DNA of 64,000 nucleotides. It comes from Rhynchopus sp. YZ270_cl-10 (lineage: Eukaryota; Euglenozoa; Diplonemea; Diplonemida; Diplonemidae). The notes below the pieces were generated by a model. It saw nothing but the letters and a program-made list of their open reading frames with translations, was not told the origin of the DNA and ran no database searches. Where the stretch lies: assembly GCA_964035575.1 (NCBI GenBank), contig OZ037841.1:372001-436000 (forward strand), read 5' to 3'. Positions 1 through 64,000 of this stretch are shown here, one piece after another. How positions within the stretch are numbered: the stretch's first letter is position 1; each line of letters begins with the position of its first letter. Made by a program: the position numbers and the translations under genes.

Positions 1-161
1 ATTCACGTGGGCACAGTATTTCTTTTTGTTTTTGGCTTAGACAATCTCCAAGAAGGCATTGCTATTTTTTTTTTTTTTTGTACTTTTTTTAAAAACCCAT
101 ACAATCGTAGAGGATTATGAGCAATGTTTTTGCGTTCAAAAAGATTCCTTTTTTTTTCCTC

Positions 162-213
162 TGAAAACTTGGTTGTATTAGTGTAGCCACCCTAGAGTGT
201 GCTCCACTATACT
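162..213 (+). repeat. Dispersed repeat family C, copy 1
   Basis: Core GGTTGTATTAGTGTAG followed by CCACCCTAGAGTGTG and CTCCACTATA. TAGTG near the start can pair with CACTA at the end, and CCAC can pair with GTGTG inside, giving a two-part hairpin. The same about 50-bp unit recurs near 1417, 38660, 39033, 39328, 41565, 42754, 50588, 53291, 56475 and 59878, with partial copies near 2491, 16350 and 33545. All of these have the same orientation. Confidence 0.85.
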
Positions 214-250
214 TTTTGTTTGATAAACCTAAACCTTCCCGTGTTGTAAG

Positions 251-325
251 TCACCTTGAAAAGGAAAGTGGAGATTGCACAACTGTGGCAACACAACCGA
301 GGCAACTACACTACTCCAATTTATC
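251..325 (-). repeat. Dispersed repeat family C-prime, inverted copy
   Basis: This is the reverse complement of the copy at about 53621-53690: it contains GTGGAGATTGCACAACTGTG followed by CAACACAACCGAGGCAAC. It is the only clearly inverted copy of the C/C-prime group that I found in the window. Other plus-oriented C-prime copies are at about 2764-2820, 41240-41295 and 45296-45340. Confidence 0.75.
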
Positions 326-950
326 GGGAGGAAAAAAAATATTTTCGACACAGAGATATTTCCCATTATGCACCAGGTACAGCCCAGTACGATAAAAAAT
401 GGGTGTTGCTACAGTATTGAAGGCGCTGTGGGTTTTCTGAGTTAATTTGAGAGGGTTTGGGAGAATTTTTCCCCCTTTTTTTGCTTCGAAAGCGACTGAA
501 ATCGGAGCAAAAAAAAAGAAGAAAATCCTTTTAAAGAAGGGATATATGCCTCACACGATGCACAAACATACACAACACACTCTGGGCAGTGTTCTTCCAC
601 TCTAGGGACCTACCTGCAACCTGCTCTCAAACGCATATTTTCACCCATCTAAAATCGCTCCCGCTGCAAAAGGACTAACCCAGGGGAGTAAAAAAATCGG
701 CAAGGTCTTGCCGCCATACTTCAACAGAATTCACATGATGAGACACGTATGGGATACACAATCTTTCAGGGGTTGTTGAGGAGTGAGAAAAGGGAGGGGA
801 AGCACGGTGAAGGGGTGGGTAAACCTTTGTTCGGATGAATATGCAGACATCTAAACCACTATCGTTAATTACTGTTATTTTGTGTACTTCCCTATCAGAG
901 AAAAAAGGGGTTTTGAAAGATAAATCCTCAAGTACACATCTAAAAGAAAA

Positions 951-1110
951 GTTTATAAGATGACCCTAAAGCCTCTTGTTGCTTAGTCACCTAAAAAGAA
1001 GTTGACTTGAAATACAACAGCCCGCTTGTGACAGTGTACGTTGGTATGAGCTGTGTACCGGGGGTGGACCTCAACCATGCAGTCCTACATCCTATTGTGG
1101 TTTACTAAAA
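951..1110 (+). repeat. Composite dispersed repeat A-E
   Basis: It starts with the family A hairpin (GTTTATAAGATGA, then CTAAAGC with loop and GCTTAG, then TCACCT) and continues into family E (GACTTGAAATACAA, CTCGTGACAGTGTAC-like core, then CAACCATGCAGTCCTACA and GTGGTTTAC). The same A-then-E order is seen at about 20612-20830 and 31278-31372. E alone or in part is at 3406-3460, 3528-3600, 21553-21597, 38143-38280 and 46394-46440. Confidence 0.75.
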
Positions 1111-1413
1111 AGGCACGATAAAGTGAAAACGTTGCAAACGCCTCGTCAGACATTTGTCTGGGGAGGGTTTTTGAAATAAACACCAAACTGGGTAAAGATC
1201 TGTTATGAAATATCGGCCTCAAGCCTGTGTACTGCAGAAGGTACAGACGTAGGTCGTCCTCCACCCGAGCAGCTTTTAAAATTTCACAAAAAAAATTCAC
1301 TTTTCTTCTTCAGACGTATCCACAAAAAAAAATACAAAAATCGAGCATTTCATTTCTCGGGTTGGATAAAACAAAAGAGGTGGGGGTTGGGGAAAGTATT
1401 GGTTCTCTTCTTC

Positions 1414-1590
1414 TTTGAACACTTGGTTGTATTAGTGTAGACACCCGAGGATGAACTCCACTGTACAATTTTTTTTGGTTTTGTTACACGGGTTGCCTAC
1501 GATTGTCTACAATCATACTAGGATCAACACAAGAGGGTACAATCGCAGTTGATCGTACCACGATCGTAGGTAACCCTGTGTTGTTAAGAG
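1414..1590 (+). repeat. Dispersed repeats C then D
   Basis: A family C unit (GTATTAGTGTAGACACCCGA form) is followed by a family D-like segment with GATTGTCTACAATC and the palindromic stretch around TTGATCGTACCACGATCG. The same C-then-D order occurs at 33545-33670, 41565-41690 and 56475-56635, so C and D may be two modules of one longer element. Confidence 0.6.
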
Positions 1591-1703
1591 ATAGTTTAAC
1601 TGGAATAACTTTTTGTCATTTTTTTTTTTTTTTGTATTTTGGTTTCTCACACAAGGGGCTGGGAAGAGGCGCAGAATTGCACTGAAAACGATGCTCTTTT
1701 TTT

Positions 1704-1790
1704 TTGTTGTATCGACAATCACTGTACACCTACTGGTATAAAGATCTGCACTCAATGTCGGCCATGGAAGCCTTTGTACGACGGGAAAAT
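1704..1790 (+). repeat. Dispersed repeat family D
   Basis: Contains GTTGTATCGACAATCACTGT, then ACACCTACTGGTATAAAGAT and TCAATGTCGG. A close copy lies at about 58540-58595, and diverged copies carrying TCGACAATC are near 33597, 41636, 50070, 55795 and 56540. Confidence 0.7.
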
Positions 1791-3067
1791 TTTTTTCTTT
1801 TTGTTGATGCCATCTCTTTCGAGACAACACCAGAGGAATTCTCGCACTCTGAGAAAGCTAAAAAAATTACTTTTGAACAGTTGTAGTAAAGTTGAAAACT
1901 GCCAACACCCTCCTGTGGAGGTAGGCCACCACAACAACAAAAAACAATAAATACAAAGCCCTCTCGTGACAGTGTAAAGGATGGACCAACAAAATTGAAG
2001 ATGAATGCATCGTCTCGTGCACACATTAGCTGGGTCATTTGAAAAAGGGTTACCCGATAGGGGGGGAGGAGACGTTTGTGAAACGCTGCGAGACACTGCG
2101 ATAGTGTCCAAAAAAAAAAAATCGTCTCCCCTTTTTTTCAGATGACCCAAATAGCTATAAAAAGGGTAATTGAATTATACTATTGCCACATGGCCATGGC
2201 AGTATCTTTTCTTCACAGTGTCCGCAACATAACATAAAAACATACCGAAAAAAAGGGACATAACAAAACTAACAGAAGCGAATCTAAGGATCGAAGAGGG
2301 GAGGAAGATTGGGCAGAGGAAAGGGAGCAAAGGCTCATTTTTGGGGGAAACGTTTTTTTTTTTTTTTAAATTTTTTGTGATGTTGTTTTTGTTGCTATTG
2401 TATCGACAAAAAAAATCACCCCACCAGAAGAGCTGTGTTCTGTCGGGTATGTCACTCAATAAGGGCGAAAAAAAGGATACTTTTTTTTTGATAATTTTGT
2501 TGTATTAGTGTAGCTCCCATATTGATAGTCTTTTTTGTTGATAAATTTGAAACAGCGAAAATGCCTCGTGGATGCAGGGCTATCTACACATATACCTTTT
2601 GGGTTGGAATTCAAAACCGAGCCACGAAAGACATGCACAGGGTGGAACAAAAAAAAGGGGGAAGAAAACACTCCCTCCCCACGGGAGCGCGTTGTGGTGG
2701 GGAGAGTTTTGGAACCCGACCTGCTTCCCCTTGCGGGTTTTTTTGCGGGTGTGGTCACTATTTCTTTGATAAATTGTTGTAATAGTGTAGCCAACCTGTG
2801 TGTACAAAGCTCCACTTTCACCCACATTTTTTTGAAACAAAAATGCCGTGTGTTCTTTGCGAACTCCCGACCCCTTTTTTCGTTTTCGTTTTCGTTACAA
2901 GCCTTTTTTTTCAAAAACATACTATTCGTTAGTGCAGCTGCTCTCTCTCACACTGCCACTCTTACGATCCTATTTCACAGGAACATTGGTCCCCTCTCTG
3001 GTGTCTTTACGACACCGGAGTGGTGTCAATGTTGCCTGGCTTTCTATCGAAAAGAAACATTCAAAAG

Positions 3068-3160
3068 AAAGTGAAGTTGATATTGTGGCAAAACGCCTCT
3101 CTGGTTAAGAGCAGGCACCTGACGCTCCGCAAGGGGTAGCGATCTCCCACCGGAGTGAAA
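3068..3160 (+). repeat. Dispersed repeat family B, copy 1
   Basis: Shares GTGAAGTTGATA, AAAACGCCTCT, GCAGGCA and GACGCTCCGC with the copies at 3969-4015 and 47452-47525. Other copies are at 44113-44184, 47299-47370, 49869-49925, 54327-54375, 57073-57120, 58476-58530 and 61560-61615. GCCT and AGGC can pair, inside an outer AGTG/CACT pair. On the minus strand some copies contain a tRNA T-arm-like box. Confidence 0.7.
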
Positions 3161-4229
3161 AAGAAAAAGAAAAAGAAACCGAGGATCAGGTAGACGTAAA
3201 CACCTTCGTGTTTGCTCGTAAATCTACTTTCACCCACGCGCTCAGATTCATATACAATTCAATTCAAAGAAGACAGGACTCATTAAAGACAAACGTCTGT
3301 CTCACTGTGCACGTATATCCTGAGACAAAGATCAATCCTACAAAAAATGGTATTTTGGCTTTCCCCCCCAAATGTCACAAAAAAAGTGAACAATGTACCT
3401 TGGGGGGGTGAACCCCCCCAACCATGCAGTCCTACAATCCATTTTCGTGGTTTACATCTGGGGGGGAAAAAAGGGTGATGCTGGGATGGGAGGCCTTTGT
3501 TCCTACTGGAATTAATAGAGTGATGATTTTGACATACAAAGCGTACCTGTTTGGTGCGTGACGAGTACACCGGAGTGGACCCAGGGTCAAGGAAAGGTGA
3601 ACAGGGAAAGCGAGAAAACAAAAAAGAAAACAGAGAACGGAAGGGAGACAAAAATTTGCCAGGTGTGCTCCACACAGTTAATTTTTTTTGTCTTTTGTGT
3701 GTGTGTAAAGAAGGCAAATAAAAAAACCCCCTCAAAAATGCTTTCGTGTTTCCACCGAAAGCGGCAAGGTCTGAAGGAATGTCTGCAAAAGAAAAAAAGA
3801 GAAAAAAGAGGGCAGCGGAACTGCAATACACGCTCTATAAGATGAGTAATTTCTATTGAAAAGGCGCAGCGTATGTGAAAGTGTTGATTATGTTGGCAGC
3901 TGTGGTCTGATAATGTATTTTGATAATATCAGCAAGTCCCAAAAAAAAAAATCAAAGAAAAATAAAAAGTGAAGTTGATAGTATACGCCTCTGGGACGCA
4001 GGCATTGACACTCCAAAAGAGTTGATAATATGAACCTGAGTCTCGCGGTTAGTCACCAAAAAAAAAATGTTGGCAAGTCGAATTTAATTCTTTGTAGTCA
4101 AGTGAGGTACACAAGGATATCTCTAAATCCGACCCTTTTTGGCCAAATTCCGAAATACAAATCCAAAAAATTCCCTGTTTTTTTGATACAGTTTTTGGGC
4201 TATTTTTTGACTTTTTTGCGGAAAAAATT

Positions 4230-4700
4230 TTCCCCCACAAAACTTTTTCGACATGTTGACAGGGCTCTTGCTAATCACCCCTTTGGCCAAAACGGGGTGA
4301 TTTGGGGTCCCGAGCTTTCCCCCCGTAAAAGCGGTCGCTGCGCGCGTGTCGCGCGCGACTCCCTGCCAGTGCAGGGAGGTGATGCACAAAATCGTAGAAG
4401 GCTGGTGGGGAGAGTGAACCACGATCCATCGTGGGTGTCAGCCTTATCAGTAACCTCAGTACATTTATGTAAGAAAAGGTAGTCAAGGCACCCAAAGGTT
4501 CCTGGCGAAGCCACGGTACGCAACATTTCTAAAAAATGTTGACATAAAATGGCACTGTCGTTGGTAATTAGCATCAGGAAAATGCCCACGCGGGAAATCG
4601 GCGCCTCAATACATTATTGTCATCAATTTTGCTAAAGCGAAAGCTTCTGGCGAAGCCACGGTACGCAACATTTGAGATCTCCTCCGTCTTCCAACCCTCA
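4230..4700. repeat. GC-rich repeat block with GCGAAGCCACGGTACGC module
   Basis: Contains two copies of GCGAAGCCACGGTACGCAAC (about 4505 and 4650), the phrase TCAGTAACCTCAGTACATT (about 4449), the hairpin CTCCCTGC-CAGT-GCAGGGAG, and an inverted pair AATCACCCC/GGGGTGATT around 4275-4305. The same modules recur at 26640-26800, 27718-27860 and, inverted, 29110-29262. It is probably a fragment of a transposon relic and no coding function is apparent. Confidence 0.55.
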
Positions 4701-5279
4701 TAATTGAATGCGATTGACACGTCTTCTCCTTCTTCTTGTGCACAACCTCAAATGTCTCCGATGCTGGACGTTTGACTGCAACTGACGCGAACATCTGCAC
4801 CCACAACAACTACAGCAACTGTCTGCACTGGACCAATTTTTTTCTCGAAAATCCGAGATTTTTATTTTTCCCCCCCTCACTTTTTTCGCTTATTTGATCG
4901 CGTTGATCGATCGCATCCCACAGGCGAAACTCTCTGGGGGTGGGGTGGGGTAGAATGTACCTGAAATTGCTGTAGGGAAAAACAGGGAATTTTTTTCAGG
5001 GAATTTTTTTATTTTCCTGAAATCCATATCCAAATCCACAATTAGAAAAATCCCTGGAGGTACACAAAAAAAAAAAAAAAAAAAGGCATATTTTTTTACC
5101 CCACAATCGTTATCGTGTGGTGACTCAAAAGATAAAAGAGGCAAAAGAAATGATGTCAAGATGATGCGAGCAAAAAAAAAGAAATTCAAGAATAGGACCA
5201 TCAAACGACTGCAACACTCCTTGGTTTAAGGAAAGGTTTCCAGAAAATACAGTATTGAAAAAAAAAATGAAACTTGAAA

Positions 5280-5303
5280 AGATGAATCTCCACATACGCA
5301 TCT
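5280..5303 (+). repeat. Short AGATG..CATCT hairpin
   Basis: AGATGAATC and CGCATCT bracket a short loop. It resembles the variant hairpins at 52122-52154, 61450-61484, 63412-63444 and 63818-63856, in which different inner arms still pair. Confidence 0.45.
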
Positions 5304-5524
5304 TTTTGAAAAACAAAAAAGACATTAAATAAAGGGGGCAAATTCAGACACAAAAGAGGGGAAAAAACAACGAATAATGTTTTTTTGGAACGCGTTATCG
5401 AGAGGGTAAAAGAGACAATAATATCACATAATGCGAACAATATCCTCCACAATAGCTTTATTGGGGGTGGGCAGGCAGGGTTGCACACTACAGTGAAGCA
5501 AATGGCAGGTGTAGTTGTTGTTGA

Positions 5525-5577
5525 AGCACCTCCGACTGACCCACGTACAATGTCAGCCATCCGGGATGAAAGCAGAA
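5525..5577 (+). repeat. Dispersed repeat family F
   Basis: GCACCTCCGACTGACCCAC followed by CAGCC and GGATGAAAGCA recurs at 12117-12163, near the 5' end of the PARP-like gene. No function is evident. Confidence 0.5.
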
Positions 5578-6233
5578 CTAAGTAAGCCAACGGTGAAACC
5601 ACAAGTCAAAAGCCATTTACTTCACCTTCGTGCAATACATCCAAAGGATTTTTGCCCTTTTGTGCATTTTCGAAAATATTGTCAAAAAATTCTTCCTGGT
5701 TTGAAGAACATCCCCCCCCACCCACCCTCCCGCTTCTGCACCTAGAGCTCTACTCTACACGACTCACAAAATGCAGAGTTTTTGACAAACACGCGCTGAC
5801 ACCTCCAGACAGGCGCAGCACACACCCTGTAAACACCAGGAGCACTGAACCTGCCGGACGGAGCAATTCCTGCATTTCTTTTTGTAACTAAATGAACGAA
5901 CGGCTTAGAAAATGCTGTCGAAATGAACATTATTCTTCTTCTTCTCCGCCAATTCTTTCTTTCTTTCGTTTTCAAAACCTACCCAAAATCGACGGGCTTT
6001 TGATAACGACACAATGCAAAGATGCTTCCTGGAACAAATTGAAAGTAAATTTGATAACGAGCAGACCCCCCCCTTCAACATGCAGTCACCACCTCTCTAC
6101 CTCCTACCAAACTGCCCTGATTGAAACAAAAACCAAAAGGCAGTTCTCTCCACACATGCATCCATTCACCATCGATCACCTTTCGGCAACCCTCCCATAA
6201 CACCCATTTCACCTCCTCCTCCTCTCCCTCCTA

Positions 6234-6875
6234 TCATGCCGTTGACGACGACGACGCTAGGTGTGCTAATGAACCGTTTGGGGATTGCGTGGAGCATGTG
6301 TCCTCTAACGCCTCGCTCTCCCCACCACTCCCCCCTTCCCCGCCACCTCGCGGGAGGAAGACCGAGAGAAAGCTCGCAAAGCGGTGATGGGTCTGCTCGG
6401 ACTCTGTCCGCAAGAGGAGCTGGTGGCTTTCACACTCCTCCTCAAAATCGATGCAGAGGTACAGACTTCCCTTCTTAGACGCCTGCGGATGCATATCACT
6501 GGTTACGTGAGTTCGAAGTCGGGTTGTGTTGGTGAAAGAGATTCTTCCGCAAGGCATAATGTCACCCTTTCCTTTGAAGTATTGCACCGACCATGCGTCA
6601 ACAATGAAATACCGGGTCCGCCAGTTTTTGAAAGTTCCTACTCGCCCGACACTGAATTTATCGAGTGTGCCACTGCAGGTTTCCTTCCGTGGCTCGGAGA
6701 TGGCGACACTCTTGGAAACGCCTCGGCGGAGGGCCGCGTCACGACGATGCGGGTCGACACACTCAGCATGAAGATATTCGATGCTCCCAGCACGGCGAAG
6801 GACAAGCAGGTTGCTCGCCTCATTCCCACATGACTCGCAGAAGCCGTGTCCACGTTCACGGGTATCCTCTACCAT
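6234..6875 (-). CDS. Zinc-binding motif plus PH-domain protein
   Basis: A single open frame of 213 residues. Residues 11-45 hold a Cys/His cluster (C13-x2-C16-x19-H36-x2-C39) that could bind one zinc ion, similar to half a LIM or treble-clef finger. Residues about 67-175 look like a pleckstrin-homology domain: a first strand (SGTLDKFSVGRVG), the linker KNWRTRYFIVD, and a C-terminal helix ending in HHRFASFLSVFL. PH domains bind phosphoinositides or proteins at membranes, so a signalling or trafficking adaptor role is inferred. The tail is Gly/Ser-rich. The ATG at 6875 opens right after a pyrimidine-rich stretch on the coding strand, as in several neighbours. The exact family is not recognised. 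Confidence 0.8.
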   Translation of the reverse strand: MVEDTRERGHGFCESCGNEASNLLVLRRAGSIEYLHAECVDPHRRDAALRRGVSKSVAISEPRKETCSGTLDKFSVGRVGTFKNWRTRYFIVDAWSVQYFKGKGDIMPCGRISFTNTTRLRTHVTSDMHPQASKKGSLYLCIDFEEECESHQLLLRTESEQTHHRFASFLSVFLPRGGGEGGSGGESEALEDTCSTQSPNGSLAHLASSSSTA

Positions 6876-7004
6876 GGGTGGGGGAAAAGGAAGGAAGGAA
6901 GGAAGGGAGGGAGGAGGATGCGGTATTATTTAGTGTTGCTTTGTCCAACTCTGTAGTGTGTGTAGTGTAGGAGGGAGGGGAGGGGAGGGGGTTTAAAAAA
7001 AGTT

Positions 7005-7046
7005 TTTAAGATGATCCTAAGAATATCGCGTCACACGATATCACCT
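7005..7046 (+). repeat. Family A-like hairpin variant
   Basis: AAGATGATCCTAAG is followed by ATATCG, a loop, CGATAT and CACCT. The outer sequence matches family A but the inner arm is different and still self-complementary. Confidence 0.5.
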
Positions 7047-7172
7047 CGGAGCATGGTGACGCTTGGTGATGCCGATGTTTGATGTGTGATGTTGCTTTCG
7101 CGAATCTATTTCTCGCTCTGACCCCTGTACAGAAGGCCGCCGGCACTGTGCACGACAAAAGGAAGACGATGA

Positions 7173-7593
7173 CGAAAGAAAGCAGACATCTACGCCCGCT
7201 TCCTCAAGGAACAGCTGCAGCTGAGGGAAGACAGCCGCGCCCTCTGCATTCTCGACTCCGCAACAGCACACCTCACGCATGCAACACGCACCAAAATGAC
7301 TTCAAATTTCATGCGCACGTCGACCATTAAGGGTGGACGTCTTCTTCGCCAGCCCTTATAAATCCTATCATCTCCAGGAGTGGACGAAGGTGTGCAGCAT
7401 CAAGAGGACATCCAAACAAAAAAGATTTCTGCTCACAAAACTTGTCGCTGACGCCGTTGACCTGGCACTGGAGAACGCGAGTGTCGTGGATCAGTTTGCA
7501 AGATTGGAAGGTGACAGCGGGCATCCGAGGTTTGAGCAACTCAGAGCTCTCCACATAGATGAAGGAGAAGACAAAACGACGCCTTTCTCCTGA
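7173..7593 (+). CDS. Candidate coding region, structure unresolved
   Basis: Two GC-rich open segments in different frames look protein-like. One (7173-7361) reads with helical composition, for example KKADIYARFLKEQLQLRED and TRTKMTSNFMR. The second (7378-7593) begins after a good acceptor (TCATCTCCAG) and reads LTKLVADAVDLALENASVVD. I could not find a canonical donor that joins the frames in phase, so this may be a small multi-exon gene, a broken gene, or chance. If real it would be the only gene transcribed on the plus strand near here. I recognise no domain. Confidence 0.3.
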
Positions 7594-7599
7594 AGAAGA

Positions 7600-8180
7600 T
7601 CTAGTGGAAATGGGAGTAAAACGAAGGCTTTTTTTGAAAAAATGGAATCGGTGTGTTGCAGTTGTGCACACTAAAACAAAAACAATAACAGCAAGAAAAA
7701 AAAAAACAATAAAAAGGTGAGACAAAGTTAGAATTGGGCCTCATGGTAAAGAAGCTGTGGGGAATATTGACAAACTTCTTTGAACAAAAAAAAAAACGCA
7801 AAATGGAAAGAATAATAGAATAAATTTGTGTTGAAAATCAGTGTTTTTTTGGGTAATTCCGTAAAGTGAGGAATACTCAAAAATAATGAATTTGTGTCAC
7901 ACCTTCTCTCTCTCTTCCCCTACCACCTAATTCTGCTAGATTGAATAGGCGCAAGAAGGGGAACGATACAATAGTTTTATTTACTTGAAATGCTAGTGCC
8001 TTCTCATGGCGTTTGTGCACCTTTTTTTGTAGTGTGTGGCCAGCACCATCAGAGTATAAAGAAAAGAAGTGTTTTGTGAGATGAACATCGACCTTGCTAG
8101 TTGCCAACTCACCTCTTCGGATGGCAATGAAGTTAAAAGTGAAGTTGAAAAAAATCTGAAAAAAAGGGAGCGAAAAACCG
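7600..8180. other. Gene-free AT-rich spacer
   Basis: This spacer downstream of the sirtuin gene contains homopolymer runs and a loose hairpin-type motif near 8080. I see no gene or clear regulatory element. Confidence 0.5.
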
Positions 8181-8182
8181 CA

Positions 8183-9527
8183 TCACTTCTTCTTCCGCGC
8201 TATTTTTGTTGGGGATGTTTTCCTTTTTGCGAGCGTTTTAGCCATCCCACTTGGGGCAGGGGGTGCCGAGGGGGTGGGGAAGGCCTCCTCCTCACCCAGC
8301 CTCTCCCCTTCCCCTTTCTCCTCCGCTTCCTTCATTTCAGCGAGCTCAATGGCGCGGGATTTTGCACGTTCACCGAGACGTACTGCGGCGTTGTAGTACA
8401 CATCGGTCACACCAAGACGTTTCAAACGAGACAACGGCAACGCATCGCGAGGTACCCACACCGGAATTGGGTCTACACGGAGTGCCATTCTTTCGAGCAG
8501 TCCGTTCATCACCTCGTCACACTTTCCCCAGATGCGGAGGTCCGCTTCTTTGTCATGTGGAGTAGGCTGCAGATTGATGATAACCGTCTTCTTTGCCATA
8601 AACGGGAAATGGGTGATATGCCCTAAGGACATGCTTGTCCCCATGACGATGCAGAGGTCCGCCTTTTTGCAGTGTTTTTCGCATTTTTCGTAGTCCGCGT
8701 CGTCTAGGTATTCACCAAAGTTGATGTGGGTGTCCTTTGTGCCTACGTTGGTGTCTTGTGTCCCAATTAACCCATTTTTGGCAAATCCGGTGGATTTTGA
8801 GCCAGTTTTGCTGTTCGTTTGGCGTCCTGTGTATGTCTTTGGTGTGCTAGAGTCGCATCTCTCGCAGGTACCGACTTTGTGGTCGTGGACGTGGATGCCT
8901 TTTTGGCGGACGTGGTAGTTGCGTTCGAAGTCGTATCCGCAAGAGGTGCAGCGTTCGATGTAGATGTCGCCGTGCAGGCAGCACAGCTGGTCTACGGAGA
9001 GGCCAGATTTGCGGAAGATGCCGTCGAGGTTTGTGGTGACGACGTGGTGCGCACGACCTACCTGCACCATCTTCGCCATCGCCATGTGGCACAGCGTCGG
9101 CTGGGCATCCGTCGACGGCACCTTCTTCGCAGCCTTCGCAGTCTCATTGCGCTGCTCCTTCAGCAGCTTCGCCAGCTCCACCTCATCGCTACTGCTCCGT
9201 GCACCAGCCTGCAGCTGTTTGATACGCCGCTGTGTCCACGACCCGCTAGGACCACGATAATCAGACACCCCAGCGCTGGTCGAAACTCCCGCTCCGGTGA
9301 AGAATACAGTGTATTTGCTGGACTGTGGTTTTGAAATGGGATCAAACAAAAAAAAAGACTCAAACCCCCAGACGCTTTTGACCACCGTAAAGTAGAAAGC
9401 TGGGGTGGGGAGGGGGTGGGGGACGCTGTACCTGCATTGCCTCTGCGAGAGAGTCGAGCTTCTGCGCAAAAACGTCTTCTGTGTCGTAGTGCTCTTTTAC
9501 ACGCGATGCATCGACGGTAGAGGCCAT
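8183..9527 (-). CDS. Sirtuin (SIR2 family NAD-dependent deacylase), class IV-like
   Basis: Two exons, 9527-9432 and 9322-8183, give 411 residues; the donor is GTACAG and the acceptor ACCACAG, both in phase 0. Sirtuins remove acyl groups from lysine using NAD+, or transfer ADP-ribose. Visible motifs are the NAD-binding GAGVSTSAGVSDYRG (42-56), TTNLDGIFRKSG (128-139), the catalytic His in LHGD (H149), and a zinc ribbon C157-x2-C160 ... C185-x2-C188. The segment from INFGE to MGTSMSLG, including EKHCKKADLCIVMG, resembles SIRT6/SIRT7, which act on chromatin. The usual TQN-x-DxLH reads TTNLDGIF, an unusual change in the NAD pocket. A basic Lys/Arg tail suggests nuclear location. The start at 9527 was chosen because the long single frame begins inside the intron. 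Confidence 0.93.
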
Positions 9528-10089
9528 AGCAGGGTAGTGTGACTTGGTGTTGTGTAAGACTGTGTTAAGGTGGTGGTATGTGGTATGTGGTGGCTGCCTC
9601 GTGTAATTCTTGCGCAGAATATGGCCCTTGTATATGGCATGTGGGATAGGGGAGGGAAACTATGGCGCTGAGGGCGCTTTTGATGGTTACTACTGGGGGC
9701 AGCCGGGTACACTTCATCAGGGTGTCATAATTTCCACCTGGAAAAATGCTTCGTTTTGTGCATAAAACCTTCAAGAAACCTCCGCTGCGGTAGTACAATG
9801 AAAGGGGGGCGGAGGAAAAAAAGAAGACCTTGATTTCATCTTGAGCTCCTGAAAAAAGATAAAATATCCTGGAAAGGGTTTTACCTCTACAAATCTGGAA
9901 AGAAAACGAGAATCACTAAAAAAGCTTGCAAGATACCTCATGATGTCACTATAATATTGAAAATCATGCAAAAAAAAAAAAACTAAAAGAAAATATGACT
10001 CAGAACTTGGGGCAACCATGTGAATGCTGCACCTCTCCTCTCTCCTTTCTATCCATGAGAATCAATCCCAACATTTCCACCCCTTCTTC
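9528..10089. other. Intergenic spacer without features
   Basis: This lies between the sirtuin start and the stop of the PARP-like gene. Purine/pyrimidine asymmetry and A/T runs are visible, but I see no coding or repeat signal. Confidence 0.5.
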
Positions 10090-12051
10090 CTAATAGGTGC
10101 TTTTATAAAACGTAAAGATGTACATGGGATACGCCATATGAGCTTCATGCAGGACAACAACGTCCTCCGCGAACGCAGAGCTGCAGTCGAAGAAGCCTGC
10201 TCCGTCTGCGGGCGGACAGAGCGCGTACTCGGTGGTACTGACACCCGGCATACCGACACTGACTAAGCAATGCAGGACATACACCGAGTCAGGCGCAGAC
10301 ACATCCAGCACAGAGGCCCTTGCTGCATCCAACGTACCATAGAAATGCCTTCCATTCCCTATCGGAGTCACACCACGCCCTATACTCTGTGCCACCGACT
10401 TCCTCTCCGATGTGAACCCATGCCGTAAGATCATTGCCACATCATCGCGCGACACAGGTGTGTACATGACCCTTTCATTGTGGCTGCCGCCGTTGCGTGC
10501 AGCAACACATTGACGCATATGAAGGTATACTGCCCACACGGATTTGTTCTGTATCCTCTCAAGGTACCCAAAGCTGTAGTAATATGTCGTATTGTCCTTC
10601 GAGCCTGTCGGCAGTGCCGCCGCCTCTGTTGCGATTGCATTCCATTCTGCGGAGTTGGCTTCTACTTTGTACACCATGATGTCCGCCCCGGTCTCCCAAC
10701 GGCCTCGGAAATGAACGCTTTCTTGACTCCCCTTTGCGGTCTGCGGTGCATGCGCCATCTTAACGTGGCTCATCACTGCACAATGCTCTTTCGCACGATG
10801 TGTCAAACAACGATTGCTGACCTCCAGCGTTTTGTTGCATATCAAATAGAAGAGGCACCGCTCCCCCATGGGGCATGGGTGGGTGTACTGCTTGGTGTGG
10901 AGAAGAGACCGTTCGGTGCAGTCCACCCCATCGGGACAGTCCTCGATTGGTGTCAAAATGTGCTCTGTGCAGTCGAGGACACACGACGTTTCTTCCACTG
11001 CAGGCGCAGGTAGTGGTACACCGGCGTTGTCGAGGACCAGAAGGGGGGCACCCAAGGTGTCGCAAAGCTGCAAGGCAGGCCCTGCAGCGTTTTGCCGAGA
11101 GGTTCGTGTCGCCACCTGCAAGGTGACATCCTGGCGGCGCAGAGCGAGCAACTCCGGCGACCCTGCCTGCTTCACCTCCATCGCCGAGAAATCTACCAAA
11201 TACGTTTCCCCACGGAGCGCCAACACTGCCCGCGTTTCCATCGCCGTTAGATACTCCTTTTCAATATATTCTGTGTCCATAAAAGACAACGGCCGTGGCC
11301 GCGCCCCACCCTCACACCATATCGCCCAGCACGGCAATCTAGTTATATGCAGCTTCTGCACGGCACGGCCCTGATGCAACGCTGTACTGCACAGATTCAT
11401 TGTGTCGAAGTTGACACGCTCCTCTATCGTCTCCTCCATGCCGTCAGGGAAACGACACCATTTGAGCCGTGTGTGGTACCCATAGGGTCGTTCCCGCCAA
11501 TACCACTGCACCGATGTGCAGTCCAGAGCCAGCATCTCCTCCACACTGTGTACGCTTGCAACAGAAGACGATTTGCGCAGTACCGAACTACCTCTCTGCA
11601 CCCTCCCCGGGGAGCAAGGAGTCAGCGAGTTGGCATGCCCGCCCTTCACCCATCCCGAGGGGGGCGGGGGGGACTCTCTCAACGCACTGCTTCGGCGTGC
11701 GTCGAGATTGCAAAAACCTACCATATCGTTCCTGATAACGTCATGCTTGCGAACACATAACGACCCCATCAAACAGTTTCCTAGAAGCTGGTGTGCGCAG
11801 ACCTGATCGCGTGCTCGCGGTTTCTTCTCTAGAGGTGAAGCGGCGCTGGTCCGCCGTCGTGTTTGGTTGCGAAATATGGCAGCATCGCGTGGAGAAGAGA
11901 TGCAAAAGGAGATGGAAGCGGTCGAGAATGAGGCACGTGGTGTGTGTTCTACTAGAGGCGTTTCAGATGGGTGCGAGACAGCAGGTGACACAGGGTGTAC
12001 TGCAGGAGAGGATAAACTCTCACGACGACGGCGAGAAAGGCGGACAGACAT
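10090..12051 (-). CDS. CCCH-WWE-PBZ-PARP-like protein, PARP13/ZAP-like with altered triad
   Basis: One open frame of 653 residues. Domains in order: a basic Ser/Arg-rich N-terminus; a CCCH finger C85-x7-C93-x5-C99-x3-H103; a WWE-like segment around 181-235 (WYWRERP...LKWCRF); a clear WWE domain at about 240-295 (CWAIWC, then YIEKEYL, then GETYLVDFSAM); a PAR-binding zinc finger C372-x5-C378-x6-H385-x5-H391; a further Cys/His cluster at 393-429; and an ART/PARP-type domain at about 493-650 (NERV...ILRHGF, then LCPPADGAGFFD, then YPMYIFTF). WWE and PBZ modules bind ADP-ribose chains. In active PARPs the NERV block is followed by a conserved HG; here it reads MYTPV, and the GxGxYF block reads GNGRHFY, so the catalytic His and Tyr seem lost. 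The architecture and dead triad recall animal PARP13/ZAP, an RNA-binding protein. An RNA- or PAR-reader role is inferred. A small missed intron near residues 105-125 cannot be excluded. Confidence 0.8.
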   Translation of the reverse strand: MSVRLSRRRRESLSSPAVHPVSPAVSHPSETPLVEHTPRASFSTASISFCISSPRDAAIFRNQTRRRTSAASPLEKKPRARDQVCAHQLLGNCLMGSLCVRKHDVIRNDMVGFCNLDARRSSALRESPPPPSGWVKGGHANSLTPCSPGRVQRGSSVLRKSSSVASVHSVEEMLALDCTSVQWYWRERPYGYHTRLKWCRFPDGMEETIEERVNFDTMNLCSTALHQGRAVQKLHITRLPCWAIWCEGGARPRPLSFMDTEYIEKEYLTAMETRAVLALRGETYLVDFSAMEVKQAGSPELLALRRQDVTLQVATRTSRQNAAGPALQLCDTLGAPLLVLDNAGVPLPAPAVEETSCVLDCTEHILTPIEDCPDGVDCTERSLLHTKQYTHPCPMGERCLFYLICNKTLEVSNRCLTHRAKEHCAVMSHVKMAHAPQTAKGSQESVHFRGRWETGADIMVYKVEANSAEWNAIATEAAALPTGSKDNTTYYYSFGYLERIQNKSVWAVYLHMRQCVAARNGGSHNERVMYTPVSRDDVAMILRHGFTSERKSVAQSIGRGVTPIGNGRHFYGTLDAARASVLDVSAPDSVYVLHCLVSVGMPGVSTTEYALCPPADGAGFFDCSSAFAEDVVVLHEAHMAYPMYIFTFYKSTY

Positions 12052-12116
12052 TGCGTATCAACTTTGTCGCTTTTTGGATCAAAAAAATGTTGATTTAAAA
12101 AAAATCAAAGTAAATA

Positions 12117-12163
12117 ACGCACCTCCGACTGACCCACTATGCCAGCCTCGGATGAAAGCACAA
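12117..12163 (+). repeat. Dispersed repeat family F, second copy
   Basis: Matches 5525-5577: CACCTCCGACTGACCCAC, then CAGCC and GGATGAAAGCA. It lies just 5' of the PARP-like gene. Confidence 0.5.
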
Positions 12164-12468
12164 AAAAAAAAAAGACAAATTTGCAGCGACAGACCTAACT
12201 CGCATGCAATTTGGGTCGCTTTGAGTGAACGAAGCGCATTTTTGAGTGTTTTCCTTTTCTGTTGGTGGTGCTGAAACAGCGATATTTTTAAAGGGAGCAA
12301 TAGAGTGCCATAGGGAGGTAGGGAGAGACAGAGGTGAGTGAATCAAATGAAAGGGAAGACAATGTAGGCAGGTGTTTTCGAGGCAGGCTTTGAGGTAGGC
12401 CTCGCCTTTGGTAAGCAAGGAGCTGACCGGGAATTAGTTCGTTCACATTTCTTTTTTTTTGTCCAAGG

Positions 12469-13226
12469 CTTGGGGGCAGGGCACTAGCTAGACTTTTTTT
12501 CCCCCGTTTTTTTGCGGTTTTGCGGTTTCAAAAAAATTTTCGCGCGGCGACAAACTAGAAGGGAAAACACACGAATGAGGGACGGGGAGATTTTGGGAAG
12601 GGGTTATTTACAGGGCATTTTTTACGGGGCTAAACCCGACTGACCCCTGGTGTAATCTCCTGCCAACTTCATTGCATGTATCAGAATGCTTCTGTGCGTG
12701 AGCATGAGTTGCCGCATGGTCTGCAAGCTTCCGACGTTTGCACATACTCCCCCCAGTCTCCTGTTTGCTGTCAACCATTCTATCACATACTCCTCCATGT
12801 TCGCGGTGGCACGCCGGCTCACTAAGCTCTGACTGATCGTGGACCACCCCTCTACCTGAATCGATTGCATTTTCGGTTGCAAAATGCAACTGTCCAAATT
12901 GCAAGGGGATTCCCGAAGACATTGTAAAATAATAAATGGCGCCGCAGGCAAAAAAAATATGGGTTAACTCCGCGAGCGAAGCGAGCGGAAATTTTTTTGG
13001 GGTGTACTTCCGTGAGCGCAGCGAGCAGAAAAAAATTAAGGTGCTATCATGCCAGTCATCTGGGGGTCGGGCGAGGGGGTCCGACAGTGCACAAAACCCC
13101 ACACATTTTTTTTTCTTCTGCCCCGAGATTTTCCGTTTTTTTTTTTTTTTCCCGCCAAACCGCAAAACCGGGTTTTTGCGGTTTTGAAACCGCAAAAAAG
13201 CACCTAGCTAGTGCCCTGCTTGGGGG
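12469..13226. mobile_element. hAT-like DNA transposon, non-autonomous (742 bp)
   Basis: The element spans 12477-13218. Its ends are inverted: CAGGGCACTAGCTAG on the left and CTAGCTAGTGCCCTG on the right. It is flanked by a perfect 8-bp target duplication, CTTGGGGG, at 12469-12476 and 13219-13226. CAGGG termini with 8-bp duplications are hallmarks of the hAT superfamily. Subterminal GCGGTTT motifs repeat in both arms. The centre carries a coding-like segment on the minus strand (see 12622-12951) and the GGCGCCGCAGGC module seen in other elements here. No complete transposase is visible. Confidence 0.85.
12622..12951 (-). CDS. Coding-like fragment inside hAT-like element
   Basis: An open frame of up to 109 residues with natural, helix-rich composition from about residue 28 onwards (KMQSIQVEGWSTISQSLVSR, then NMEEYVIEWLTANRRLGG, then QTMRQLMLTHRSILIHAMK). 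I do not recognise the family. It may be a transposase remnant or a host fragment captured by the element. The first 27 residues fall in repeat sequence, so the true start is unclear. Confidence 0.4.
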   Translation of the reverse strand: MPAAPFIILQCLRESPCNLDSCILQPKMQSIQVEGWSTISQSLVSRRATANMEEYVIEWLTANRRLGGVCANVGSLQTMRQLMLTHRSILIHAMKLAGDYTRGQSGLAP

Positions 13227-13485
13227 AGAGTGGGTCACATAACATAGTTACTTTCAATTCACGAGAACAAGAGGAGAGGGCAGATAAAGTGCATCATTAA
13301 AGGGGTCCAGCGATTATGTACGTTTTGGAAACGTAAATAATTGGACCCCCTAAAAATGCCGAGGAAAAAAAGAATAAGACAGAAGATACCGATTGCACAG
13401 TGCCCATATCACAACCCACAACCCCCACGGCACACACGGGTTTTTGTAGACTTTCACAGAAAACAAAATATAAAATAAAATAAAA

Positions 13486-13526
13486 GTTTGTGAGATGAAC
13501 CTAAGCATTTCGTGCTTAGCTTTAAA
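13486..13526 (+). repeat. Family A hairpin
   Basis: GTTTGTGAGATGAACCTAAGC, loop ATTTCGT, then GCTTAG. The arms CTAAGC and GCTTAG pair perfectly. Confidence 0.7.
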
Positions 13527-13879
13527 AAGCAAAAAAAAAAACGTTGTTACATGAATGTGTCTTCTTGTGTATTCAATACCACTATCGTGCGGTATCATCG
13601 TGCGGTTTTTTTCCATTGAACGCAGCCAAATAAGGTGTCAAAATCTATTTGGCTCGTGAGGATGAATTTTCAGGAGATTATATTAAGTGAATCATTGGCT
13701 TGCTTTTGTTGGTTCCAATTATAAGGGGGGGAGGAGGAAGTCACATTTTCTATCATTCGAAAAGAAGAAAATTTGCAAAGCTGAATGTACCTTTCGTTCA
13801 CACACATATTTAAGAAGACACGGTGCATCTTGAGAGAAAATTAACGCCACACACACACATTGTTTGACAAAGAAAACTA

Positions 13880-14502
13880 TATGGGTGAATGCGTAAAACC
13901 CCCCCTCCCCTAAATTTCACTACGATTTTTGATTTTTTTTTATTTCTGTTGGGAGGCTATGAGAGGTCGAGGTGCATGTACAAGGGGTGTTTGGGGGGTC
14001 TGGGGGGCCTGGGGACCCTGGGAGGGTGTTTTGGGGTCTTTTTTATGATGTGCGACGCTTTTTTGGACATGAACGTGTATTGTGGCCCGTCTTACCACAG
14101 GTTTTACACGTTTTATGTGAAACTGAGGAAACTGAAGAAATAAAAGACCGCGTTCTCTTAGCCATGCGGTGACGGGCGGTCATCTCTTCTTCTTCTTGAG
14201 GGACAGGATCGTGCTCCTCGTCAGAGGAGTCACCGATTATATCAAGGTAGCTGTTGAGTCCAACTCTGGGCATTCTTTATGCGTCTATCTGTTCTGGGGG
14301 TAGGGAGTAAAAATAGCCCAAAAACACGTAAAAATACCCCAAAATGGGTCAAAATAAGTATATTTTTTCCCAAAAGCCCCCAAAACCCGCCGGAAAATGG
14401 TTTTGGGGGTGGTTCTGGGCAGTTTTCGGCGCTGATTTCTGGTAAAACCTCAAAAATCGTAGTGAAATTTAGGGGAGGGGGGGTTTTACGCATCGACCCA
14501 TA
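13880..14502. mobile_element. TIR DNA transposon with zinc-knuckle ORF
   Basis: The ends are long inverted repeats of about 53 bp: TATGGGTGAATGCGTAAAAC on the left and its near-complement on the right, both continuing into CCCCCCCTCCCCTAAATTTC. TA is present on both sides, compatible with a TA target. The centre holds a minus-strand frame with a CCHC zinc knuckle (14043-14273). The knuckle resembles those in Mutator-like transposases, but I see no catalytic domain, so the superfamily is uncertain. The outermost TATGGGTG is shared with the MITE in the kinase intron at 36567-36790. Confidence 0.8.
14043..14273 (-). CDS. CCHC zinc-knuckle protein fragment (transposon-encoded)
   Basis: A frame of 76 residues inside the TIR element. 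It has an acidic stretch (SSDEEHD, then EEEE), a basic segment, and near the C-terminus the zinc knuckle CKTCGKTGHNTRSC followed by a Lys/Arg tail. C-x2-C-x4-H-x4-C knuckles of this GHNxRxC form are common at the C-terminus of Mutator-like transposases. The catalytic part is absent, so this is a remnant or the last exon of a shortened element. Confidence 0.6.
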   Translation of the reverse strand: MPRVGLNSYLDIIGDSSDEEHDPVPQEEEEMTARHRMAKRTRSFISSVSSVSHKTCKTCGKTGHNTRSCPKKRRTS

Positions 14503-14684
14503 TAATCACTCATCATTCGGTCATTCTTTTCAGAAAATTTTAAAGGTAGTGTGGAGCACACCCTGGGAGAGGCATGTTTCTACACTACAAAAAAATTTCA
14601 AAAAAATGAACGCTTCCCCAACTCTGGACACAAGAAAACCTTGAAAAGCTCTTGTGCCCACCTACTCCCATATGCGGATAGCAT

Positions 14685-17557
14685 CTAGCTAATGTAGAGT
14701 ACTTCTTCAGCACCGAGCCCCTCTGTAAGCGAGGTGTACCTGGCAGCAACACCTTCAAGGCCTTCGCCATCGTAGCTCACGAGGGGCGAAATCTCGACCC
14801 TGCGTGTGCCAGCGTCGACACCGACAGCGGCAAGCCACTTCTTGTGCAGAGCGTAGAGATCAGCCAGCGCTGTCTTCGCGGTGTCCTGTGTGTGTTGTTT
14901 TTCAACGTCGGCTACCTTTCAGCTTTTAAGGTGTGGTGTTAAAAAGAAACGTTTGTGAGATGAAGATTAGTCACCCTAATTGGTGTAGACACCGAAATAA
15001 ACTGACCCACCCACTGATGCCACGGAGAGACCCAAAAGACATAAAAAAAGGAGCGGTGTGCATACCCTTGGCTTGTCATCAGAGTTCTTTATCGCACTGA
15101 ACTCGGTTGCACGGTCGACCTGGAAATTGGGTATGGTGTGGGAGAGGTCGAGGGAATTTAGAAAACCGGACAAATACTATCGTGCCAACTAGTCCTTAGG
15201 AAAAGATTAGTGAGTGTTTTGTTTTTGGCCTAAAAGAGGTTTCCTCTTCACTGCCAGGTAGTGGGAGCGTATTGCAGTAATAAAAACATCACCACAGAAT
15301 ATTTATTACACACTTTACGCACAAACAAAAAAACTATGGCAATGCGTTACCCCGCTAGAAGCGAGTTGAGGTGCGAAGACACCGATTGGCCGGACGTCCC
15401 GGAATTGATCACCGGATCATCTCACTTCACTTCTTTCCAGGCAATAGACGGTTGTCTTCGCACACTGTCAGGAGGTACTCGAGGATTCGACCACATGCCC
15501 ATGCAAGGGAAAGGTACACGTGGACTGTGTGAAGACGAATACTCAGGGTAGCACCCGCTTCGTCAATGGCGACGTGGGATGCCCGGTCTGTTCTTGGAGG
15601 GCGGCCAAGGCCGTCTTTCCTCCTGCACCCACGGACGCTGAGACTCAGGAGCCAAGTCTCCAAGAACAGCTTGAGACCTTCCCGGTCAGTCATCGACCAC
15701 TCTTAACTCGGTTGATCGAATCGAACGACGCCCTGATCCGGGCCCAACAGGTCCAACAGACCAAGCAAAACACGATCCCTATCTGCGGACTCCCAGTGGG
15801 TTTCGACGCAAGTGCCTAACACATGCATGGCTCGAGCACATCGGCCACCCCTACCGTCTTGAATCGGCCGCAGCTATTTTTTGTAGAAATCTCTTTGGTG
15901 TAAAGTGCTTTGTTGTACAAACATCGTCTCAGTTGGCTTTCTTTCATGTCTCGTTTCTTATCACATTGCAAGGGGGGAAAATCGTTATGATACCTTCAAC
16001 AGCCCAAACTTTTTCGATACAGCGAAGGCGTCGAAGATGAATGCCTCCATCTTCATCCCTTTCACCTTCCCGTCAAGTGTGGGGATGTCCTTCAGTGCAC
16101 GGTGCCACACTGTCGACCTGTAAAAGAAAACATAAATAATAAATAGGTAAAAACCCTCTACCACCCCTACCCCTACCCCTACCCTTACCTCTATGACACC
16201 TATAAAAGTAAAAATAATTTTGTACGAGTATGCAATACGTCTGGAAATGAAAGACGCGCTCGTCGGTTGTCATGAGTTTTACCGTTCTCCCCTTCCTTGT
16301 GCTCCACCTCTCCCCCGTACTTCAGGACGCGGGTTTTTTTTGAAACCTTTTGCATTAGTGTATACACCCTCAGGCGTTCCACTCTTTCCCATTCAAAAAG
16401 AAACGTACATTATATGCAGTTCCGCACCGTAAGAGAACGGAGGCGGTTCACCGCTAAGCCACACAACATCCTTAGACCCCTTGGAAACAATAAGCATACC
16501 GCTGGCTGTACTCCATTGCAGGCCCCTTTAAAAACGCCAGCGAGTAGCAGTGGATGGCGGGGTTCGCAGCGCCGTAGAGCAATGCCCCGGAGGGGCTGGT
16601 TTCGGCACTCCGCGCCTCGCCTATCTCTGAGTACTCAATCACGCCGTACGCGCCGTCTCTGCAGGCAAACACACCTACTGCCTCAGACGCATCCTTCTTC
16701 GCAATGGTCTTCGATGCTGCGTCCACACCACGCTCCGCACAGAAGCCGTAGAACACCGGATCTGCTACACGAACCAACACATTGTCCACCGAAAACACCT
16801 GCATCCACTCCACACCTCTCTCCTCCATAAACGTCAACGCCCCGCCACGGTCCAACCCATTGTAGATCCCACCATTACCATCAGGGGACAGACAGAGCGC
16901 CCCCTTCTCAGCCAGGAGCATTTTCCCAGAGAGGTCGAGACACGGCATGCGGCCCTGTTTGAAGAAGTGTACCTGGTCTCGTTTCAGTTCAAAGAAACTG
17001 CGGGATTCAAAAAACTGTTGTGTCACGTCGTGCGTCGCGTCGGATGTCATTACCAGAAAAGGAATGGATGGGGTGGACTCAGGGTGGGCCTCCTTCGCCA
17101 AAGCCTCCAACCGCTTAATACGGAGTGCCTGCAGGGCGAATAGAGAGTATTTTCCTAACAACCCAATATCTGCGCCAGATTCTTCTCCATCTCCGAGAAT
17201 TCCTTTGGGAAAGCTGTGGCCAAGGCGGGTTCCTTGTCCTCCAGCCATGACGGTGGCCGCGCATTTTCCCTGAGAGATAAGCTTTAAGCCAAGAGCATGC
17301 CATCTGGCCTTGTCTGCAGGGTCCGTTGCGTCGCCCATATCCGCTTCTGCGGGGGGTGTGATGGTGGGGGAGTGGTTGCTGGCCTGGGCAGCCTCGGCCA
17401 CTTCCACCAGTGTTGCGATCTTCGCCAGCCCAATGCGGGCTTCCACTTCAGCAATCTCCGCATCCAGCCCGGCACGCTGCTCCGCACTCAAATCAACATA
17501 ATGTTCTAAAACCTGCTCCTGACCGACAGCCTTCAAAGCCTCCAAATGAGAGGACAT
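14685..17557 (-). CDS. UAP1: UDP-N-acetylhexosamine pyrophosphorylase
   Basis: Four exons, 17557-16500, 16117-15994, 15119-15066 and 14885-14685, joined in phases 2, 0 and 0, give 478 residues, close to the family length. The enzyme makes UDP-GlcNAc or UDP-GalNAc from UTP and the sugar-1-phosphate in the cytosol. Visible motifs: the uridyl-binding loop MAGGQGTRLG (104-113) and FPKG; PFLVMTSDATHD; FFKQGRMPCLD; SPDGNGGIYNGLD; and VDNVLVRVADPVFYGF. Exon 2 gives KGMKMEAFIFDAFAVSKKFG, exon 3 the EFSAIKN block, and exon 4 VEISPLVSYDGEGLE, all expected in this order. Donors are GTATGC, GTATCA and GTATGC. A TCCTCCAG tract lies just upstream of the ATG. Intron 1 carries a family C repeat and a C-rich telomere-like tract; intron 2 (874 nt) carries an antisense coding-like segment. 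Confidence 0.95.
14950..15010 (+). repeat. Family A/C-related hairpin in UAP intron 3
   Basis: Contains GTTTGTGAGATGAAGATTAG, TCACCCTAAT and then GTGTAGACACCGA. It looks like a fusion of shortened A and C modules, lying in the last intron of the pyrophosphorylase gene, antisense to it. Confidence 0.5.
15261..15819 (+). CDS. Antisense coding-like segment within UAP intron 2
   Basis: A GC-rich island inside an AT-rich intron, read on the plus strand. One frame (about 15334-15513) reads MAMRYPARSELRCEDTDWPD and onward; an overlapping frame (about 15520-15819) reads GCPVCSWRAAKAVFPPAP, then LQEQLETFPVSHRPLLTRLI. CPVC and the other Cys might bind metal. The two frames differ by one position and no GTATG donor joins them, so it is either a broken gene, a nested gene with a non-standard junction, or captured DNA. 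No family is recognised. Confidence 0.35.
16158..16190 (+). repeat. C-rich telomere-like tract in UAP intron 1
   Basis: Tandem CCCCTA units followed by CCCTTA. On the transcribed (minus) sense this reads as runs of GGGG separated by TA, able to form a G-quadruplex in the pre-mRNA about 40 nt upstream of the exon 2 acceptor. Confidence 0.6.
16350..16392 (+). repeat. Family C partial copy in UAP intron 1
   Basis: GCATTAGTGTATACACCCTC followed by GTTCCACT. It is a diverged copy of family C in the same plus orientation, hence antisense to the host gene. Confidence 0.55.
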
Positions 17558-17559
17558 AT

Positions 17560-19280
17560 TTGCTGGAGGAGAAACAGCAGAAGGGAGTAGAAGTGGGGTT
17601 ATTTCTGTAGGGTGGAAAATTGTTATTCAAAAAAAAAACACAAAAAATGGGCTTTTGAAGATGAGGCTCTGCGTTTTGTCACTCAATGAAAAGATTTCAA
17701 AATACGTTGTTCTGCTAGGATGAAAAGCTGTGAGAAGTTGAAAGGTGCAAAAACGCTTCTCACAACCCAAGCACTGTTAAAAGTTTGAGGGTATTTTTTT
17801 TTTTTTTTTCATTTTTGTTGTTGTTGTTTTCAGCGTGGTAGGGGATGGGTTTTTTGTGAGGAGGTGAGGGATTGAGTGTTTCGCGAAACGAGGGGAAAGG
17901 GTGGTTGGTACACAGAGAAACCCTTATTTTCACGTCAAAAGCGATTTGCCACACGTCAATGGTGACAACGGATCGCTTCATCAGACCCAAACCGACCCCC
18001 CGAAGTGGCACGGCACGCTGGTCACATTTGTGACTAGGTCACACCGGTCTATTACCTGGTCATGTGACCAGGTATCCTGTGACCAGCGCACTGTGGGTGT
18101 GTGGGGGCGATTAACGTAAATATGTAAAGAGTGAGTTGAAAGTGCAAACGCCTCACCATACAAAAACAATGTTTAAGACCTCATAAAGTCTCAAGTTGTG
18201 CAACAGAATTTGTACGGTCCAACATTTGTTGCGGTTCATCTCCTATACGACACAACATTTTGTATATTTACGGTAACTCAGTGAGAACTTTTGGGGATGA
18301 GTTCCCCTCCCGGGATGAAGTTCGTGGTAGAGACAAAACATTATAAAAGCGAAAGGAACTGGGGGGGTTTGAAAATGTTTTTTTTTTTTTGAAAGTGCTT
18401 TTGTGCTCTGTTTGGGGGGGTCGTGTTCACAAATAAAAATGGTTATTTGAGTAATAGTGAACTGAAAGCACTGCAAAAAAAAATAAGAGGGAAAAAAAAA
18501 TATCTACGTCACTGTAAACAGCATTATGCTTCATAAACACCTAGAATAGTTAGATTCATATACTTTCAGTTCACAGAATTGAAAGTATTTGAGAGGGTCA
18601 ACTCTAGAATAGAATAGACAATGCGCACTTGCGGCCCACCACTCCATGGTTTTGACACGCGTTGCGTGACGAAAATGAGCAGCCACATAACTCTTTAACT
18701 GTGAAATGACGCTGTGCACCTGCCCAAGCAATCTACTGAGTAATACTCATATGGCTCAGTCTATAACCCCCCTTCCCTCCCAAAGGTAACGCCATACACT
18801 TTCTACACACGAAATCATGAGGGGGTGTACAATGTACTCCCGTTGTTTATAAAAGGGTTCAATAACAAAAAACAGACACAAGAGCGGATTGCTCTTCTTT
18901 ACTCGTGGAGGGTATGAAAAAGTGGCTGCACCGTATGTCTTGTGATTTCTTCTGAAATATTTTTGCTGCGGTGGGTGGGTGGGGGGGGGTAAAAATACAG
19001 AAATAGAAGCAATACAGCCATCTGTCCTAATGGGGTAGCGAGGTTGGTTATTCGTTTGGACAAAAAGCTGAAAAAAAAAAACGCGGCAGTCTATTACTCT
19101 TAAGATTGCAATTTAGGAAAAGGTAGAAAAAATATTGCAAAAAAAATAAAACAAAACAAAAAGGGTTACGCAAAAAAGCAAAAAAGCAAAAAAAAAGGAA
19201 AAAGAGAAAAGTGAACGTTTTTCTTCAGTGCAGACAACGGATACCGATGTAGGCACAAAAAAAAGGGGGGGGGGGGGCAT
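17560..19280. other. Gene-free spacer
   Basis: AT-rich spacer upstream of the pyrophosphorylase gene, with family B-like fragments near 17735 (GAAAGGTGCAAAAACGC) and 18129, one short palindromic element at 18016-18088, and homopolymer runs. I see no gene. Confidence 0.55.
18016..18088. repeat. Short palindromic element, GGTCAC hairpins
   Basis: The inverted ends CGCTGGTCACA and TGTGACCAGCG enclose a second, nearly perfect hairpin ACCTGGTC-ATGT-GACCAGGT (18054-18073). It is probably a tiny foldback MITE; no target duplication is clear. Confidence 0.6.
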
Positions 19281-20060
19281 AGGGGCGGTCATATCCTGTA
19301 TTAAAAGTGTGAGAAAATGACATTTTTCAAAATGTTGTCAAAAGCGATTCTAAGGTAAAAAAAAGTAGAAAATCCACCCCACAGGCCCAAAAAAATGTGG
19401 TGTGCCCCGTTTTCCACCCTTTTTGTGCCTCTCAGGGGCCCAAATCACAGTTTTTTAAAAATTGCCTACATGTGGTACCTGAGTGCCCCCTTGGTTTGCC
19501 CTTCAGGTTGACTATGAAACAGAAAACACCCCAATATGGCCCAGAACATAGAGCAAAGGGTATATTTCACCCCCAAAACCCCACAGGAGACCCACAGAAC
19601 CGTTACTGGGGTGTTTCGTGACACCTGTTGGGGCTCAAACCTCATAAAACCTGAAACACCGGTCAGGCAGTGAAAATAGGCCAAAATAGGCCAAAATAGC
19701 CTGAAAATGGCCTAAAAACGCCCATATTTTATTTCAAACACCCAGAAAGTTGCAGAAACCCGATTCCAGGGTGGTCCTGGGCACCTGTGGGGGCGCATGC
19801 CCCATAAAACATCAAAAAAACGGTGTGGAACCGGTGTGGGAGGGTGTTTTTGCAAATTGCCCACAAATAGCCTGCCTCAGGTACCACTGGTAGGCAATTT
19901 TTTAAAAACCGCGATTTGGGTACCTGAGAGGCACAAAAAGGGTGGAAAGCGGGGCACACCACATTTTTTTGGGCCTGTGGGGTGGATTTTCTTGGTTTTT
20001 ACCCTTTTTGTGGGGTTTTCGGGCATTTTTGAAAAATGTCATTTTCTCACATAGATATGA
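19281..20060. mobile_element. Long-inverted-repeat element
   Basis: Two arms of about 200 bp are inverted relative to each other (about 19281-19500 and 19860-20060). They share TGAGAAAATGACATTTTTC, the CCACCCCACAGGCCCAAAAA block and CCTGAGAGGCAC. The middle holds no supported gene. The right end runs directly into the foldback element at 20061. Confidence 0.75.
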
Positions 20061-20297
20061 CCCCCCCTAGGCATAGTGTGCAGACGAACATTTTTGGTTC
20101 GTCGACGAACAAAATGTTCGTCGGTTTTGTTCGTCGATGTTCGTCGACGAACATCGACGAACATCGACGAACAGGTCCCTGCCACAAGGGCAACCCACGA
20201 CGAACAACGACGAACATCGACGAACAAAAATTTTTTTTCCCCCCACGACGAACATCGACGAACATTTTGTTCGTCTGCACACTATGCCTAGGGGGGG
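20061..20297. mobile_element. Foldback element with GACGAACATC repeats
   Basis: The ends are perfect inverted repeats of about 30 bp: CCCCCCCTAGGCATAGTGTG, then CAGACGAACA, on the left, and the complement on the right. The interior is built of many copies of GACGAACATC in both orientations, giving many alternative stems. No coding capacity makes sense. It abuts the long-inverted-repeat element to its left. Confidence 0.8.
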
Positions 20298-20611
20298 GGC
20301 ACCCAAAAAAAAAAATTCCCCTCCTATCCCAAAAAAAAGACCCATGGTAGCTCAGTTTTCAGCAACTGTCTCACCCCCCTAAATTACAAAAAAATACCCC
20401 CCCAAAAAAAATCAAGCTAATTCACAATACAGGGTAAGATCGTGTGTGGGGCGTTATAGCCCCAGCAACGAGAAGGAAAAAGAAAAAATTGGCTGGTAAA
20501 CAGCGCGCCCCACACCACACACAGCGGCGCATATCACGAGAAAAGAACAAAATGTGTTCAAATAGTTCAAATACACCCTCACGAAGTGCAAAACACATTC
20601 GGGAAAGAACG

Positions 20612-20830
20612 CGATTATGAGATGAACCCGAAGCCTCTCCGTGTGTAGCTGCTCTACATCTCATTCTTGAAGATAACCACGAGGGCTTACACATGGTACA
20701 CCCTCTATCCATATCGCCTACTGTGTGCAGAAGTTTGACTTGCCATACAAAGCCCACCTCTGTGACAGTACCTTGGTACATGACTGGTGCGGGTAGACCC
20801 TAACCATGCAATCCTACATCGAGGTGTACA
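20612..20830 (+). repeat. Composite dispersed repeat A-E
   Basis: The A module has TGAGATGAACCCGAAGCC with CTACATCTCA, forming a longer outer stem. It is followed by the E module with GACTTGCCATACAAAGCCC, GTGACAGTACCTTGGTACA and CCATGCAATCCTACA. It lies just downstream of the USP gene, antisense to it. Confidence 0.65.
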
Positions 20831-21014
20831 CAAGCAGAAGATGGCCAAGCGTTCATATGCACACTCACGAACCCATAAGGGGGACGCAGAACCGAACGAC
20901 ACAGAGCGTTTCAAGGCCCTTCAGTTTGTTTTTTTTAAAGCTAGACCCAACCATCGTTAGACGTTTGAGAGACACATGCCTCCACTATGGCACAACGCAC
21001 TCACATTCACTGCA

Positions 21015-24000
21015 TCACATCTCCTTCGGTGGGAAGGTAGGATCGGTTGCGTCTCCTGTTCTCCGACGTTTGATGTCGCGTGTGTCCTCCTCACCTACAG
21101 AGCAGGTCTCCCATGCGTCATCGCGTGGTTCGGGCTCGCGTTCACGAGGCTGCTTCTCGCGGGCAGTGTCTGGGGAGGCGGCGGCGAAGGGGCGGGTGGT
21201 GCAGGCAAGGCGGTCTTTGGCTTGCTGTGCTTGGAAGGTTTGTTCTTGCTGGGCGCGGGGCTGTTGTGCTTGGGTTTGTGCCTGAGCGCGGATTTGTGCT
21301 TGTTGCGCCTGTTGTGCCTGTGCTTGCTTTGCGCGTGCCAGTTCCTGTGCATGCAACCTCCTCTGCTCAATCTCTCTAGCCTCCCTCTCCTTCGCCTCCC
21401 TCTCGGCACGCAGGACACGCTCCTTCCGCTCCTCCTCAGCGTTCTCGGCCTGCACCCGCTCGAGCACGTCGCTCAGATCAGGCCACTTAGCAGGCTCGCA
21501 CCAATCCATACCCTCCGCCTGCAGAGAGGGGTTTGTGAAAAGGTGCGTGTCAAATAATAGTTCGACTTGAAATACAAGCCTCTCGTGACAGTGTACCTAA
21601 AAAATATGCAGGAAAAAGGGGGAGGAAAAAAGTAGGAAAGTCGTTGTGCTGTCGTGTCGGTGTTGGTCGGGGTGGTGGTGGGGGGGAAAGTTGTGTTGTG
21701 TGCGTGCATACCCCGTGCTTCACGTAGACCAGAAGGTACACATCCCGTTGGTAGTCCTGCAGCACCGCTGCCTCTGACTTCCTAGTAACCAGGTCATCGT
21801 TGAAGTGCAGCCACTCCCTGCAGAGAAGAAAAAAAGAAAAGTTTATAAGATGATCCTAAGCCTCTCGTGCTTAGTCACCTAAATGAAAAAAAGAAGAAGT
21901 TGATCAAAAAACGTATTACTGAGTCACCCAAATGAACAAAACAAGCCCATTCTAACATACCCTGTCTCCCTGTGTCTGCACAGCGATGTGTAGTGGCCGT
22001 ACTGGATGTCCACACCGTGGTGGCACACGACTGCGAGCAGCTTGTAGGAGTGGTTCTTTGCCCCACCTCCATCACCTGCACCCTCTTCCGTAGGAAGGAT
22101 GTCCGAAGGGAACGACGCTGTCTGCGTCTGTGTCTGCGAATCGTCTGCGAAGATACCCCTTGGGTTGAGCAGCGTGGGGTGCAGCGGATCGTTGCCCGGC
22201 GTCGAGCAGGGTGACCCTGCCTGGATGACGGGGCTTGCAAGCTGGCACCCCTTCTTCGCACTCACACCACGCGCTGCAATGTGCTGACTCAGGTTAAAGT
22301 CCTCGGCCGGAAACTTCACTGCATGCCGTAACCTTGTGGATATCCCATTTTTACACGAAAACCGCTTAATATGCACAAACAGAAGGTTCGGAACTGACCA
22401 AATCTCAAACTTCTTCTTCGCCAACCTCGACTCCTTGCAACGTGGACAATACCAAGAGTTGTGTTCATCCAAGGCCTCAACCGAGGTAAACCTTTCCAGG
22501 CATTCCCCTAGGGTGTATGTCCGGTTTTCTAGGGCGTGCTTTGCTTGGACCTGGCGGGCGTTGCTTTCGTGCTCGATGAGGTGTTCGGCGCTGTTGAGTG
22601 CATTGGTGTTCTTCACGGTGATGTCGTCGTACGCAAAGACGAAGGTGAGACGCAGCCTCTCCTGCTCTTCCGTCAAACGCGACGGAGGTGGCGATGTCTC
22701 TCTGGTTGGTGGGTCCTTCCTCGGTTTCTCTGAGGCAAGCGGTTCAAAACAGACTTTCAAGACAATAGGGCGTTTGGTTAAATGCTCGATCCCTTGCCTC
22801 GTACGGCAGTGCCCAAGGAAGTATTGCTGCACAACATCGCCTTTATTGCAATACCCAACATAGTCCGGGAGTGCAGCGAAGTCTGCGGGTTGCGTTAATT
22901 CCAGGTCTCCCTCAGACGGCGATTCGCTCATCGCGTCGTCAGAGTTTTCGTAGAATGAGGGCGGCTGGGCGAGCGCTGCAGAGGCTTCACGTTGTTGCAG
23001 TGAGTGTTGATGTGCAATGTGCACGCAGATACTTTCTGGTGACTCATTCACCCAATTCTGCGGCAAGAGGTCGAGGTACTCCGGCGGGATGAAGCTCTCA
23101 AGGATCAGGACGTCCTCATTGTCCACCACCCCGAGAGAATCCGACAGCCTCGCCGTGAAGCTGTGGCCACTCAAATCCGACGTATTATAAGAGTCTTCCA
23201 ACTCTTCCTTCAAATTCTGAAACGCAGGATTCATGTCCAGCGCTGTCCCGGCAGTGTAGGGTCTGTTGACAGCATGGGGAACGCAAAATGGATAGACCGG
23301 ACATCCCGCGCATGCAGCAGAACAGACAAAACAGCGATCCTGCTCGGTTTCATCAAAATCCCCGGTAAAAATCTGGATAGAATTCTTTTTTGCGCGAAGG
23401 GGTCCTCCTGATTCAAAGAGACGCTCGTACGCTGCTGCATACTCCGCCCTCTTTTGAGTTGAAGCATTGACAACATCCGCCTTGGGGGGACCTACGTATT
23501 CATTTTCAATTCCTAACCTCCGGTGAATTTCTCTGGTTAAGTACAATGCATTCACCTGCTGTTCCGGCACTGCAAGAAGAATCGGGTGAAGCGACGAAGC
23601 AACCGTGATATCCTCATGCAGATTCACAACAACCGGCACAATCAACTCCTCCTCCTCCCCTTGCACCTCCGGCTTCCTCGACTCGAATATCCCCAACCAA
23701 CAATACTCTTGCTGATGCTGCCTCGAAAACTGCAGCGTTTTTTCAATCATCAACACCTCAAGACTTTCCCTATAATGCGCGCACGAATGAGGTGCAAACA
23801 CTATCTTTTGTCCACGGTACTGCACCTGCCCACAGAGCTGATTGTAGTACCCCCTCTCATAAGAACGGCCCTTCTCCCCTTTCCCTTTACGCAACAGACG
23901 GTAGGTGGTGTCAATGAGGTCTGTGAGGAGATGGTTTGGGTCTACCTGTTTACGGAATAGAATTGGCTTCGCTTTTGCGGGGTAACCTTCCGGGAAGAAG

Positions 24001-25412
24001 ACCCAGGAGAGGAAGATAGGGGGCTCGGAGTCAGGGAGTTCGAGGGTGAGCTGCATGTAGGGGTCGAACGTTATGTTGCTCATTCCACAGGTTCTGCATT
24101 GAAGGGTGCTCATCAACATGCCCATACAGCGTGCGACGAGAAAGGATTGGTTGCGGAGGAGATACCGTCTCCATGATTCCTCTGCCGCATCCTCAATGCG
24201 TAGGTCTTCATCATCTGCCTCAAATTTGGGGACAACAATCCGGGTTGTCACCTCGTTGTAGTCTTCATGCAACGCATCCAAAATCGCAGCAAGAAATTCC
24301 TGAGCATCCTGCTGCTGCGTTTCAACAAAGCAGGCCCGAAAATCTCCTACCTTAACCCACAACTCCTTTGTATTTCCTGGAGCACTCCGATGCGTCCAAA
24401 GATACCGTAGCAAAGACCCAACCGCGAGAGCAACAGAGCCTCCAGAACCTAATGGGTTGTCTTTGTTAAGATTTTCCAAATCGCAGTCGGTGCGGACAAA
24501 GAATTCGTGGAAGAGGGGGGTATGGGAGAGGGCCTGCATGACGGAGTTCATATAGCATTGTACTCCGCTGGGGTTGGTGATGCCGAAGCGGCCTGGGGAG
24601 AGGACCATGGGGTGGCCAAAGTGCTGTCCGTACTGTGCGTTGTTGAGGTAGGTCGTGCGGGTTCCGAAATAGGCTTCTGCGACAACGCCGTAGCCGGCGC
24701 CTCCGGTTGCTGCGTCGCTTTGGTATTCAGGGAGCAGGGCGCATGGTGGAGGGGGTGCGGGTTGTGCTTCTCTCCGTTTCGTTGCCTCAGAGAGCTCCCC
24801 AAGAAGGTGAAGGGTCGGCAACAGGATGTACCGTTCTCTCGCATCCAGTTCCGCATTGCCACATCCAGTCGCCATATACCTCGCCAAATCCCCCACCGCA
24901 GACGCAGAATGCAACACCGTAACCAAAGATTCCTTATAGTCAAACACCTCAACCTGGCCTGAAAACAGATCACACAACTTCTCTTCAGGGCGAACATAAA
25001 GAACCTGAGGAAGGTTAGGCTGAGGAGGCGTGCAAGGGGTAGGGGAGAGTGGACCGTGGTTTGAGGCGACGAGAAGGCGGATGATAATAGGAATTTCAAC
25101 GCCAGGTCGTGGCGCGTCGGCGACAAGGAGGGTGGCGAGGGTGTTCACATTTTGTCCTAAGGTAGGCCGAAAGCAGAACCCAGAGCGTTTCAAATAACGA
25201 AGAAAATTCGCGCAGAACCCCACATTTCTCAGACCAACCGCCACAGCTTCAGCTTCAGCAGTCGTTACAATATGATCATACCGTCTCACCCCAGCTGACG
25301 ACGCCACTATCATCGCTAACCCCCGTTTCACACCCCCACCCACGCTTCTAGGACCACCTCCAGCCATCCCATGGCCACTCTGTAATATTTCACTCTCTCT
25401 TGGGTATGACAT
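21015..25412 (-). CDS. Ubiquitin-specific protease (USP, peptidase family C19)
   Basis: Three exons, 25412-21961, 21817-21712 and 21518-21015, in phases 2 and 0, give 1353 residues. USPs cut ubiquitin from proteins using a Cys-His-Asp/Asn triad. The Cys box is FGITNPSGVQCYMNS (C286). QQDAQEFL follows, then a zinc-type pair CRTCG and a later CPRC. The His box is AVVCHHGVDIQYGHYTSL (H1140), and exon 2 supplies EWLHFNDD, matching the W..F.D third-triad block, and YLLVYV. A long insert between the two halves of the catalytic domain, with acidic stretches, is like USP4/11/15 and yeast Ubp12. Exon 3 adds a Gln/Ala/Arg-rich coiled coil and a basic KRRR end. About 275 residues before the catalytic core have no recognised domain. 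Donors are GTATGT and GTATGC. Intron 1 holds two family A-type hairpins and intron 2 a family E fragment. Confidence 0.93.
21553..21597 (+). repeat. Family E fragment in USP intron 2
   Basis: GACTTGAAATACAAGCCTCT then CGTGACAGTGTACC, as in the E modules at 1000 and 38143. Confidence 0.65.
21839..21932 (+). repeat. Two family A hairpins in USP intron 1
   Basis: The first copy is canonical: GTTTATAAGATGATCCTAAG, CCTCTCGTGC, TTAGTCACCT. A second, diverged copy (GTTGATCAAAAAACG, then GAGTCACCCA) follows at once. Together they occupy most of this intron and are antisense to the gene. Confidence 0.7.
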
Positions 25413-26639
25413 TATGGGAGAGAGAGAGGGAGAGGGAGGGGAGAGGGGTTATTTGAACCAAAAGAGTGTGTTTATTTGGTAAAAAAAGAGGGTGAGAGAG
25501 AGGTGCGTTTGTGTGTTGCTTTGAGTACACAAAGCGGCTGGGTGGGGGAGGGGGGGTGCCCTGGGATGTGATGTGATGTTGGTTGGATTTTTTATATATC
25601 AGTCAATAATTGAGCCACCGGGACTTTTTTCCGTTTTTGTACAGAAAATTTTTTAATTTCTACTCGTCAAAAAAAATTGTCCGACCCCGCAATTAAAAGA
25701 TATCGACTCGGAAACCCATCCCCGCTGGGTTTTGAAAACTTTTGATGTCGTTGGTTCACCTCAGATGTGTGAGGGCCTCGACCAAAACCAGTTTTTCCAG
25801 TTTTCAGGTATAGGCCTGGGCGGTGGTATTTTACTAAAAAATCCTCAAAATTCAAAAAAAAATTGTTCGAATGGATTCAGATCGTGCAAAACAGTCAAAA
25901 TATCACTTTTGACAAAGAAAAAAAAGTGATCCTCACTGTTACGCAGCCACCCTCCTGACCCCCCTGGAACCTGGTTTTTGTGTAGGGGGCTCCCTGTACA
26001 AAGTCTTAAGGGAAGTCTGAAGGGTGGTTGGTGGCCATTTTTTGCCTACAAAAAATCGGGAAAAAAATTTTTTTCTTTCGGTTCTCGGGAGTCTGTGCGT
26101 GCTGTGATGGCGTCACTTTGCGCTCAGAAATGAGTATTTTTGACCTAAAATGCATGTGTCAGTTTAGACTGGCTGTACGCCGTTTTCCACGGTGTACAGC
26201 CACAACTACCCATGTACAGAAGAATTTTTAACTTCTACTCATTTCCAGAAATCGTGCGACCCCGCAATTAAAAGATATCGACTCGGAAATCCATCCCCGC
26301 AGGGTTTTGATTTTTTTGAAAAAATTCGGTGGGTCGCATTCATGCAATTCATTTTCGACTTTTTGGGATTCACCAATCCGGAGCAGACCTGACGCTAAAC
26401 AGTTACGAAAATCGCACTTTTTGGGCTTGGAATTCGGGTTTTTTTACGGGTTTTTTTACACGGCAGGGCATTATATAGGTTTCGGGGGTTTTCGCTGAAA
26501 CTCGGTCAAAACTCGGTCGAGCCCGGGCGCGCTTCGCGCGCCCGGGTCCCCACCTTAGCTCAAGTTGGGGGCCTCCGGCGGAATGTGAGAATTCCTCGGA
26601 GTTCGGCACTTCATTTATATTTGTGCCAGGCACACGTGG

Positions 26640-26800
26640 TACACGAATTATCAGTAACCTCAGTACATTCACAAAAGAAACGGCGGTCATGGCACCCAAG
26701 CGAAGCCACGGTACGCAACATTTCAAAAAAATGCGCAGAAGGGTGGCTGCAAGCTTGCGCCGCAGGCGCACGGTACGCTACTTTTTTATTTTCGTCGTGC
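26640..26800. repeat. GCGAAGCCACGG / GCCGCAGGCGCACGG module
   Basis: TCAGTAACCTCAGTACATT, then GCGAAGCCACGGTACGCAAC, then TTGCGCCGCAGGCGCACGG and TACGCTACTTTTT. The same order is found at 27718-27860 and, inverted, at 29110-29262. Right-hand halves alone are near 34541, 35219 and 54097. Confidence 0.65.
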
Positions 26801-27203
26801 TGCATGCTTCGTTTTCCTTCGGCGCTTGACCAATCGAGTCGCGTTCTGCCTGTGACGGGGTCACTTTGTTCATGAGGCCATTTCTGGTCACTCTCAGAGG
26901 CTCGTGTGAGGTACCAAAGAAAACCGATTTTTTCCCCCAAGATTTGTCATTTTTTTTTTTTTATTTGGCCTGACCGAGTTTTAGTTAAGGCTTGCTGTAA
27001 ACTCGGTCAGGCTGACCGAGTTTTACCCCACTATATAATCCCCTGTTACACGGGAAAAAGGTACATTTTTCGACCCTGGCCCATGTCTGGTGGTGAAAAT
27101 CATATTTTTTTTGCCCACATGATACGTTTCGAACACACTTATCGCTAAATATGCCGTTTTCCCCGAAAATTTTGAGAACCCCACGTCCAATTTCTTTCGT
27201 TTT

Positions 27204-27317
27204 TGGTGCTCCGGGAGGGGTCGATATTGACAGGTCGCTGACAGGTCGCTGACACAGGGACTCTATACACACACCCCCTGATATTGACAGGTCGTTGACC
27301 GACTTCCGAAAGCACCA
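27204..27317. mobile_element. Short TG..CA element, family G1, copy 1
   Basis: Termini TGGTGCT and AGCACCA, flanked by a 5-bp duplication GTTTT (27199-27203 and 27318-27322). The interior has repeats of GACAGGTCGCTGAC. Near-identical to the copy at 48836-48949 and related to the shorter copy at 52703-52770. TG..CA ends with 5-bp duplications fit either a very small solo LTR or a Transib-like MITE; there is no coding part to decide. Confidence 0.75.
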
Positions 27318-27449
27318 GTTTTGGAGAAAAAAAAATTCGCGCTGCGCGCGAAAAAGGTCCTCAGAAGCTCAATTCCGAAAGCAAATACGGGGAGCGAAGT
27401 CTTCCAACTCCTCCGCCATCAGCAGGAACACCTCCGTTTTCTCTTGAAC

Positions 27450-27635
27450 CTGTTACGCTTGTGCTGAGAAACAAGGCAACAGCGTGTTCAAGAATATTCC
27501 CCATCTTTTCGTTGTTAAACTCGGTGCCTGTTCATGAAGAACCATCAGCTTCTCAATAGTGCTGTGAGAAAGGCGGTGGCGTCTCTTTGCGTAGATGTAG
27601 TCAGGAGAGAGAATCCTTGTTCAACAGCAACCAAA
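27450..27635 (-). pseudogene. hAT transposase C-terminal dimerisation remnant
   Basis: Read on the minus strand, one frame gives VAVEQGFSLL and an overlapping frame gives YIYAKRRHRLSHSTIEKLMV then LHE. Together these match the hAT dimerisation pattern (ERxFS ... KRRxRLS ... ExLVxL). A one-position frame change separates the two parts, so it is a decayed plain DNA transposon gene. It sits inside the 4.4-kb TIR element and may be the remains of the enzyme that moved nearby hAT-like elements. Confidence 0.55.
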
Positions 27636-28019
27636 GACGGGGAGTGCACTACCGGTGCAGCCTACAAAACCCGTGCGAGAGTGTCCCCATTTTCCAAGAA
27701 AACTTCGAAAAAACCGCGTTCTGGCGAAGCCATGGTACGCCACATTTCAAAATTGCGCTTAAAATTGCACTTTTTTCGCAGCCAAACTATGTCATAAGAA
27801 GGGTGTAATGCAAGCTTGCGCCGCAGGCGCACGGTACGCTACTTTTTTCTTTGGCCATATCCTTCTTTCTCACTCCTTTGGGTTCGACGTGCTCCGTCCA
27901 TCAAATGGTGGGGTCACAACATGCAGCAAAGTTTGCAACTACGCAAACTGCCCCCACGTTCACTTTGTACTTTTCCTTCAGAAGACAAGTACCATCGGGA
28001 ACATACGGAACTGAATTTT

Positions 28020-28190
28020 TTTTTGCGAAGCAAAAAAAAATAATATAAAATGGCGCCGCAGGCGAAAAAAATTAGGGCACGGTGTAAAAATATAGCTATT
28101 TACACCACAGAGCAGTCACTCAACGAACCCTTTTTGCGGAGCAAAAAATGAAAAATGGCGCCGCAGGCAAAAAAAAAAATTGAAGGTACA
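28020..28190 (-). repeat. GGCGCCGCAGGC repeat module, inverted copy
   Basis: Two GGCGCCGCAGGC blocks flank GGTGTAAAAATATAGC and AGTCACTCAACGAACCC. In the opposite orientation the same module is at 58779-58940 and 62381-62610, where it follows TGGTTGAACCACGGGAGTAC. Confidence 0.65.
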
Positions 28191-28496
28191 GCCCATGTGT
28201 GTTTGGGCAATGTGATTCCGATGCCCGATTTGAGAAATTCTCAGAATCCGAGAAAAATTTCTATGGGTTTTTTGTACAGGGGGGTTTTTTTTTTCTATGG
28301 GTTTTTTGTGTAGGATTTTTTTTTTCCCCTAGGGATTTTCTCATAGGCTTTTTGCATATGGTGTGACCCCACCACGTTCCGCAATCGGTCCGGAAAGTCC
28401 AAAAAAGGAGAAGAAAAAAAAAAGAAAAAAAAAAAAAAAAAAAAGTCCCGTACCGTTTGCCTGCGGCGCTCAATCCAGAATATCACTGATCGATTT

Positions 28497-28835
28497 ATGA
28501 TCCGGTTTCGTTTCGGCCACACAGTGTCACTGGGGAAAGGTGTGCAGTCTGTGACCACACGATACGTAATGATAACCCACAATTCCTCCTCACCCAAATC
28601 AACATCATTCAGAACAGAACATCCCAATCCAAAAATGTCTCTGTGGTCTCATGTGGTTGAAGGTGAGTCGACGAAGGTGACGGGGAATGTGACGTTTGGC
28701 ACATCTTCCATCCTGCAGTGCCTCTGCACTACGGTGTTGGTCTCGGGAAAAGGTGTTCTCGGGACAACCCTGGCGTCCCTTCGTGTTGCAGACGAATCAG
28801 GTTATCCCTATAAGTTTGGGAAGCGTGCGCGATAA
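28497..28835 (+). CDS. Orphan open frame inside the TIR element
   Basis: A 112-residue frame with fairly natural composition (for example SLWSHVVEGESTKVTGNVTF). I recognise no domain. It ends just before the nested hAT-like element. It may be a captured or transposon-encoded fragment; chance is also possible. Confidence 0.25.
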   Translation: MIRFRFGHTVSLGKGVQSVTTRYVMITHNSSSPKSTSFRTEHPNPKMSLWSHVVEGESTKVTGNVTFGTSSILQCLCTTVLVSGKGVLGTTLASLRVADESGYPYKFGKRAR

Positions 28836-28852
28836 ACAGCTTGTAGGCTGCC

Positions 28853-29524
28853 GATGCAACCAGGGTTGTTTCTAGGGGGGTCGGGGGGGGTCACTGACCC
28901 CCCCCCCCAGATTCTGGGGGGTCAAATTGACCCCCCCCGGGGGGTCAATTTTACCCCCAGAATCTGGCACGGTGCGCTGGTCAGCCTCACCCCCCTGTAA
29001 AAAATTACATATTTTCCCCCGAACTACACGTTTTCCACCCACCACCAGTGTTGGCACTGGTGAAGAGCGACAACACCCGCACCGACTACACCACGTGGAA
29101 CGGTGATGGGAGTGTGAAAAAAGATTTGGCGAAAATAATAAAAGTAGCGTACCGTGCGCCTGCGGCGCAAGCTTACATGACACCCTTCCCATGACATAGT
29201 TTGGCTGTACAATAGTGCAATTTTAAGCGCAATTTTAGAAATGTTGCGTACCGTGGCTTCGCCAGGAACCGTTGGGTACCATGGCCACCGTTTCTTTACC
29301 TGTTTCATACCCGCACAGAAGCTACATACCACCATGATATTCTGAAGCTTTGGGGTATGGGGTTTTCTTGGTGAGATCGAGGCTTCGTCGAGAAAGCTCG
29401 GAATACACCCAAAAACCCTTGAAAGACCATTTTTTCCCGGCGGAAAAAAAAATTTTTTTTGGGAAAAAAATTGACCCCCCCCCGAGAGAAAAAACGAGAT
29501 CCTAGAAACAACCCTGGATGCAAC
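28853..29524. mobile_element. hAT-like element nested in the 4.4-kb TIR element (656 bp)
   Basis: The element spans 28861-29516. Its ends are CAGGGTTGTTTCTAG and CTAGAAACAACCCTG, and it has a perfect 8-bp target duplication GATGCAAC at 28853-28860 and 29517-29524. This matches hAT hallmarks. Inside the left arm is a palindrome with CCAGATTCTGGGGGG and its complement. The interior shares an about 145-bp segment, inverted, with 27718-27860. No transposase is present. Confidence 0.85.
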
Positions 29525-29986
29525 CCAAAAAAAAAAAGTCCCATGTAAAAAACCCATAGAAATTTTTGTGATGCCCACCCCCAAATTCTCGAAAAAAGGG
29601 TGTGATGCCCATACACACATGGTACAGCCTCCCGGGTCAACCCTACAGAATTTTCCCGTAAAAAAAAAAGACTCCTCAAAATTTCCCGGAAAAAAAAGGA
29701 TTTTCCCGCGTAAAATTTCCCGTAAAAAAAACGACTTCCCCACGTAAAATTTCCCGTAAAAAAAACGACCTCTCAAGGATTTTGGAATTCCACTACGCGG
29801 TTTAGCAACATCCCTGATCCGGAGTTCAAAATTTTTTTATTTTTATTTTTATTTTTATTTCTTTGCATTCCGCTGCTCAAAATCTTTCAATTGCGGGGTC
29901 GGACAATTTTTTTTGACGATCAGTTTTTTGTTCAACGAACCTTTGGAGAAAAGTCCCGGTGGTTCAGTTATTGACTGATATATGAT

Positions 29987-30092
29987 TGGTGCTCCTGACG
30001 ACCCCATATTGCGTACTTGTTGCGCACTTTGTGCAGGAATGTCTTATAATGCGTAGTTGTTGCGTACTTGGTATTTTATTTCTGGGGTACCC
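29987..30092. mobile_element. Short TGGTGCTCC element, family G2, copy 1
   Basis: Begins TGGTGCTCC and ends with a GGGTACC-type terminus, flanked by ATGAT (29982-29986 and 30093-30097). The interior repeats TTGCGTACTTGTTGCG. The related copy is 48954-49121. It lies at the right end of the 4.4-kb TIR element, so it inserted after that element. Confidence 0.7.
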
Positions 30093-30099
30093 ATGATGA

Positions 30100-31270
30100 G
30101 GTTTTGGGTCGTAGGGTGTGGATAATAGACACAATGAAGCTGGTGGTGGTGTTGGTGGTGTCAGACTGTTAAAAAGCTCGTTTTGATTTTCAGTGTATCG
30201 TCAGTCCCACAAAAGGGGTAGGTGTTGGATCCAGATGAAAAACTGTCATCATTTTTGAGTGTGTGCTATGATCTGTTCTTCCGTCTCTTGGGACAGTAAT
30301 ACCAAAAAATAATGGGTGAGGGGGCATGTACCGTTTTTTTCAGAGTGTTTTTGTATTTTTTTGTATGTTTTTTTTTTTGTTTTTGTCTTTTTTTTTGAAA
30401 GCTGTTTTGGTTTGCATCAGTGTACCCACCCAAAATAAGATATTCCAGTAGTGTTTGTTTTTGTATTTTTTCTTTTTTTTTTCGGCTGTTTTTTTTTTTT
30501 TTTTTTGTTTGCTTTTTTTTTTGTTGTTTTTGTATGTTTTTTTTTTTTGTTTTTTTTGCATTTTTTTTTGGCTTTTTTTTTTCTTTTTTTGTTTTTTTTT
30601 TTTTTGTTAGGTGGGAAGGTGTGTGAGCACCTGACCTCTCTCCGCCAAAAAAGAAGGAGGAGTGTATGTGTGGATTTTTTTTTGTGTGAATTTGTTAAAT
30701 TTTGTGTTTTGTTTTGGAATATGAAGAGAAGAAAAGAAACAACAAAAGACCTCCCCCTACATCTCCCCTCAAGAAAAAAAGAACAACAATCCCTCGGAAG
30801 AAATATGGATTGAAGCAAAAAAAAGGGGCGATTATTAAAATGTTGAAAATCATCATTTTTTCTTTACTTTTCTTGGCTTTTAGTGAGGTGAGGGGGGTAC
30901 AATCAACCCCCTTCTTCGGAACCTTTAAGGACGTTCTTCTTCTCTCCCCCTCTCCCTGTGTGTGTGTGTGTTTTTAATATAAATATGAAACAGTTTTGTT
31001 ATGTTGGCAATAACCATCAAGATAGGCCCTGTGAGTCACAGCGTAGCCCAAAAAAGTATTGCCGTTTTTTTTGGAGACACAGTCACCATTTTATTCTTTT
31101 TCGTTTTAAAAAAAAGGTTGTGTTTCTTTTCCCCCCTACTGTTTGCCCCCCCCTAAAATTCCCCCACTCTTAGAGCCCCTATTTAAAACCTTACCTCGTT
31201 GCACATCATCCCCAGGACCCATTACAATAGGGTAGCGGCCCATCACAATACGCTTCGCAATAGAAAAAAA
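30100..31270. other. Homopolymer-rich spacer
   Basis: Long T runs dominate 30340-30620 and give spurious poly-Phe or poly-Lys frames. There is a loose C-like phrase near 30413. I see no gene. Confidence 0.6.
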
Positions 31271-31277
31271 AAGAAAG

Positions 31278-31372
31278 GTTTATAAGATGATCCTGAGCTC
31301 TCGTTGCTTGGTCACCTTGTGGAAAAAAAATGTGTCTTGAAATGCCAAGCCCTCTCGTGACCACGCTCCGCA
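31278..31372 (+). repeat. Composite dispersed repeat A-E
   Basis: The A module is AAGATGATCC ... GGTCACCTT, in which AAG/CTT, TGA/TCA and CC/GG pair. The E module follows: GTCTTGAAATGCCAAGCCCT then CTCGTGACCACG. Confidence 0.65.
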
Positions 31373-31452
31373 CCAAAAAGAAGAAGAAGAAGGCTTCACG
31401 CATGAGAGTTTATGTGCCTCTCGTGCTGAAGAAGAAAAGTATGAAAAAAAAG

Positions 31453-31488
31453 TTGAGATGAACCCGAGCCTCTCCCTGCTTGATCACC
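31453..31488 (+). repeat. Family A hairpin
   Basis: AGATGAACCCGAGCC, loop, CTGCTTGATCACC. A diverged copy with the usual outer sequence. Confidence 0.5.
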
Positions 31489-32324
31489 AAAACAGATAAC
31501 GCCCTGAGGATCACTTTTCGTGTAGCGCACTTCAGGTTAATTCAGAGAAACTTTTTTTCATAAGAACCTGGATAGACCCTAAAGAAACGAACACCGAACA
31601 CCAGGTACGCACACCTGAAAACAAAAATGAAAACATGAAGAAGAAGAATTGTTTCATATACTAACTATTCTACTGAATAGATGGTATAATAGGGTGCACT
31701 AAATGTACCCAAACTTTTTTTTTTTACTTTATGTGGATTGTTTGTTTCTGATAGTGACGTGACTCGTTTTTTTATGTTTTTTTTTTGGAAAAGAAAGTTT
31801 CATGTACCCATTAATAAAAGTCCGTGAGGTTACAGCCAGTAAAATTTACCTCTTAAAAATAGCATTATCCTCGTTGGTACGGATTATATGGGCTGACAAT
31901 AAAAAGGAGATGGATACAGCCAGTACATTTTACCTCTCCATTAAATGTAGCATTATCCATATAAATACAGATTCTGGGCTGACACTCGTTTTAGTGGTTT
32001 CGAGCTGCCTGCTCCTAGACCACCTCGACAAAAACCCTGCGGCAGCAAACTCATCAGTAGGAGCAAGGGTTTAAAATATTGAGAGAAACACAAACACGGG
32101 TTGGGAGGGATGGGAGGGATGGGGGTGAGGCGGGATGTTTGGACTATAGTTTTATCAAATTGACTTCTTCTTTGTTTTTCCAGGTTTTTTTTGGGGAAAA
32201 AGCAATGTTCTCTTTTTTTTTGTTTATTGATATTGTCCACAATATAACCAGTAATTCTCGAGACAATATCCTGTTTTTTTTGTTTTGTTTTGAAAAGCAA
32301 ATAAAATCTTTTAGTTTTGGGAGA

Positions 32325-34256
32325 TAGTCAGACTTACCCTACCCTATTTTGAAAAAGTTCAGACTTGCCCTATGAAAAAGTTCAGACTTGCCCGAAAATA
32401 AGTTCAGACTTGCCCTAAAAGTGTTTTTAGGGCAAGTCTGAACTTATTTTTAGGGCAAACACTTTTTTTAGGGCAAGTCTGAACTTTTTTAGGGCAAGTC
32501 TGAACTTATTTTTAGGGCAAACACTTTTTTTAGGGCAAGTCTGAACTTTTTTAGGGTAAGTCTGAACTTATTTTAGGGCAACAAGTCAGGCCACTTTGGC
32601 TGGGGCACTCTTGGGGCCCCATGGTATGGTGGTATGACTTGTTTTATTGCCCTAAAATGCCTAACCGAGCCGGAGCCCAAAAATTGATGCCAGAAACCAC
32701 CAGCCACCCGGAAAGGGTGAACAGGCAGTCCACGTTGGGCCAGAACCGGTTACAAAGGAAGCCGTGTTCTGGGGCAACGTGGGGCGCAAAGTTTTACAAT
32801 TTTCATGCACGGGTGCTCCACAAATTACCAAGTATTCCTTCTTTGTTGAATTGAGAGAGAGTCAGTGTTTAGCTACCACGCGGGTTTGCTTAGAATCCTT
32901 CGAGGCCGGCACAATTTTATTTATGTGGTCGGTTAAGACATGCCTATTGAAGAACAACGAGGTCATCGTTGAAAGGAGCGAACTCCCCTTCCCACAACAT
33001 CTCTCACATTTCAACTCAGAATTCATACTTGGTTATTTGCTTTGTCCATACGCAATCAAATTGTCATGCTTTCAAGAGCATGCCTGGCCAAAATGCAACA
33101 ACGTGGAAAAATTGTTGTTGTTCCAAAAGGCAACAAGACCACCCACAACAAGGGGTTGAATTGTGCACTGTCCGGGGGAGCGCAAAGTTTTTTCCCTGTA
33201 CACAGTGGACACATCTTTATCACTTTGTTCCCACGGGGACACATTTGGATACTGCACGCATGCAGAAGTGCCAGACATGTCCGCACGTGGAGTGGAGTGT
33301 CCATCATGTTTTCCTGGTTTCCAAAAAGCAGTTTTCTTGCACTTACTATTTGCCCCGGTGTCTGGCAATAGAAGTGGCTAACATTGTAATGAGTAGCATA
33401 TACATACCGTTGATCCAAATGAGTAAGGCGACCAACAAGTCCTCTGGACTTTTTTGTTGTGACGACAATCGCGGAGTAATCCCGGAGAATTACATCCTCG
33501 TATAAAAAGTTAAAGGTAGAGGTGGGGAAACTGTAGCTATAGAAATAGTTGTTGCAGTAGTGCAGACACCCGAGGGTGCACCACTATGCTTTTCTTTGGT
33601 TGTATCGACAATTTTACGTACATGATGTAGGACCTGTACAATGTCGCCCAAAGGCTTTGTACTTACTGCAGTAATCGGTATTTTTTTTTTGTTACTACTA
33701 CGTCGTGTTCTATGAGGAGTCGCGTTTGGGTGCGGAAGTCTTTTTTCTGGTCTCTGTTCTGTACGGGTCTCGGATCGTGCGGTACTGCGGTGCGGTACCT
33801 GAGAGTTTTTTAGAGTGATGATAAAGGTCAGAGGGTTTTCCCCTCCCATTTGTGTCATTATTTAATTTTGCTCGGAAAGTGGGGTGTCCTGGACACGAGG
33901 AAATTCAGTTGCATGGAAAAAAAGCTCCATACCATAGGTTGCTCATTTCACTACCAGGACTCGTCGCGAATAGCCCATACGTGCCCTAAACAGAAACGCA
34001 AAAACGACGACCGCCGGGCTCTGTAACCCAAGAGCCCCCAGCTTGCCCAATAAATAAGTGCAGGGTTGCCCTAAAAAAGTTCAGACTTGCCCTAAAAAAA
34101 GTGTTTGCCCTAAAAATAAGTTCAGACTTGCCCGAAATAAGTTCAGACTTGCCCGAAATAAGTTCAGACTTGCCCTAAAAACACTTTTAGGGCAAGTCTG
34201 AACTTATTTCGGGCAAGTCTGAACTTTTTCAAAATAGGGTAGGGTAAATCTGACTA
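32325..34256. mobile_element. 1.93-kb TIR DNA transposon with subterminal repeats
   Basis: The first 44 bases (GTCAGACTTACCCTACCCTA, then TTTTGAAAAAGTTCAGACTT) match the complement of the last 44 with one difference. TA is present at both outer edges (32325-32326 and 34255-34256), compatible with a TA target. Each end carries an array of AAGTTCAGACTTGCCCTAAA units in both orientations, typical of transposase-binding subterminal repeats. The 0.9-kb core has overlapping open frames on the plus strand (see 32621-33505). Families C and D occur inside at 33545-33670. Confidence 0.85.
32621..33505 (+). pseudogene. Possible decayed coding core of the 1.93-kb element
   Basis: Three successive overlapping frames (32621-32854, 32764-33159, 32969-33505) have natural composition, for example RSELPFPQHLSHFNSEFILG and PLIQMSKATNKSSGLFCCDD. 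Several Cys and His are present but no DDE/D motif or known transposase domain is visible. It is likely a degenerate transposase or cargo gene; the family is unknown. Confidence 0.35.
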
Positions 34257-34375
34257 TTTCCCTTTAGTTTTTTTATTTTTTTTGAAGAAAAAAAAAAACC
34301 ACCCCCCAGCCAGGCTTTGCGCTAACTTCTGTCCTTTGTCCCGGGATTTTTGGATATTTTTGTGGTGCGTTTTTT

Positions 34376-35480
34376 TTTTGCAAACCGGGGTTTCCTTAAG
34401 AAAACCAGAGAATCTCATATTTCATAGTAAGGGTACTTTAGAGTGTTTTCACACACATGTGACCCCACCGTGGAGAGCAATCGGCTCGCGCGATCAAAAG
34501 AAAGCAGAGAAAAGGGAAAAGAAAAAAAGAAAAAGTTGGGTACCGTGCGCCTGCGGCGCTACCTGTTCCTACCCTCCTTTATGTTTAAACATGATGTACT
34601 TATGTACAGTTCATTTTATTTTGAGTACGACTCCACATCCCCCCTGAGGATGATCCCCCCTCCCTCACGGATAAAGATTGATTAGGACGCCATGGGGCAC
34701 ACCCCCTCCGAGGCCATAACCGTCCTGGGTTTTCTCACTCTTCTCTGTGGTCACTGAAACCCCACCGCCATCACTACGTTACCGATAGCTTCTTCAGTAC
34801 GTTGGGTTTTCAGACCTGAAAATAACCCTTGTTTACGAGTATGGGCTCATGTTTTGTCAAATTTTAAGTCGCTGCATTTTTGTCCATTTTTCCGTACATC
34901 CCCCACCACAATCCAGCCAAAGCAATACAGAGAGAACCAGCCAATTTTTCAACATACAAACGATTTTTATATCCCCCACCACAATCCGGGATTGGTTCGG
35001 AAATGCAACGAAACGACCTCTTGGCGGGAAAAAGCCACAGGAAATTTGCGCACTTTTTGCAAACAGGGGTTTCCTTACTAAAACCAGAGGAATCTCATCG
35101 TTCAGAGTAAGGGTACTTTAGAGTGTTTTGCGCACAAATGTGACCCCACCGTGGAGAGCAATCGGCTCGTGCAATCAAAGGAAAGCAGAGAAAAGGGAAA
35201 AATAAAAGACAAAAGTTGGGTACCGTGCGCCTGCGGCGCTACCTGTTCCCAGTCAAAACACCACAATTTCATCTGAATTTGGGTTTTCAGACCTGAAAAT
35301 GCCCCTTGTTTAAGAGCATGGGTTCATATTTTGTGAAAATTTAAGTCACTAAAATTTTGTCCATTTTCCCGAATATGCCCCACCACAACGCGGGATTGGC
35401 TCGGAAATGCCACAAAACACTGTTTTTTCACCCCCTGACGCAGAACTATTTGAGGTGCGTTTTTTTGGTCCCGAAACACG
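34376..35480. repeat. Diverged tandem duplication
   Basis: Two blocks repeat in direct order. One block (about 34376-34570 and 35056-35250) includes GGGTACTTTAGAGTGTTTT, TGACCCCACCGTGGAGAGCA and TACCGTGCGCCTGCGGCGCT. The other (about 34805-35050 and 35280-35480) includes GGGTTTTCAGACCTGAAAAT. Part of the first block is also recognisable near 28366. No gene is seen. Confidence 0.65.
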
Positions 35481-36156
35481 ATTTTTCAGATTTTTTTCCA
35501 AAAGTTAGCGCGAAGCCTGCCCCCAGCGAGAAACCTATGTCCTTAACAAAAGAGAATTGATACAAGCCTCGCTGAGTCACATTGTTCTTCGGGGGGAGAC
35601 AGGGGGAAAGACACACACAAAACACATGGGGCCATATTCTGCGCAAGAATTACCCCCCTATTAGCTGTCAAACACACACACATTTGCATATGGGTAATAT
35701 TTTCACTCTCAAGAACGACCCCACATTTGCTTTCAAACACACACATACACAAACTGAGATGGGACAAGGGGACAAGGGGACATGGTGGGGGGAGCCTTTT
35801 TTTTTTTTTTTTCAAGTGTTTTTTTTAAATTGCATTGGTGACAATTTTTCGCACTCCATTGTTAATAAAAATAGCTATTTTGTTTAGATAGAATTGGTCA
35901 TACCCAGGGGAAAACAAACACTGCCCATTTTTTTCGCCTTGCCACCCCCCTTTTTTGGTCAAGAAGTTGAATGTACAAAAAGAAAAATAAGAAATAAATC
36001 TGACGCGATTGGAGAAAAAAAAGGGGGTGGCTGGAATCTCGCAAATGTTTAAAAAAAAAAGGGGGAAAAGTTGGTAGAGCTGTAAGCCTTGCAGTGCTTA
36101 GTCTCCTAAAAAAAAAGAGTATCAAAAAATAAGAGTTAAAAAACTACTTCATTTCC

Positions 36157-37762
36157 CTAGTCCTCCTCCTCCTCCTCTTCCTCCTCGATTGCGAGAGATG
36201 CCTGTTGTGTCGTGGGATTGTTTTAAATTAGAACTAAAAAAAAAACTGAATCAGCGAGTTGCATACCTGGCTCCTGGAGACCTTAAAGCTTTTCATGTTC
36301 TTTGTGATATCTGCGATCGGGGCAGTGAACTTGTTGTCGGCTATCCAGACGTGTGCAAGCGACTCCTCAGGAGTCATGCGCTGTTCGGGGTTCACCACAA
36401 GAAGCTTTCTGATGAAGTCTTTTGCCTGTTTATGAAAAAAAATGTGATTAAATTTTGACCCATATTTGCCAAAAGTTACCGGCCAAATGAGGTGGTTATG
36501 GTCAAAAAACCCCCCAAAATAGAATTTTTTCTCATTTTTTCCACGGTATGAAAAGTGTGCTATATATATGGGTGGCTTTTTTTTGCCCCCCCACGTTTCA
36601 TTTCACGAAACATTTTTCCGCGGCAAAGACAATTTTCAGCTTTAAAAAAAAAAAAAAAAAAAAATTTTCCCCTGACAGGGCCTGTGCTCGAAAAAAAAAA
36701 TTTTTTTTTCTTTCCAGCTGAAAATTGTCTTTGCCGCGGAAAAATGTTTCGTGAAATGAAACGTGGGGGGGCAAAAAAAATTCACCCATATTTCACCTCA
36801 ACTTCTTCTTTAAAAAACGGTTAACATACGTCCTCGGAAATGTTGGTCCAGTACGGGTCTGGGAAGCTGTAGTCACCTGCCGTGATGGCACGGAACAGCG
36901 ACGGCGTGTTCTCGTCGAAGAATGGGCAGAACCCACACAGAAGCACGTACACGATCACCCCGACAGACCACATGTCCACAACAAACGTGTAGCCGCGCAT
37001 TTCGTTCAGCAGCACCTGTGGCGGGAGTAAATACGGTTTGTGCACTTTTACTTTTTGTTTTAAGAACCTTCTACGAACTCAACATCACCCACAGAAGAAA
37101 AACACAATCAACAATTCTTTGACTAGAACTATACAAAAACATACCTCTGGCGCAACGTAGTTAGGTGAACCACATGCGGTGCGGGCAAGCGCATCACCGG
37201 ACCAGATTTTCGCGAGCCCGAAGTCGGAAATCTTGATCTGCGCACTCTCGTCTTCGGGGTTTGCGAAGAGCAGGTTCTCTGGCTTTAAATCTCTGTGAAT
37301 GATACCCTTGCCGTGGAGGTATTTCACAGCTTCTATGATCTGGCGGGCGAGGTCGGCTGCCTGCTTTTCGGAGTACCCGTTTGGGTAGTCGTTGCAGATC
37401 TTGTCGAAAAGTTCACCCCCGGTCATAAGCTCCATGATCAGGTACAGCTTGTCGTCGTCCTCGAAGACGTCCAGCAGGTTCACAATGTTCGGGTGCTTCA
37501 CGTTCATCAAAATCTTTACCTCCGTCTTCAGCGACTCAATCTTCACATCGATACTGTTCTTATCAATAATCTTAATCGCAACCTTTTCGCTCGTCTTGTA
37601 GTGTCGCCCCGCCCGCACCTTCGCAAAGCTCCCCCGCCCCAACTCTTCACCGAAAGCGTAGTGGTCCTCCACACGCGAGTCATTCAAATTAAAAATCCGC
37701 TTTTTTTCCGCCTTTTTCTGTTTTTTCTTCCCCCTCAACCGAGACAAAATCGTTGTTTTCAT
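36157..37762 (-). CDS. CaMK-family Ser/Thr protein kinase
   Basis: Four exons, 37762-37145, 37015-36830, 36425-36267 and 36201-36157, all in phase 0, give 335 residues. Visible motifs: the glycine loop GRGSFAKVRAG (42-52), VAIK (K64), the regulatory-spine region EVKILMNVKHPNIV, HRDLKPENLLF (D158), DFGLA (D180), an activation-loop Thr in ARTACGSPNYVAPE (T195), and WSVGVIVYVLLCGFCPFFDE. Exon 3 ends the domain with RKLLVVNPEQRMTPEESLAH. This pattern fits CaMKI/II-like kinases. After the kinase domain there is only a short tail ending in eight Glu, one Asp and the stop, and I see no clear calmodulin-binding helix, so calcium control is uncertain. Donors are GTATGT, GTATGT and GTATGC. Intron 2 contains a complete MITE. 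Confidence 0.92.
36567..36790. mobile_element. Foldback MITE within intron 2 of the CaMK-like gene
   Basis: Inverted ends TATGGGTG, an A/T-variable stretch, then TTTTTTGCCCCCCCACGTTT and CATTTCACGAAACATTTTTC, CGCGGCAAAGACAATTTTCA. The arms match almost perfectly over about 70 bp, and TA flanks both sides. It lies wholly inside the intron (36829-36426), leaving both splice sites in place. The terminal TATGGGTG matches the zinc-knuckle transposon at 13880-14502. Confidence 0.8.
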
Positions 37763-38142
37763 CGAAAAGGTAAAAAAACCCCGGGGGGTTTTTGGGGGGG
37801 TGGCAGGGGGGGAAAGGAGAGGGAGGGAGGCTCTGAGAAAGGTGTTACAAAGGGCTGCGGGGGGGTGTGCGCTATTGTGTGTGTCTGGGTGGTGCGGAAA
37901 GGGTAGGGCGTAGTAATAATTATTGGAATCAGTTGTCCAAATAAATTTTGCAGATTTGGGGATTTTTTTAAAAGTAATTTTTGCAGGTATGGTTTGGGGT
38001 TTGAAAATGTTTCTTGTTTTGAAACTGCTTTGTGCTCTGTTTATTTTTGATTAGTGTTGTTGTACACTTATATCATAGGGGCGTTTGGCGTTTGTTTAGG
38101 CAGTGTTCAGCTGAAGCTGCATGACCTGAGAGGAAATGAGTA

Positions 38143-38280
38143 GAGTTGAAATACAAAGCCCTCTCGTGAACAGTACACCTTGGTACAATGACCGGCTGTA
38201 CCGGAGGGGGACAGGGGTCCGGGGGGGTGGACACCCAATCATGCAGTCCTACAATCCATTTTTCGTGGTCTACATCTGCA
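38143..38280 (+). repeat. Family E repeat
   Basis: GTTGAAATACAAAGCCCTCT, TACACCTTGGTACAATGACC and CATGCAGTCCTACAATCCAT then TTTTCGTGGTCTACATCTG. The most complete E copy in the window. Confidence 0.65.
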
Positions 38281-38741
38281 TCTCATAAAACAAAAAATGT
38301 ATTTTTCTTTGTTTTGGTTTTGCTCTCTTTGTGTTTTTTTTTTTTTTTTTGGGTGGGGTATGTGGGACAGGGGGGGAAGGGGATCCTTTCTCTTTGTTAT
38401 TATTTTTTTTTGTCGTTTTTTTTTTGTTTGTTTTGCTGTTTTCCTCAATTCATCCTTGTGTGTGTGTGTGTGTGTGGGTATTTTATGTTAACTGTTCATT
38501 TTAAAAATCCCGTTTTATCTGTCTGACTCAATCACCATAAAAATAAAAAATAAAAAAACAGAGATGTGTCAAGTCTACAATATGCACCTTTTGAAAGGTT
38601 CTTTAGTTTTTATTTGTCATCGATGAGAAGACATTTGTTGCTTTTTTTGTTTTTTTTTTTTGAAAACTTGGTTGTATTAGTGTAGACACCCGAGGATGAA
38701 CTCCACTGTACGCTTTTTTGTTGCTTTTTTTTCTCTTTTTT

Positions 38742-39291
38742 CACGGGTCAGGAAAGATCTTTTGTCTTTTTTTGTCTTTTTTCGAGAGAAAAAAAAAAAA
38801 AATCAAGATTTTCAGGATTTTTGTCTTTTTTTTTCAGGATCTCTCGAGATCTTTGAGATCTTTGAAAAATCCTGAAAAAAAAAGGAAAAAAAGGAAAAAA
38901 AGAGAAAAAAAGATGAAAAAGATCTTGAAAATCTTTTTTTTTCTCAAAAAAAAGATAAAAAAGATTTTTGGGATTTTGAAAAATCTTTTTGGGAAAAAAA
39001 AAAAAAAAGATTTTGAAAATCTTTTTTTTTTTTGAAAACTTGGTTGTATTAGTGTAGCCACCCTAGAGTGTGCTCCACTATACTTTTTTTTTCAAAGATT
39101 TCTCAAGATCTCGAGATTTTTCATGAAATTTCATGGATTTTTCCAGGATTTTTCAGGATTTTTCCAGGATTTTCAAATCTTTTCTCTTTTTTTTTTTCTC
39201 CCAAAAATCTTTTTTTTTTTTTTTTTTTCGGGAGAAGAGGATTTTTTTTCTCGAAAAAAAAAAAAAAAAAAAAGATCTTTCCCGACCCGTG
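38742..39291. mobile_element. Low-complexity TIR element with GATCTTT repeats
   Basis: The ends CACGGGTCAGGAAAGATCTT and AAGATCTTTCCCGACCCGTG are inverted with one difference. The inside is almost pure A/T runs with many AGATCTTTGA and TTTTTCAGGAT units. A family C copy (39033-39083) is embedded. Flanks are T-rich, so a target duplication cannot be read. Confidence 0.6.
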
Positions 39292-39922
39292 TTTTTTTAT
39301 TGTGTTGTTTTCATAAATCTGTATTTCGAAAACTTGGTAATGTAAAGGGAATTAGTGTAGACACGCGAGGATGACTTCACTAAGGTCTTTTTTTTTTTTT
39401 GCTTTTTTAATGTTTTTTTGTTTGTTTTTTTTGTTTTTGTTTTTTTTGTTTTTGGTTTGGTTTTCCTTTTTTTGCTTTTTTTTGCTGTTTGTTTTCGTTT
39501 TTGCTTTTTCCTTTCCCCTTTTTTTTTGTAATAATGCCCCACACCCTTATACTTCCCTTCCCCACACGCTTCTATGTTCTGTTCGTTCTGCCCAGACCCT
39601 TCGGAAGGTTAAAATGTTGTTTTTTTTTTGTTGTTGTTGTTGTTTTTTGTTTGTTTTTTTTTGTTTGTTTTTTTTTAAATTTTTGTTGTTTTTTTTTTTT
39701 TTTTTTTTTTTTTTGTGTTTGGTTGCAATATTTGATGCTGTTGTCACAGAAGGAAACTGCCAGATCCCTGCAGGGCCAGTTTTGACTTTCCTTCGCTATT
39801 GCTTAGTTTATTTTTGGTAGTTATATTTGTTGTTGTTTTTTTTTTTTTGTTCATTGTGGTTTTTTATAACAAGAACGTCTCGCAAAAAAAAAGGGGGGGG
39901 AGTGAGGAGAGGAGGGGAATGG

Positions 39923-39959
39923 GTAAGATGCTACTAAGCTATTTTGCTTAGCCACATCA
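39923..39959 (+). repeat. Family A hairpin with perfect two-part stem
   Basis: GATG (39927) pairs with CATC (39955), and CTAAGC pairs with GCTTAG around a TATTTT loop. The loop differs from the usual CTCTCGT while the stems are kept. Confidence 0.7.
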
Positions 39960-40370
39960 AAAAAAAAAAAAATTGTTCTGGAAAAAAAAATCAAAATGCA
40001 CATTTTTTTTTTTGTACGTTTAATTGAAACATCGGTGAGGAATGTACCTCGTTTCACACATCAGTGGATGTGTTCCACCATTAGTTTCTTTGTTTTAGAT
40101 ACATAGATGGTGTGGGTGTATCTACCCCACCTCTGGTACGAAGCTCAGGTGGTGGGGACGTCTGACCACCTATTTGCACTGCCATTGTCTCCCTTGGCTT
40201 TTTTTCAAAAAAAAAAAAAAAAAAAAAAAAGGTGTTACTTCCTGCTCCCTCACCCCTCCTTCTTGCAGTTGTTCTATACGTTTACGCTTCATCTTGTAGG
40301 GTGGTGTTGCGGAGCACGGTTGGGGTGAGTGAACCGACGTGACACTTTCCGCTCACAAAGTAGTGCACGG

Positions 40371-40411
40371 AGTCGGCCCAAAATGAGCGGACCCTTTTGG
40401 GCCGACTCCAC
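40371..40411. repeat. GGAGTCGGCCCAAAA hairpin
   Basis: A perfect inverted repeat: GGAGTCGGCCCAAAA, a loop of 11, then TTTTGGGCCGACTCC. Confidence 0.6.
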
Positions 40412-40634
40412 CGTGTGTGTGAAAAAAAAAAAAAATGTTTTTCTGAATAACTCTCAAGAGAATCATCTGATCAGGAACGCAGTTAAGACGACCTGTGAGG
40501 AAGGTACCTTTCCTCCATTTTTTTTTTTTTGAAAAATTTAAAATAAAAAAAGCATGCACCATGTATAAAAACGGACTATTTTTGCAGAAGAGAAAATAAC
40601 AGAACAAAAGTGGGGTCTGTGCCCAAATGGAATA

Positions 40635-40993
40635 GGGAAGGCTCGTTTTTCCTTTTAATGTTACAAAGTAACAATAAACCATTTTTCCCGGTAACCCCCC
40701 CCTCCCCACCCCCTATGTTACACGGAAAAACCGTTTTTCCGAATTTTCATTTATTGTAACAACAAGGCGCAGTGGACGTGCACATCCGAAAACACCCGCA
40801 TTTGCATTTCCGGAATCCGTCCGCACTGTGGTGGGGTCAATCTGCCGAAATGGACAAGTTCTTGTTGTTGGAAAAAGCCACTTTTTCCCGCCATTGTTAC
40901 AAAAAAAAAAGTTTTTTCCCCGGATTTCGGTCGGACCCCCTCCCCCCCCTTTATTGTTACTTTGTAACATTAAATGGAAAAACGAGCCTTCCC
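40635..40993. mobile_element. TIR element with 3-bp duplication
   Basis: The ends GGGAAGGCTCGTTTTTCC and GGAAAAACGAGCCTTCCC are inverted and continue through TTAATGTTACAAAGTAACAA. The flanks are ATA on both sides (40632-40634, 40994-40996). A 3-bp duplication with a GGG terminus would suit a PIF/Harbinger-like MITE, but no transposase is present. Confidence 0.7.
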
Positions 40994-41157
40994 ATACAAA
41001 AAAAAGGCTTTTTTTAAAAAATTATTGTGCCTTTGAAACAATTCTCCTGCCCCTTGGTATTTGCACTGTCACGAAGCCTTCACTGTCGCTCTGTGAAATC
41101 AAGAGCAAATACAAGGCAGGGTCTTAAGCTAGCTGACTATCAAACAAAAAAAAAAAG

Positions 41158-41198
41158 TTTATAAGATGAACCTAAGCCTCTTCGTGCTGAGCCACCTT
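41158..41198 (+). repeat. Family A hairpin
   Basis: GTTTATAAGATGAACCTAAG, CCTCTTCGTG, CTGAGCCACCTT. AAG/CTT and CTAAGC/GCTGAG pair. Confidence 0.65.
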
Positions 41199-41440
41199 TA
41201 AAAAAAAACGATTTTCTTCATAAAACTTTTTTTTGTCGTTGATATAATTGTTGCGATTGTGTAGTTGCGCCCACCTCGTGTACAATCTTTCACCTTCAAC
41301 GTTTAAAAAAAAAAAAGAAAAGAACAAGACATGACCTCTCTCCCACCCAACCAACCCCACACCCTAAATAGTACAGTAAAAAAATGGGGAGAAAAATTGT
41401 GTAATTTTCGTAAATAAAACAAAAAAGGAGAAAAAGGTTG

Positions 41441-41481
41441 GACAAGATAAACTAAAGCCTCCGTGCTTTCAGCCACCTTTA
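41441..41481 (+). repeat. Family A hairpin
   Basis: AAGATAAACTAAAGCCTCC, GTGCTTTCAGCCACCTT. Same layout with altered stem bases. Confidence 0.55.
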
Positions 41482-41956
41482 CAATGGGGTGAGGGAGGGG
41501 GGATTTTCCGTTTACAGCGAGCGGCATATGCGTTGCTAAAATAAATGCTCCATTTACATTTTGTTGCTTAGTATAGACACCCTAGAGTGTGCTCCACTAT
41601 AGCTTTTTTTATATATATCTGTGTAGCCGCCATTGTGTTGTGTCGACAATCGTCTTAAGTTATCACACCTTCGTGGGTCAGTACTTTTATTTGTTATTAT
41701 TGTCGACAAGCGTCCACCGAGAATTTTGTCGGGGATACTTGGAGATCGTTTTGCAAAATAAAAAGCATCATCAAAGTTACGCAATATTACCTTCAAAAAT
41801 GCCCATCTAAAAAAAAATGGTATCACGCTCGTCCCTTTTGGCTGGATATCACAGCAAAGGATATTCACACCACAACGATACCTTCCCACCATTAAACCTG
41901 CTCACCCCAAGGAATAACAAAAAGAAAAAAAAGAGAAAAAAATCGGGGGGGTATTT

Positions 41957-43742
41957 CTACTTCTTCCCAACATAGGTGAAATTTTTGAAATTTTCGCAGT
42001 TTCCACCACCACCGTTCCCTGCCTTGGCCATGGAGTGGCGGGCAGGTTCTGAAGTGAATTCGTCGTCGAAATGCAGCTTCGAGGGGTCCGGCTTGAATGG
42101 GACCTGGTGTGGTGTGATTATGGGGCAGGGGGATGGGAAAGGTGATGGGGAAGGTGGAGATGGAGGTGGAGGTGGGGGGCATACTGGGAGCGCCTTCGCC
42201 ATCATCTTGTCCCACTGCATGTCCGCGAAGAAGGGGTGGTTTTTGAAGTCATCAATCTCCTGCATGCGCTCGTCAGGGTCTCTTTCAAGCATCTTGGTGC
42301 AGATGGACTTCGCCGCTTCGCTCATGCCTTGCGAGCTCTCGTCCGTGAAGTTCAGTGGCTTGCGCTGTTGTGTTGTGTGGTGGCAATATGATGTAAAGGA
42401 ATATGATATTATCAGGATGTGGAACGCAATAGGACCTTTTATTTTCCACATATTGTTTCGATACTCAAGGCTACCCGAAGGGGCTTTGTTACATACCAGA
42501 ATCAGCTCGTACATGTCGTTGACATTCTCAGAGTAGAACGGGGGCAGACCGGTGACCATCTCGTAGAGCAGAATACCCAGCGACCACCTGTGGGTAGGGT
42601 GTTTTTGTGTGCTTGTGTCAACCTGTGACATACCAGTCGACTGCCTTTCCGTGCCCACCTCCGGTCAAGAACTCCGGCGCAAGGTACTCGGGGGTACCAC
42701 AGAACGTTTTCGCTGTAGAATTATTGTTATTACAAAATTGGCCTATTCAATATTTGAAAACTTGGTTGTATTAGTGTAGCCACCCTAGAGTGTGCTCCAC
42801 TATAATATTTTTTGTAAACCACCCCACAGATATCCAGGAAACACACAGACTCTCTCTCTCTCTCTCTCTCTTTTAAAGTCACTAAGAGAATTCCTGTGAC
42901 ATACCATCTTGCCCCTGGATGTTCGGTTTTGCAAGCCCAAAGTCTGTGATACAGCAGTTCCCGTCTTTGTCGAGCACACAGTTCTCCGGCTTGAGGTCTC
43001 TGTAGATGATGTTAAGGGCGTGGAGATGCGAGATGGCGAGACCTATTTGCGCTGTGTAGAACTTTGCACGCGGTTCGGTGAAGACGCCACACTGCGAGAG
43101 GTGGAAGAAGACCTCCCCTCCCGAGAGGAAGTCGAGCACGAGGTACAGCTTGTCCTCGGTCTGGAAGGCGTAGTGCAACTTGACGATGAAGGGGTGGTTG
43201 ATCATGCCGAGAATGTTCTTCTCTGCGTTGGTGTGGTCGACGAGGTTCTCACGGAGGATCACTTCTTTGTACATTGACTTCATCGCGTAGATCTCCCCGG
43301 TGTCCTTCTTACGTACCTGCATTACCTTGCCGAAGGATCCTTTTCCTACTACACAAAGTGGCTCAAAGTCGTCCAGCCCCACCGCCCCTCTTACTTCTTC
43401 ATCATCGCTGTCCCCCTGCACCTGAAGTCCTGGCCCGCCAGCCTCCTTACTGTTCGTAATCGCGTCCATCCACCCCTTCTTCTCCTCAGCGGAGGAAGCA
43501 AAGAGGGTGTACGGTTTGCTCAGGGCGGGGCCTTGGATTGTAAAGGAAAACTTTTTTTTCGGGTCGTCCTGGCAGACAGTATCCTGCAATTTAATGCACC
43601 CTAAAGGCTTGGCGCCGTCTGATGCCGGCTTTTCTTTGTAGTAATACAAGTTCTTTCCCATCAATTCAAACCACCTGTCCTGGTCTCGCTTCAAAGCCCC
43701 TCCACCAGATTTCTTTAGCATGCCACTCATATCGGCGGACAT
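41957..43742 (-). CDS. AKT/PKB-type AGC protein kinase with PH domain
   Basis: Five exons, 43742-42905, 42712-42634, 42587-42497, 42364-42185 and 42103-41957, in phases 1, 2, 0 and 0, give 444 residues. A PH domain (about 5-100, MLKKSGGG ... KKGWMDAI) should bind phosphoinositides and bring the kinase to membranes. The kinase domain starts near 126: GKGSFGKV (133-140), YAMK (K155), YRDLKPEN (D249), DFGLAK (D267), activation-loop Thr in [14 protein letters not shown] (T283, equivalent to AKT T308), then [11 protein letters not shown]. The C-tail ends [10 protein letters not shown], a hydrophobic motif with T439 where AKT has S473, so PDK1/TORC2-type control is likely. All donors are GTATGT or GTATGC. 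Intron 4 is 81 nt, in frame and without a stop, so its retention would add 27 mostly Pro/Ser residues. A family C repeat and a CT microsatellite lie in intron 1. Confidence 0.94.
42754..42805 (+). repeat. Family C repeat in AKT intron 1
   Basis: Near-identical to the copies at 162 and 39033: GAAAACTTGGTTGTATTAGT, GTAGCCACCCTAGAGTGTGC, TCCACTATA. It is antisense to the gene. The intron also has a (TC)n run near 42851-42871. Confidence 0.8.
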
Positions 43743-44206
43743 TGTAAAAAAAAAAAAAAGAGGGGGGTAAAAAAAAAAAAGGCAGGGGAAGAGAGAGAAG
43801 TAGTGTGTTGTGTGTGGTCTGTGCTCACAGACTAAAGGAAAGGTTGGATGGAGCAAAAAAAAAAAAAAAAAAAACGCAACAAAAAAAAAAAAAAAAGTCA
43901 AGAGCAAAAACTAAAATAAACCAAGAGAAAGGGTGTAGTGGAGTGTGGGGGGTGGGGGGGTTTCTGGAGAGTGAGAGGTGAGGTAACACATGATACGATA
44001 GGACTGACAGCGAGGGAGATACAGGGAAGGCCTCAATTTTTTTTTAAATATATTTTTTTACCAAGAAATATACCTACATTGTCCTCTCCCTTTGGAGTGG
44101 AAACTCCAAAAAAAAAGTTGATAGTGCAAACACCCTCTGTGGGTGACTCGAACCCTCTCGATCGAGGAAGTGCTTGGGGACAAAAAAAATACACAAAATT
44201 TGACTC
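43743..44206. other. Spacer between AKT and coiled-coil genes
   Basis: Pyrimidine-rich on the coding strand just before the AKT start, then A runs. A family B copy is at 44113-44184, with TGACTCGAACCC, whose complement GGGTTCGAGTCA resembles a tRNA T-arm. No gene is present. Confidence 0.55.
44113..44184 (+). repeat. Family B repeat with T-arm-like box on the minus strand
   Basis: AAGTTGATAGTGCAAACACC, then GTGACTCGAACCCTCTCG, then AGTGCTTGGGG. On the minus strand GGTTCGAGTC fits an RNA polymerase III B-box or tRNA T-loop consensus, but no full tRNA fold can be drawn around it. Confidence 0.6.
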
Positions 44207-46328
44207 TTAGGGAGGTGCGGAATCCAATGCAAATTTAAGCGCGGCCTCTCTTTTTGAGTCTGCTAGCTCGTAGGGGTTGTCGTGGAGATATTGCGCTTCG
44301 TCAAGAATGGAGGTGACTTTGCTCCAGCTTGGTCTGAGAGCAGCATCGAGTTTAGAGAGGCGTGCTATGTGTTCTCGAAGGAAAGCCATTTCGTCGGTGA
44401 CACCGAGGGTCGCTGCTGCATGGCCAGATGCACCGGTTATTGCTGCAGTAGTGTTCATTTTGGTATTTACTGCCTCAAGAACAGCCAGTCTCGCTTCCTT
44501 CTTGCTCAGAGATTCACCACAAACTGTTGCAAAGTGTGTGTGCATGTCTAGCGCATTCTTGCCCTCGCTGAGCTTAAATTCTGTCATAGTTTCGGATACA
44601 CATAAATCATCTGCAGCGGACCGTAACGTCATCAGCGCTTCTTGGCTAACCTGCTGCAGACTCGCGTGAAGCTGGCTTTGTCTCGCGACGCACACCTCAA
44701 AGCGATCTTTTATTGCATTGTTGTGGTCCATCCAGGCGTTGAAGTGCATGATGCGCATAGCGTCCTCCTCAACGTCCTTTGCTAGGGCCTGCAGTAAATG
44801 GACCTTCTCCGTTTGTAGGTGTGGCAGCTTCAGAAGCTCTGCGTGCACGGCAGCAAAGACGGCCTCCTGTTTTTTATTGTTGTCCTTGATTTTTTGCATG
44901 AGGCGAGTGCGGCGTTCAAGAAAACGTTCGGAATGGTCGTCAGATAAAGCTTTCTGTACGTTGCGCCCGGTCATGACCTTTCGGAGGTCGGCTTGAAGGA
45001 GTTTACGTGTGGCCTCAACAGACTTCATGCGAGAACGTACGTGAACTCCGGTTTCTTCGCGAAATGTTGTCAGTTCCTGTTCAAACTCCTCGGCCTCTCC
45101 TTTGGCCATGCGCACAGCGGTGAGTCGTGTGTCCTGGATGGCAAGCAGCTCCGACAGCGTGGCAAGCATTGTATTGCTCAACTCATCAACCTCGTCAGTG
45201 TCCTCCATCAGCACAGAGGCGTCGAGGCGAGCCTTCGTGATCGAGACCGCTTCCATCAGGGACACGGTTTTGGCGTCGCTTTCCTGTATTTTTATTTTGA
45301 TAAATTGTTGGAGTAGTGTAGTTACCTCGGTTGTGTTGCCATTTTTGAATAATTGGTGTGGTTCAAACCCCCAAAGTACACCACAAAATAATCACAAAAG
45401 AAGTCCAAAATTACACATTTTTGAGGGGTGTTTTTTTTTTTTTTGTGAAAATTCTTGAAGATGCCCGACATATTTGAAAGGTACTCATTGTCATTTTGCA
45501 TATTTCCTTTCCCCCATGCCATACCGCCAGCTCGCCACGGAGGTAGGAAAAGACGTCAGTCCCTACAAGATGGATACCTTGCACAAGGCGTTCTGTGGTC
45601 TCCTCACCGTAGGAGAGTGCGATGCAGTCTTGCATCTCGCTGCGGGCTGTCTTTGAGAGGGGCTGTCTGTCGCCGTCGACGCCATTGATGAGCGTGCACA
45701 GCGTTGCGAAGCAGCGCTTCAACGCGTCCTGCGTCCACTCCTCGCGTGTCAGGTCGTCCACCTCCGCGATTTTTGTGACAAGCCCGCAGGCGTTGGTGAT
45801 GGTTGCTGCATTAGGCTTGGCAGCTTCGCTTGAGGACGCAGCATGCACTGCGACACCTGAAGGGAGTGGTGTGGAAGAAGGGGGCAAAAAGGGGGAGGGG
45901 GTGGGGACGGTACCGTTGGTGTATTCCTTGAGGTTAGACAACAGCTGCGCACTCACCTCATGCTGGCTTTCCTTGTGTTTCACGATGCTTGCGATCGTCG
46001 CAGCGTGGTTGCTCGTTGTCGCCGCGTTTGTGTCGAGGATCTGTTGCATAAGCTGCTGGTTCACTGCGGCGTGCTGGCTGGGGTAGTGCTCGAAGCTTTC
46101 CCCTGAGACGGTACTCACAGTAGGGTACTCGAGCACGCCTGTTGGAGGCTTGGAGACAGACTCGGGCACATCGTCTGAATGGTCTGGCAGCGGGTCCATG
46201 AGCTCAAACACAGGCACCACTTCCGCTGCTGGGGACTGGTCGATCACATTGCTGTCACCTGACACAGTGTGTCCAGCGTACCCTGCCTCACCACGACTAA
46301 ACTTTCGATGATCAAGAACGCTGGTCAT
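44207..46328 (-). CDS. Coiled-coil protein of unknown function
   Basis: Two exons, 46328-45525 and 45283-44207, phase 0, give 626 residues. The junction uses donor GTATGG and an AAATACAG acceptor, and the long frame continues smoothly (GELA into ESDAKTVSLM). Residues 1-200 are Ser/Pro/Ala-rich and probably unstructured; about 205-268 look globular; from 270 on the protein is strongly helical with heptad-like stretches (DEVDELSNTMLATLSELLAI, KEARLAVLEAVNTKM). I recognise no catalytic motif, signal peptide or membrane segment. It may be a cytoskeletal or scaffold protein, but that is only inferred from coiled-coil content. A TTTTTTTCCAG acceptor-like tract lies 22 nt upstream of the chosen ATG, so an upstream exon or 5' UTR intron is possible. 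The intron holds a family C-prime repeat. Confidence 0.75.
45296..45342 (+). repeat. Family C-prime repeat in coiled-coil gene intron
   Basis: GATAAATTGTTGGAGTAGTG, TAGTTACCTCGGTTGTGTTG. Close to 53621-53690 and, inverted, 263-325. It sits directly beside the acceptor of exon 2. Confidence 0.7.
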
Positions 46329-47257
46329 GGTGTTGTCTTGAACATAGCCTGGAAAAAAAGGGGTTTTGAGTTGTCGCATAGCATGACAATACATCAGGGT
46401 GGACCCCCAATCATCGAGGTATACATCTGATATACCCTCCTCCCGCTTCCTCTCATCACTCAGAGTGAGTGGGGATCATTGGAAGCGGTCATGGGTCCTG
46501 TGCAAAAAAAAAAAAAAAATGTTCAAAAAACCCTGGGGAAAGGTGTGCTGTCTGTACCCTCTTAGCGGCCAGGGACAGAGGAGGTGCTCACATTATGTGT
46601 CAACCCGCACAACGAGTAAAAGAGGCACCAGTCGGATCGCAAAGACCCAGCTAGCCCACACAGAACAACACGTACCGCCAGGGCTAGTTACTAAATAACA
46701 AGAAATAGAAAACGACTTCAGGATATGACAGTTAAATGAAATAAAGAAAACACTTTTTCGTTTATCGCACCGCAAAAGGTTTGTGTTTTTCACTGATGAA
46801 TGTGAGTGATGTTAGTGGAAAAACAATACGCTAAAGCGGGCACGCACCATCCGTCGTTTTCCATTTCTATTCGTCAATGCTTGATAACACAATAAAAAAA
46901 AGGGGGTAGTAGGGGTCTTTGTTGTTTGGAATGTTCTTTTTGGCTTCAAAACTTGAAGGGAGTTGAGTCTGGGATGGGGAGATTGGGGTAATATTGTTCC
47001 CCTTTTTGTTGCTTTTTAAAAAAAGGAAAGGGGGGGTGATGGGGTATTGAAGAAGGCACAGAACGAAGTGAAAAAGAAAAAAAAAAAAGAAACGAGAGAA
47101 AACAAAAGGGGTTAAACCGTATAGATGGCAGTTACACGGTTCCGATGAAGGGGGGGATTTTTTTCCTCCTAAAAAAGGGAAGAACAAATGAATCTTTTTT
47201 AAAGTGATTGCAAGGCGTCTCACGGACACAAAACAACCAAAGAAAAAGAGAGAAAAA

Positions 47258-47370
47258 GTTTGGATAAGATGAACCTAAGCCTCACTGTGCTTTTGTCTAC
47301 CTTAAAGTTGATGGTGCAAAGAGCAGAAAAAGAACCCCTCTGATCTCAAAGGATCGAGGTTTTTGCACTG
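47258..47370 (+). repeat. Family A hairpin followed by family B
   Basis: GATAAGATGAACCTAAGCCT, CACTGTGCTTTTGTC, TACCTT, then AAGTTGATGGTGCAAAGAGC. The A and B modules are adjacent here, as A and E are elsewhere. Confidence 0.6.
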
Positions 47371-47451
47371 AGTAAAAAAAAAAAGAAGAGAATTTGGTTG
47401 TAAGACGATCTATAAAAAATGTGTAGCTCATCTTTAAAAAAAAATACCCTA

Positions 47452-47525
47452 AAGTGAAGTTGATAGTGCAAAAACGCCTCTGGGACGCAGGCAATTGACA
47501 CTCCGCGGGGGGGTATCGAACCCCC
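47452..47525 (+). repeat. Family B repeat, best copy
   Basis: GTGAAGTTGATAGTGCAAAA, ACGCCTCTGGGACGCAGGCA, ATTGACACTCCGCG, then GGGGGTATCGAACCCCC. The last part on the minus strand is GGGGGTTCGATACCCCC, a perfect 5-bp T-arm with a 7-base loop. AGTG/CACT and GCCT/AGGC also pair. Confidence 0.75.
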
Positions 47526-48835
47526 AAAAAAAGGTGGGGAAGGAGAAGAAGCGGCCACCCTACTAAAGATAGGCCTTCGGGAATTCCCAATTACTTTTTT
47601 TTAAAAAAAATTTACCACATTGTGGTATCGCTTGTTGGTGTTGTTGTTTGCCTTTTCGTGGGGGGAAAAATCTAGGATAACAGACGGCACACCTTATCCC
47701 CAAAAAAAGGTGTGGTTGAGCAGAGATTTTTTTTGCATTTTTTTTTTTTTTTGTCAAACAATCGCCTACTCTGCAGTGCTTTGCACTCAAATACCACCCC
47801 CGGCAAAAAAAAATTTTTTTGTACCAAAAACGCTTTTTATGAGTGCGCTATGCATTATTTATTGTCATTTTTTTTTGTACACCGACTTTTTTGACAGCGC
47901 ACATTTTTTTTTTTTTTCTTCGTTTCGTTCTCAGATTTTTTTGTTTTCGTTGTTTTTGGGCTAAAGGCCAAATGAAAGAACATATTTGAAAAGAACACTT
48001 CAAAATCCCGACTTTGGGGGAAAATTTTTTATTTCCCAATTGTCACTGCACCAAATACTTGTATGCCTCGCTCTGCTCGGCAAACAACTGTTTTTTTTTC
48101 CTGGGTTTAGTCAGTTATAATAAGATCTCTGTTTGTATGCGCTACTGCATCGTTGTGTCCCCACTCTACCCGGAGGGGGAATAGTCTTTCCAGAAAGAAA
48201 AAAAAAAAACACTGACAACAAAAATAAACAAAATAATAATGAAGTAAAGTTGAAGGAGGTAGTACAGCACTGTAATAAATAAATAAAGTGCGTGTGTGTA
48301 TAATGATTACTTGTGGCAGACACAGAGCGTTTTTCCCCCTATGTATTTGTCTTTCATTTTTTTTTTTTTTTTTAAAGGCGAGCAATCCCCTCGGTAGAAC
48401 GTTGCTCTATTCTTTTCTCTCTCAAAACAGGTTTTGAGAGCAGCTTTACTTTGCGACAAGGGGGGGTCGGTTGCAGATACAAAATTATACGTTTTTTTCT
48501 CCTCTCCCCACAATGAACTTTTTCTTTGGTGGGGTTGGGAACGCATACGATACCTTACAGACACCCCCCTTTACATTATTTTAATAAAGCAAGAACGGAA
48601 GAACGAAAAAAAAAAAAAAAAAAAAAGGCAAAGAAAAACAAACAGAGAGAGAGAAAGGTATACCTTGTGTCGAATGAGTCTCGCAGTCCATTTAAAACAT
48701 TTTTTTTTTTTTTTGAAAAGAATAAAAAAACACCCTGTTTGTTTACAATGAAAAATATTGCAAAAATGGGGGGTTTTTTTGTGACGAACTAAAGAATAGC
48801 GCCACAGAAAGTACTATCGAAGGTAAATAATAATT

Positions 48836-48949
48836 TGGTGCTCCGGGAGGGGTCGATATTGACAGGTCGCTGACACAGGGACTCTATACACACACCCCCT
48901 GATATTGACAGGGCACCGACAGGTCGTTGACCGACTTCCGAAAGCACCA
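48836..48949. mobile_element. Short TG..CA element, family G1, copy 2
   Basis: Termini TGGTGCT and AGCACCA. The left 5-bp duplication TAATT is at 48831-48835; the right copy (48950-48954) runs into the next element, so family G2 inserted at its edge. The sequence is nearly the same as 27204-27317. Confidence 0.75.
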
Positions 48950-48953
48950 TAAT

Positions 48954-49121
48954 TGGTGCTCCTGATAACCCCATTTTGCGTACTTGTTGCGTACTTGCTG
49001 CGTACTTGTTGCGCACTTTGTGCACGAAAAAAAAAATACAGGAATACCCTATATTGCGTACTTGTTGCGTACTTAGTGCGTAGTTGTTGCGTACTTGGTA
49101 TTTTTTATTTCTGGAGTACCA
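48954..49121. mobile_element. Short TG..CA element, family G2, copy 2
   Basis: Termini TGGTGCTCC and GGAGTACCA with the 5-bp duplication ATAAT (48949-48953 and 49122-49126). The interior repeats TTGCGTACTTGTTGCG. It is inserted at the right border of the G1 copy, giving their relative age: G2 is younger here. Confidence 0.75.
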
Positions 49122-49153
49122 ATAATTGGTTTTTTTTTATTATTATTATTAAA

Positions 49154-49192
49154 TCGCGAGATGAACCTAGCCCCCGCTGTGCTTAGTCACCT
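49154..49192 (+). repeat. Family A hairpin
   Basis: GCGAGATGAACCTAGCCCCC, GCTGTGCTTAGTCACCT. Confidence 0.6.
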
Positions 49193-50587
49193 AAAATAAG
49201 GGAATCAAAATGAAGAAAAAAACGAAGCTTTGAAGTGCTGTGGATTTACATTCAGGACTTGAACTGGAGGGGCTGAAAAGGGCAGAGGGGGTGGTTTAGG
49301 TCTGTGTGATCATATCGAACAGTTCATAGCGGGTGTCGGTGATTTCCCACTGAAACGTCGAAAGTGTGTGGCAGTGATTCCAGACATACACAGTCACCTC
49401 TCACCCTCCCCTCCCCCACGAACTTCCCCTTTTTCAGCTTGCGGCACAAGCCTTCTTGTTTATGCGAAAAAAGCACATCTACCTACCCAAAAGAGCATGG
49501 TGGTAGTTTGAAGAATTACGGGAAAAAAATTAACAGTTTTCTCTCCCAAGAATACGAGCTTTTTCGCGCGAATATTTGTGAAAAAAAATAACAAAAAAAT
49601 GAAAAAAAAAAATGTCACGCACTCAAAAAATAAAAATAAAAATGGAGTAAAAGGAAGAAACTGGAATAGAGGGATGTTCGACGGATTTTTCCTCGGTCGG
49701 TTTCTTAATAGCAGAAAAGGGGGGAAGAAAGAAAGAGGTAGTGGACCCTAAACCTGTAATTTCTTATCCAACCTGTAACTGTCTTTACCGATGATCGTGC
49801 AACAAAATAATGTAGCCTCGTCACAATAAACGGACCCAACAGGATGCCGGTATAATGTAAAAAATATTTTGAAAGTGCAAAAAAAACGCCTCAGTATTCA
49901 TCGATGGACGCAGGCACTTATAACTAAAGAAAAAAATTCGCAAAACAAAAACAAAAGAGAATACCTGGAAGATAAATACTGCCTCAATGAGAGAGACACA
50001 TCCAGAAAAGGGGGGGTGGTTCAAAGAAAGTGCTGGTTTGTTGCCCCAAAAAAAGAAAAACTTTCTTGTGTAGTATCGACAATCATTTTACCCGAGCTGG
50101 GTTGAAATGTCACCCGAAGGGGGTCAAGATACAGAACACGTTGAAAAAAAAAAAATAATAATGGTGCATGAACCTTAACGTTGAGTACCAACCCAAAAAG
50201 GATAGCGGGACCTCTTCACACAACAAACATTTTTTTTTCCTCCCGCACAGTATATTTTTCCCCATACATAAGGGGACTGAGCAGAAAGAAGAAGAAGAAG
50301 AAAAAAATAACTGCTGTTGTTCAGAATAGAGAAAACGCAAAAAAAAATAAAATGTAAAATGTGCAAAACATCTCACCTATTGGTCGGCGGACACAGGGCA
50401 CACAAAAAGGAAGGGGACTGTTTATTGATGAAAAAAAAACACGAAAACAAAGGAATGCCGCTGTCGAAGACTCAAAAGAAAAAATAAAAACTTGAAGTTT
50501 TTGAAAGCGCATTGAACGCATTTCATGTGCAGAGCACGAGGTTCTTCACGATTTCCCCTCCAGTGAAGTAATTTTCTTTTTTTTTGG

Positions 50588-50633
50588 AAACTTGGTTGTA
50601 TTAGTGTAGCCACCCTAGAGTGTGCTTCACCAT
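50588..50633 (+). repeat. Family C repeat
   Basis: GAAACTTGGTTGTATTAGTG, TAGCCACCCTAGAGTGTGC, TTCACCATTG. Confidence 0.75.
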
Positions 50634-52081
50634 TGGAGTAAAAAAAAAAAAAAAATACTTCCTCAACCCGCCGGCACTGATATTTCGTGAGGTCTTTTGA
50701 ATGGGTTTTGATTTCGAAGTTTTTTGTTATTTTTTTTGGGTTATTTCTGCGGTGCTTTCCCTTAGTGTGGATCGCGTGAATTTCTTTGAAAAACGTAAGA
50801 CCTTTAAAAAAAAAAATGATGAGGCAAAAAGAAATACACGCAGGCACAAAATCCATCTGGTGTGGTTTTGTTTACTATTTTGTTGGTGTTGTTGTTGTTG
50901 TTGATTTTGTTTTTGGCAGGATATGGTTATTTTGCTTTGTTTTATTGAGGGGATGGGATACACAAAACAAAAACAAAAAGAGAGAGAAAAAGAAATAATC
51001 ACACCATTCACCGGGGGGGCGGGGAGTTCTCTGTTCACAGCTGTTCTTCGGGTTCAAAAGAAGAAAAAAAAGGGGGACGAATTTTGCAAAAGAGTGTGCA
51101 ATACCCGTCCCCTTTTATGAGTAACTTTTTTTGTTTTTTTTGTTTGACCATCTGTTGTTTTTAAGCACCCAATGAGGATGCATTTTTTTTTGGGGAGTAC
51201 GGGGGGCAAGCCAATCACAGAAGCCGAGAAAAGGACAGGACACACCTAGGAAGGGGGTTTTTCTTTGGGCAAAATAAAAGATAAACAAAAAACCAAATTG
51301 CAAAACATAAAAAAAAGCGGGGGGCGAGAATCAGTGGGACACAACAGAGACGGAGAGAATCGGAAAAATAGAGACAGGGCTGAAACCACGTTTTCTCCTC
51401 TCTTCTCTCTCTTCCTCCCTCTAATTCCCCCCTTTTTCACTCCAAGGTTCAAGGCTCTCCTAAAATACCTATGGAATGAATGCCCATAAAAAAATCCTTC
51501 CTTTTTATAGCGTGCTTGCGGGGACTCGAGACTTCTGAACGGCAGTTCAAGGACAAGAGATGGTGGGAGGGAAAAAAAACGGGTGGGGAAAAGAGAAAAA
51601 AAAAAAAAAAAACTTAAATGGGAAGAGAATACCGCAGGTACAAGACAAACGAGTGTCTCCGAGTGCAAAAAAAGAGGGGCTGGAAGATGAATCGCCACAA
51701 TGGCTTAAAGTAAAGGGAACACAAAAAAAAAATGGGGTGTGCGTTTTTTTGGGGGGAGAAAACACACTTTGAAAAGTCACTAACACACTGTGTGATTTTA
51801 TTTATCGCTTTGGGGGTTAAAGATGAGATGTGAAGTTGAAGGCACACACATCCTTTTGCCCCAAGGGCTGTCGCTAAACAAAAGGGTTGGGGGGGTGGGT
51901 GATGAATGTGGTGGTGTACCTAAGCAATGCCGTTCAAAGATGAGACTATCCGTTTCTTCGTTCACCAGGATTTCTTCTTTATTAATCATCGGGGTAAATA
52001 AACCCTTTTGGTACACACACACACGACCCAAATTGGGCACAAAGAACAAGTTGTTGGGAAGAGAGAAAGAGAAAAAAATAT

Positions 52082-52115
<34 letters not shown>

Positions 52116-52121
52116 TTGAAA

Positions 52122-52154
52122 AAGATGAATGTGCCTCTCGTACACACGCATCTT
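52122..52154 (+). repeat. AAGATG..CATCTT hairpin variant
   Basis: AAGATG (52122) pairs with CATCTT (52149), and TGTG pairs with CACA inside. The loop CCTCTCG is as in family A, so this is an A-like element whose inner arms have changed together. Confidence 0.6.
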
Positions 52155-52702
52155 ATAAAAATAAAAAATCGGAGGAGAAATATATTGTCAGTGCGAGAAG
52201 GTTGAAGATTTTATTTTCCATACAGAATAATAGAAGGGACTGGTGTTTAGCTTTTTTCCCCCTCCATCAATCTGGGATGTATGCATTTTTTTTAAAAATT
52301 GTGTGCTGTCAATGGTACCGACAACTTCATCTAAGCGAGATGGTCGGATACATCAAATGTGCAGATGTGTCAAATTTAATTTGATATTTTTTTTTTTTTG
52401 AATTTGATTTTTTTTTTAAAATAGATGCAGGCACAAACGACTCTACCGCCAAAACAGCAATGTGGTGTGAAGAAAACTGTAGCGGAACTGAAGAAAAAAA
52501 AAAAAAACGAGCCTTGTTGGTTTGCATAACATCGTTTGCCCCCGCGCCCCCTCAAACAGCTCAAAGATGCTTGATTGGGTGGAGGACAAACCTAGGATGG
52601 GAGTATATATCTGTCGCAAAGAGTCTTATCTATAGTAAAGGGATAAAGTACGGAATGGTGTTGGATAATAATAAAAAGTTTTGCAAAAAAAATAAATCTG
52701 AA

Positions 52703-52770
52703 TGGTGCTCCTGGAGGAGTCGATATTGACAGGTCGCTGACAGGTCTCTGACTGATTTTCAATAGCACCA
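52703..52770. mobile_element. Short TG..CA element, family G1, copy 3 (68 bp)
   Basis: Termini TGGTGCTCC and AGCACCA with the 5-bp duplication CTGAA (52698-52702 and 52771-52775). It carries TCGATATTGACAGGTCGCTG, as in the longer copies, and is internally shortened. Confidence 0.75.
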
Positions 52771-53119
52771 CTGAACTCAAATCTTTCGTTTTTTGCGTAA
52801 ACTTTAATATCAAATAAAAGAGACAAAAAATGAATAGACGAACACGACCTTCTTAAAATTAAAAAAGAGGGGGTGAAACGCCTAAAAAGGAATCTGGATC
52901 CCCGTTGGTTATCGGCGTCCGTTTTGCATGCATTTTTTTGCTCTCATAACTTAATGCAAAAAAGAGGAAATAATGAAGAACAAAAGAAAAAGAAAGAAAG
53001 AAACAAGGGGCAGGTATTAGAAATGAAACCATACCCCTCATCAGGGCGTTTTGTCTTGTTGTGTATGTTGGCGTTGTCGTTAATTTTGTTTTAAATTTAT
53101 AATTTCGTTTAATTTGTAA

Positions 53120-53241
53120 TACCACCTGATTTTTACCCCGCGTAAAGGCCCGTATAGGCTCGTTTCGGCCCGTATAGGCCAAACCCCACCCATTTTCCCC
53201 AGCCTTTACGCGCCTTTACGCGGGGTAAAAATCAGGTGGTA
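53120..53241. mobile_element. Palindromic MITE, CCACCTGATTTTTACCCCGC family, copy 1
   Basis: The ends CCACCTGATTTTTACCCCGC and its complement enclose CCCGTATAGGC-type repeats. TAATA directly flanks both sides. Copy 2 at 60727-60857 has the same ends and the same TAATA flanks. Confidence 0.8.
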
Positions 53242-53290
53242 ATAGCAGAAATTGCAGCCATTCTGCGCAATTATCCACCGTTCTATGTTG

Positions 53291-53334
53291 AAGTATTAGT
53301 GTAGACTAGACACCCGAGGATGCGCTCCACTGTA
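53291..53334 (+). repeat. Family C repeat
   Basis: GTATTAGTGTAGACTAGACA, CCCGAGGATGCGCTCCACTG. It has a small internal duplication of TAGAC. Confidence 0.7.
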
Positions 53335-53616
53335 GCATTTTTTTTTTTATGTGGTTTGATCGAAAAAAAATCAGCTTTTTTATCTTTGCTTTTGCTTTTT
53401 ATACAATAATATCTTCTACGAAGTCAACGAGTCTTCACATGACACATATCCATTTGACAACATTTTTTTTGCTGCCTTTACGAAAAACCATCAAATAAAA
53501 AGAAATAAAACCAAAAATTGCACAAACAAAACACCGCTTATCAGAAATACTCTCTGGGGCGCTTGGCAACACCAATCCCCAGTATATCTCTCTTTCTCTC
53601 TTTACAAAAAAAAATT

Positions 53617-53690
53617 TTTTTTGACAAATTGTTGGAGTAGTGGTTGCCTCGGTTGTGTTGCCACAGTTGTGCAATCTCCACTGTCCTTTT
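53617..53690 (+). repeat. Family C-prime repeat
   Basis: GACAAATTGTTGGAGTAGTG, GTTGCCTCGGTTGTGTTGCC, ACAGTTGTGCAATCTCCACT. The complement of 263-325. Confidence 0.75.
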
Positions 53691-55193
53691 TTTTGCAAAA
53701 AAATTTACTGGAATAATCAAAGAGTTGCCCTCTAGAGATGCCATCCATTCGCAAAATACCCACTTACTTTTTTTGTTGAAAAAAAAAAAAGGGGCTAGCC
53801 TGTTCACAGACAGCACACCTCCCAAAAAAGAGTGTGGCAGAGTTGGTGATTTGTTACTCTGGTCTGACACCAGTTTTCTTGTTGAAAATAAACCAGGCAC
53901 TCCGCTAGGTACTAAAGTTCTGTTGATTGTCAACAGAACTTTTTGAAAATGGGGAAAAAAAGAAAAAAAAAAAAAGTTCTGCTAAGTGGTTCAGACCCGT
54001 TCTACCTGTCAAAAAAGCTCAGGAGAAGAAGATATGGAGAGGTGAGTGCTCAAACGTCCCAAAAAAGTCAAAATCGGGCGTTGGTAAAAAAAAAAGTTGC
54101 GTACCGTGCGCCTGCGGCGCAAGCATGTACCCCACCAACGTGGACCATCAACAGAATATTTTCAAAATCGGAAATCCTAGCGGAGAGCCTGAAATAAACA
54201 AAAAAAAAAAAAAAAAAAAAAAAAAAATCGCAATCTCAAAGGAGAGAGTTACACACACAATAAATTATATCATAATAAGAGGAATGTACCTTGTGGGCGC
54301 AATAAATCTTACAAAGGAAAAATAAAAATGAAGTTGTGATAACGCACAGACACTTTTCGATGCAGGCGCGTAAAAGAACAACAAGATTGTGAGGATGATA
54401 TTTCGCCTACCGCGATAAGTCACCAGATAAGAAGAAGAAAATGGTAAGGTGAACTCAAGCATATCATACTTAGTCTGATTAGCTTATTTGGTTTATTCAT
54501 CAGTCTAACAGTCCCAGCTATCAGTCTCAAGTCTCTCATGCTCAGTCACCCTAATAATAATAATAAATCAGGAGTTGGCGCGCCTTTTTCTGTATTGGAG
54601 TTTTTTCCCTTCTGTGTGCAATACAAAACCCCATTTTTTTGGGGGGTTTTTATTCGTATCGCAAAAAGTGCGCATTGCGCAACTTTCTTACAGTTGGTGT
54701 TTTGTTTTATACAGGACGCAAAAAAAAAAAAAAGACTAAAGAGAATCAAAAAAAAAAATCAATAAAAACTAACAATGGCTCAGCCACAAGAGCACAAACC
54801 ATTGTTTTTACAGGAGAGAGAAAAGAAGAGAAAATGGAGAAAAAAAAAGGTAAATGCGGCAAAACTTTATTAGCTCGCTTCACAAATAAAAAGGAGATAT
54901 TTTGAAAAAAAAGGGGGAATGGAGTTTCAAAAAAGAGGAGGAAAAAAAAAGGGGGGTAAAAGTACAAAACAAAACAATGTACATTAAACCCAAAGGATGG
55001 GAAGAGGAGTGACAAGGAGATCAACAAAAATATAAAGGTGCCAAGCTTTATTGTTTGAATTTTTCTCTCGTCACGATTTTTTAAAATGATTTACCTACGG
55101 TGTGGGGCGGGTTTAGTGGATGCGCTTGACCCCTAGAACTGAAACTTCTTGTTGGTAGCTTCTTGTCTTGCGTAGCGGGGTTCAAGGCAGTGC

Positions 55194-55216
55194 GGGGGGG
55201 GGGGGGGGGGGGGGGG
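55194..55216 (+). repeat. 23-base G homopolymer
   Basis: An uninterrupted run of G, the longest such run in the window. It could form a G-quadruplex or be a sequencing-length artefact. Confidence 0.7.
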
Positions 55217-55525
55217 AACTCTGTCAGTTTTGGTAAGAAATGGCTGCCTTAATTTGGCAGCATCGTCTCTCACTGTCCACACAGTCATAAAAACGGGACT
55301 TTTTTCTTTCTTCATCTTTTTGATCTGTACCAAGCGTGGCTAACTGCCATTTTTTTTAAAAAAGGGGGAATTTTCGGTAGTCCTCGATAGGATGTATGCA
55401 GGAATACCTCTAAGTGGTTTTGCTGTGTACGTCAAAAAAAAAAAACAATTTTTCTAAATCCATTTTTATTTTGCTGTTTGAACACAGAGACATAGGGAGG
55501 GAGAAAAGGGGGGCTTTCTTTGGAA

Positions 55526-56239
55526 TACTGTAAAATCGTTTAATTTGTCACTTACGATAATGTGACAGAATGACAAAAATGGTGACAAAATGACATATTA
55601 TATAAGTGACACATTTTTATGATGATTTAATTATGTTTTGGGACCACATATGGGGAGGCTGTAGTGGGAAGGGTGGTCAGGTGTGAGAAGACGCTGTAGA
55701 CGGTTGAAAGGGGGCTGTGCGGAGCACAGGAGACAACGCTTTCTCTACTGGCTGACATCGAGACGAACACAGAACAGAAAAGTACTTTTTGTTGTGTCGA
55801 CAATCGCCGAGTAATCCCACCAGGTGGGAGAATTCGGGTTTGCATTCAAAGTTGGCCGAAGCCTTTACTACGGAAGGTATAGACGTAGTTCGTCCTGAAC
55901 CCTTAAGAGCAACTTTAAGGAAGAAAAGAACCTTCAAAGGGGTAGTCCGCGTCACGGTGCACGGCTACATGCTAAGAAGGGGTTTTGGAGGTTACAGTTG
56001 AGAGACTGCCCTCATTTCAAAAGTGGGAAGGTGAGGTGGAAACATTTTTTTAAACTTTTTTTGTACTCAGGGAGCGAAAAGCATCGTGTACTTTAAAAAG
56101 TAGACACAAAAATAACCATAAACATAAATTAAATCATCATTTAATGTGACACATATTATTAGGGTGTGACAAAGTTTATTTATGACTGATATTTCAAATC
56201 AGTTAATTAAATTGTGACAAATTAAACGATTTTACAGTA
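55526..56239. mobile_element. TIR element with TACTGTAAAATCG ends
   Basis: The ends TACTGTAAAATCGTTTAATT and the complement on the right continue through TGTCAC. Many GTGACA motifs follow in both arms. TA at each edge suits a Tc1/mariner-type target. The centre carries a family D copy (55788-55930) and no supported gene. Confidence 0.75.
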
Positions 56240-58620
56240 CATTTTTTTTGGTTTTTTTGGTTTTTTCTTGAACTTCAACGAAGGGGGGGAGACGTGAAAA
56301 AAGAGGGGGAAAAGGGACAAAATATTAATAAAAAAAGACACCTTTTCCCAGAGAATGGAAGGAATTGTTGCCGAGGTTGGGATTGGAAGAGATTGGAGAG
56401 GGGTGGAGTAGGGGAGGAGATCAAGATTCATTGTGCTCAGACGAAGTTTGGGTTGGAATTGCTTGTTTTTTTTTGAAAACTTGGTTGTATTAGTGTAGCC
56501 ACCCTAGAGTGTGCTCCACTATATTTTTTTTTTTGTAGTTTCGACAATCACCTGTCCGAGGAAGGGTTCAGTAGATAAGGTGGCCCGAAGGCAAATGAAT
56601 TTCAAAGGTATATGATGCAGTTCATCCCCAACCAATGAATATTTTTTTTTACAATTTGCCTCTGTTTTTGCGTAATGTTGTTCTTACACGACGTTGGCAT
56701 CAGTGTCACGTTGTGTGGTCTTTTTTTTTTTTTTTTGCTTTGCTCTTTTTGTTATTGCTACGTGATCCAAGACGTCTTGGAAGATAGATGAATTCATCAT
56801 CACAAGCACACACGACACCGTATCCACAAAAAAATCGATATCGTGTCTAGGCAAAACCGCATATGAGATTTGAGGTAATCGTCCTTGCATATTTTTTAAA
56901 AAAAAATTGGTAAGCTACCGAGGTCCAGGCCTCACCTTAATAACAAAGGATGTAAAAGAGTAGGCAATCCTTTTGTTTCGTCACATTTTTTTAAAAAAAA
57001 ATAAAATTGAAAGAATGAACGTGTGCATCACTGTCATGAAAATGAGAAGGGAACAAAAAGAAGAAAAAAAAGCGAGGTTGATAGTGCAAAACGCCGCAAA
57101 AGGCTTCGACTGTGGCAAAATCACAAAAGGAGGGTAGGGGGGCTCCTAGAACCCCCCTTTCCTCCTCTCAAAAAACAAAAAAAAAAAAAAAAAAAAACAG
57201 ACGACAAAGGTACATTTTTCTCCTATGTTCCTGAAGCCTTTTTTTTTTTTGTCAGGGCCAGTTTATTTTTTTTTGGACCTGGGGCCAGTAACACCTGCGA
57301 TACGCATATTTTTCAGAAAAAAATAGACGGTAGCAGAGAGAATAATGAAGGGAAAGGATCCGTGAAGGATGATAAAAAGAAATACAAAATACGAAATACT
57401 GTAAAAAAAAAAAATAAAACTTAAAGTACGAAAGGTACGAGCCTATGACATAGCAAATATGGGGGAGGAACTGGGCTTAAGATATGCCATGAAAACTGCA
57501 AGGGAGTCTGTGTTGTGAAAAACCGACACATAAAAGAAAAAAGGCTTGGGGTAATGCTTCGTCAATATTGCTAAAAAAAAGACGCAGTTCAAAAATTTTT
57601 TTTTAAAGAACACCTTCAAAAAGATGAAAACTCTGGCGCGCATACATTTGCAACACTATCGGTACCGTGCCGTAACACGCTAGGTCTTTTGAAACGCAAA
57701 TCAGAGAAAAAAAGAAATAGTTGAAACGTGCCAAAAAACGCAGCTCGGTCAAAACCATTTAAATCAACACAATAATGCAAGGGGAAGGGAACAGACAAAA
57801 AAAAAATAGTTCGAAAGCACAAAAGCTTCCCCAATGAGTCAACGTCTACGGCATATCATGTGGCCTGTCTGACAAAAAAAAAGAAGGGTTTTGAATGAAG
57901 TTCCAAGAGGGGGGGAAATTTTTTTTGTATTGCACAGTCCTGCTACCACTGTAACACACTCTGACAAAACTTCCTGAAAAAAAATTCTTAGTATGAAGAA
58001 AAATGCTTAGATGCTCTCAAGAGAAGGAGTAACACGATATTCTGTTTCTTCCCTAGAAATCTTAGTGGTATAGTGTGGACACCCCGAAGAATGTGGTACA
58101 CACTGCCATTTATACACAATGTGTTGCGTTCTCCCTTTGACAACTAAGGGGGCACTCTGTAGTGTGTTTGTAGTAATGGACAATACACAATCACAGCGTG
58201 TCTCAGCAGGTCTTGGACTTTAAAAAAAAACGGTACTTTTGGAAAAAAAAAAGTTATTTTTAAAGATGAACCTACGCCTCACTGTCTCATCTAAATAAAC
58301 TTTTGAAGAACAAAAAATTAAAGAAGTAAAAAGTAGCTTTCACCAATCAGCATCCCCGCAAAAAGACTATTAGGTCGAAGAGGTGGGATGCTTTAGTGAA
58401 AAGAAAAAAAGAAAAAAGAAGACAAAAATGAGATAGAAAACGCATCCATCTGACAATTTTTCTTTTGAGAAAAAAAAGGAATGAAGTTGAAGGGTGCAGG
58501 CCCTACACGGGGTCTGGCTTGTCTTTTTTTTGTTGTTGTATCGACAATCACTTTACACCTATTAGTATAAAGATCTGTACTCAATGTTGGTAGGTATTTT
58601 TTTTTTTTGTTTTTTTTTTG
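56240..58620. other. Gene-free repeat stretch
   Basis: C then D at 56475-56635, B at 57073 and 58476, A at 58259-58293, D at 58540-58595. No gene is supported; the frames here are read from A/T runs. Confidence 0.55.
56475..56635 (+). repeat. Dispersed repeats C then D
   Basis: A canonical C unit is followed by GTAGTTTCGACAATCACCTG, AAGGTGGCCCGAAGGC and TATGATGCAGTTCATCCCC. The last part parallels 55895-55910 and 1240-1262 (GTAGTTCGTCC, GTAGGTCGTCC). Confidence 0.65.
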
Positions 58621-59132
58621 TACCCTCATAGTAAAAATAATGTTTTTTCAAAAATAAATTATTAAAAAAATGACCCAAAAGTAACATTTTTTTTGTAACA
58701 ATTTAATAAAATGTTTTATTCGTTTTTTTGCAGTTGGGCAAAAAGTAACAAATGCTACAAAGAAAAAATAAAAAGCCCATGGTTGAACCACGGGAGTACC
58801 ATTGGGAACTGGGTTGCTGACCACACCATACAGGCTGTACCTCATTTTTTTTTTGCCTGCGGCGCCATTTTCCCTTTTTTGCTCCGCAAAAAAGGGTTCG
58901 TTGAGTGACTCTGTGTAAAAAGCTAGATTTTTACACCATGGGTTTCCGCGCTGTATGCTTTATTAGCCCCCCCAGTAACATTTTTGTTACGCCTGCGGCG
59001 TAACAAAAATGTTACAAAAAAATAAAATCCAAAAAATGAAAAAAGTAACAAAATGCAAAAATGTTATAAAAAAAATAAAAATCGCCGAAATAATTTATTT
59101 GTAACAATAACATAATTTATACTATGAGGGTA
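58621..59132. mobile_element. TIR element with TACCCTCATAGTA ends
   Basis: TACCCTCATAGTA on the left and TACTATGAGGGTA on the right; AATAATG/CATAATT continue the arms imperfectly. Flanks read TTTG on both sides, so either TTTG or the terminal TA could be the target duplication. The interior is rich in AAGTAACA/TGTTAC motifs and carries the GGCGCCGCAGGC module (58779-58940). Confidence 0.65.
58779..58940 (+). repeat. GGCGCCGCAGGC repeat module
   Basis: TGGTTGAACCACGGGAGTAC, then TTTGCCTGCGGCGCCATTTT, then TTGCTCCGCAAAAAAGGGTT and CGTTGAGTGACTCTGTG. Shared with 62381-62610 and, inverted, 28020-28190, each inside a different TIR element. Confidence 0.7.
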
Positions 59133-59877
59133 TTTGTTGTCTGACAAAATCATCCCGCCAAAGAGATGGGTTCAGTTCTGAACACCATCTGTTTGAAAGG
59201 TTTATAATACATACGACTTGAACGACACAAACTCCCATCGCGTTATATTTCCCTTAAATTTTTCCAATTCGAATAAAGAAAGAAAAAAAAAAAAGCTCCA
59301 CTTTTCCCCTCCGGGTTTTTCTTTTTCTAGAAAATTTTTTTTTGGAAAAAGTGGAGTCTTCTGCGTATTGCCTCTATTAGTTTCTCCTTACGGGGGGCTG
59401 TTTCCTGTCTTTGAGGAAAAAAAGGAAATATCCAAAAAGATTCATAATTATCGCTGTACATGGAAGAAAAAAAAAGAAGAAAAAAAAACGACATATTTTC
59501 GGTGAAAATAAAACAAAATAATGCAGATGAAGATTGATGAACAAGGGAGGGGGTAAAGCCACACTAACAAACAAACAGAAATCGATGTACTTTCCACAAA
59601 GGAAAACAAATATGATCATTCTGCTGTTCTCATTGCACACATTTTTTTTTTTGAACGGTCAACCGTACACAGTGATTCATACAGCTGGCAGGCCGTTAAA
59701 AAAAAGAAGAAACATAAAAAAAGACAGAAAGGGCGACTGCTCGATATACAAGGTGCAAAAAAATGGACCAATGAATATGAAAAAAAAATTCCGTAATTTT
59801 CAAAAAAAAAATACGAAGCTTCACGATGCATTCTCAAAACACTCATACCGAGACAGCCGACGTTTTTTTTTTCCTTC

Positions 59878-59929
59878 TGAAAACTATTAGTATTAGTGTA
59901 GACACCCCGAGGATGAACTCCACTATACA
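59878..59929 (+). repeat. Family C repeat
   Basis: GTATTAGTGTAGACACCCCG, AGGATGAACTCCACTATAC. Confidence 0.75.
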
Positions 59930-60726
59930 AAACGCTTTTTTTCTCTTTTTCGGGGAGGGAGGGAGGGAGGGAGGGGGGGTTTTATTAGGTGTCAACTCAA
60001 CACCCCCCGAGGGGATAGGTTATTTGTTTTGTACTTATAAATTGTTACTGGGGGGGATCGTGTTGGAAGTCGAAAAACTTGGTGTAATCGGAACCCAAAA
60101 TAGTACTTCTCCTGTACCTTCTACAACGGAGTTTGAATGATTTTTTTATGAAGTTTTTTTGTTATGTTTGCTTTGCTCTTGCTCTTGTTTTGATTTGTTT
60201 TGTAACAATGTTAACAATGTTTGCTACAAACCACCAGGGGGAACCAGAAAATTCCTACACCCCTCGAATTCTTCAGACTTCTCCCGTCTGGTTCCGACTA
60301 CACCAACAAAATAAAAACGTCCTATTTGATCACCCCCCCAGTAAGGAACCGTTTGGGTGGTTCTTCTTACACTTTAGAACAACAGCCCTTCTGCACCGTC
60401 CGTTCAATGAGAACGAGAGCTTTGGATAACGATTCGCGAATTTCTTTTTTAAAATGATCAACGATCCACAAAAAAACACGGACAACACACTGGAACAAAA
60501 AAAAAAAATCACGTTGTCTCTGGCTCTGTTGTTTTTTAATTGTATTCTCTCATTGTTCTTATCAGAGAAGATTCTTGAAGTATTTTTTTTCTTACAAATC
60601 GCCACGGGTTCGCGTGAATTTTTTTTTTTTGTTTTTGATTTTGTTGATGAATATGTAATCAATCGAAATGTGGGTAGAAAAAAAACCCAGTATTTTTTTT
60701 TTCATGGATGATTAAAGTTTGGGTAA

Positions 60727-60857
60727 TACCACCTGATTTTTACCCCGCGTATAGGCGCGTGAAGGCGTGTATAGGACCGTATAGGTCCGTACAGGCATAT
60801 ACGGACCGTCCGTACACACCTTTACGCGCCTATACGCGGGGTAGAAATCAGGTGGTA
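60727..60857. mobile_element. Palindromic MITE, CCACCTGATTTTTACCCCGC family, copy 2
   Basis: Same ends as 53120-53241 and the same TAATA flanks. The interior is built from CGTATAGG and CGTACAGG units in both orientations and differs from copy 1 except at the arms. Confidence 0.8.
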
Positions 60858-61117
60858 ATAAGAGTGATCACGAAAAAAATGAAATGCTTCTGACATGGTA
60901 CACAGTTTTGTTTTGTTCATTCAATTCTCCATATATCACCACCCCCTGTTGTTTTATCGTCCCATTCTTCTTTGCACAAATACACTACAAAACGTTAGTC
61001 GGAAAAATGTTGTATTTTCGACTCGTGTGCATCGTACAGCTACAAAGAAGAAGGCGAATAAAAAAGAAAGAAAAATAAAGAAGGAAGATGCGAATACGAC
61101 GATTACAATTCAGAAGG

Positions 61118-61153
<36 letters not shown>

Positions 61154-62116
61154 GTTTCCTTGTACTGTACCTCAGAGAAGAGGGAAAAAAAAGAAAATAT
61201 GGATATCTCTCAAAATGAACCCGAACGTGTCTGGCTTTCAAAATTGAGTGACCTTTTATTTTTTTCTTCAAATCTATTGTATTGCATGGTACCTTCGATT
61301 TTAAATTTCCTTTTTTTTTGAGGGGAGTCTGAATGGATTTTTTTTATGAAGTTTTTTTTGCTATTTTGTGCTCCTTTTTTGACGGGAGGGAGTGGATAAT
61401 AAAAAGGTGAGGGAAAAGTTGATTGTGCAGAAAAAAATGTCCTTTTTTTTTGAAAGATGTATATTAGCATACATACGCATCTCTTTTGAATGATTTATTT
61501 CAACAGATGCATTCAATAAAGTGAACGCATAGGTTTTTAGGGATCAACAAATGTTCCCATATTTTGTAATAAAAGTAAAAAAACGCCTCACCGGACGTAG
61601 ACAATTTACAATTAAAATATAAAGGGGGGTAATGGATATGCTTCTCGTGCACATCTACAAAAAATAAAAATAAAATAAAAAAATCGTGAAAAAATAAAAG
61701 CAGGTTACGGCGTTCAATACCTTGCCCACACCCCACCAAGTTATCATCGGTGAATGAGTTAGGGAGGGGTTGGGAACGTGTTCTGTGTTTGGAAAGAAGA
61801 GGTGGGTTTGTTTTTTTCTTTGCATCCGTATTTTTTTTTGTGTTGCCTGTCGTTGCGCCCTTCCCGTAAAAATAAAAAGGGTGCGTAAATGACAGTCAGA
61901 AGTAAACAAAAAAATGGGGTGCAAGACAATATAAAAGGAAAAAAGTTGATTTAGGTGAACAGCCTTTGGACACAAGAAAAAAAAAAACTTGAACGGTGAC
62001 TTAGGACAGCCAGGGTGGTTGAAAACTGAGTGTTTAACGTTTTTTTTTTTTTTTAATCTGTTTGGTGTAGCTGCCATAGGCAGTCCTCGCTAATTTATTT
62101 TTTTTTTTTTTTTGGG

Positions 62117-63208
62117 ATTTGCCATGGATGTACAAAGTACTTTTTTCCAGAAAGTAAAAAAAAGTAGAAAAATCCCAGTACTTGATACTTCAAGTACTTG
62201 ACCCGTTTTTTTTTTTTTTTTTACTTGATCATGCTGTCCTCTAAATCGGATTTAGGATTCAGGATTTTCTATAAGAAAATTTTATAAGAAAATTTTATTT
62301 TTGCCGGTGAAAAAATTTTCATATGGATATGGGGCAGTGTCTTTTTTAGGGAGGTCGGAATAATTTCCTGGTAGAACAGTGGTTGAACCACGGGAGTACC
62401 CTGGGGAACTGAGTTACTGACCGCACCGTGAAATCCCAGGCTGTCCCCTAATTTTTTTTGCCTGCGGCGCCATTATTTATTACTTTTTTGCTCCGCAAAA
62501 AAGGGTTCGTTGACTGACTCTGTAGTGTAAAAAGCTACATTTTACACCGTACCCTATTATTTTTTCGCCTGCGGCGCCATTTTGTGTTATTCCTTTTGCT
62601 CCGCAAAAGGAAAATAAAATACAGTTCCCTATGTTTCCAATGTCTTCGCTGGTCAGAACTGAAAAACATCTTGGGGGAAACACAAACTGACCCCAAAAAT
62701 CTTGAAATCTGATTCTTGGATAAGGCACTGTACTGTGGTGGGGAGAAAAATGTGACCGACCCGCACTGCGGGCCTACAACAACAAAAAAATATCTTCTCC
62801 TGTTGTGCGCGAAAAATTTTCGCGCGCAGCGCGAAAATTTTTTTTTCTATAAGAAAATTTTGAGATTTAAAAATCAGAAAAATCCTGATTTTTCCCGGAT
62901 TTAAGGACATGCTTGTACTTGATTACTTTTTTTTTTGCATCAAGCACTTGATTCGGCAAAAAAATGGAAAAGTACTTGAAGAAATTCAAGTACTTTTCCA
63001 TTTTTTTTACTTTTTTTGCCAATTCAAGTACTTGATGCAACAAAAAAAGTAATCAAGTACAAAAAAAGTGAAAGTACTTGAAGGAAAAAAAGTACTTGAA
63101 GCAAGAAAAAAATATTTTTTTCTTTTTTTTTTAAATCGATCAAGTACTTGAAGTAGACCAAAAAAAGTAAAAAAAAGTAATCAAGTACTTTGTACATCCA
63201 TGATTTGC
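62117..63208. mobile_element. TIR element with AAGTACTTGA subterminal repeats (1.08 kb)
   Basis: The element spans 62123-63202. Its ends are perfect inverted 20-mers, CATGGATGTACAAAGTACTT and AAGTACTTTGTACATCCATG, with a 6-bp target duplication ATTTGC (62117-62122, 63203-63208). Many CAAGTACTTGA units follow in the arms. The centre holds the GGCGCCGCAGGC module (62381-62610) and no transposase. Confidence 0.85.
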
Positions 63209-64000
63209 GTAGTCCGACAAAAAAAAAATCACCGTTTTTTTGTCAAAAGAAAACAACAATACAATACTGCAATAGCATTTTTTTTGTGCAAAAAGCCTGA
63301 TAAGAGGTCTCTTCGCTTGCTTACAGAACGACACACTAAATGTGTGACAGAAATTGAGAAAAAAAGGGAACCTCTCGGTTGGCCTTAAAAATAATAATAA
63401 TCCTTGGAAAGATGAACGTGCCGTACGAGCGGGGTTTCATCTTTCCGAACAAGGTTCTTTTTCGGTTTCAACACGGGACGATGTTTCTGGCTTTGAGCAG
63501 TCAAAAGACCGGACCATTTCCCGTTTTGTTGGGGGGGTATTTTTTTATTTGTGTCGTAATGCCATTATTGATTCTTCACAAAATCCTGTTGGCGTGCAAT
63601 TTGAAAACCCTTCACCTACCTGTAGGGGGTCTCATCGCGGTTACACATTGCAGGCCTGTAATAGGATTTTTGTGAATTCGTCAATAATTGCGTGAAAACT
63701 ACTAATTACACGGGTAATTAGAAGCTATTTTTTTTGCAATAAAGAGCTACAGAGGGTAATGCAAAATATTTTTTTTCGGGGGGGGGTGGGGATGGGGTTT
63801 GAAAAGGAAGAAAACCTTGATAGAATGAGTGTGTACCACAGTGCACACACATCGTCAAGTAAAATAAAATAAAAGCTCGCAAGATGACGCTAAGCCTCAC
63901 AGTGCTTTCGTCATCTTCCACAACTTAAAACGAAGAACAAATCGAGAAAAAATAAAATAAAATGAATGTGTTTCACATGAGTAAAAATTCATCTAAAAGA
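63209..64000. other. Window end without supported gene
   Basis: Two overlapping plus-strand frames of about 100 residues (63354-63695) are open but have no domain and read differently in each frame, so I do not call a gene. Hairpins of the AGATG..CATCT type are at 63412-63444 and 63818-63856, and a family A copy is at 63876-63918. Confidence 0.45.
63876..63918 (+). repeat. Family A hairpin with the longest stem
   Basis: AAGATGACG (63881-63889) pairs perfectly with CGTCATCTT (63909-63917), and AAGC pairs with GCTT around the loop CTCACAGT. The outer arms differ in sequence from the usual family A ends, yet both sides have changed together. Confidence 0.75.

What the first reader, a model, noticed from the sequence alone, without database searches (positions are those of the whole stretch)
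1..64000. Dispersed structured repeats point one way while all confident genes point the other
I count about twenty family A, twelve family B and thirteen or more family C copies in plus orientation, with one clear inverted C-prime copy (251-325) and at most one doubtful inverted A (near 18235). All eight confident genes are on the minus strand. Ordinary SINEs or MITEs insert in both orientations. A consistent bias suggests selection at the RNA level, for example in a long transcript, or a link to replication direction.
Basis: partly seen in the sequence, partly recalled or inferred. Interest (0 to 1): 0.8.

Follow-up and report, generated by a model that had tools for sequence, protein, structure and literature searches.

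The report
One-way short repeats follow transcription
In this single-celled flagellate (most likely a marine diplonemid), thousands of tiny repeated sequences outside the coding parts of genes face one fixed way relative to the direction in which the neighbouring genes are read, and flip where the genes flip, which suggests that the process that spreads or sorts them can sense direction along the chromosome.

Summary
The host genome is eukaryotic (152 Mb, 126 contigs), most likely a diplonemid. Two-strand model searches of 324 kb put family A on the gene-sense strand in 50 of 50 hits, a third family E in 26 of 26, and C in 37 of 42. Genome-wide the 18-base A core has 3250 forward and 3273 reverse copies. 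Of 249 listed A copies, the 30 within 50 kb of a marker gene all have the core opposite to the gene strand, 14 of them beside plus genes; B gives 12 of 12. An ordinary repeat, H, agrees with the nearest A copy in 24 of 46.

'Opposite to the genes' depends on the strand read: in A, B and E the gene-sense strand folds better. Copies decay with little compensation, avoid coding sequence and do not cluster near it, so per-copy RNA function is unsupported. Best reading: short retroposon-like repeats whose orientation is fixed at or soon after insertion by the direction of polycistronic transcription or co-directional replication. The insertion mechanism is inferred.

The parts
949..994 (-). family A copy (strand = gene-sense strand, as for all repeat parts below)
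   Evidence: R1 hit, E 4e-12
4020..4060 (-). family A copy
   Evidence: R1 hit
7000..7024 (-). family A copy, only the gene-sense 3' half
   Evidence: R1 hit, model positions 21-45
13484..13520 (-). family A copy
   Evidence: R1 hit
20613..20648 (-). family A copy
   Evidence: R1 hit
21839..21882 (-). family A copy inside an intron of the ubiquitin-hydrolase gene, shortly before the 3' splice site
   Evidence: best R1 hit, E 1.8e-14; intron read by eye
31277..31318 (-). family A copy
   Evidence: R1 hit
31452..31491 (-). family A copy
   Evidence: R1 hit
36083..36109 (-). family A copy, partial
   Evidence: R1 hit, E 6e-4
41155..41198 (-). family A copy
   Evidence: R1 hit
47263..47297 (-). 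family A copy
   Evidence: R1 hit
49158..49194 (-). family A copy
   Evidence: R1 hit
58257..58294 (-). family A copy
   Evidence: R1 hit
63874..63917 (-). family A copy
   Evidence: R1 hit
990..1051 (-). family E copy
   Evidence: R3 hit
1936..1983 (-). family E copy
   Evidence: R3 hit
21550..21608 (-). family E copy inside the next intron of the ubiquitin-hydrolase gene
   Evidence: R3 hit
31320..31380 (-). family E copy
   Evidence: R3 hit
38129..38190 (-). family E copy
   Evidence: R3 hit
158..212 (-). family C copy
   Evidence: R2 hit
1412..1466 (-). family C copy
   Evidence: R2 hit
2762..2820 (-). family C copy
   Evidence: R2 hit
16337..16387 (-). family C copy
   Evidence: R2 hit
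33537..33589 (-). family C copy
   Evidence: R2 hit
38657..38711 (-). family C copy
   Evidence: best R2 hit
39029..39083 (-). family C copy
   Evidence: R2 hit
41549..41602 (-). family C copy
   Evidence: R2 hit
42751..42805 (-). family C copy inside an intron of the PH-kinase gene
   Evidence: R2 hit
50581..50635 (-). family C copy
   Evidence: R2 hit
53285..53335 (-). family C copy
   Evidence: R2 hit
56470..56524 (-). family C copy
   Evidence: R2 hit
59873..59928 (-). family C copy
   Evidence: R2 hit
14546..14605 (+). the one inverted family C copy of the window found by the model
   Evidence: R2 hit, E 0.01
44115..44137 (-). family B copy (core)
   Evidence: motif scan
47457..47479 (-). 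family B copy (core)
   Evidence: motif scan
57075..57097 (-). family B copy (core)
   Evidence: motif scan
1706..1720 (-). family D copy (core); further D cores at 33456, 33599, 41637, 50070, 55791, 56535, 58535
   Evidence: motif scan
27213..27242 (-). family J copy, a MITE-like repeat with weaker bias genome-wide
   Evidence: pattern hit G000:C9:399213
8183..9469 (-). gene: SIR2-like
   Evidence: Pfam PF02146, E 2e-24
16472..17557 (-). gene: UDP-sugar pyrophosphorylase
   Evidence: PF01704, E 9e-26
21018..25412 (-). gene: ubiquitin carboxyl-terminal hydrolase; extent joins the 21924-25412 ORF with smaller downstream coding blocks by eye
   Evidence: PF00443, E 1e-40, on 21924-25412; introns read
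36247..37762 (-). gene: protein kinase, several exons; downstream exons read by eye
   Evidence: PF00069, E 2e-54, on 37085-37762; second exon match
41957..43907 (-). gene: PH-domain protein kinase, exons
   Evidence: PF00069 and PF00169 on 42882-43907, PF00069 on 41957-42658

Best explanation
The repeats are short, non-autonomous, retroposon-like copies of small structured RNAs of about 40 to 110 bases (the A/E/B/G group; C, and probably D). Read in the gene-sense direction A, B and E fold into hairpins and lie in U-rich surroundings; C and D lie in A-rich surroundings. They sit in intergenic and intronic DNA and decay there. Their orientation is not chosen copy by copy by function. It is fixed at, or very soon after, insertion by the polarity of the long one-way transcription units, or of replication running the same way. 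Shown here: the families, their copy numbers, the lock to the coding strand, the flip, decay with little compensation, no age trend in family C. Inferred: that the copies are mobile, that the mobile form is RNA, that it is copied in from 3' ends on the strand antisense to the genes (for example lagging-strand fragments, or nicks in the transcription template), and that this primer polarity is the source of the lock.
For: Lock: A 50 of 50, E 26 of 26, C 37 of 42 model hits in gene-sense orientation, both strands searched, 314 kb of C9 and 10 kb of a plus-gene part of C2. Listed A copies 30 of 30 opposite in core-motif strand to a marker gene within 50 kb (14 plus genes, 16 minus; several copies can share a gene; per gene 16 of 16), A v nearest A 102 of 102, B 12 of 12 and 15 of 15; control repeat H agrees with the nearest A in 24 of 46. 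Flip: in C2:625-635 kb all 10 motif hits (A, E, B, C, D, G, K) are on the other strand (the G and K hits are weak). Not maintained per copy: in A 7 of 80 changed stem-pair cells are compensated and pairing is 84.1% v 83.6% in shuffles; no pair of C changed on both sides. No age trend in C: exact copies 57 concordant and 6 discordant; sets that admit diverged copies 21:3 and 41:6. Runs of eight or more A and T are equally common in the noncoding part (342 v 324), so target runs do not explain it. RNA-type anatomy: the gene-sense strand folds better in A (26 of 32, p 1e-5), E (10 of 13), B (10 of 15); random DNA 279 v 284, 308 v 284, 298 v 295. E copies keep the gene-sense 3' end and lack the 5' part in 14 against 1. 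The homopolymer run is longer on the gene-sense 3' side in 5 of 5 families, though by base count only E is significant alone (p 0.016).
Against: No target-site duplications as a rule: matched flanks equal mispaired flanks in A (3.23 v 3.24, n 26, p 0.50) and C (p 0.39, n 15); one C copy near C9:222940 is bounded by a direct repeat of about 16 bases, read by eye. Truncation in A is not clearly one-sided (13 v 9), and E may simply have a short and a long source form. Per copy, D (6 of 12) and G (2 of 5) show no folding preference, and J (0 of 7) and K (0 of 5) fold better on the other strand, so one RNA rule does not cover all families. RNAalifold does propose shared structures for C (11 pairs) and E (10 pairs), and two C pairs vary as C-G/U-G that still pair on the gene strand, which leaves some room for structural constraint there. 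Looser scans gave one opposite-strand B (15:1) and one opposite-strand E half. No empty site was recognised, so mobility is inferred. Three of the five inverted C copies lie 10-20 kb from a transcription switch, which insertion polarity alone does not explain unless that zone is replicated both ways. No expression, replication or small-RNA data.
Confidence: 0.42

Rival explanations
1. Insertion is random but one orientation is removed at once by selection. In transcription units of several hundred kilobases an inverted copy would be transcribed as the complement of thousands of like copies in other pre-mRNAs, make double-stranded RNA and trigger RNAi, or disturb polymerase passage for all downstream genes.
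For: A diplonemid, Diplonema papillatum, is reported to encode homologs of all parts of an RNAi pathway and one-way clusters of up to 120 genes (PMC10161547 section 9). The lock also touches J, whose better-folding strand is the other one (J opposes the nearest gene in 10 of 10 within 50 kb and agrees with the nearest A in 14 of 18). Leishmania SIDERs show a 4-fold sense excess in gene clusters (PMC2689281 passages).
Against: A two-way repeat of about 2000 copies (H: 1002 v 1004 genome-wide) agrees with the nearest A in only 24 of 46 (near marker genes H is opposite in 3 of 3 within 50 kb and 6 of 9 within 100 kb, too few to tell). No age trend in C, where progressive purging should make old copies more one-sided. 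Zero isolated inverted copies in 68 triples of neighbouring A copies would require near-certain loss.
Confidence: 0.3
2. Replication-coupled insertion at DNA level: the repeats are single-strand hairpin elements (REP or IS200 type, or Helitron-like) pasted into the lagging-strand template, so they record fork direction rather than transcription.
For: Bacterial IS200/IS605 and Tn7 insertions follow fork direction (PMC5371812 passages). Marker genes run minus-then-plus on 16 of 16 contigs with both strands, and listed A copies plus-then-minus on 28 of 30, as expected if forks and polymerases leave a central region together. Inverted C copies concentrate near the C9 convergent switch (3 of 4 in L014, 2 of 34 elsewhere in C9), where forks would meet.
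Against: A and E are fully one-sided in that same 10-kb stretch (3 of 3 and 2 of 2). The strand with the folding preference differs between families. No transposase or element ends were sought or identified.
Confidence: 0.15
3. The hairpins are functional RNA signals in the long transcripts (processing, export, stability) kept by selection.
For: Strict gene-sense polarity, better folding on the sense strand in A, B and E, conserved positions; RNAalifold structures for C and E. Some copies sit shortly upstream of 3' splice sites.
Against: Little compensation and covariation no better than shuffles in A and none in C, no RNAalifold consensus for A, placement like random noncoding positions (3.4% v 5.2% within 150 bases before a coding segment, 5.2% v 4.8% after one, n 116), no Rfam family at gathering threshold in the window, no excess of wobble pairs on the sense strand (20 v 21).
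Confidence: 0.1

Closest known systems
Leishmania SIDER retroposons (PMC2689281, passages read)
   Same: Short non-coding retroposons (1853-1986 per genome) dispersed in polycistronic units of a euglenozoan, biased in orientation relative to the gene clusters.
   Different: SIDER bias is about 4:1 sense and reverses between 3'UTR and spacer; here A and E are one way in every model hit. The families here are shorter than SIDERs (SIDER length recalled). I did not search for the 79-base signature of trypanosomatid retroposons.
Bacterial IS200/IS605 and Tn7 elements (PMC5371812, passages read) and REP/REPIN hairpins (PMC3116915, listing and abstract start only)
   Same: Orientation follows a chromosome-wide polarity (IS200/IS605, Tn7); short repeats (REPIN).
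   Different: Those are bacterial and DNA-level. No transposase, target motif or element end was shown here, and the host is a eukaryote.
SINEs and LINEs with template-strand preference (Alu, L1; PMC10030826, passages read)
   Same: Dispersed copies whose orientation is biased relative to transcription and replication.
   Different: Those are described as preferences; here A and E are near absolute across all samples taken.
Repeats of Diplonema papillatum (PMC10161547, passages and section 9 read)
   Same: Molecules of 1.1-1.8 Mb, clusters of up to 120 one-way genes, abundant dispersed repeats, scattered 28S pieces.
   Different: The parts I read report no orientation of dispersed repeats relative to gene strand; its supplements were not open to me.

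Membership tests
SINE / non-autonomous retroposon | many short dispersed non-coding copies that diverge independently | tested here: met
   A core 6523 copies at <= 1 mismatch; mostly uncompensated changes
SINE / non-autonomous retroposon | fixed 3' end with variable 5' truncation | tested here: inconclusive
   E 14 v 1, A 13 v 9, C 10 v 5 or 13 v 5 by subfamily pattern; D hits were largely chance
SINE / non-autonomous retroposon | 3' homopolymer or simple tail | tested here: inconclusive
   Longer run on the gene-sense 3' side in 5 of 5 families, p 0.016 to 0.25 each; runs occur on both sides
SINE / non-autonomous retroposon | target-site duplication | tested here: not met
   Matched flanks no more alike than mispaired flanks in A (n 26) and C (n 15); therefore not filed as a SINE
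SINE / non-autonomous retroposon | RNA polymerase III promoter boxes | not tested
   A tRNA T-arm-like stretch was seen by eye in some B copies; weak similarity to local tRNA loci (E 0.025)
MITE | terminal inverted repeats plus duplicated target | tested here: inconclusive
   J ends pair in the fold; no duplication test for J; A and C show no target duplication
Structured cis-regulatory RNA or ncRNA gene | covariation of stem pairs | tested here: not met
   A. C: (few variable pairs). E not counted
IS200/REP-type single-strand element | cognate Y1/RAYT transposase | not tested
   No search of the genome for this transposase was made
Introner (mobile intron) | each copy creates a spliced intron in coding sequence | tested here: not met
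   0 of 116 copies overlap scored coding segments and there is no enrichment near them; splicing itself was not tested

The most novel reading that the evidence does not exclude
Polarised retroposition in a eukaryote: small RNAs with U or A tails are copied into the genome only from 3' ends on the strand antisense to the genes, such as lagging-strand fragments where fork and polymerase travel together, or are inserted into nascent pre-mRNA and copied back. Repeat orientation would then be a fossil record of fork or transcription direction along every chromosome.
Probability: 0.3. Interest if true: 0.85.

Novelty: new variant of a known kind. Interest (0 to 1): 0.66.

Why it matters
The orientation biases of dispersed repeats that I found described are preferences. 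Here several short families are locked at or near 100% to the direction of gene clusters hundreds of kilobases long, while another repeat in the same DNA is random. That makes the repeats a possible map of directionality and allows a direct test of whether transcription, replication or selection sets insertion polarity in a eukaryote. It also bears on how diplonemids, reported to be among the most species-rich marine microeukaryotes (PMC10161547 abstract), carry repeat-rich polycistronic chromosomes.

Tried and rejected
Sarcin-ricin loop origin of A: the loop ACGAGAGG resembles 28S rRNA, but the genome's own 28S shares only that loop, and none of the ten consensus strings matches the rDNA loci beyond chance. 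GNRA loops as a general rule for hairpins: none (7 v 7). 3'-splice-site or branch-point module: suggested by introns, rejected by random placement. A- or T-run supply as cause: rejected. Rfam matches in the window: none at gathering score; sub-threshold ones, mostly to miRNA families on long inverted repeats, taken as chance. Empty sites through paralogous duplications: none recognised. Scripts that failed: blast setting; time limit. Two SSU rRNA searches did not complete.

Limits: the place lists show only the first 100 of each total. The L037 row of alignment A1 was cut off place and carries an unaligned tail. J and K counts include several segments of one copy. The fold test used spans of my choice and the 116 motif-found copies of one orientation. 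The species is inferred.


Full report
What the window is. It lies at C9:372001-436000 of a 152.4-Mb genome in 126 contigs. The UDP-sugar pyrophosphorylase at 16472-17557(-) has its closest relatives in EukProt transcriptomes (74% identity to the best); one hit at 51% carries the prefix 'Hpha', which I recall as the diplonemid Hemistasia. A neighbouring ORF matches the paraflagellar-rod domain (E 7e-8); its own search returned only itself. Two introns read by eye begin GTATG and end CAG, the motifs reported for several diplonemids (PMC12621601, section 5 read). Diplonema papillatum is reported to have one-way clusters of up to 120 genes, some 3600 scattered 28S pieces and molecules of 1.1-1.8 Mb (PMC10161547, passages and section 9). 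I take the host as a diplonemid, with moderate confidence.

The observation. Models of A, C and E were searched on both strands of the window, 250 kb of C9 around it and 10 kb of C2 (324 kb). A: 48 of 48 on minus in C9 and 2 of 2 on plus in C2 (E up to 5; 47 of the 50 at E below 0.1). E: 23 of 23 and 3 of 3. C: 33 minus and 5 plus in C9, 4 of 4 plus in C2. The models were built from 22, 15 and 10 copies of this DNA, all gene-sense. C9 codes on plus from 172 to 206 kb and on minus from 212 to 486 kb, apart from one plus segment at 465.6-467.3 kb; the 172-206 kb part holds no motif hit on either strand. De novo clustering of short repeats in the noncoding part of C9:212-486 kb gave one-way families (A+E 58:0, J 15:0, B 9:0, K, I and G 8:0 each, B2 6:0, two more at 5:0 and 4:0, and C 41:6) and two-way ones (11:8, 7:11, 6:9, 11:3, 3:7, 4:3, 3:4), besides 6:1, 5:1 and 3:1. 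Pairs of similar noncoding segments of C9:172-486 kb more than 3 kb apart agree in orientation 412 to 120 when under 120 bases long, 63 to 51 at 120-400, and 15 to 1 above that, where local duplications dominate.

Genome-wide. The 18-base A core has 3250 forward and 3273 reverse copies at up to one mismatch, the reversed pattern none. C has 2078 and 2230, B 206 and 219, J 234 and 220, the ordinary repeat H 1002 and 1004. The equal totals hide long one-way domains. From the listed places, A copies within 50 kb of a kinase or AAA gene have the core opposite to the gene strand in 30 of 30 cases (14 plus genes, 16 minus), 48 of 49 within 100 kb; A agrees with the nearest A in 102 of 102 (125 of 126 within 100 kb); B agrees with A in 15 of 15 and opposes genes in 12 of 12 (11 of them plus genes); J agrees with A in 14 of 18 and opposes genes in 10 of 10; H agrees with A in 24 of 46 (35 of 64 within 100 kb) and opposes genes in 3 of 3 (6 of 9 within 100 kb). 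Counted per gene, A is opposite in 16 of 16 within 50 kb, 23 of 24 within 100 kb and 33 of 35 within 200 kb; C in 5 of 6 within 50 kb. Marker genes run minus-then-plus on 16 of 16 contigs that carry both strands, and listed A copies plus-then-minus on 28 of 30, the exceptions being C1 and C2. So many chromosomes look like two long arms transcribed outward, although C9 shows that extra switches exist.

Which way do they point? The complementary, gene-sense strand folds better per copy for A (26 of 32, p 1e-5), E (10 of 13), B (10 of 15), I and B2 (3 of 3 each) and, weakly, C (13 of 21, p 0.09); D (6 of 12) and G (2 of 5) show nothing; J (0 of 7) and K (0 of 5) go the other way; random noncoding DNA is even (279 v 284 at 40 bases). 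By consensus the sense strand folds better in all but J. Read as RNA, the main families point the same way as the genes.

Are the copies maintained? In 96 listed A copies with loop and flanks fixed by the pattern and stem left free, 80 pair cells changed: 7 compensated, 20 G-U on the gene strand, 21 G-T on the other, 32 on neither. On 22 aligned A copies pairing equals shuffles (84.1% v 83.6%; covariation 0.109 v 0.101) and RNAalifold finds no consensus structure. It does propose structures for C and E; C has no pair changed on both sides, but two pairs vary between C-G and U-G. Of 116 copies none overlaps a scored coding segment, and they are no nearer to such segments than random noncoding positions. 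This looks like decaying copies more than constrained signals.

When is orientation set? Exact C copies flanked by like-oriented exact A copies are concordant 57 to 6 (37 more were not so flanked); sets admitting diverged C copies 21 to 3 and 41 to 6. There is no isolated inverted A among 68 triples. A bias that does not grow with age argues for a lock at insertion or immediate removal. Target supply does not explain it: A copies lie in A-rich and C copies in T-rich surroundings on the listed strand, yet runs of eight or more A and T are equally common (342 v 324). E keeps the gene-sense 3' end (14 v 1; A 13 v 9, C 10 v 5), and the homopolymer run is longer on that side in 5 of 5 families, significantly by base count only for E. 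These are retroposon-like traits, but target-site duplications are absent as a rule, so I do not file the repeats as SINEs. Of the five inverted C copies in C9, three lie in L014, 10-20 kb from the convergent switch, where A (3 of 3) and E (2 of 2) remain one-sided. C may therefore follow replication, which would be mixed there, more than transcription.

Mechanism. I prefer insertion primed from 3' ends on the strand antisense to the genes, with polarity given by co-directional replication or by transcription. This is inferred. Immediate selection against inverted copies, for example through double-stranded RNA, is the main rival; its weak point is that a two-way repeat of about 2000 copies (H) coexists with A. 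A bacterial parallel, transposons whose orientation follows fork direction, is reviewed in PMC5371812 (passages). The nearest euglenozoan parallel, SIDERs, has a 4-fold sense excess (PMC2689281, passages).

Novelty. The listings of searches showed no paper on one-way short repeats in diplonemids; the library lacks most subscription journals, and I read only the parts named above. I rate this a new variant of a known kind: dispersed short repeats with an orientation lock stronger than the biases I found described.

Noticed in passing
G000, 16 contigs with marker genes of both strands: Kinase and AAA genes run minus-then-plus along 16 of 16 contigs, as if each chromosome were two long arms transcribed outward from the middle.
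   Followed up: partly
G000 C1, C22, C29, C67, C68 and others: tRNA matches of one and the same score recur at spacings of roughly 20-40 kb; the four loci looked at are dense clusters of tRNA genes on both strands.
   Followed up: no
C9:206000-212500 (L012, L013): Convergent switch of coding strand with 2-kb duplications beside it; three of four C copies in L014 (222-232 kb) are inverted while A and E copies there are not.
   Followed up: partly
G000 C111 and scattered places: Six 28S matches about 6.6 kb apart on C111, and about thirty isolated 28S pieces elsewhere.
   Followed up: no
window 36570-36787: Long inverted repeat in what reads by eye as an intron of the kinase gene; its sub-threshold matches to miRNA families in Rfam look like chance.
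   Followed up: no
C9 near 290-291.3 kb: A 1.4-kb insertion with inverted GGGCAAACAAA-like ends splits one copy of a repeat that is uninterrupted in two others; it looks like a DNA transposon.
   Followed up: no
window 27205-27310, 48845-48950, 52710-52770: Family J: inverted-repeat ends and internal short direct repeats, MITE-like, yet still biased (14 of 18 agree with the nearest A copy).
   Followed up: partly
C9:222940 (L014): One inverted C copy is bounded by a direct repeat of about 16 bases, the only target-duplication-like case noticed by eye.
   Followed up: no
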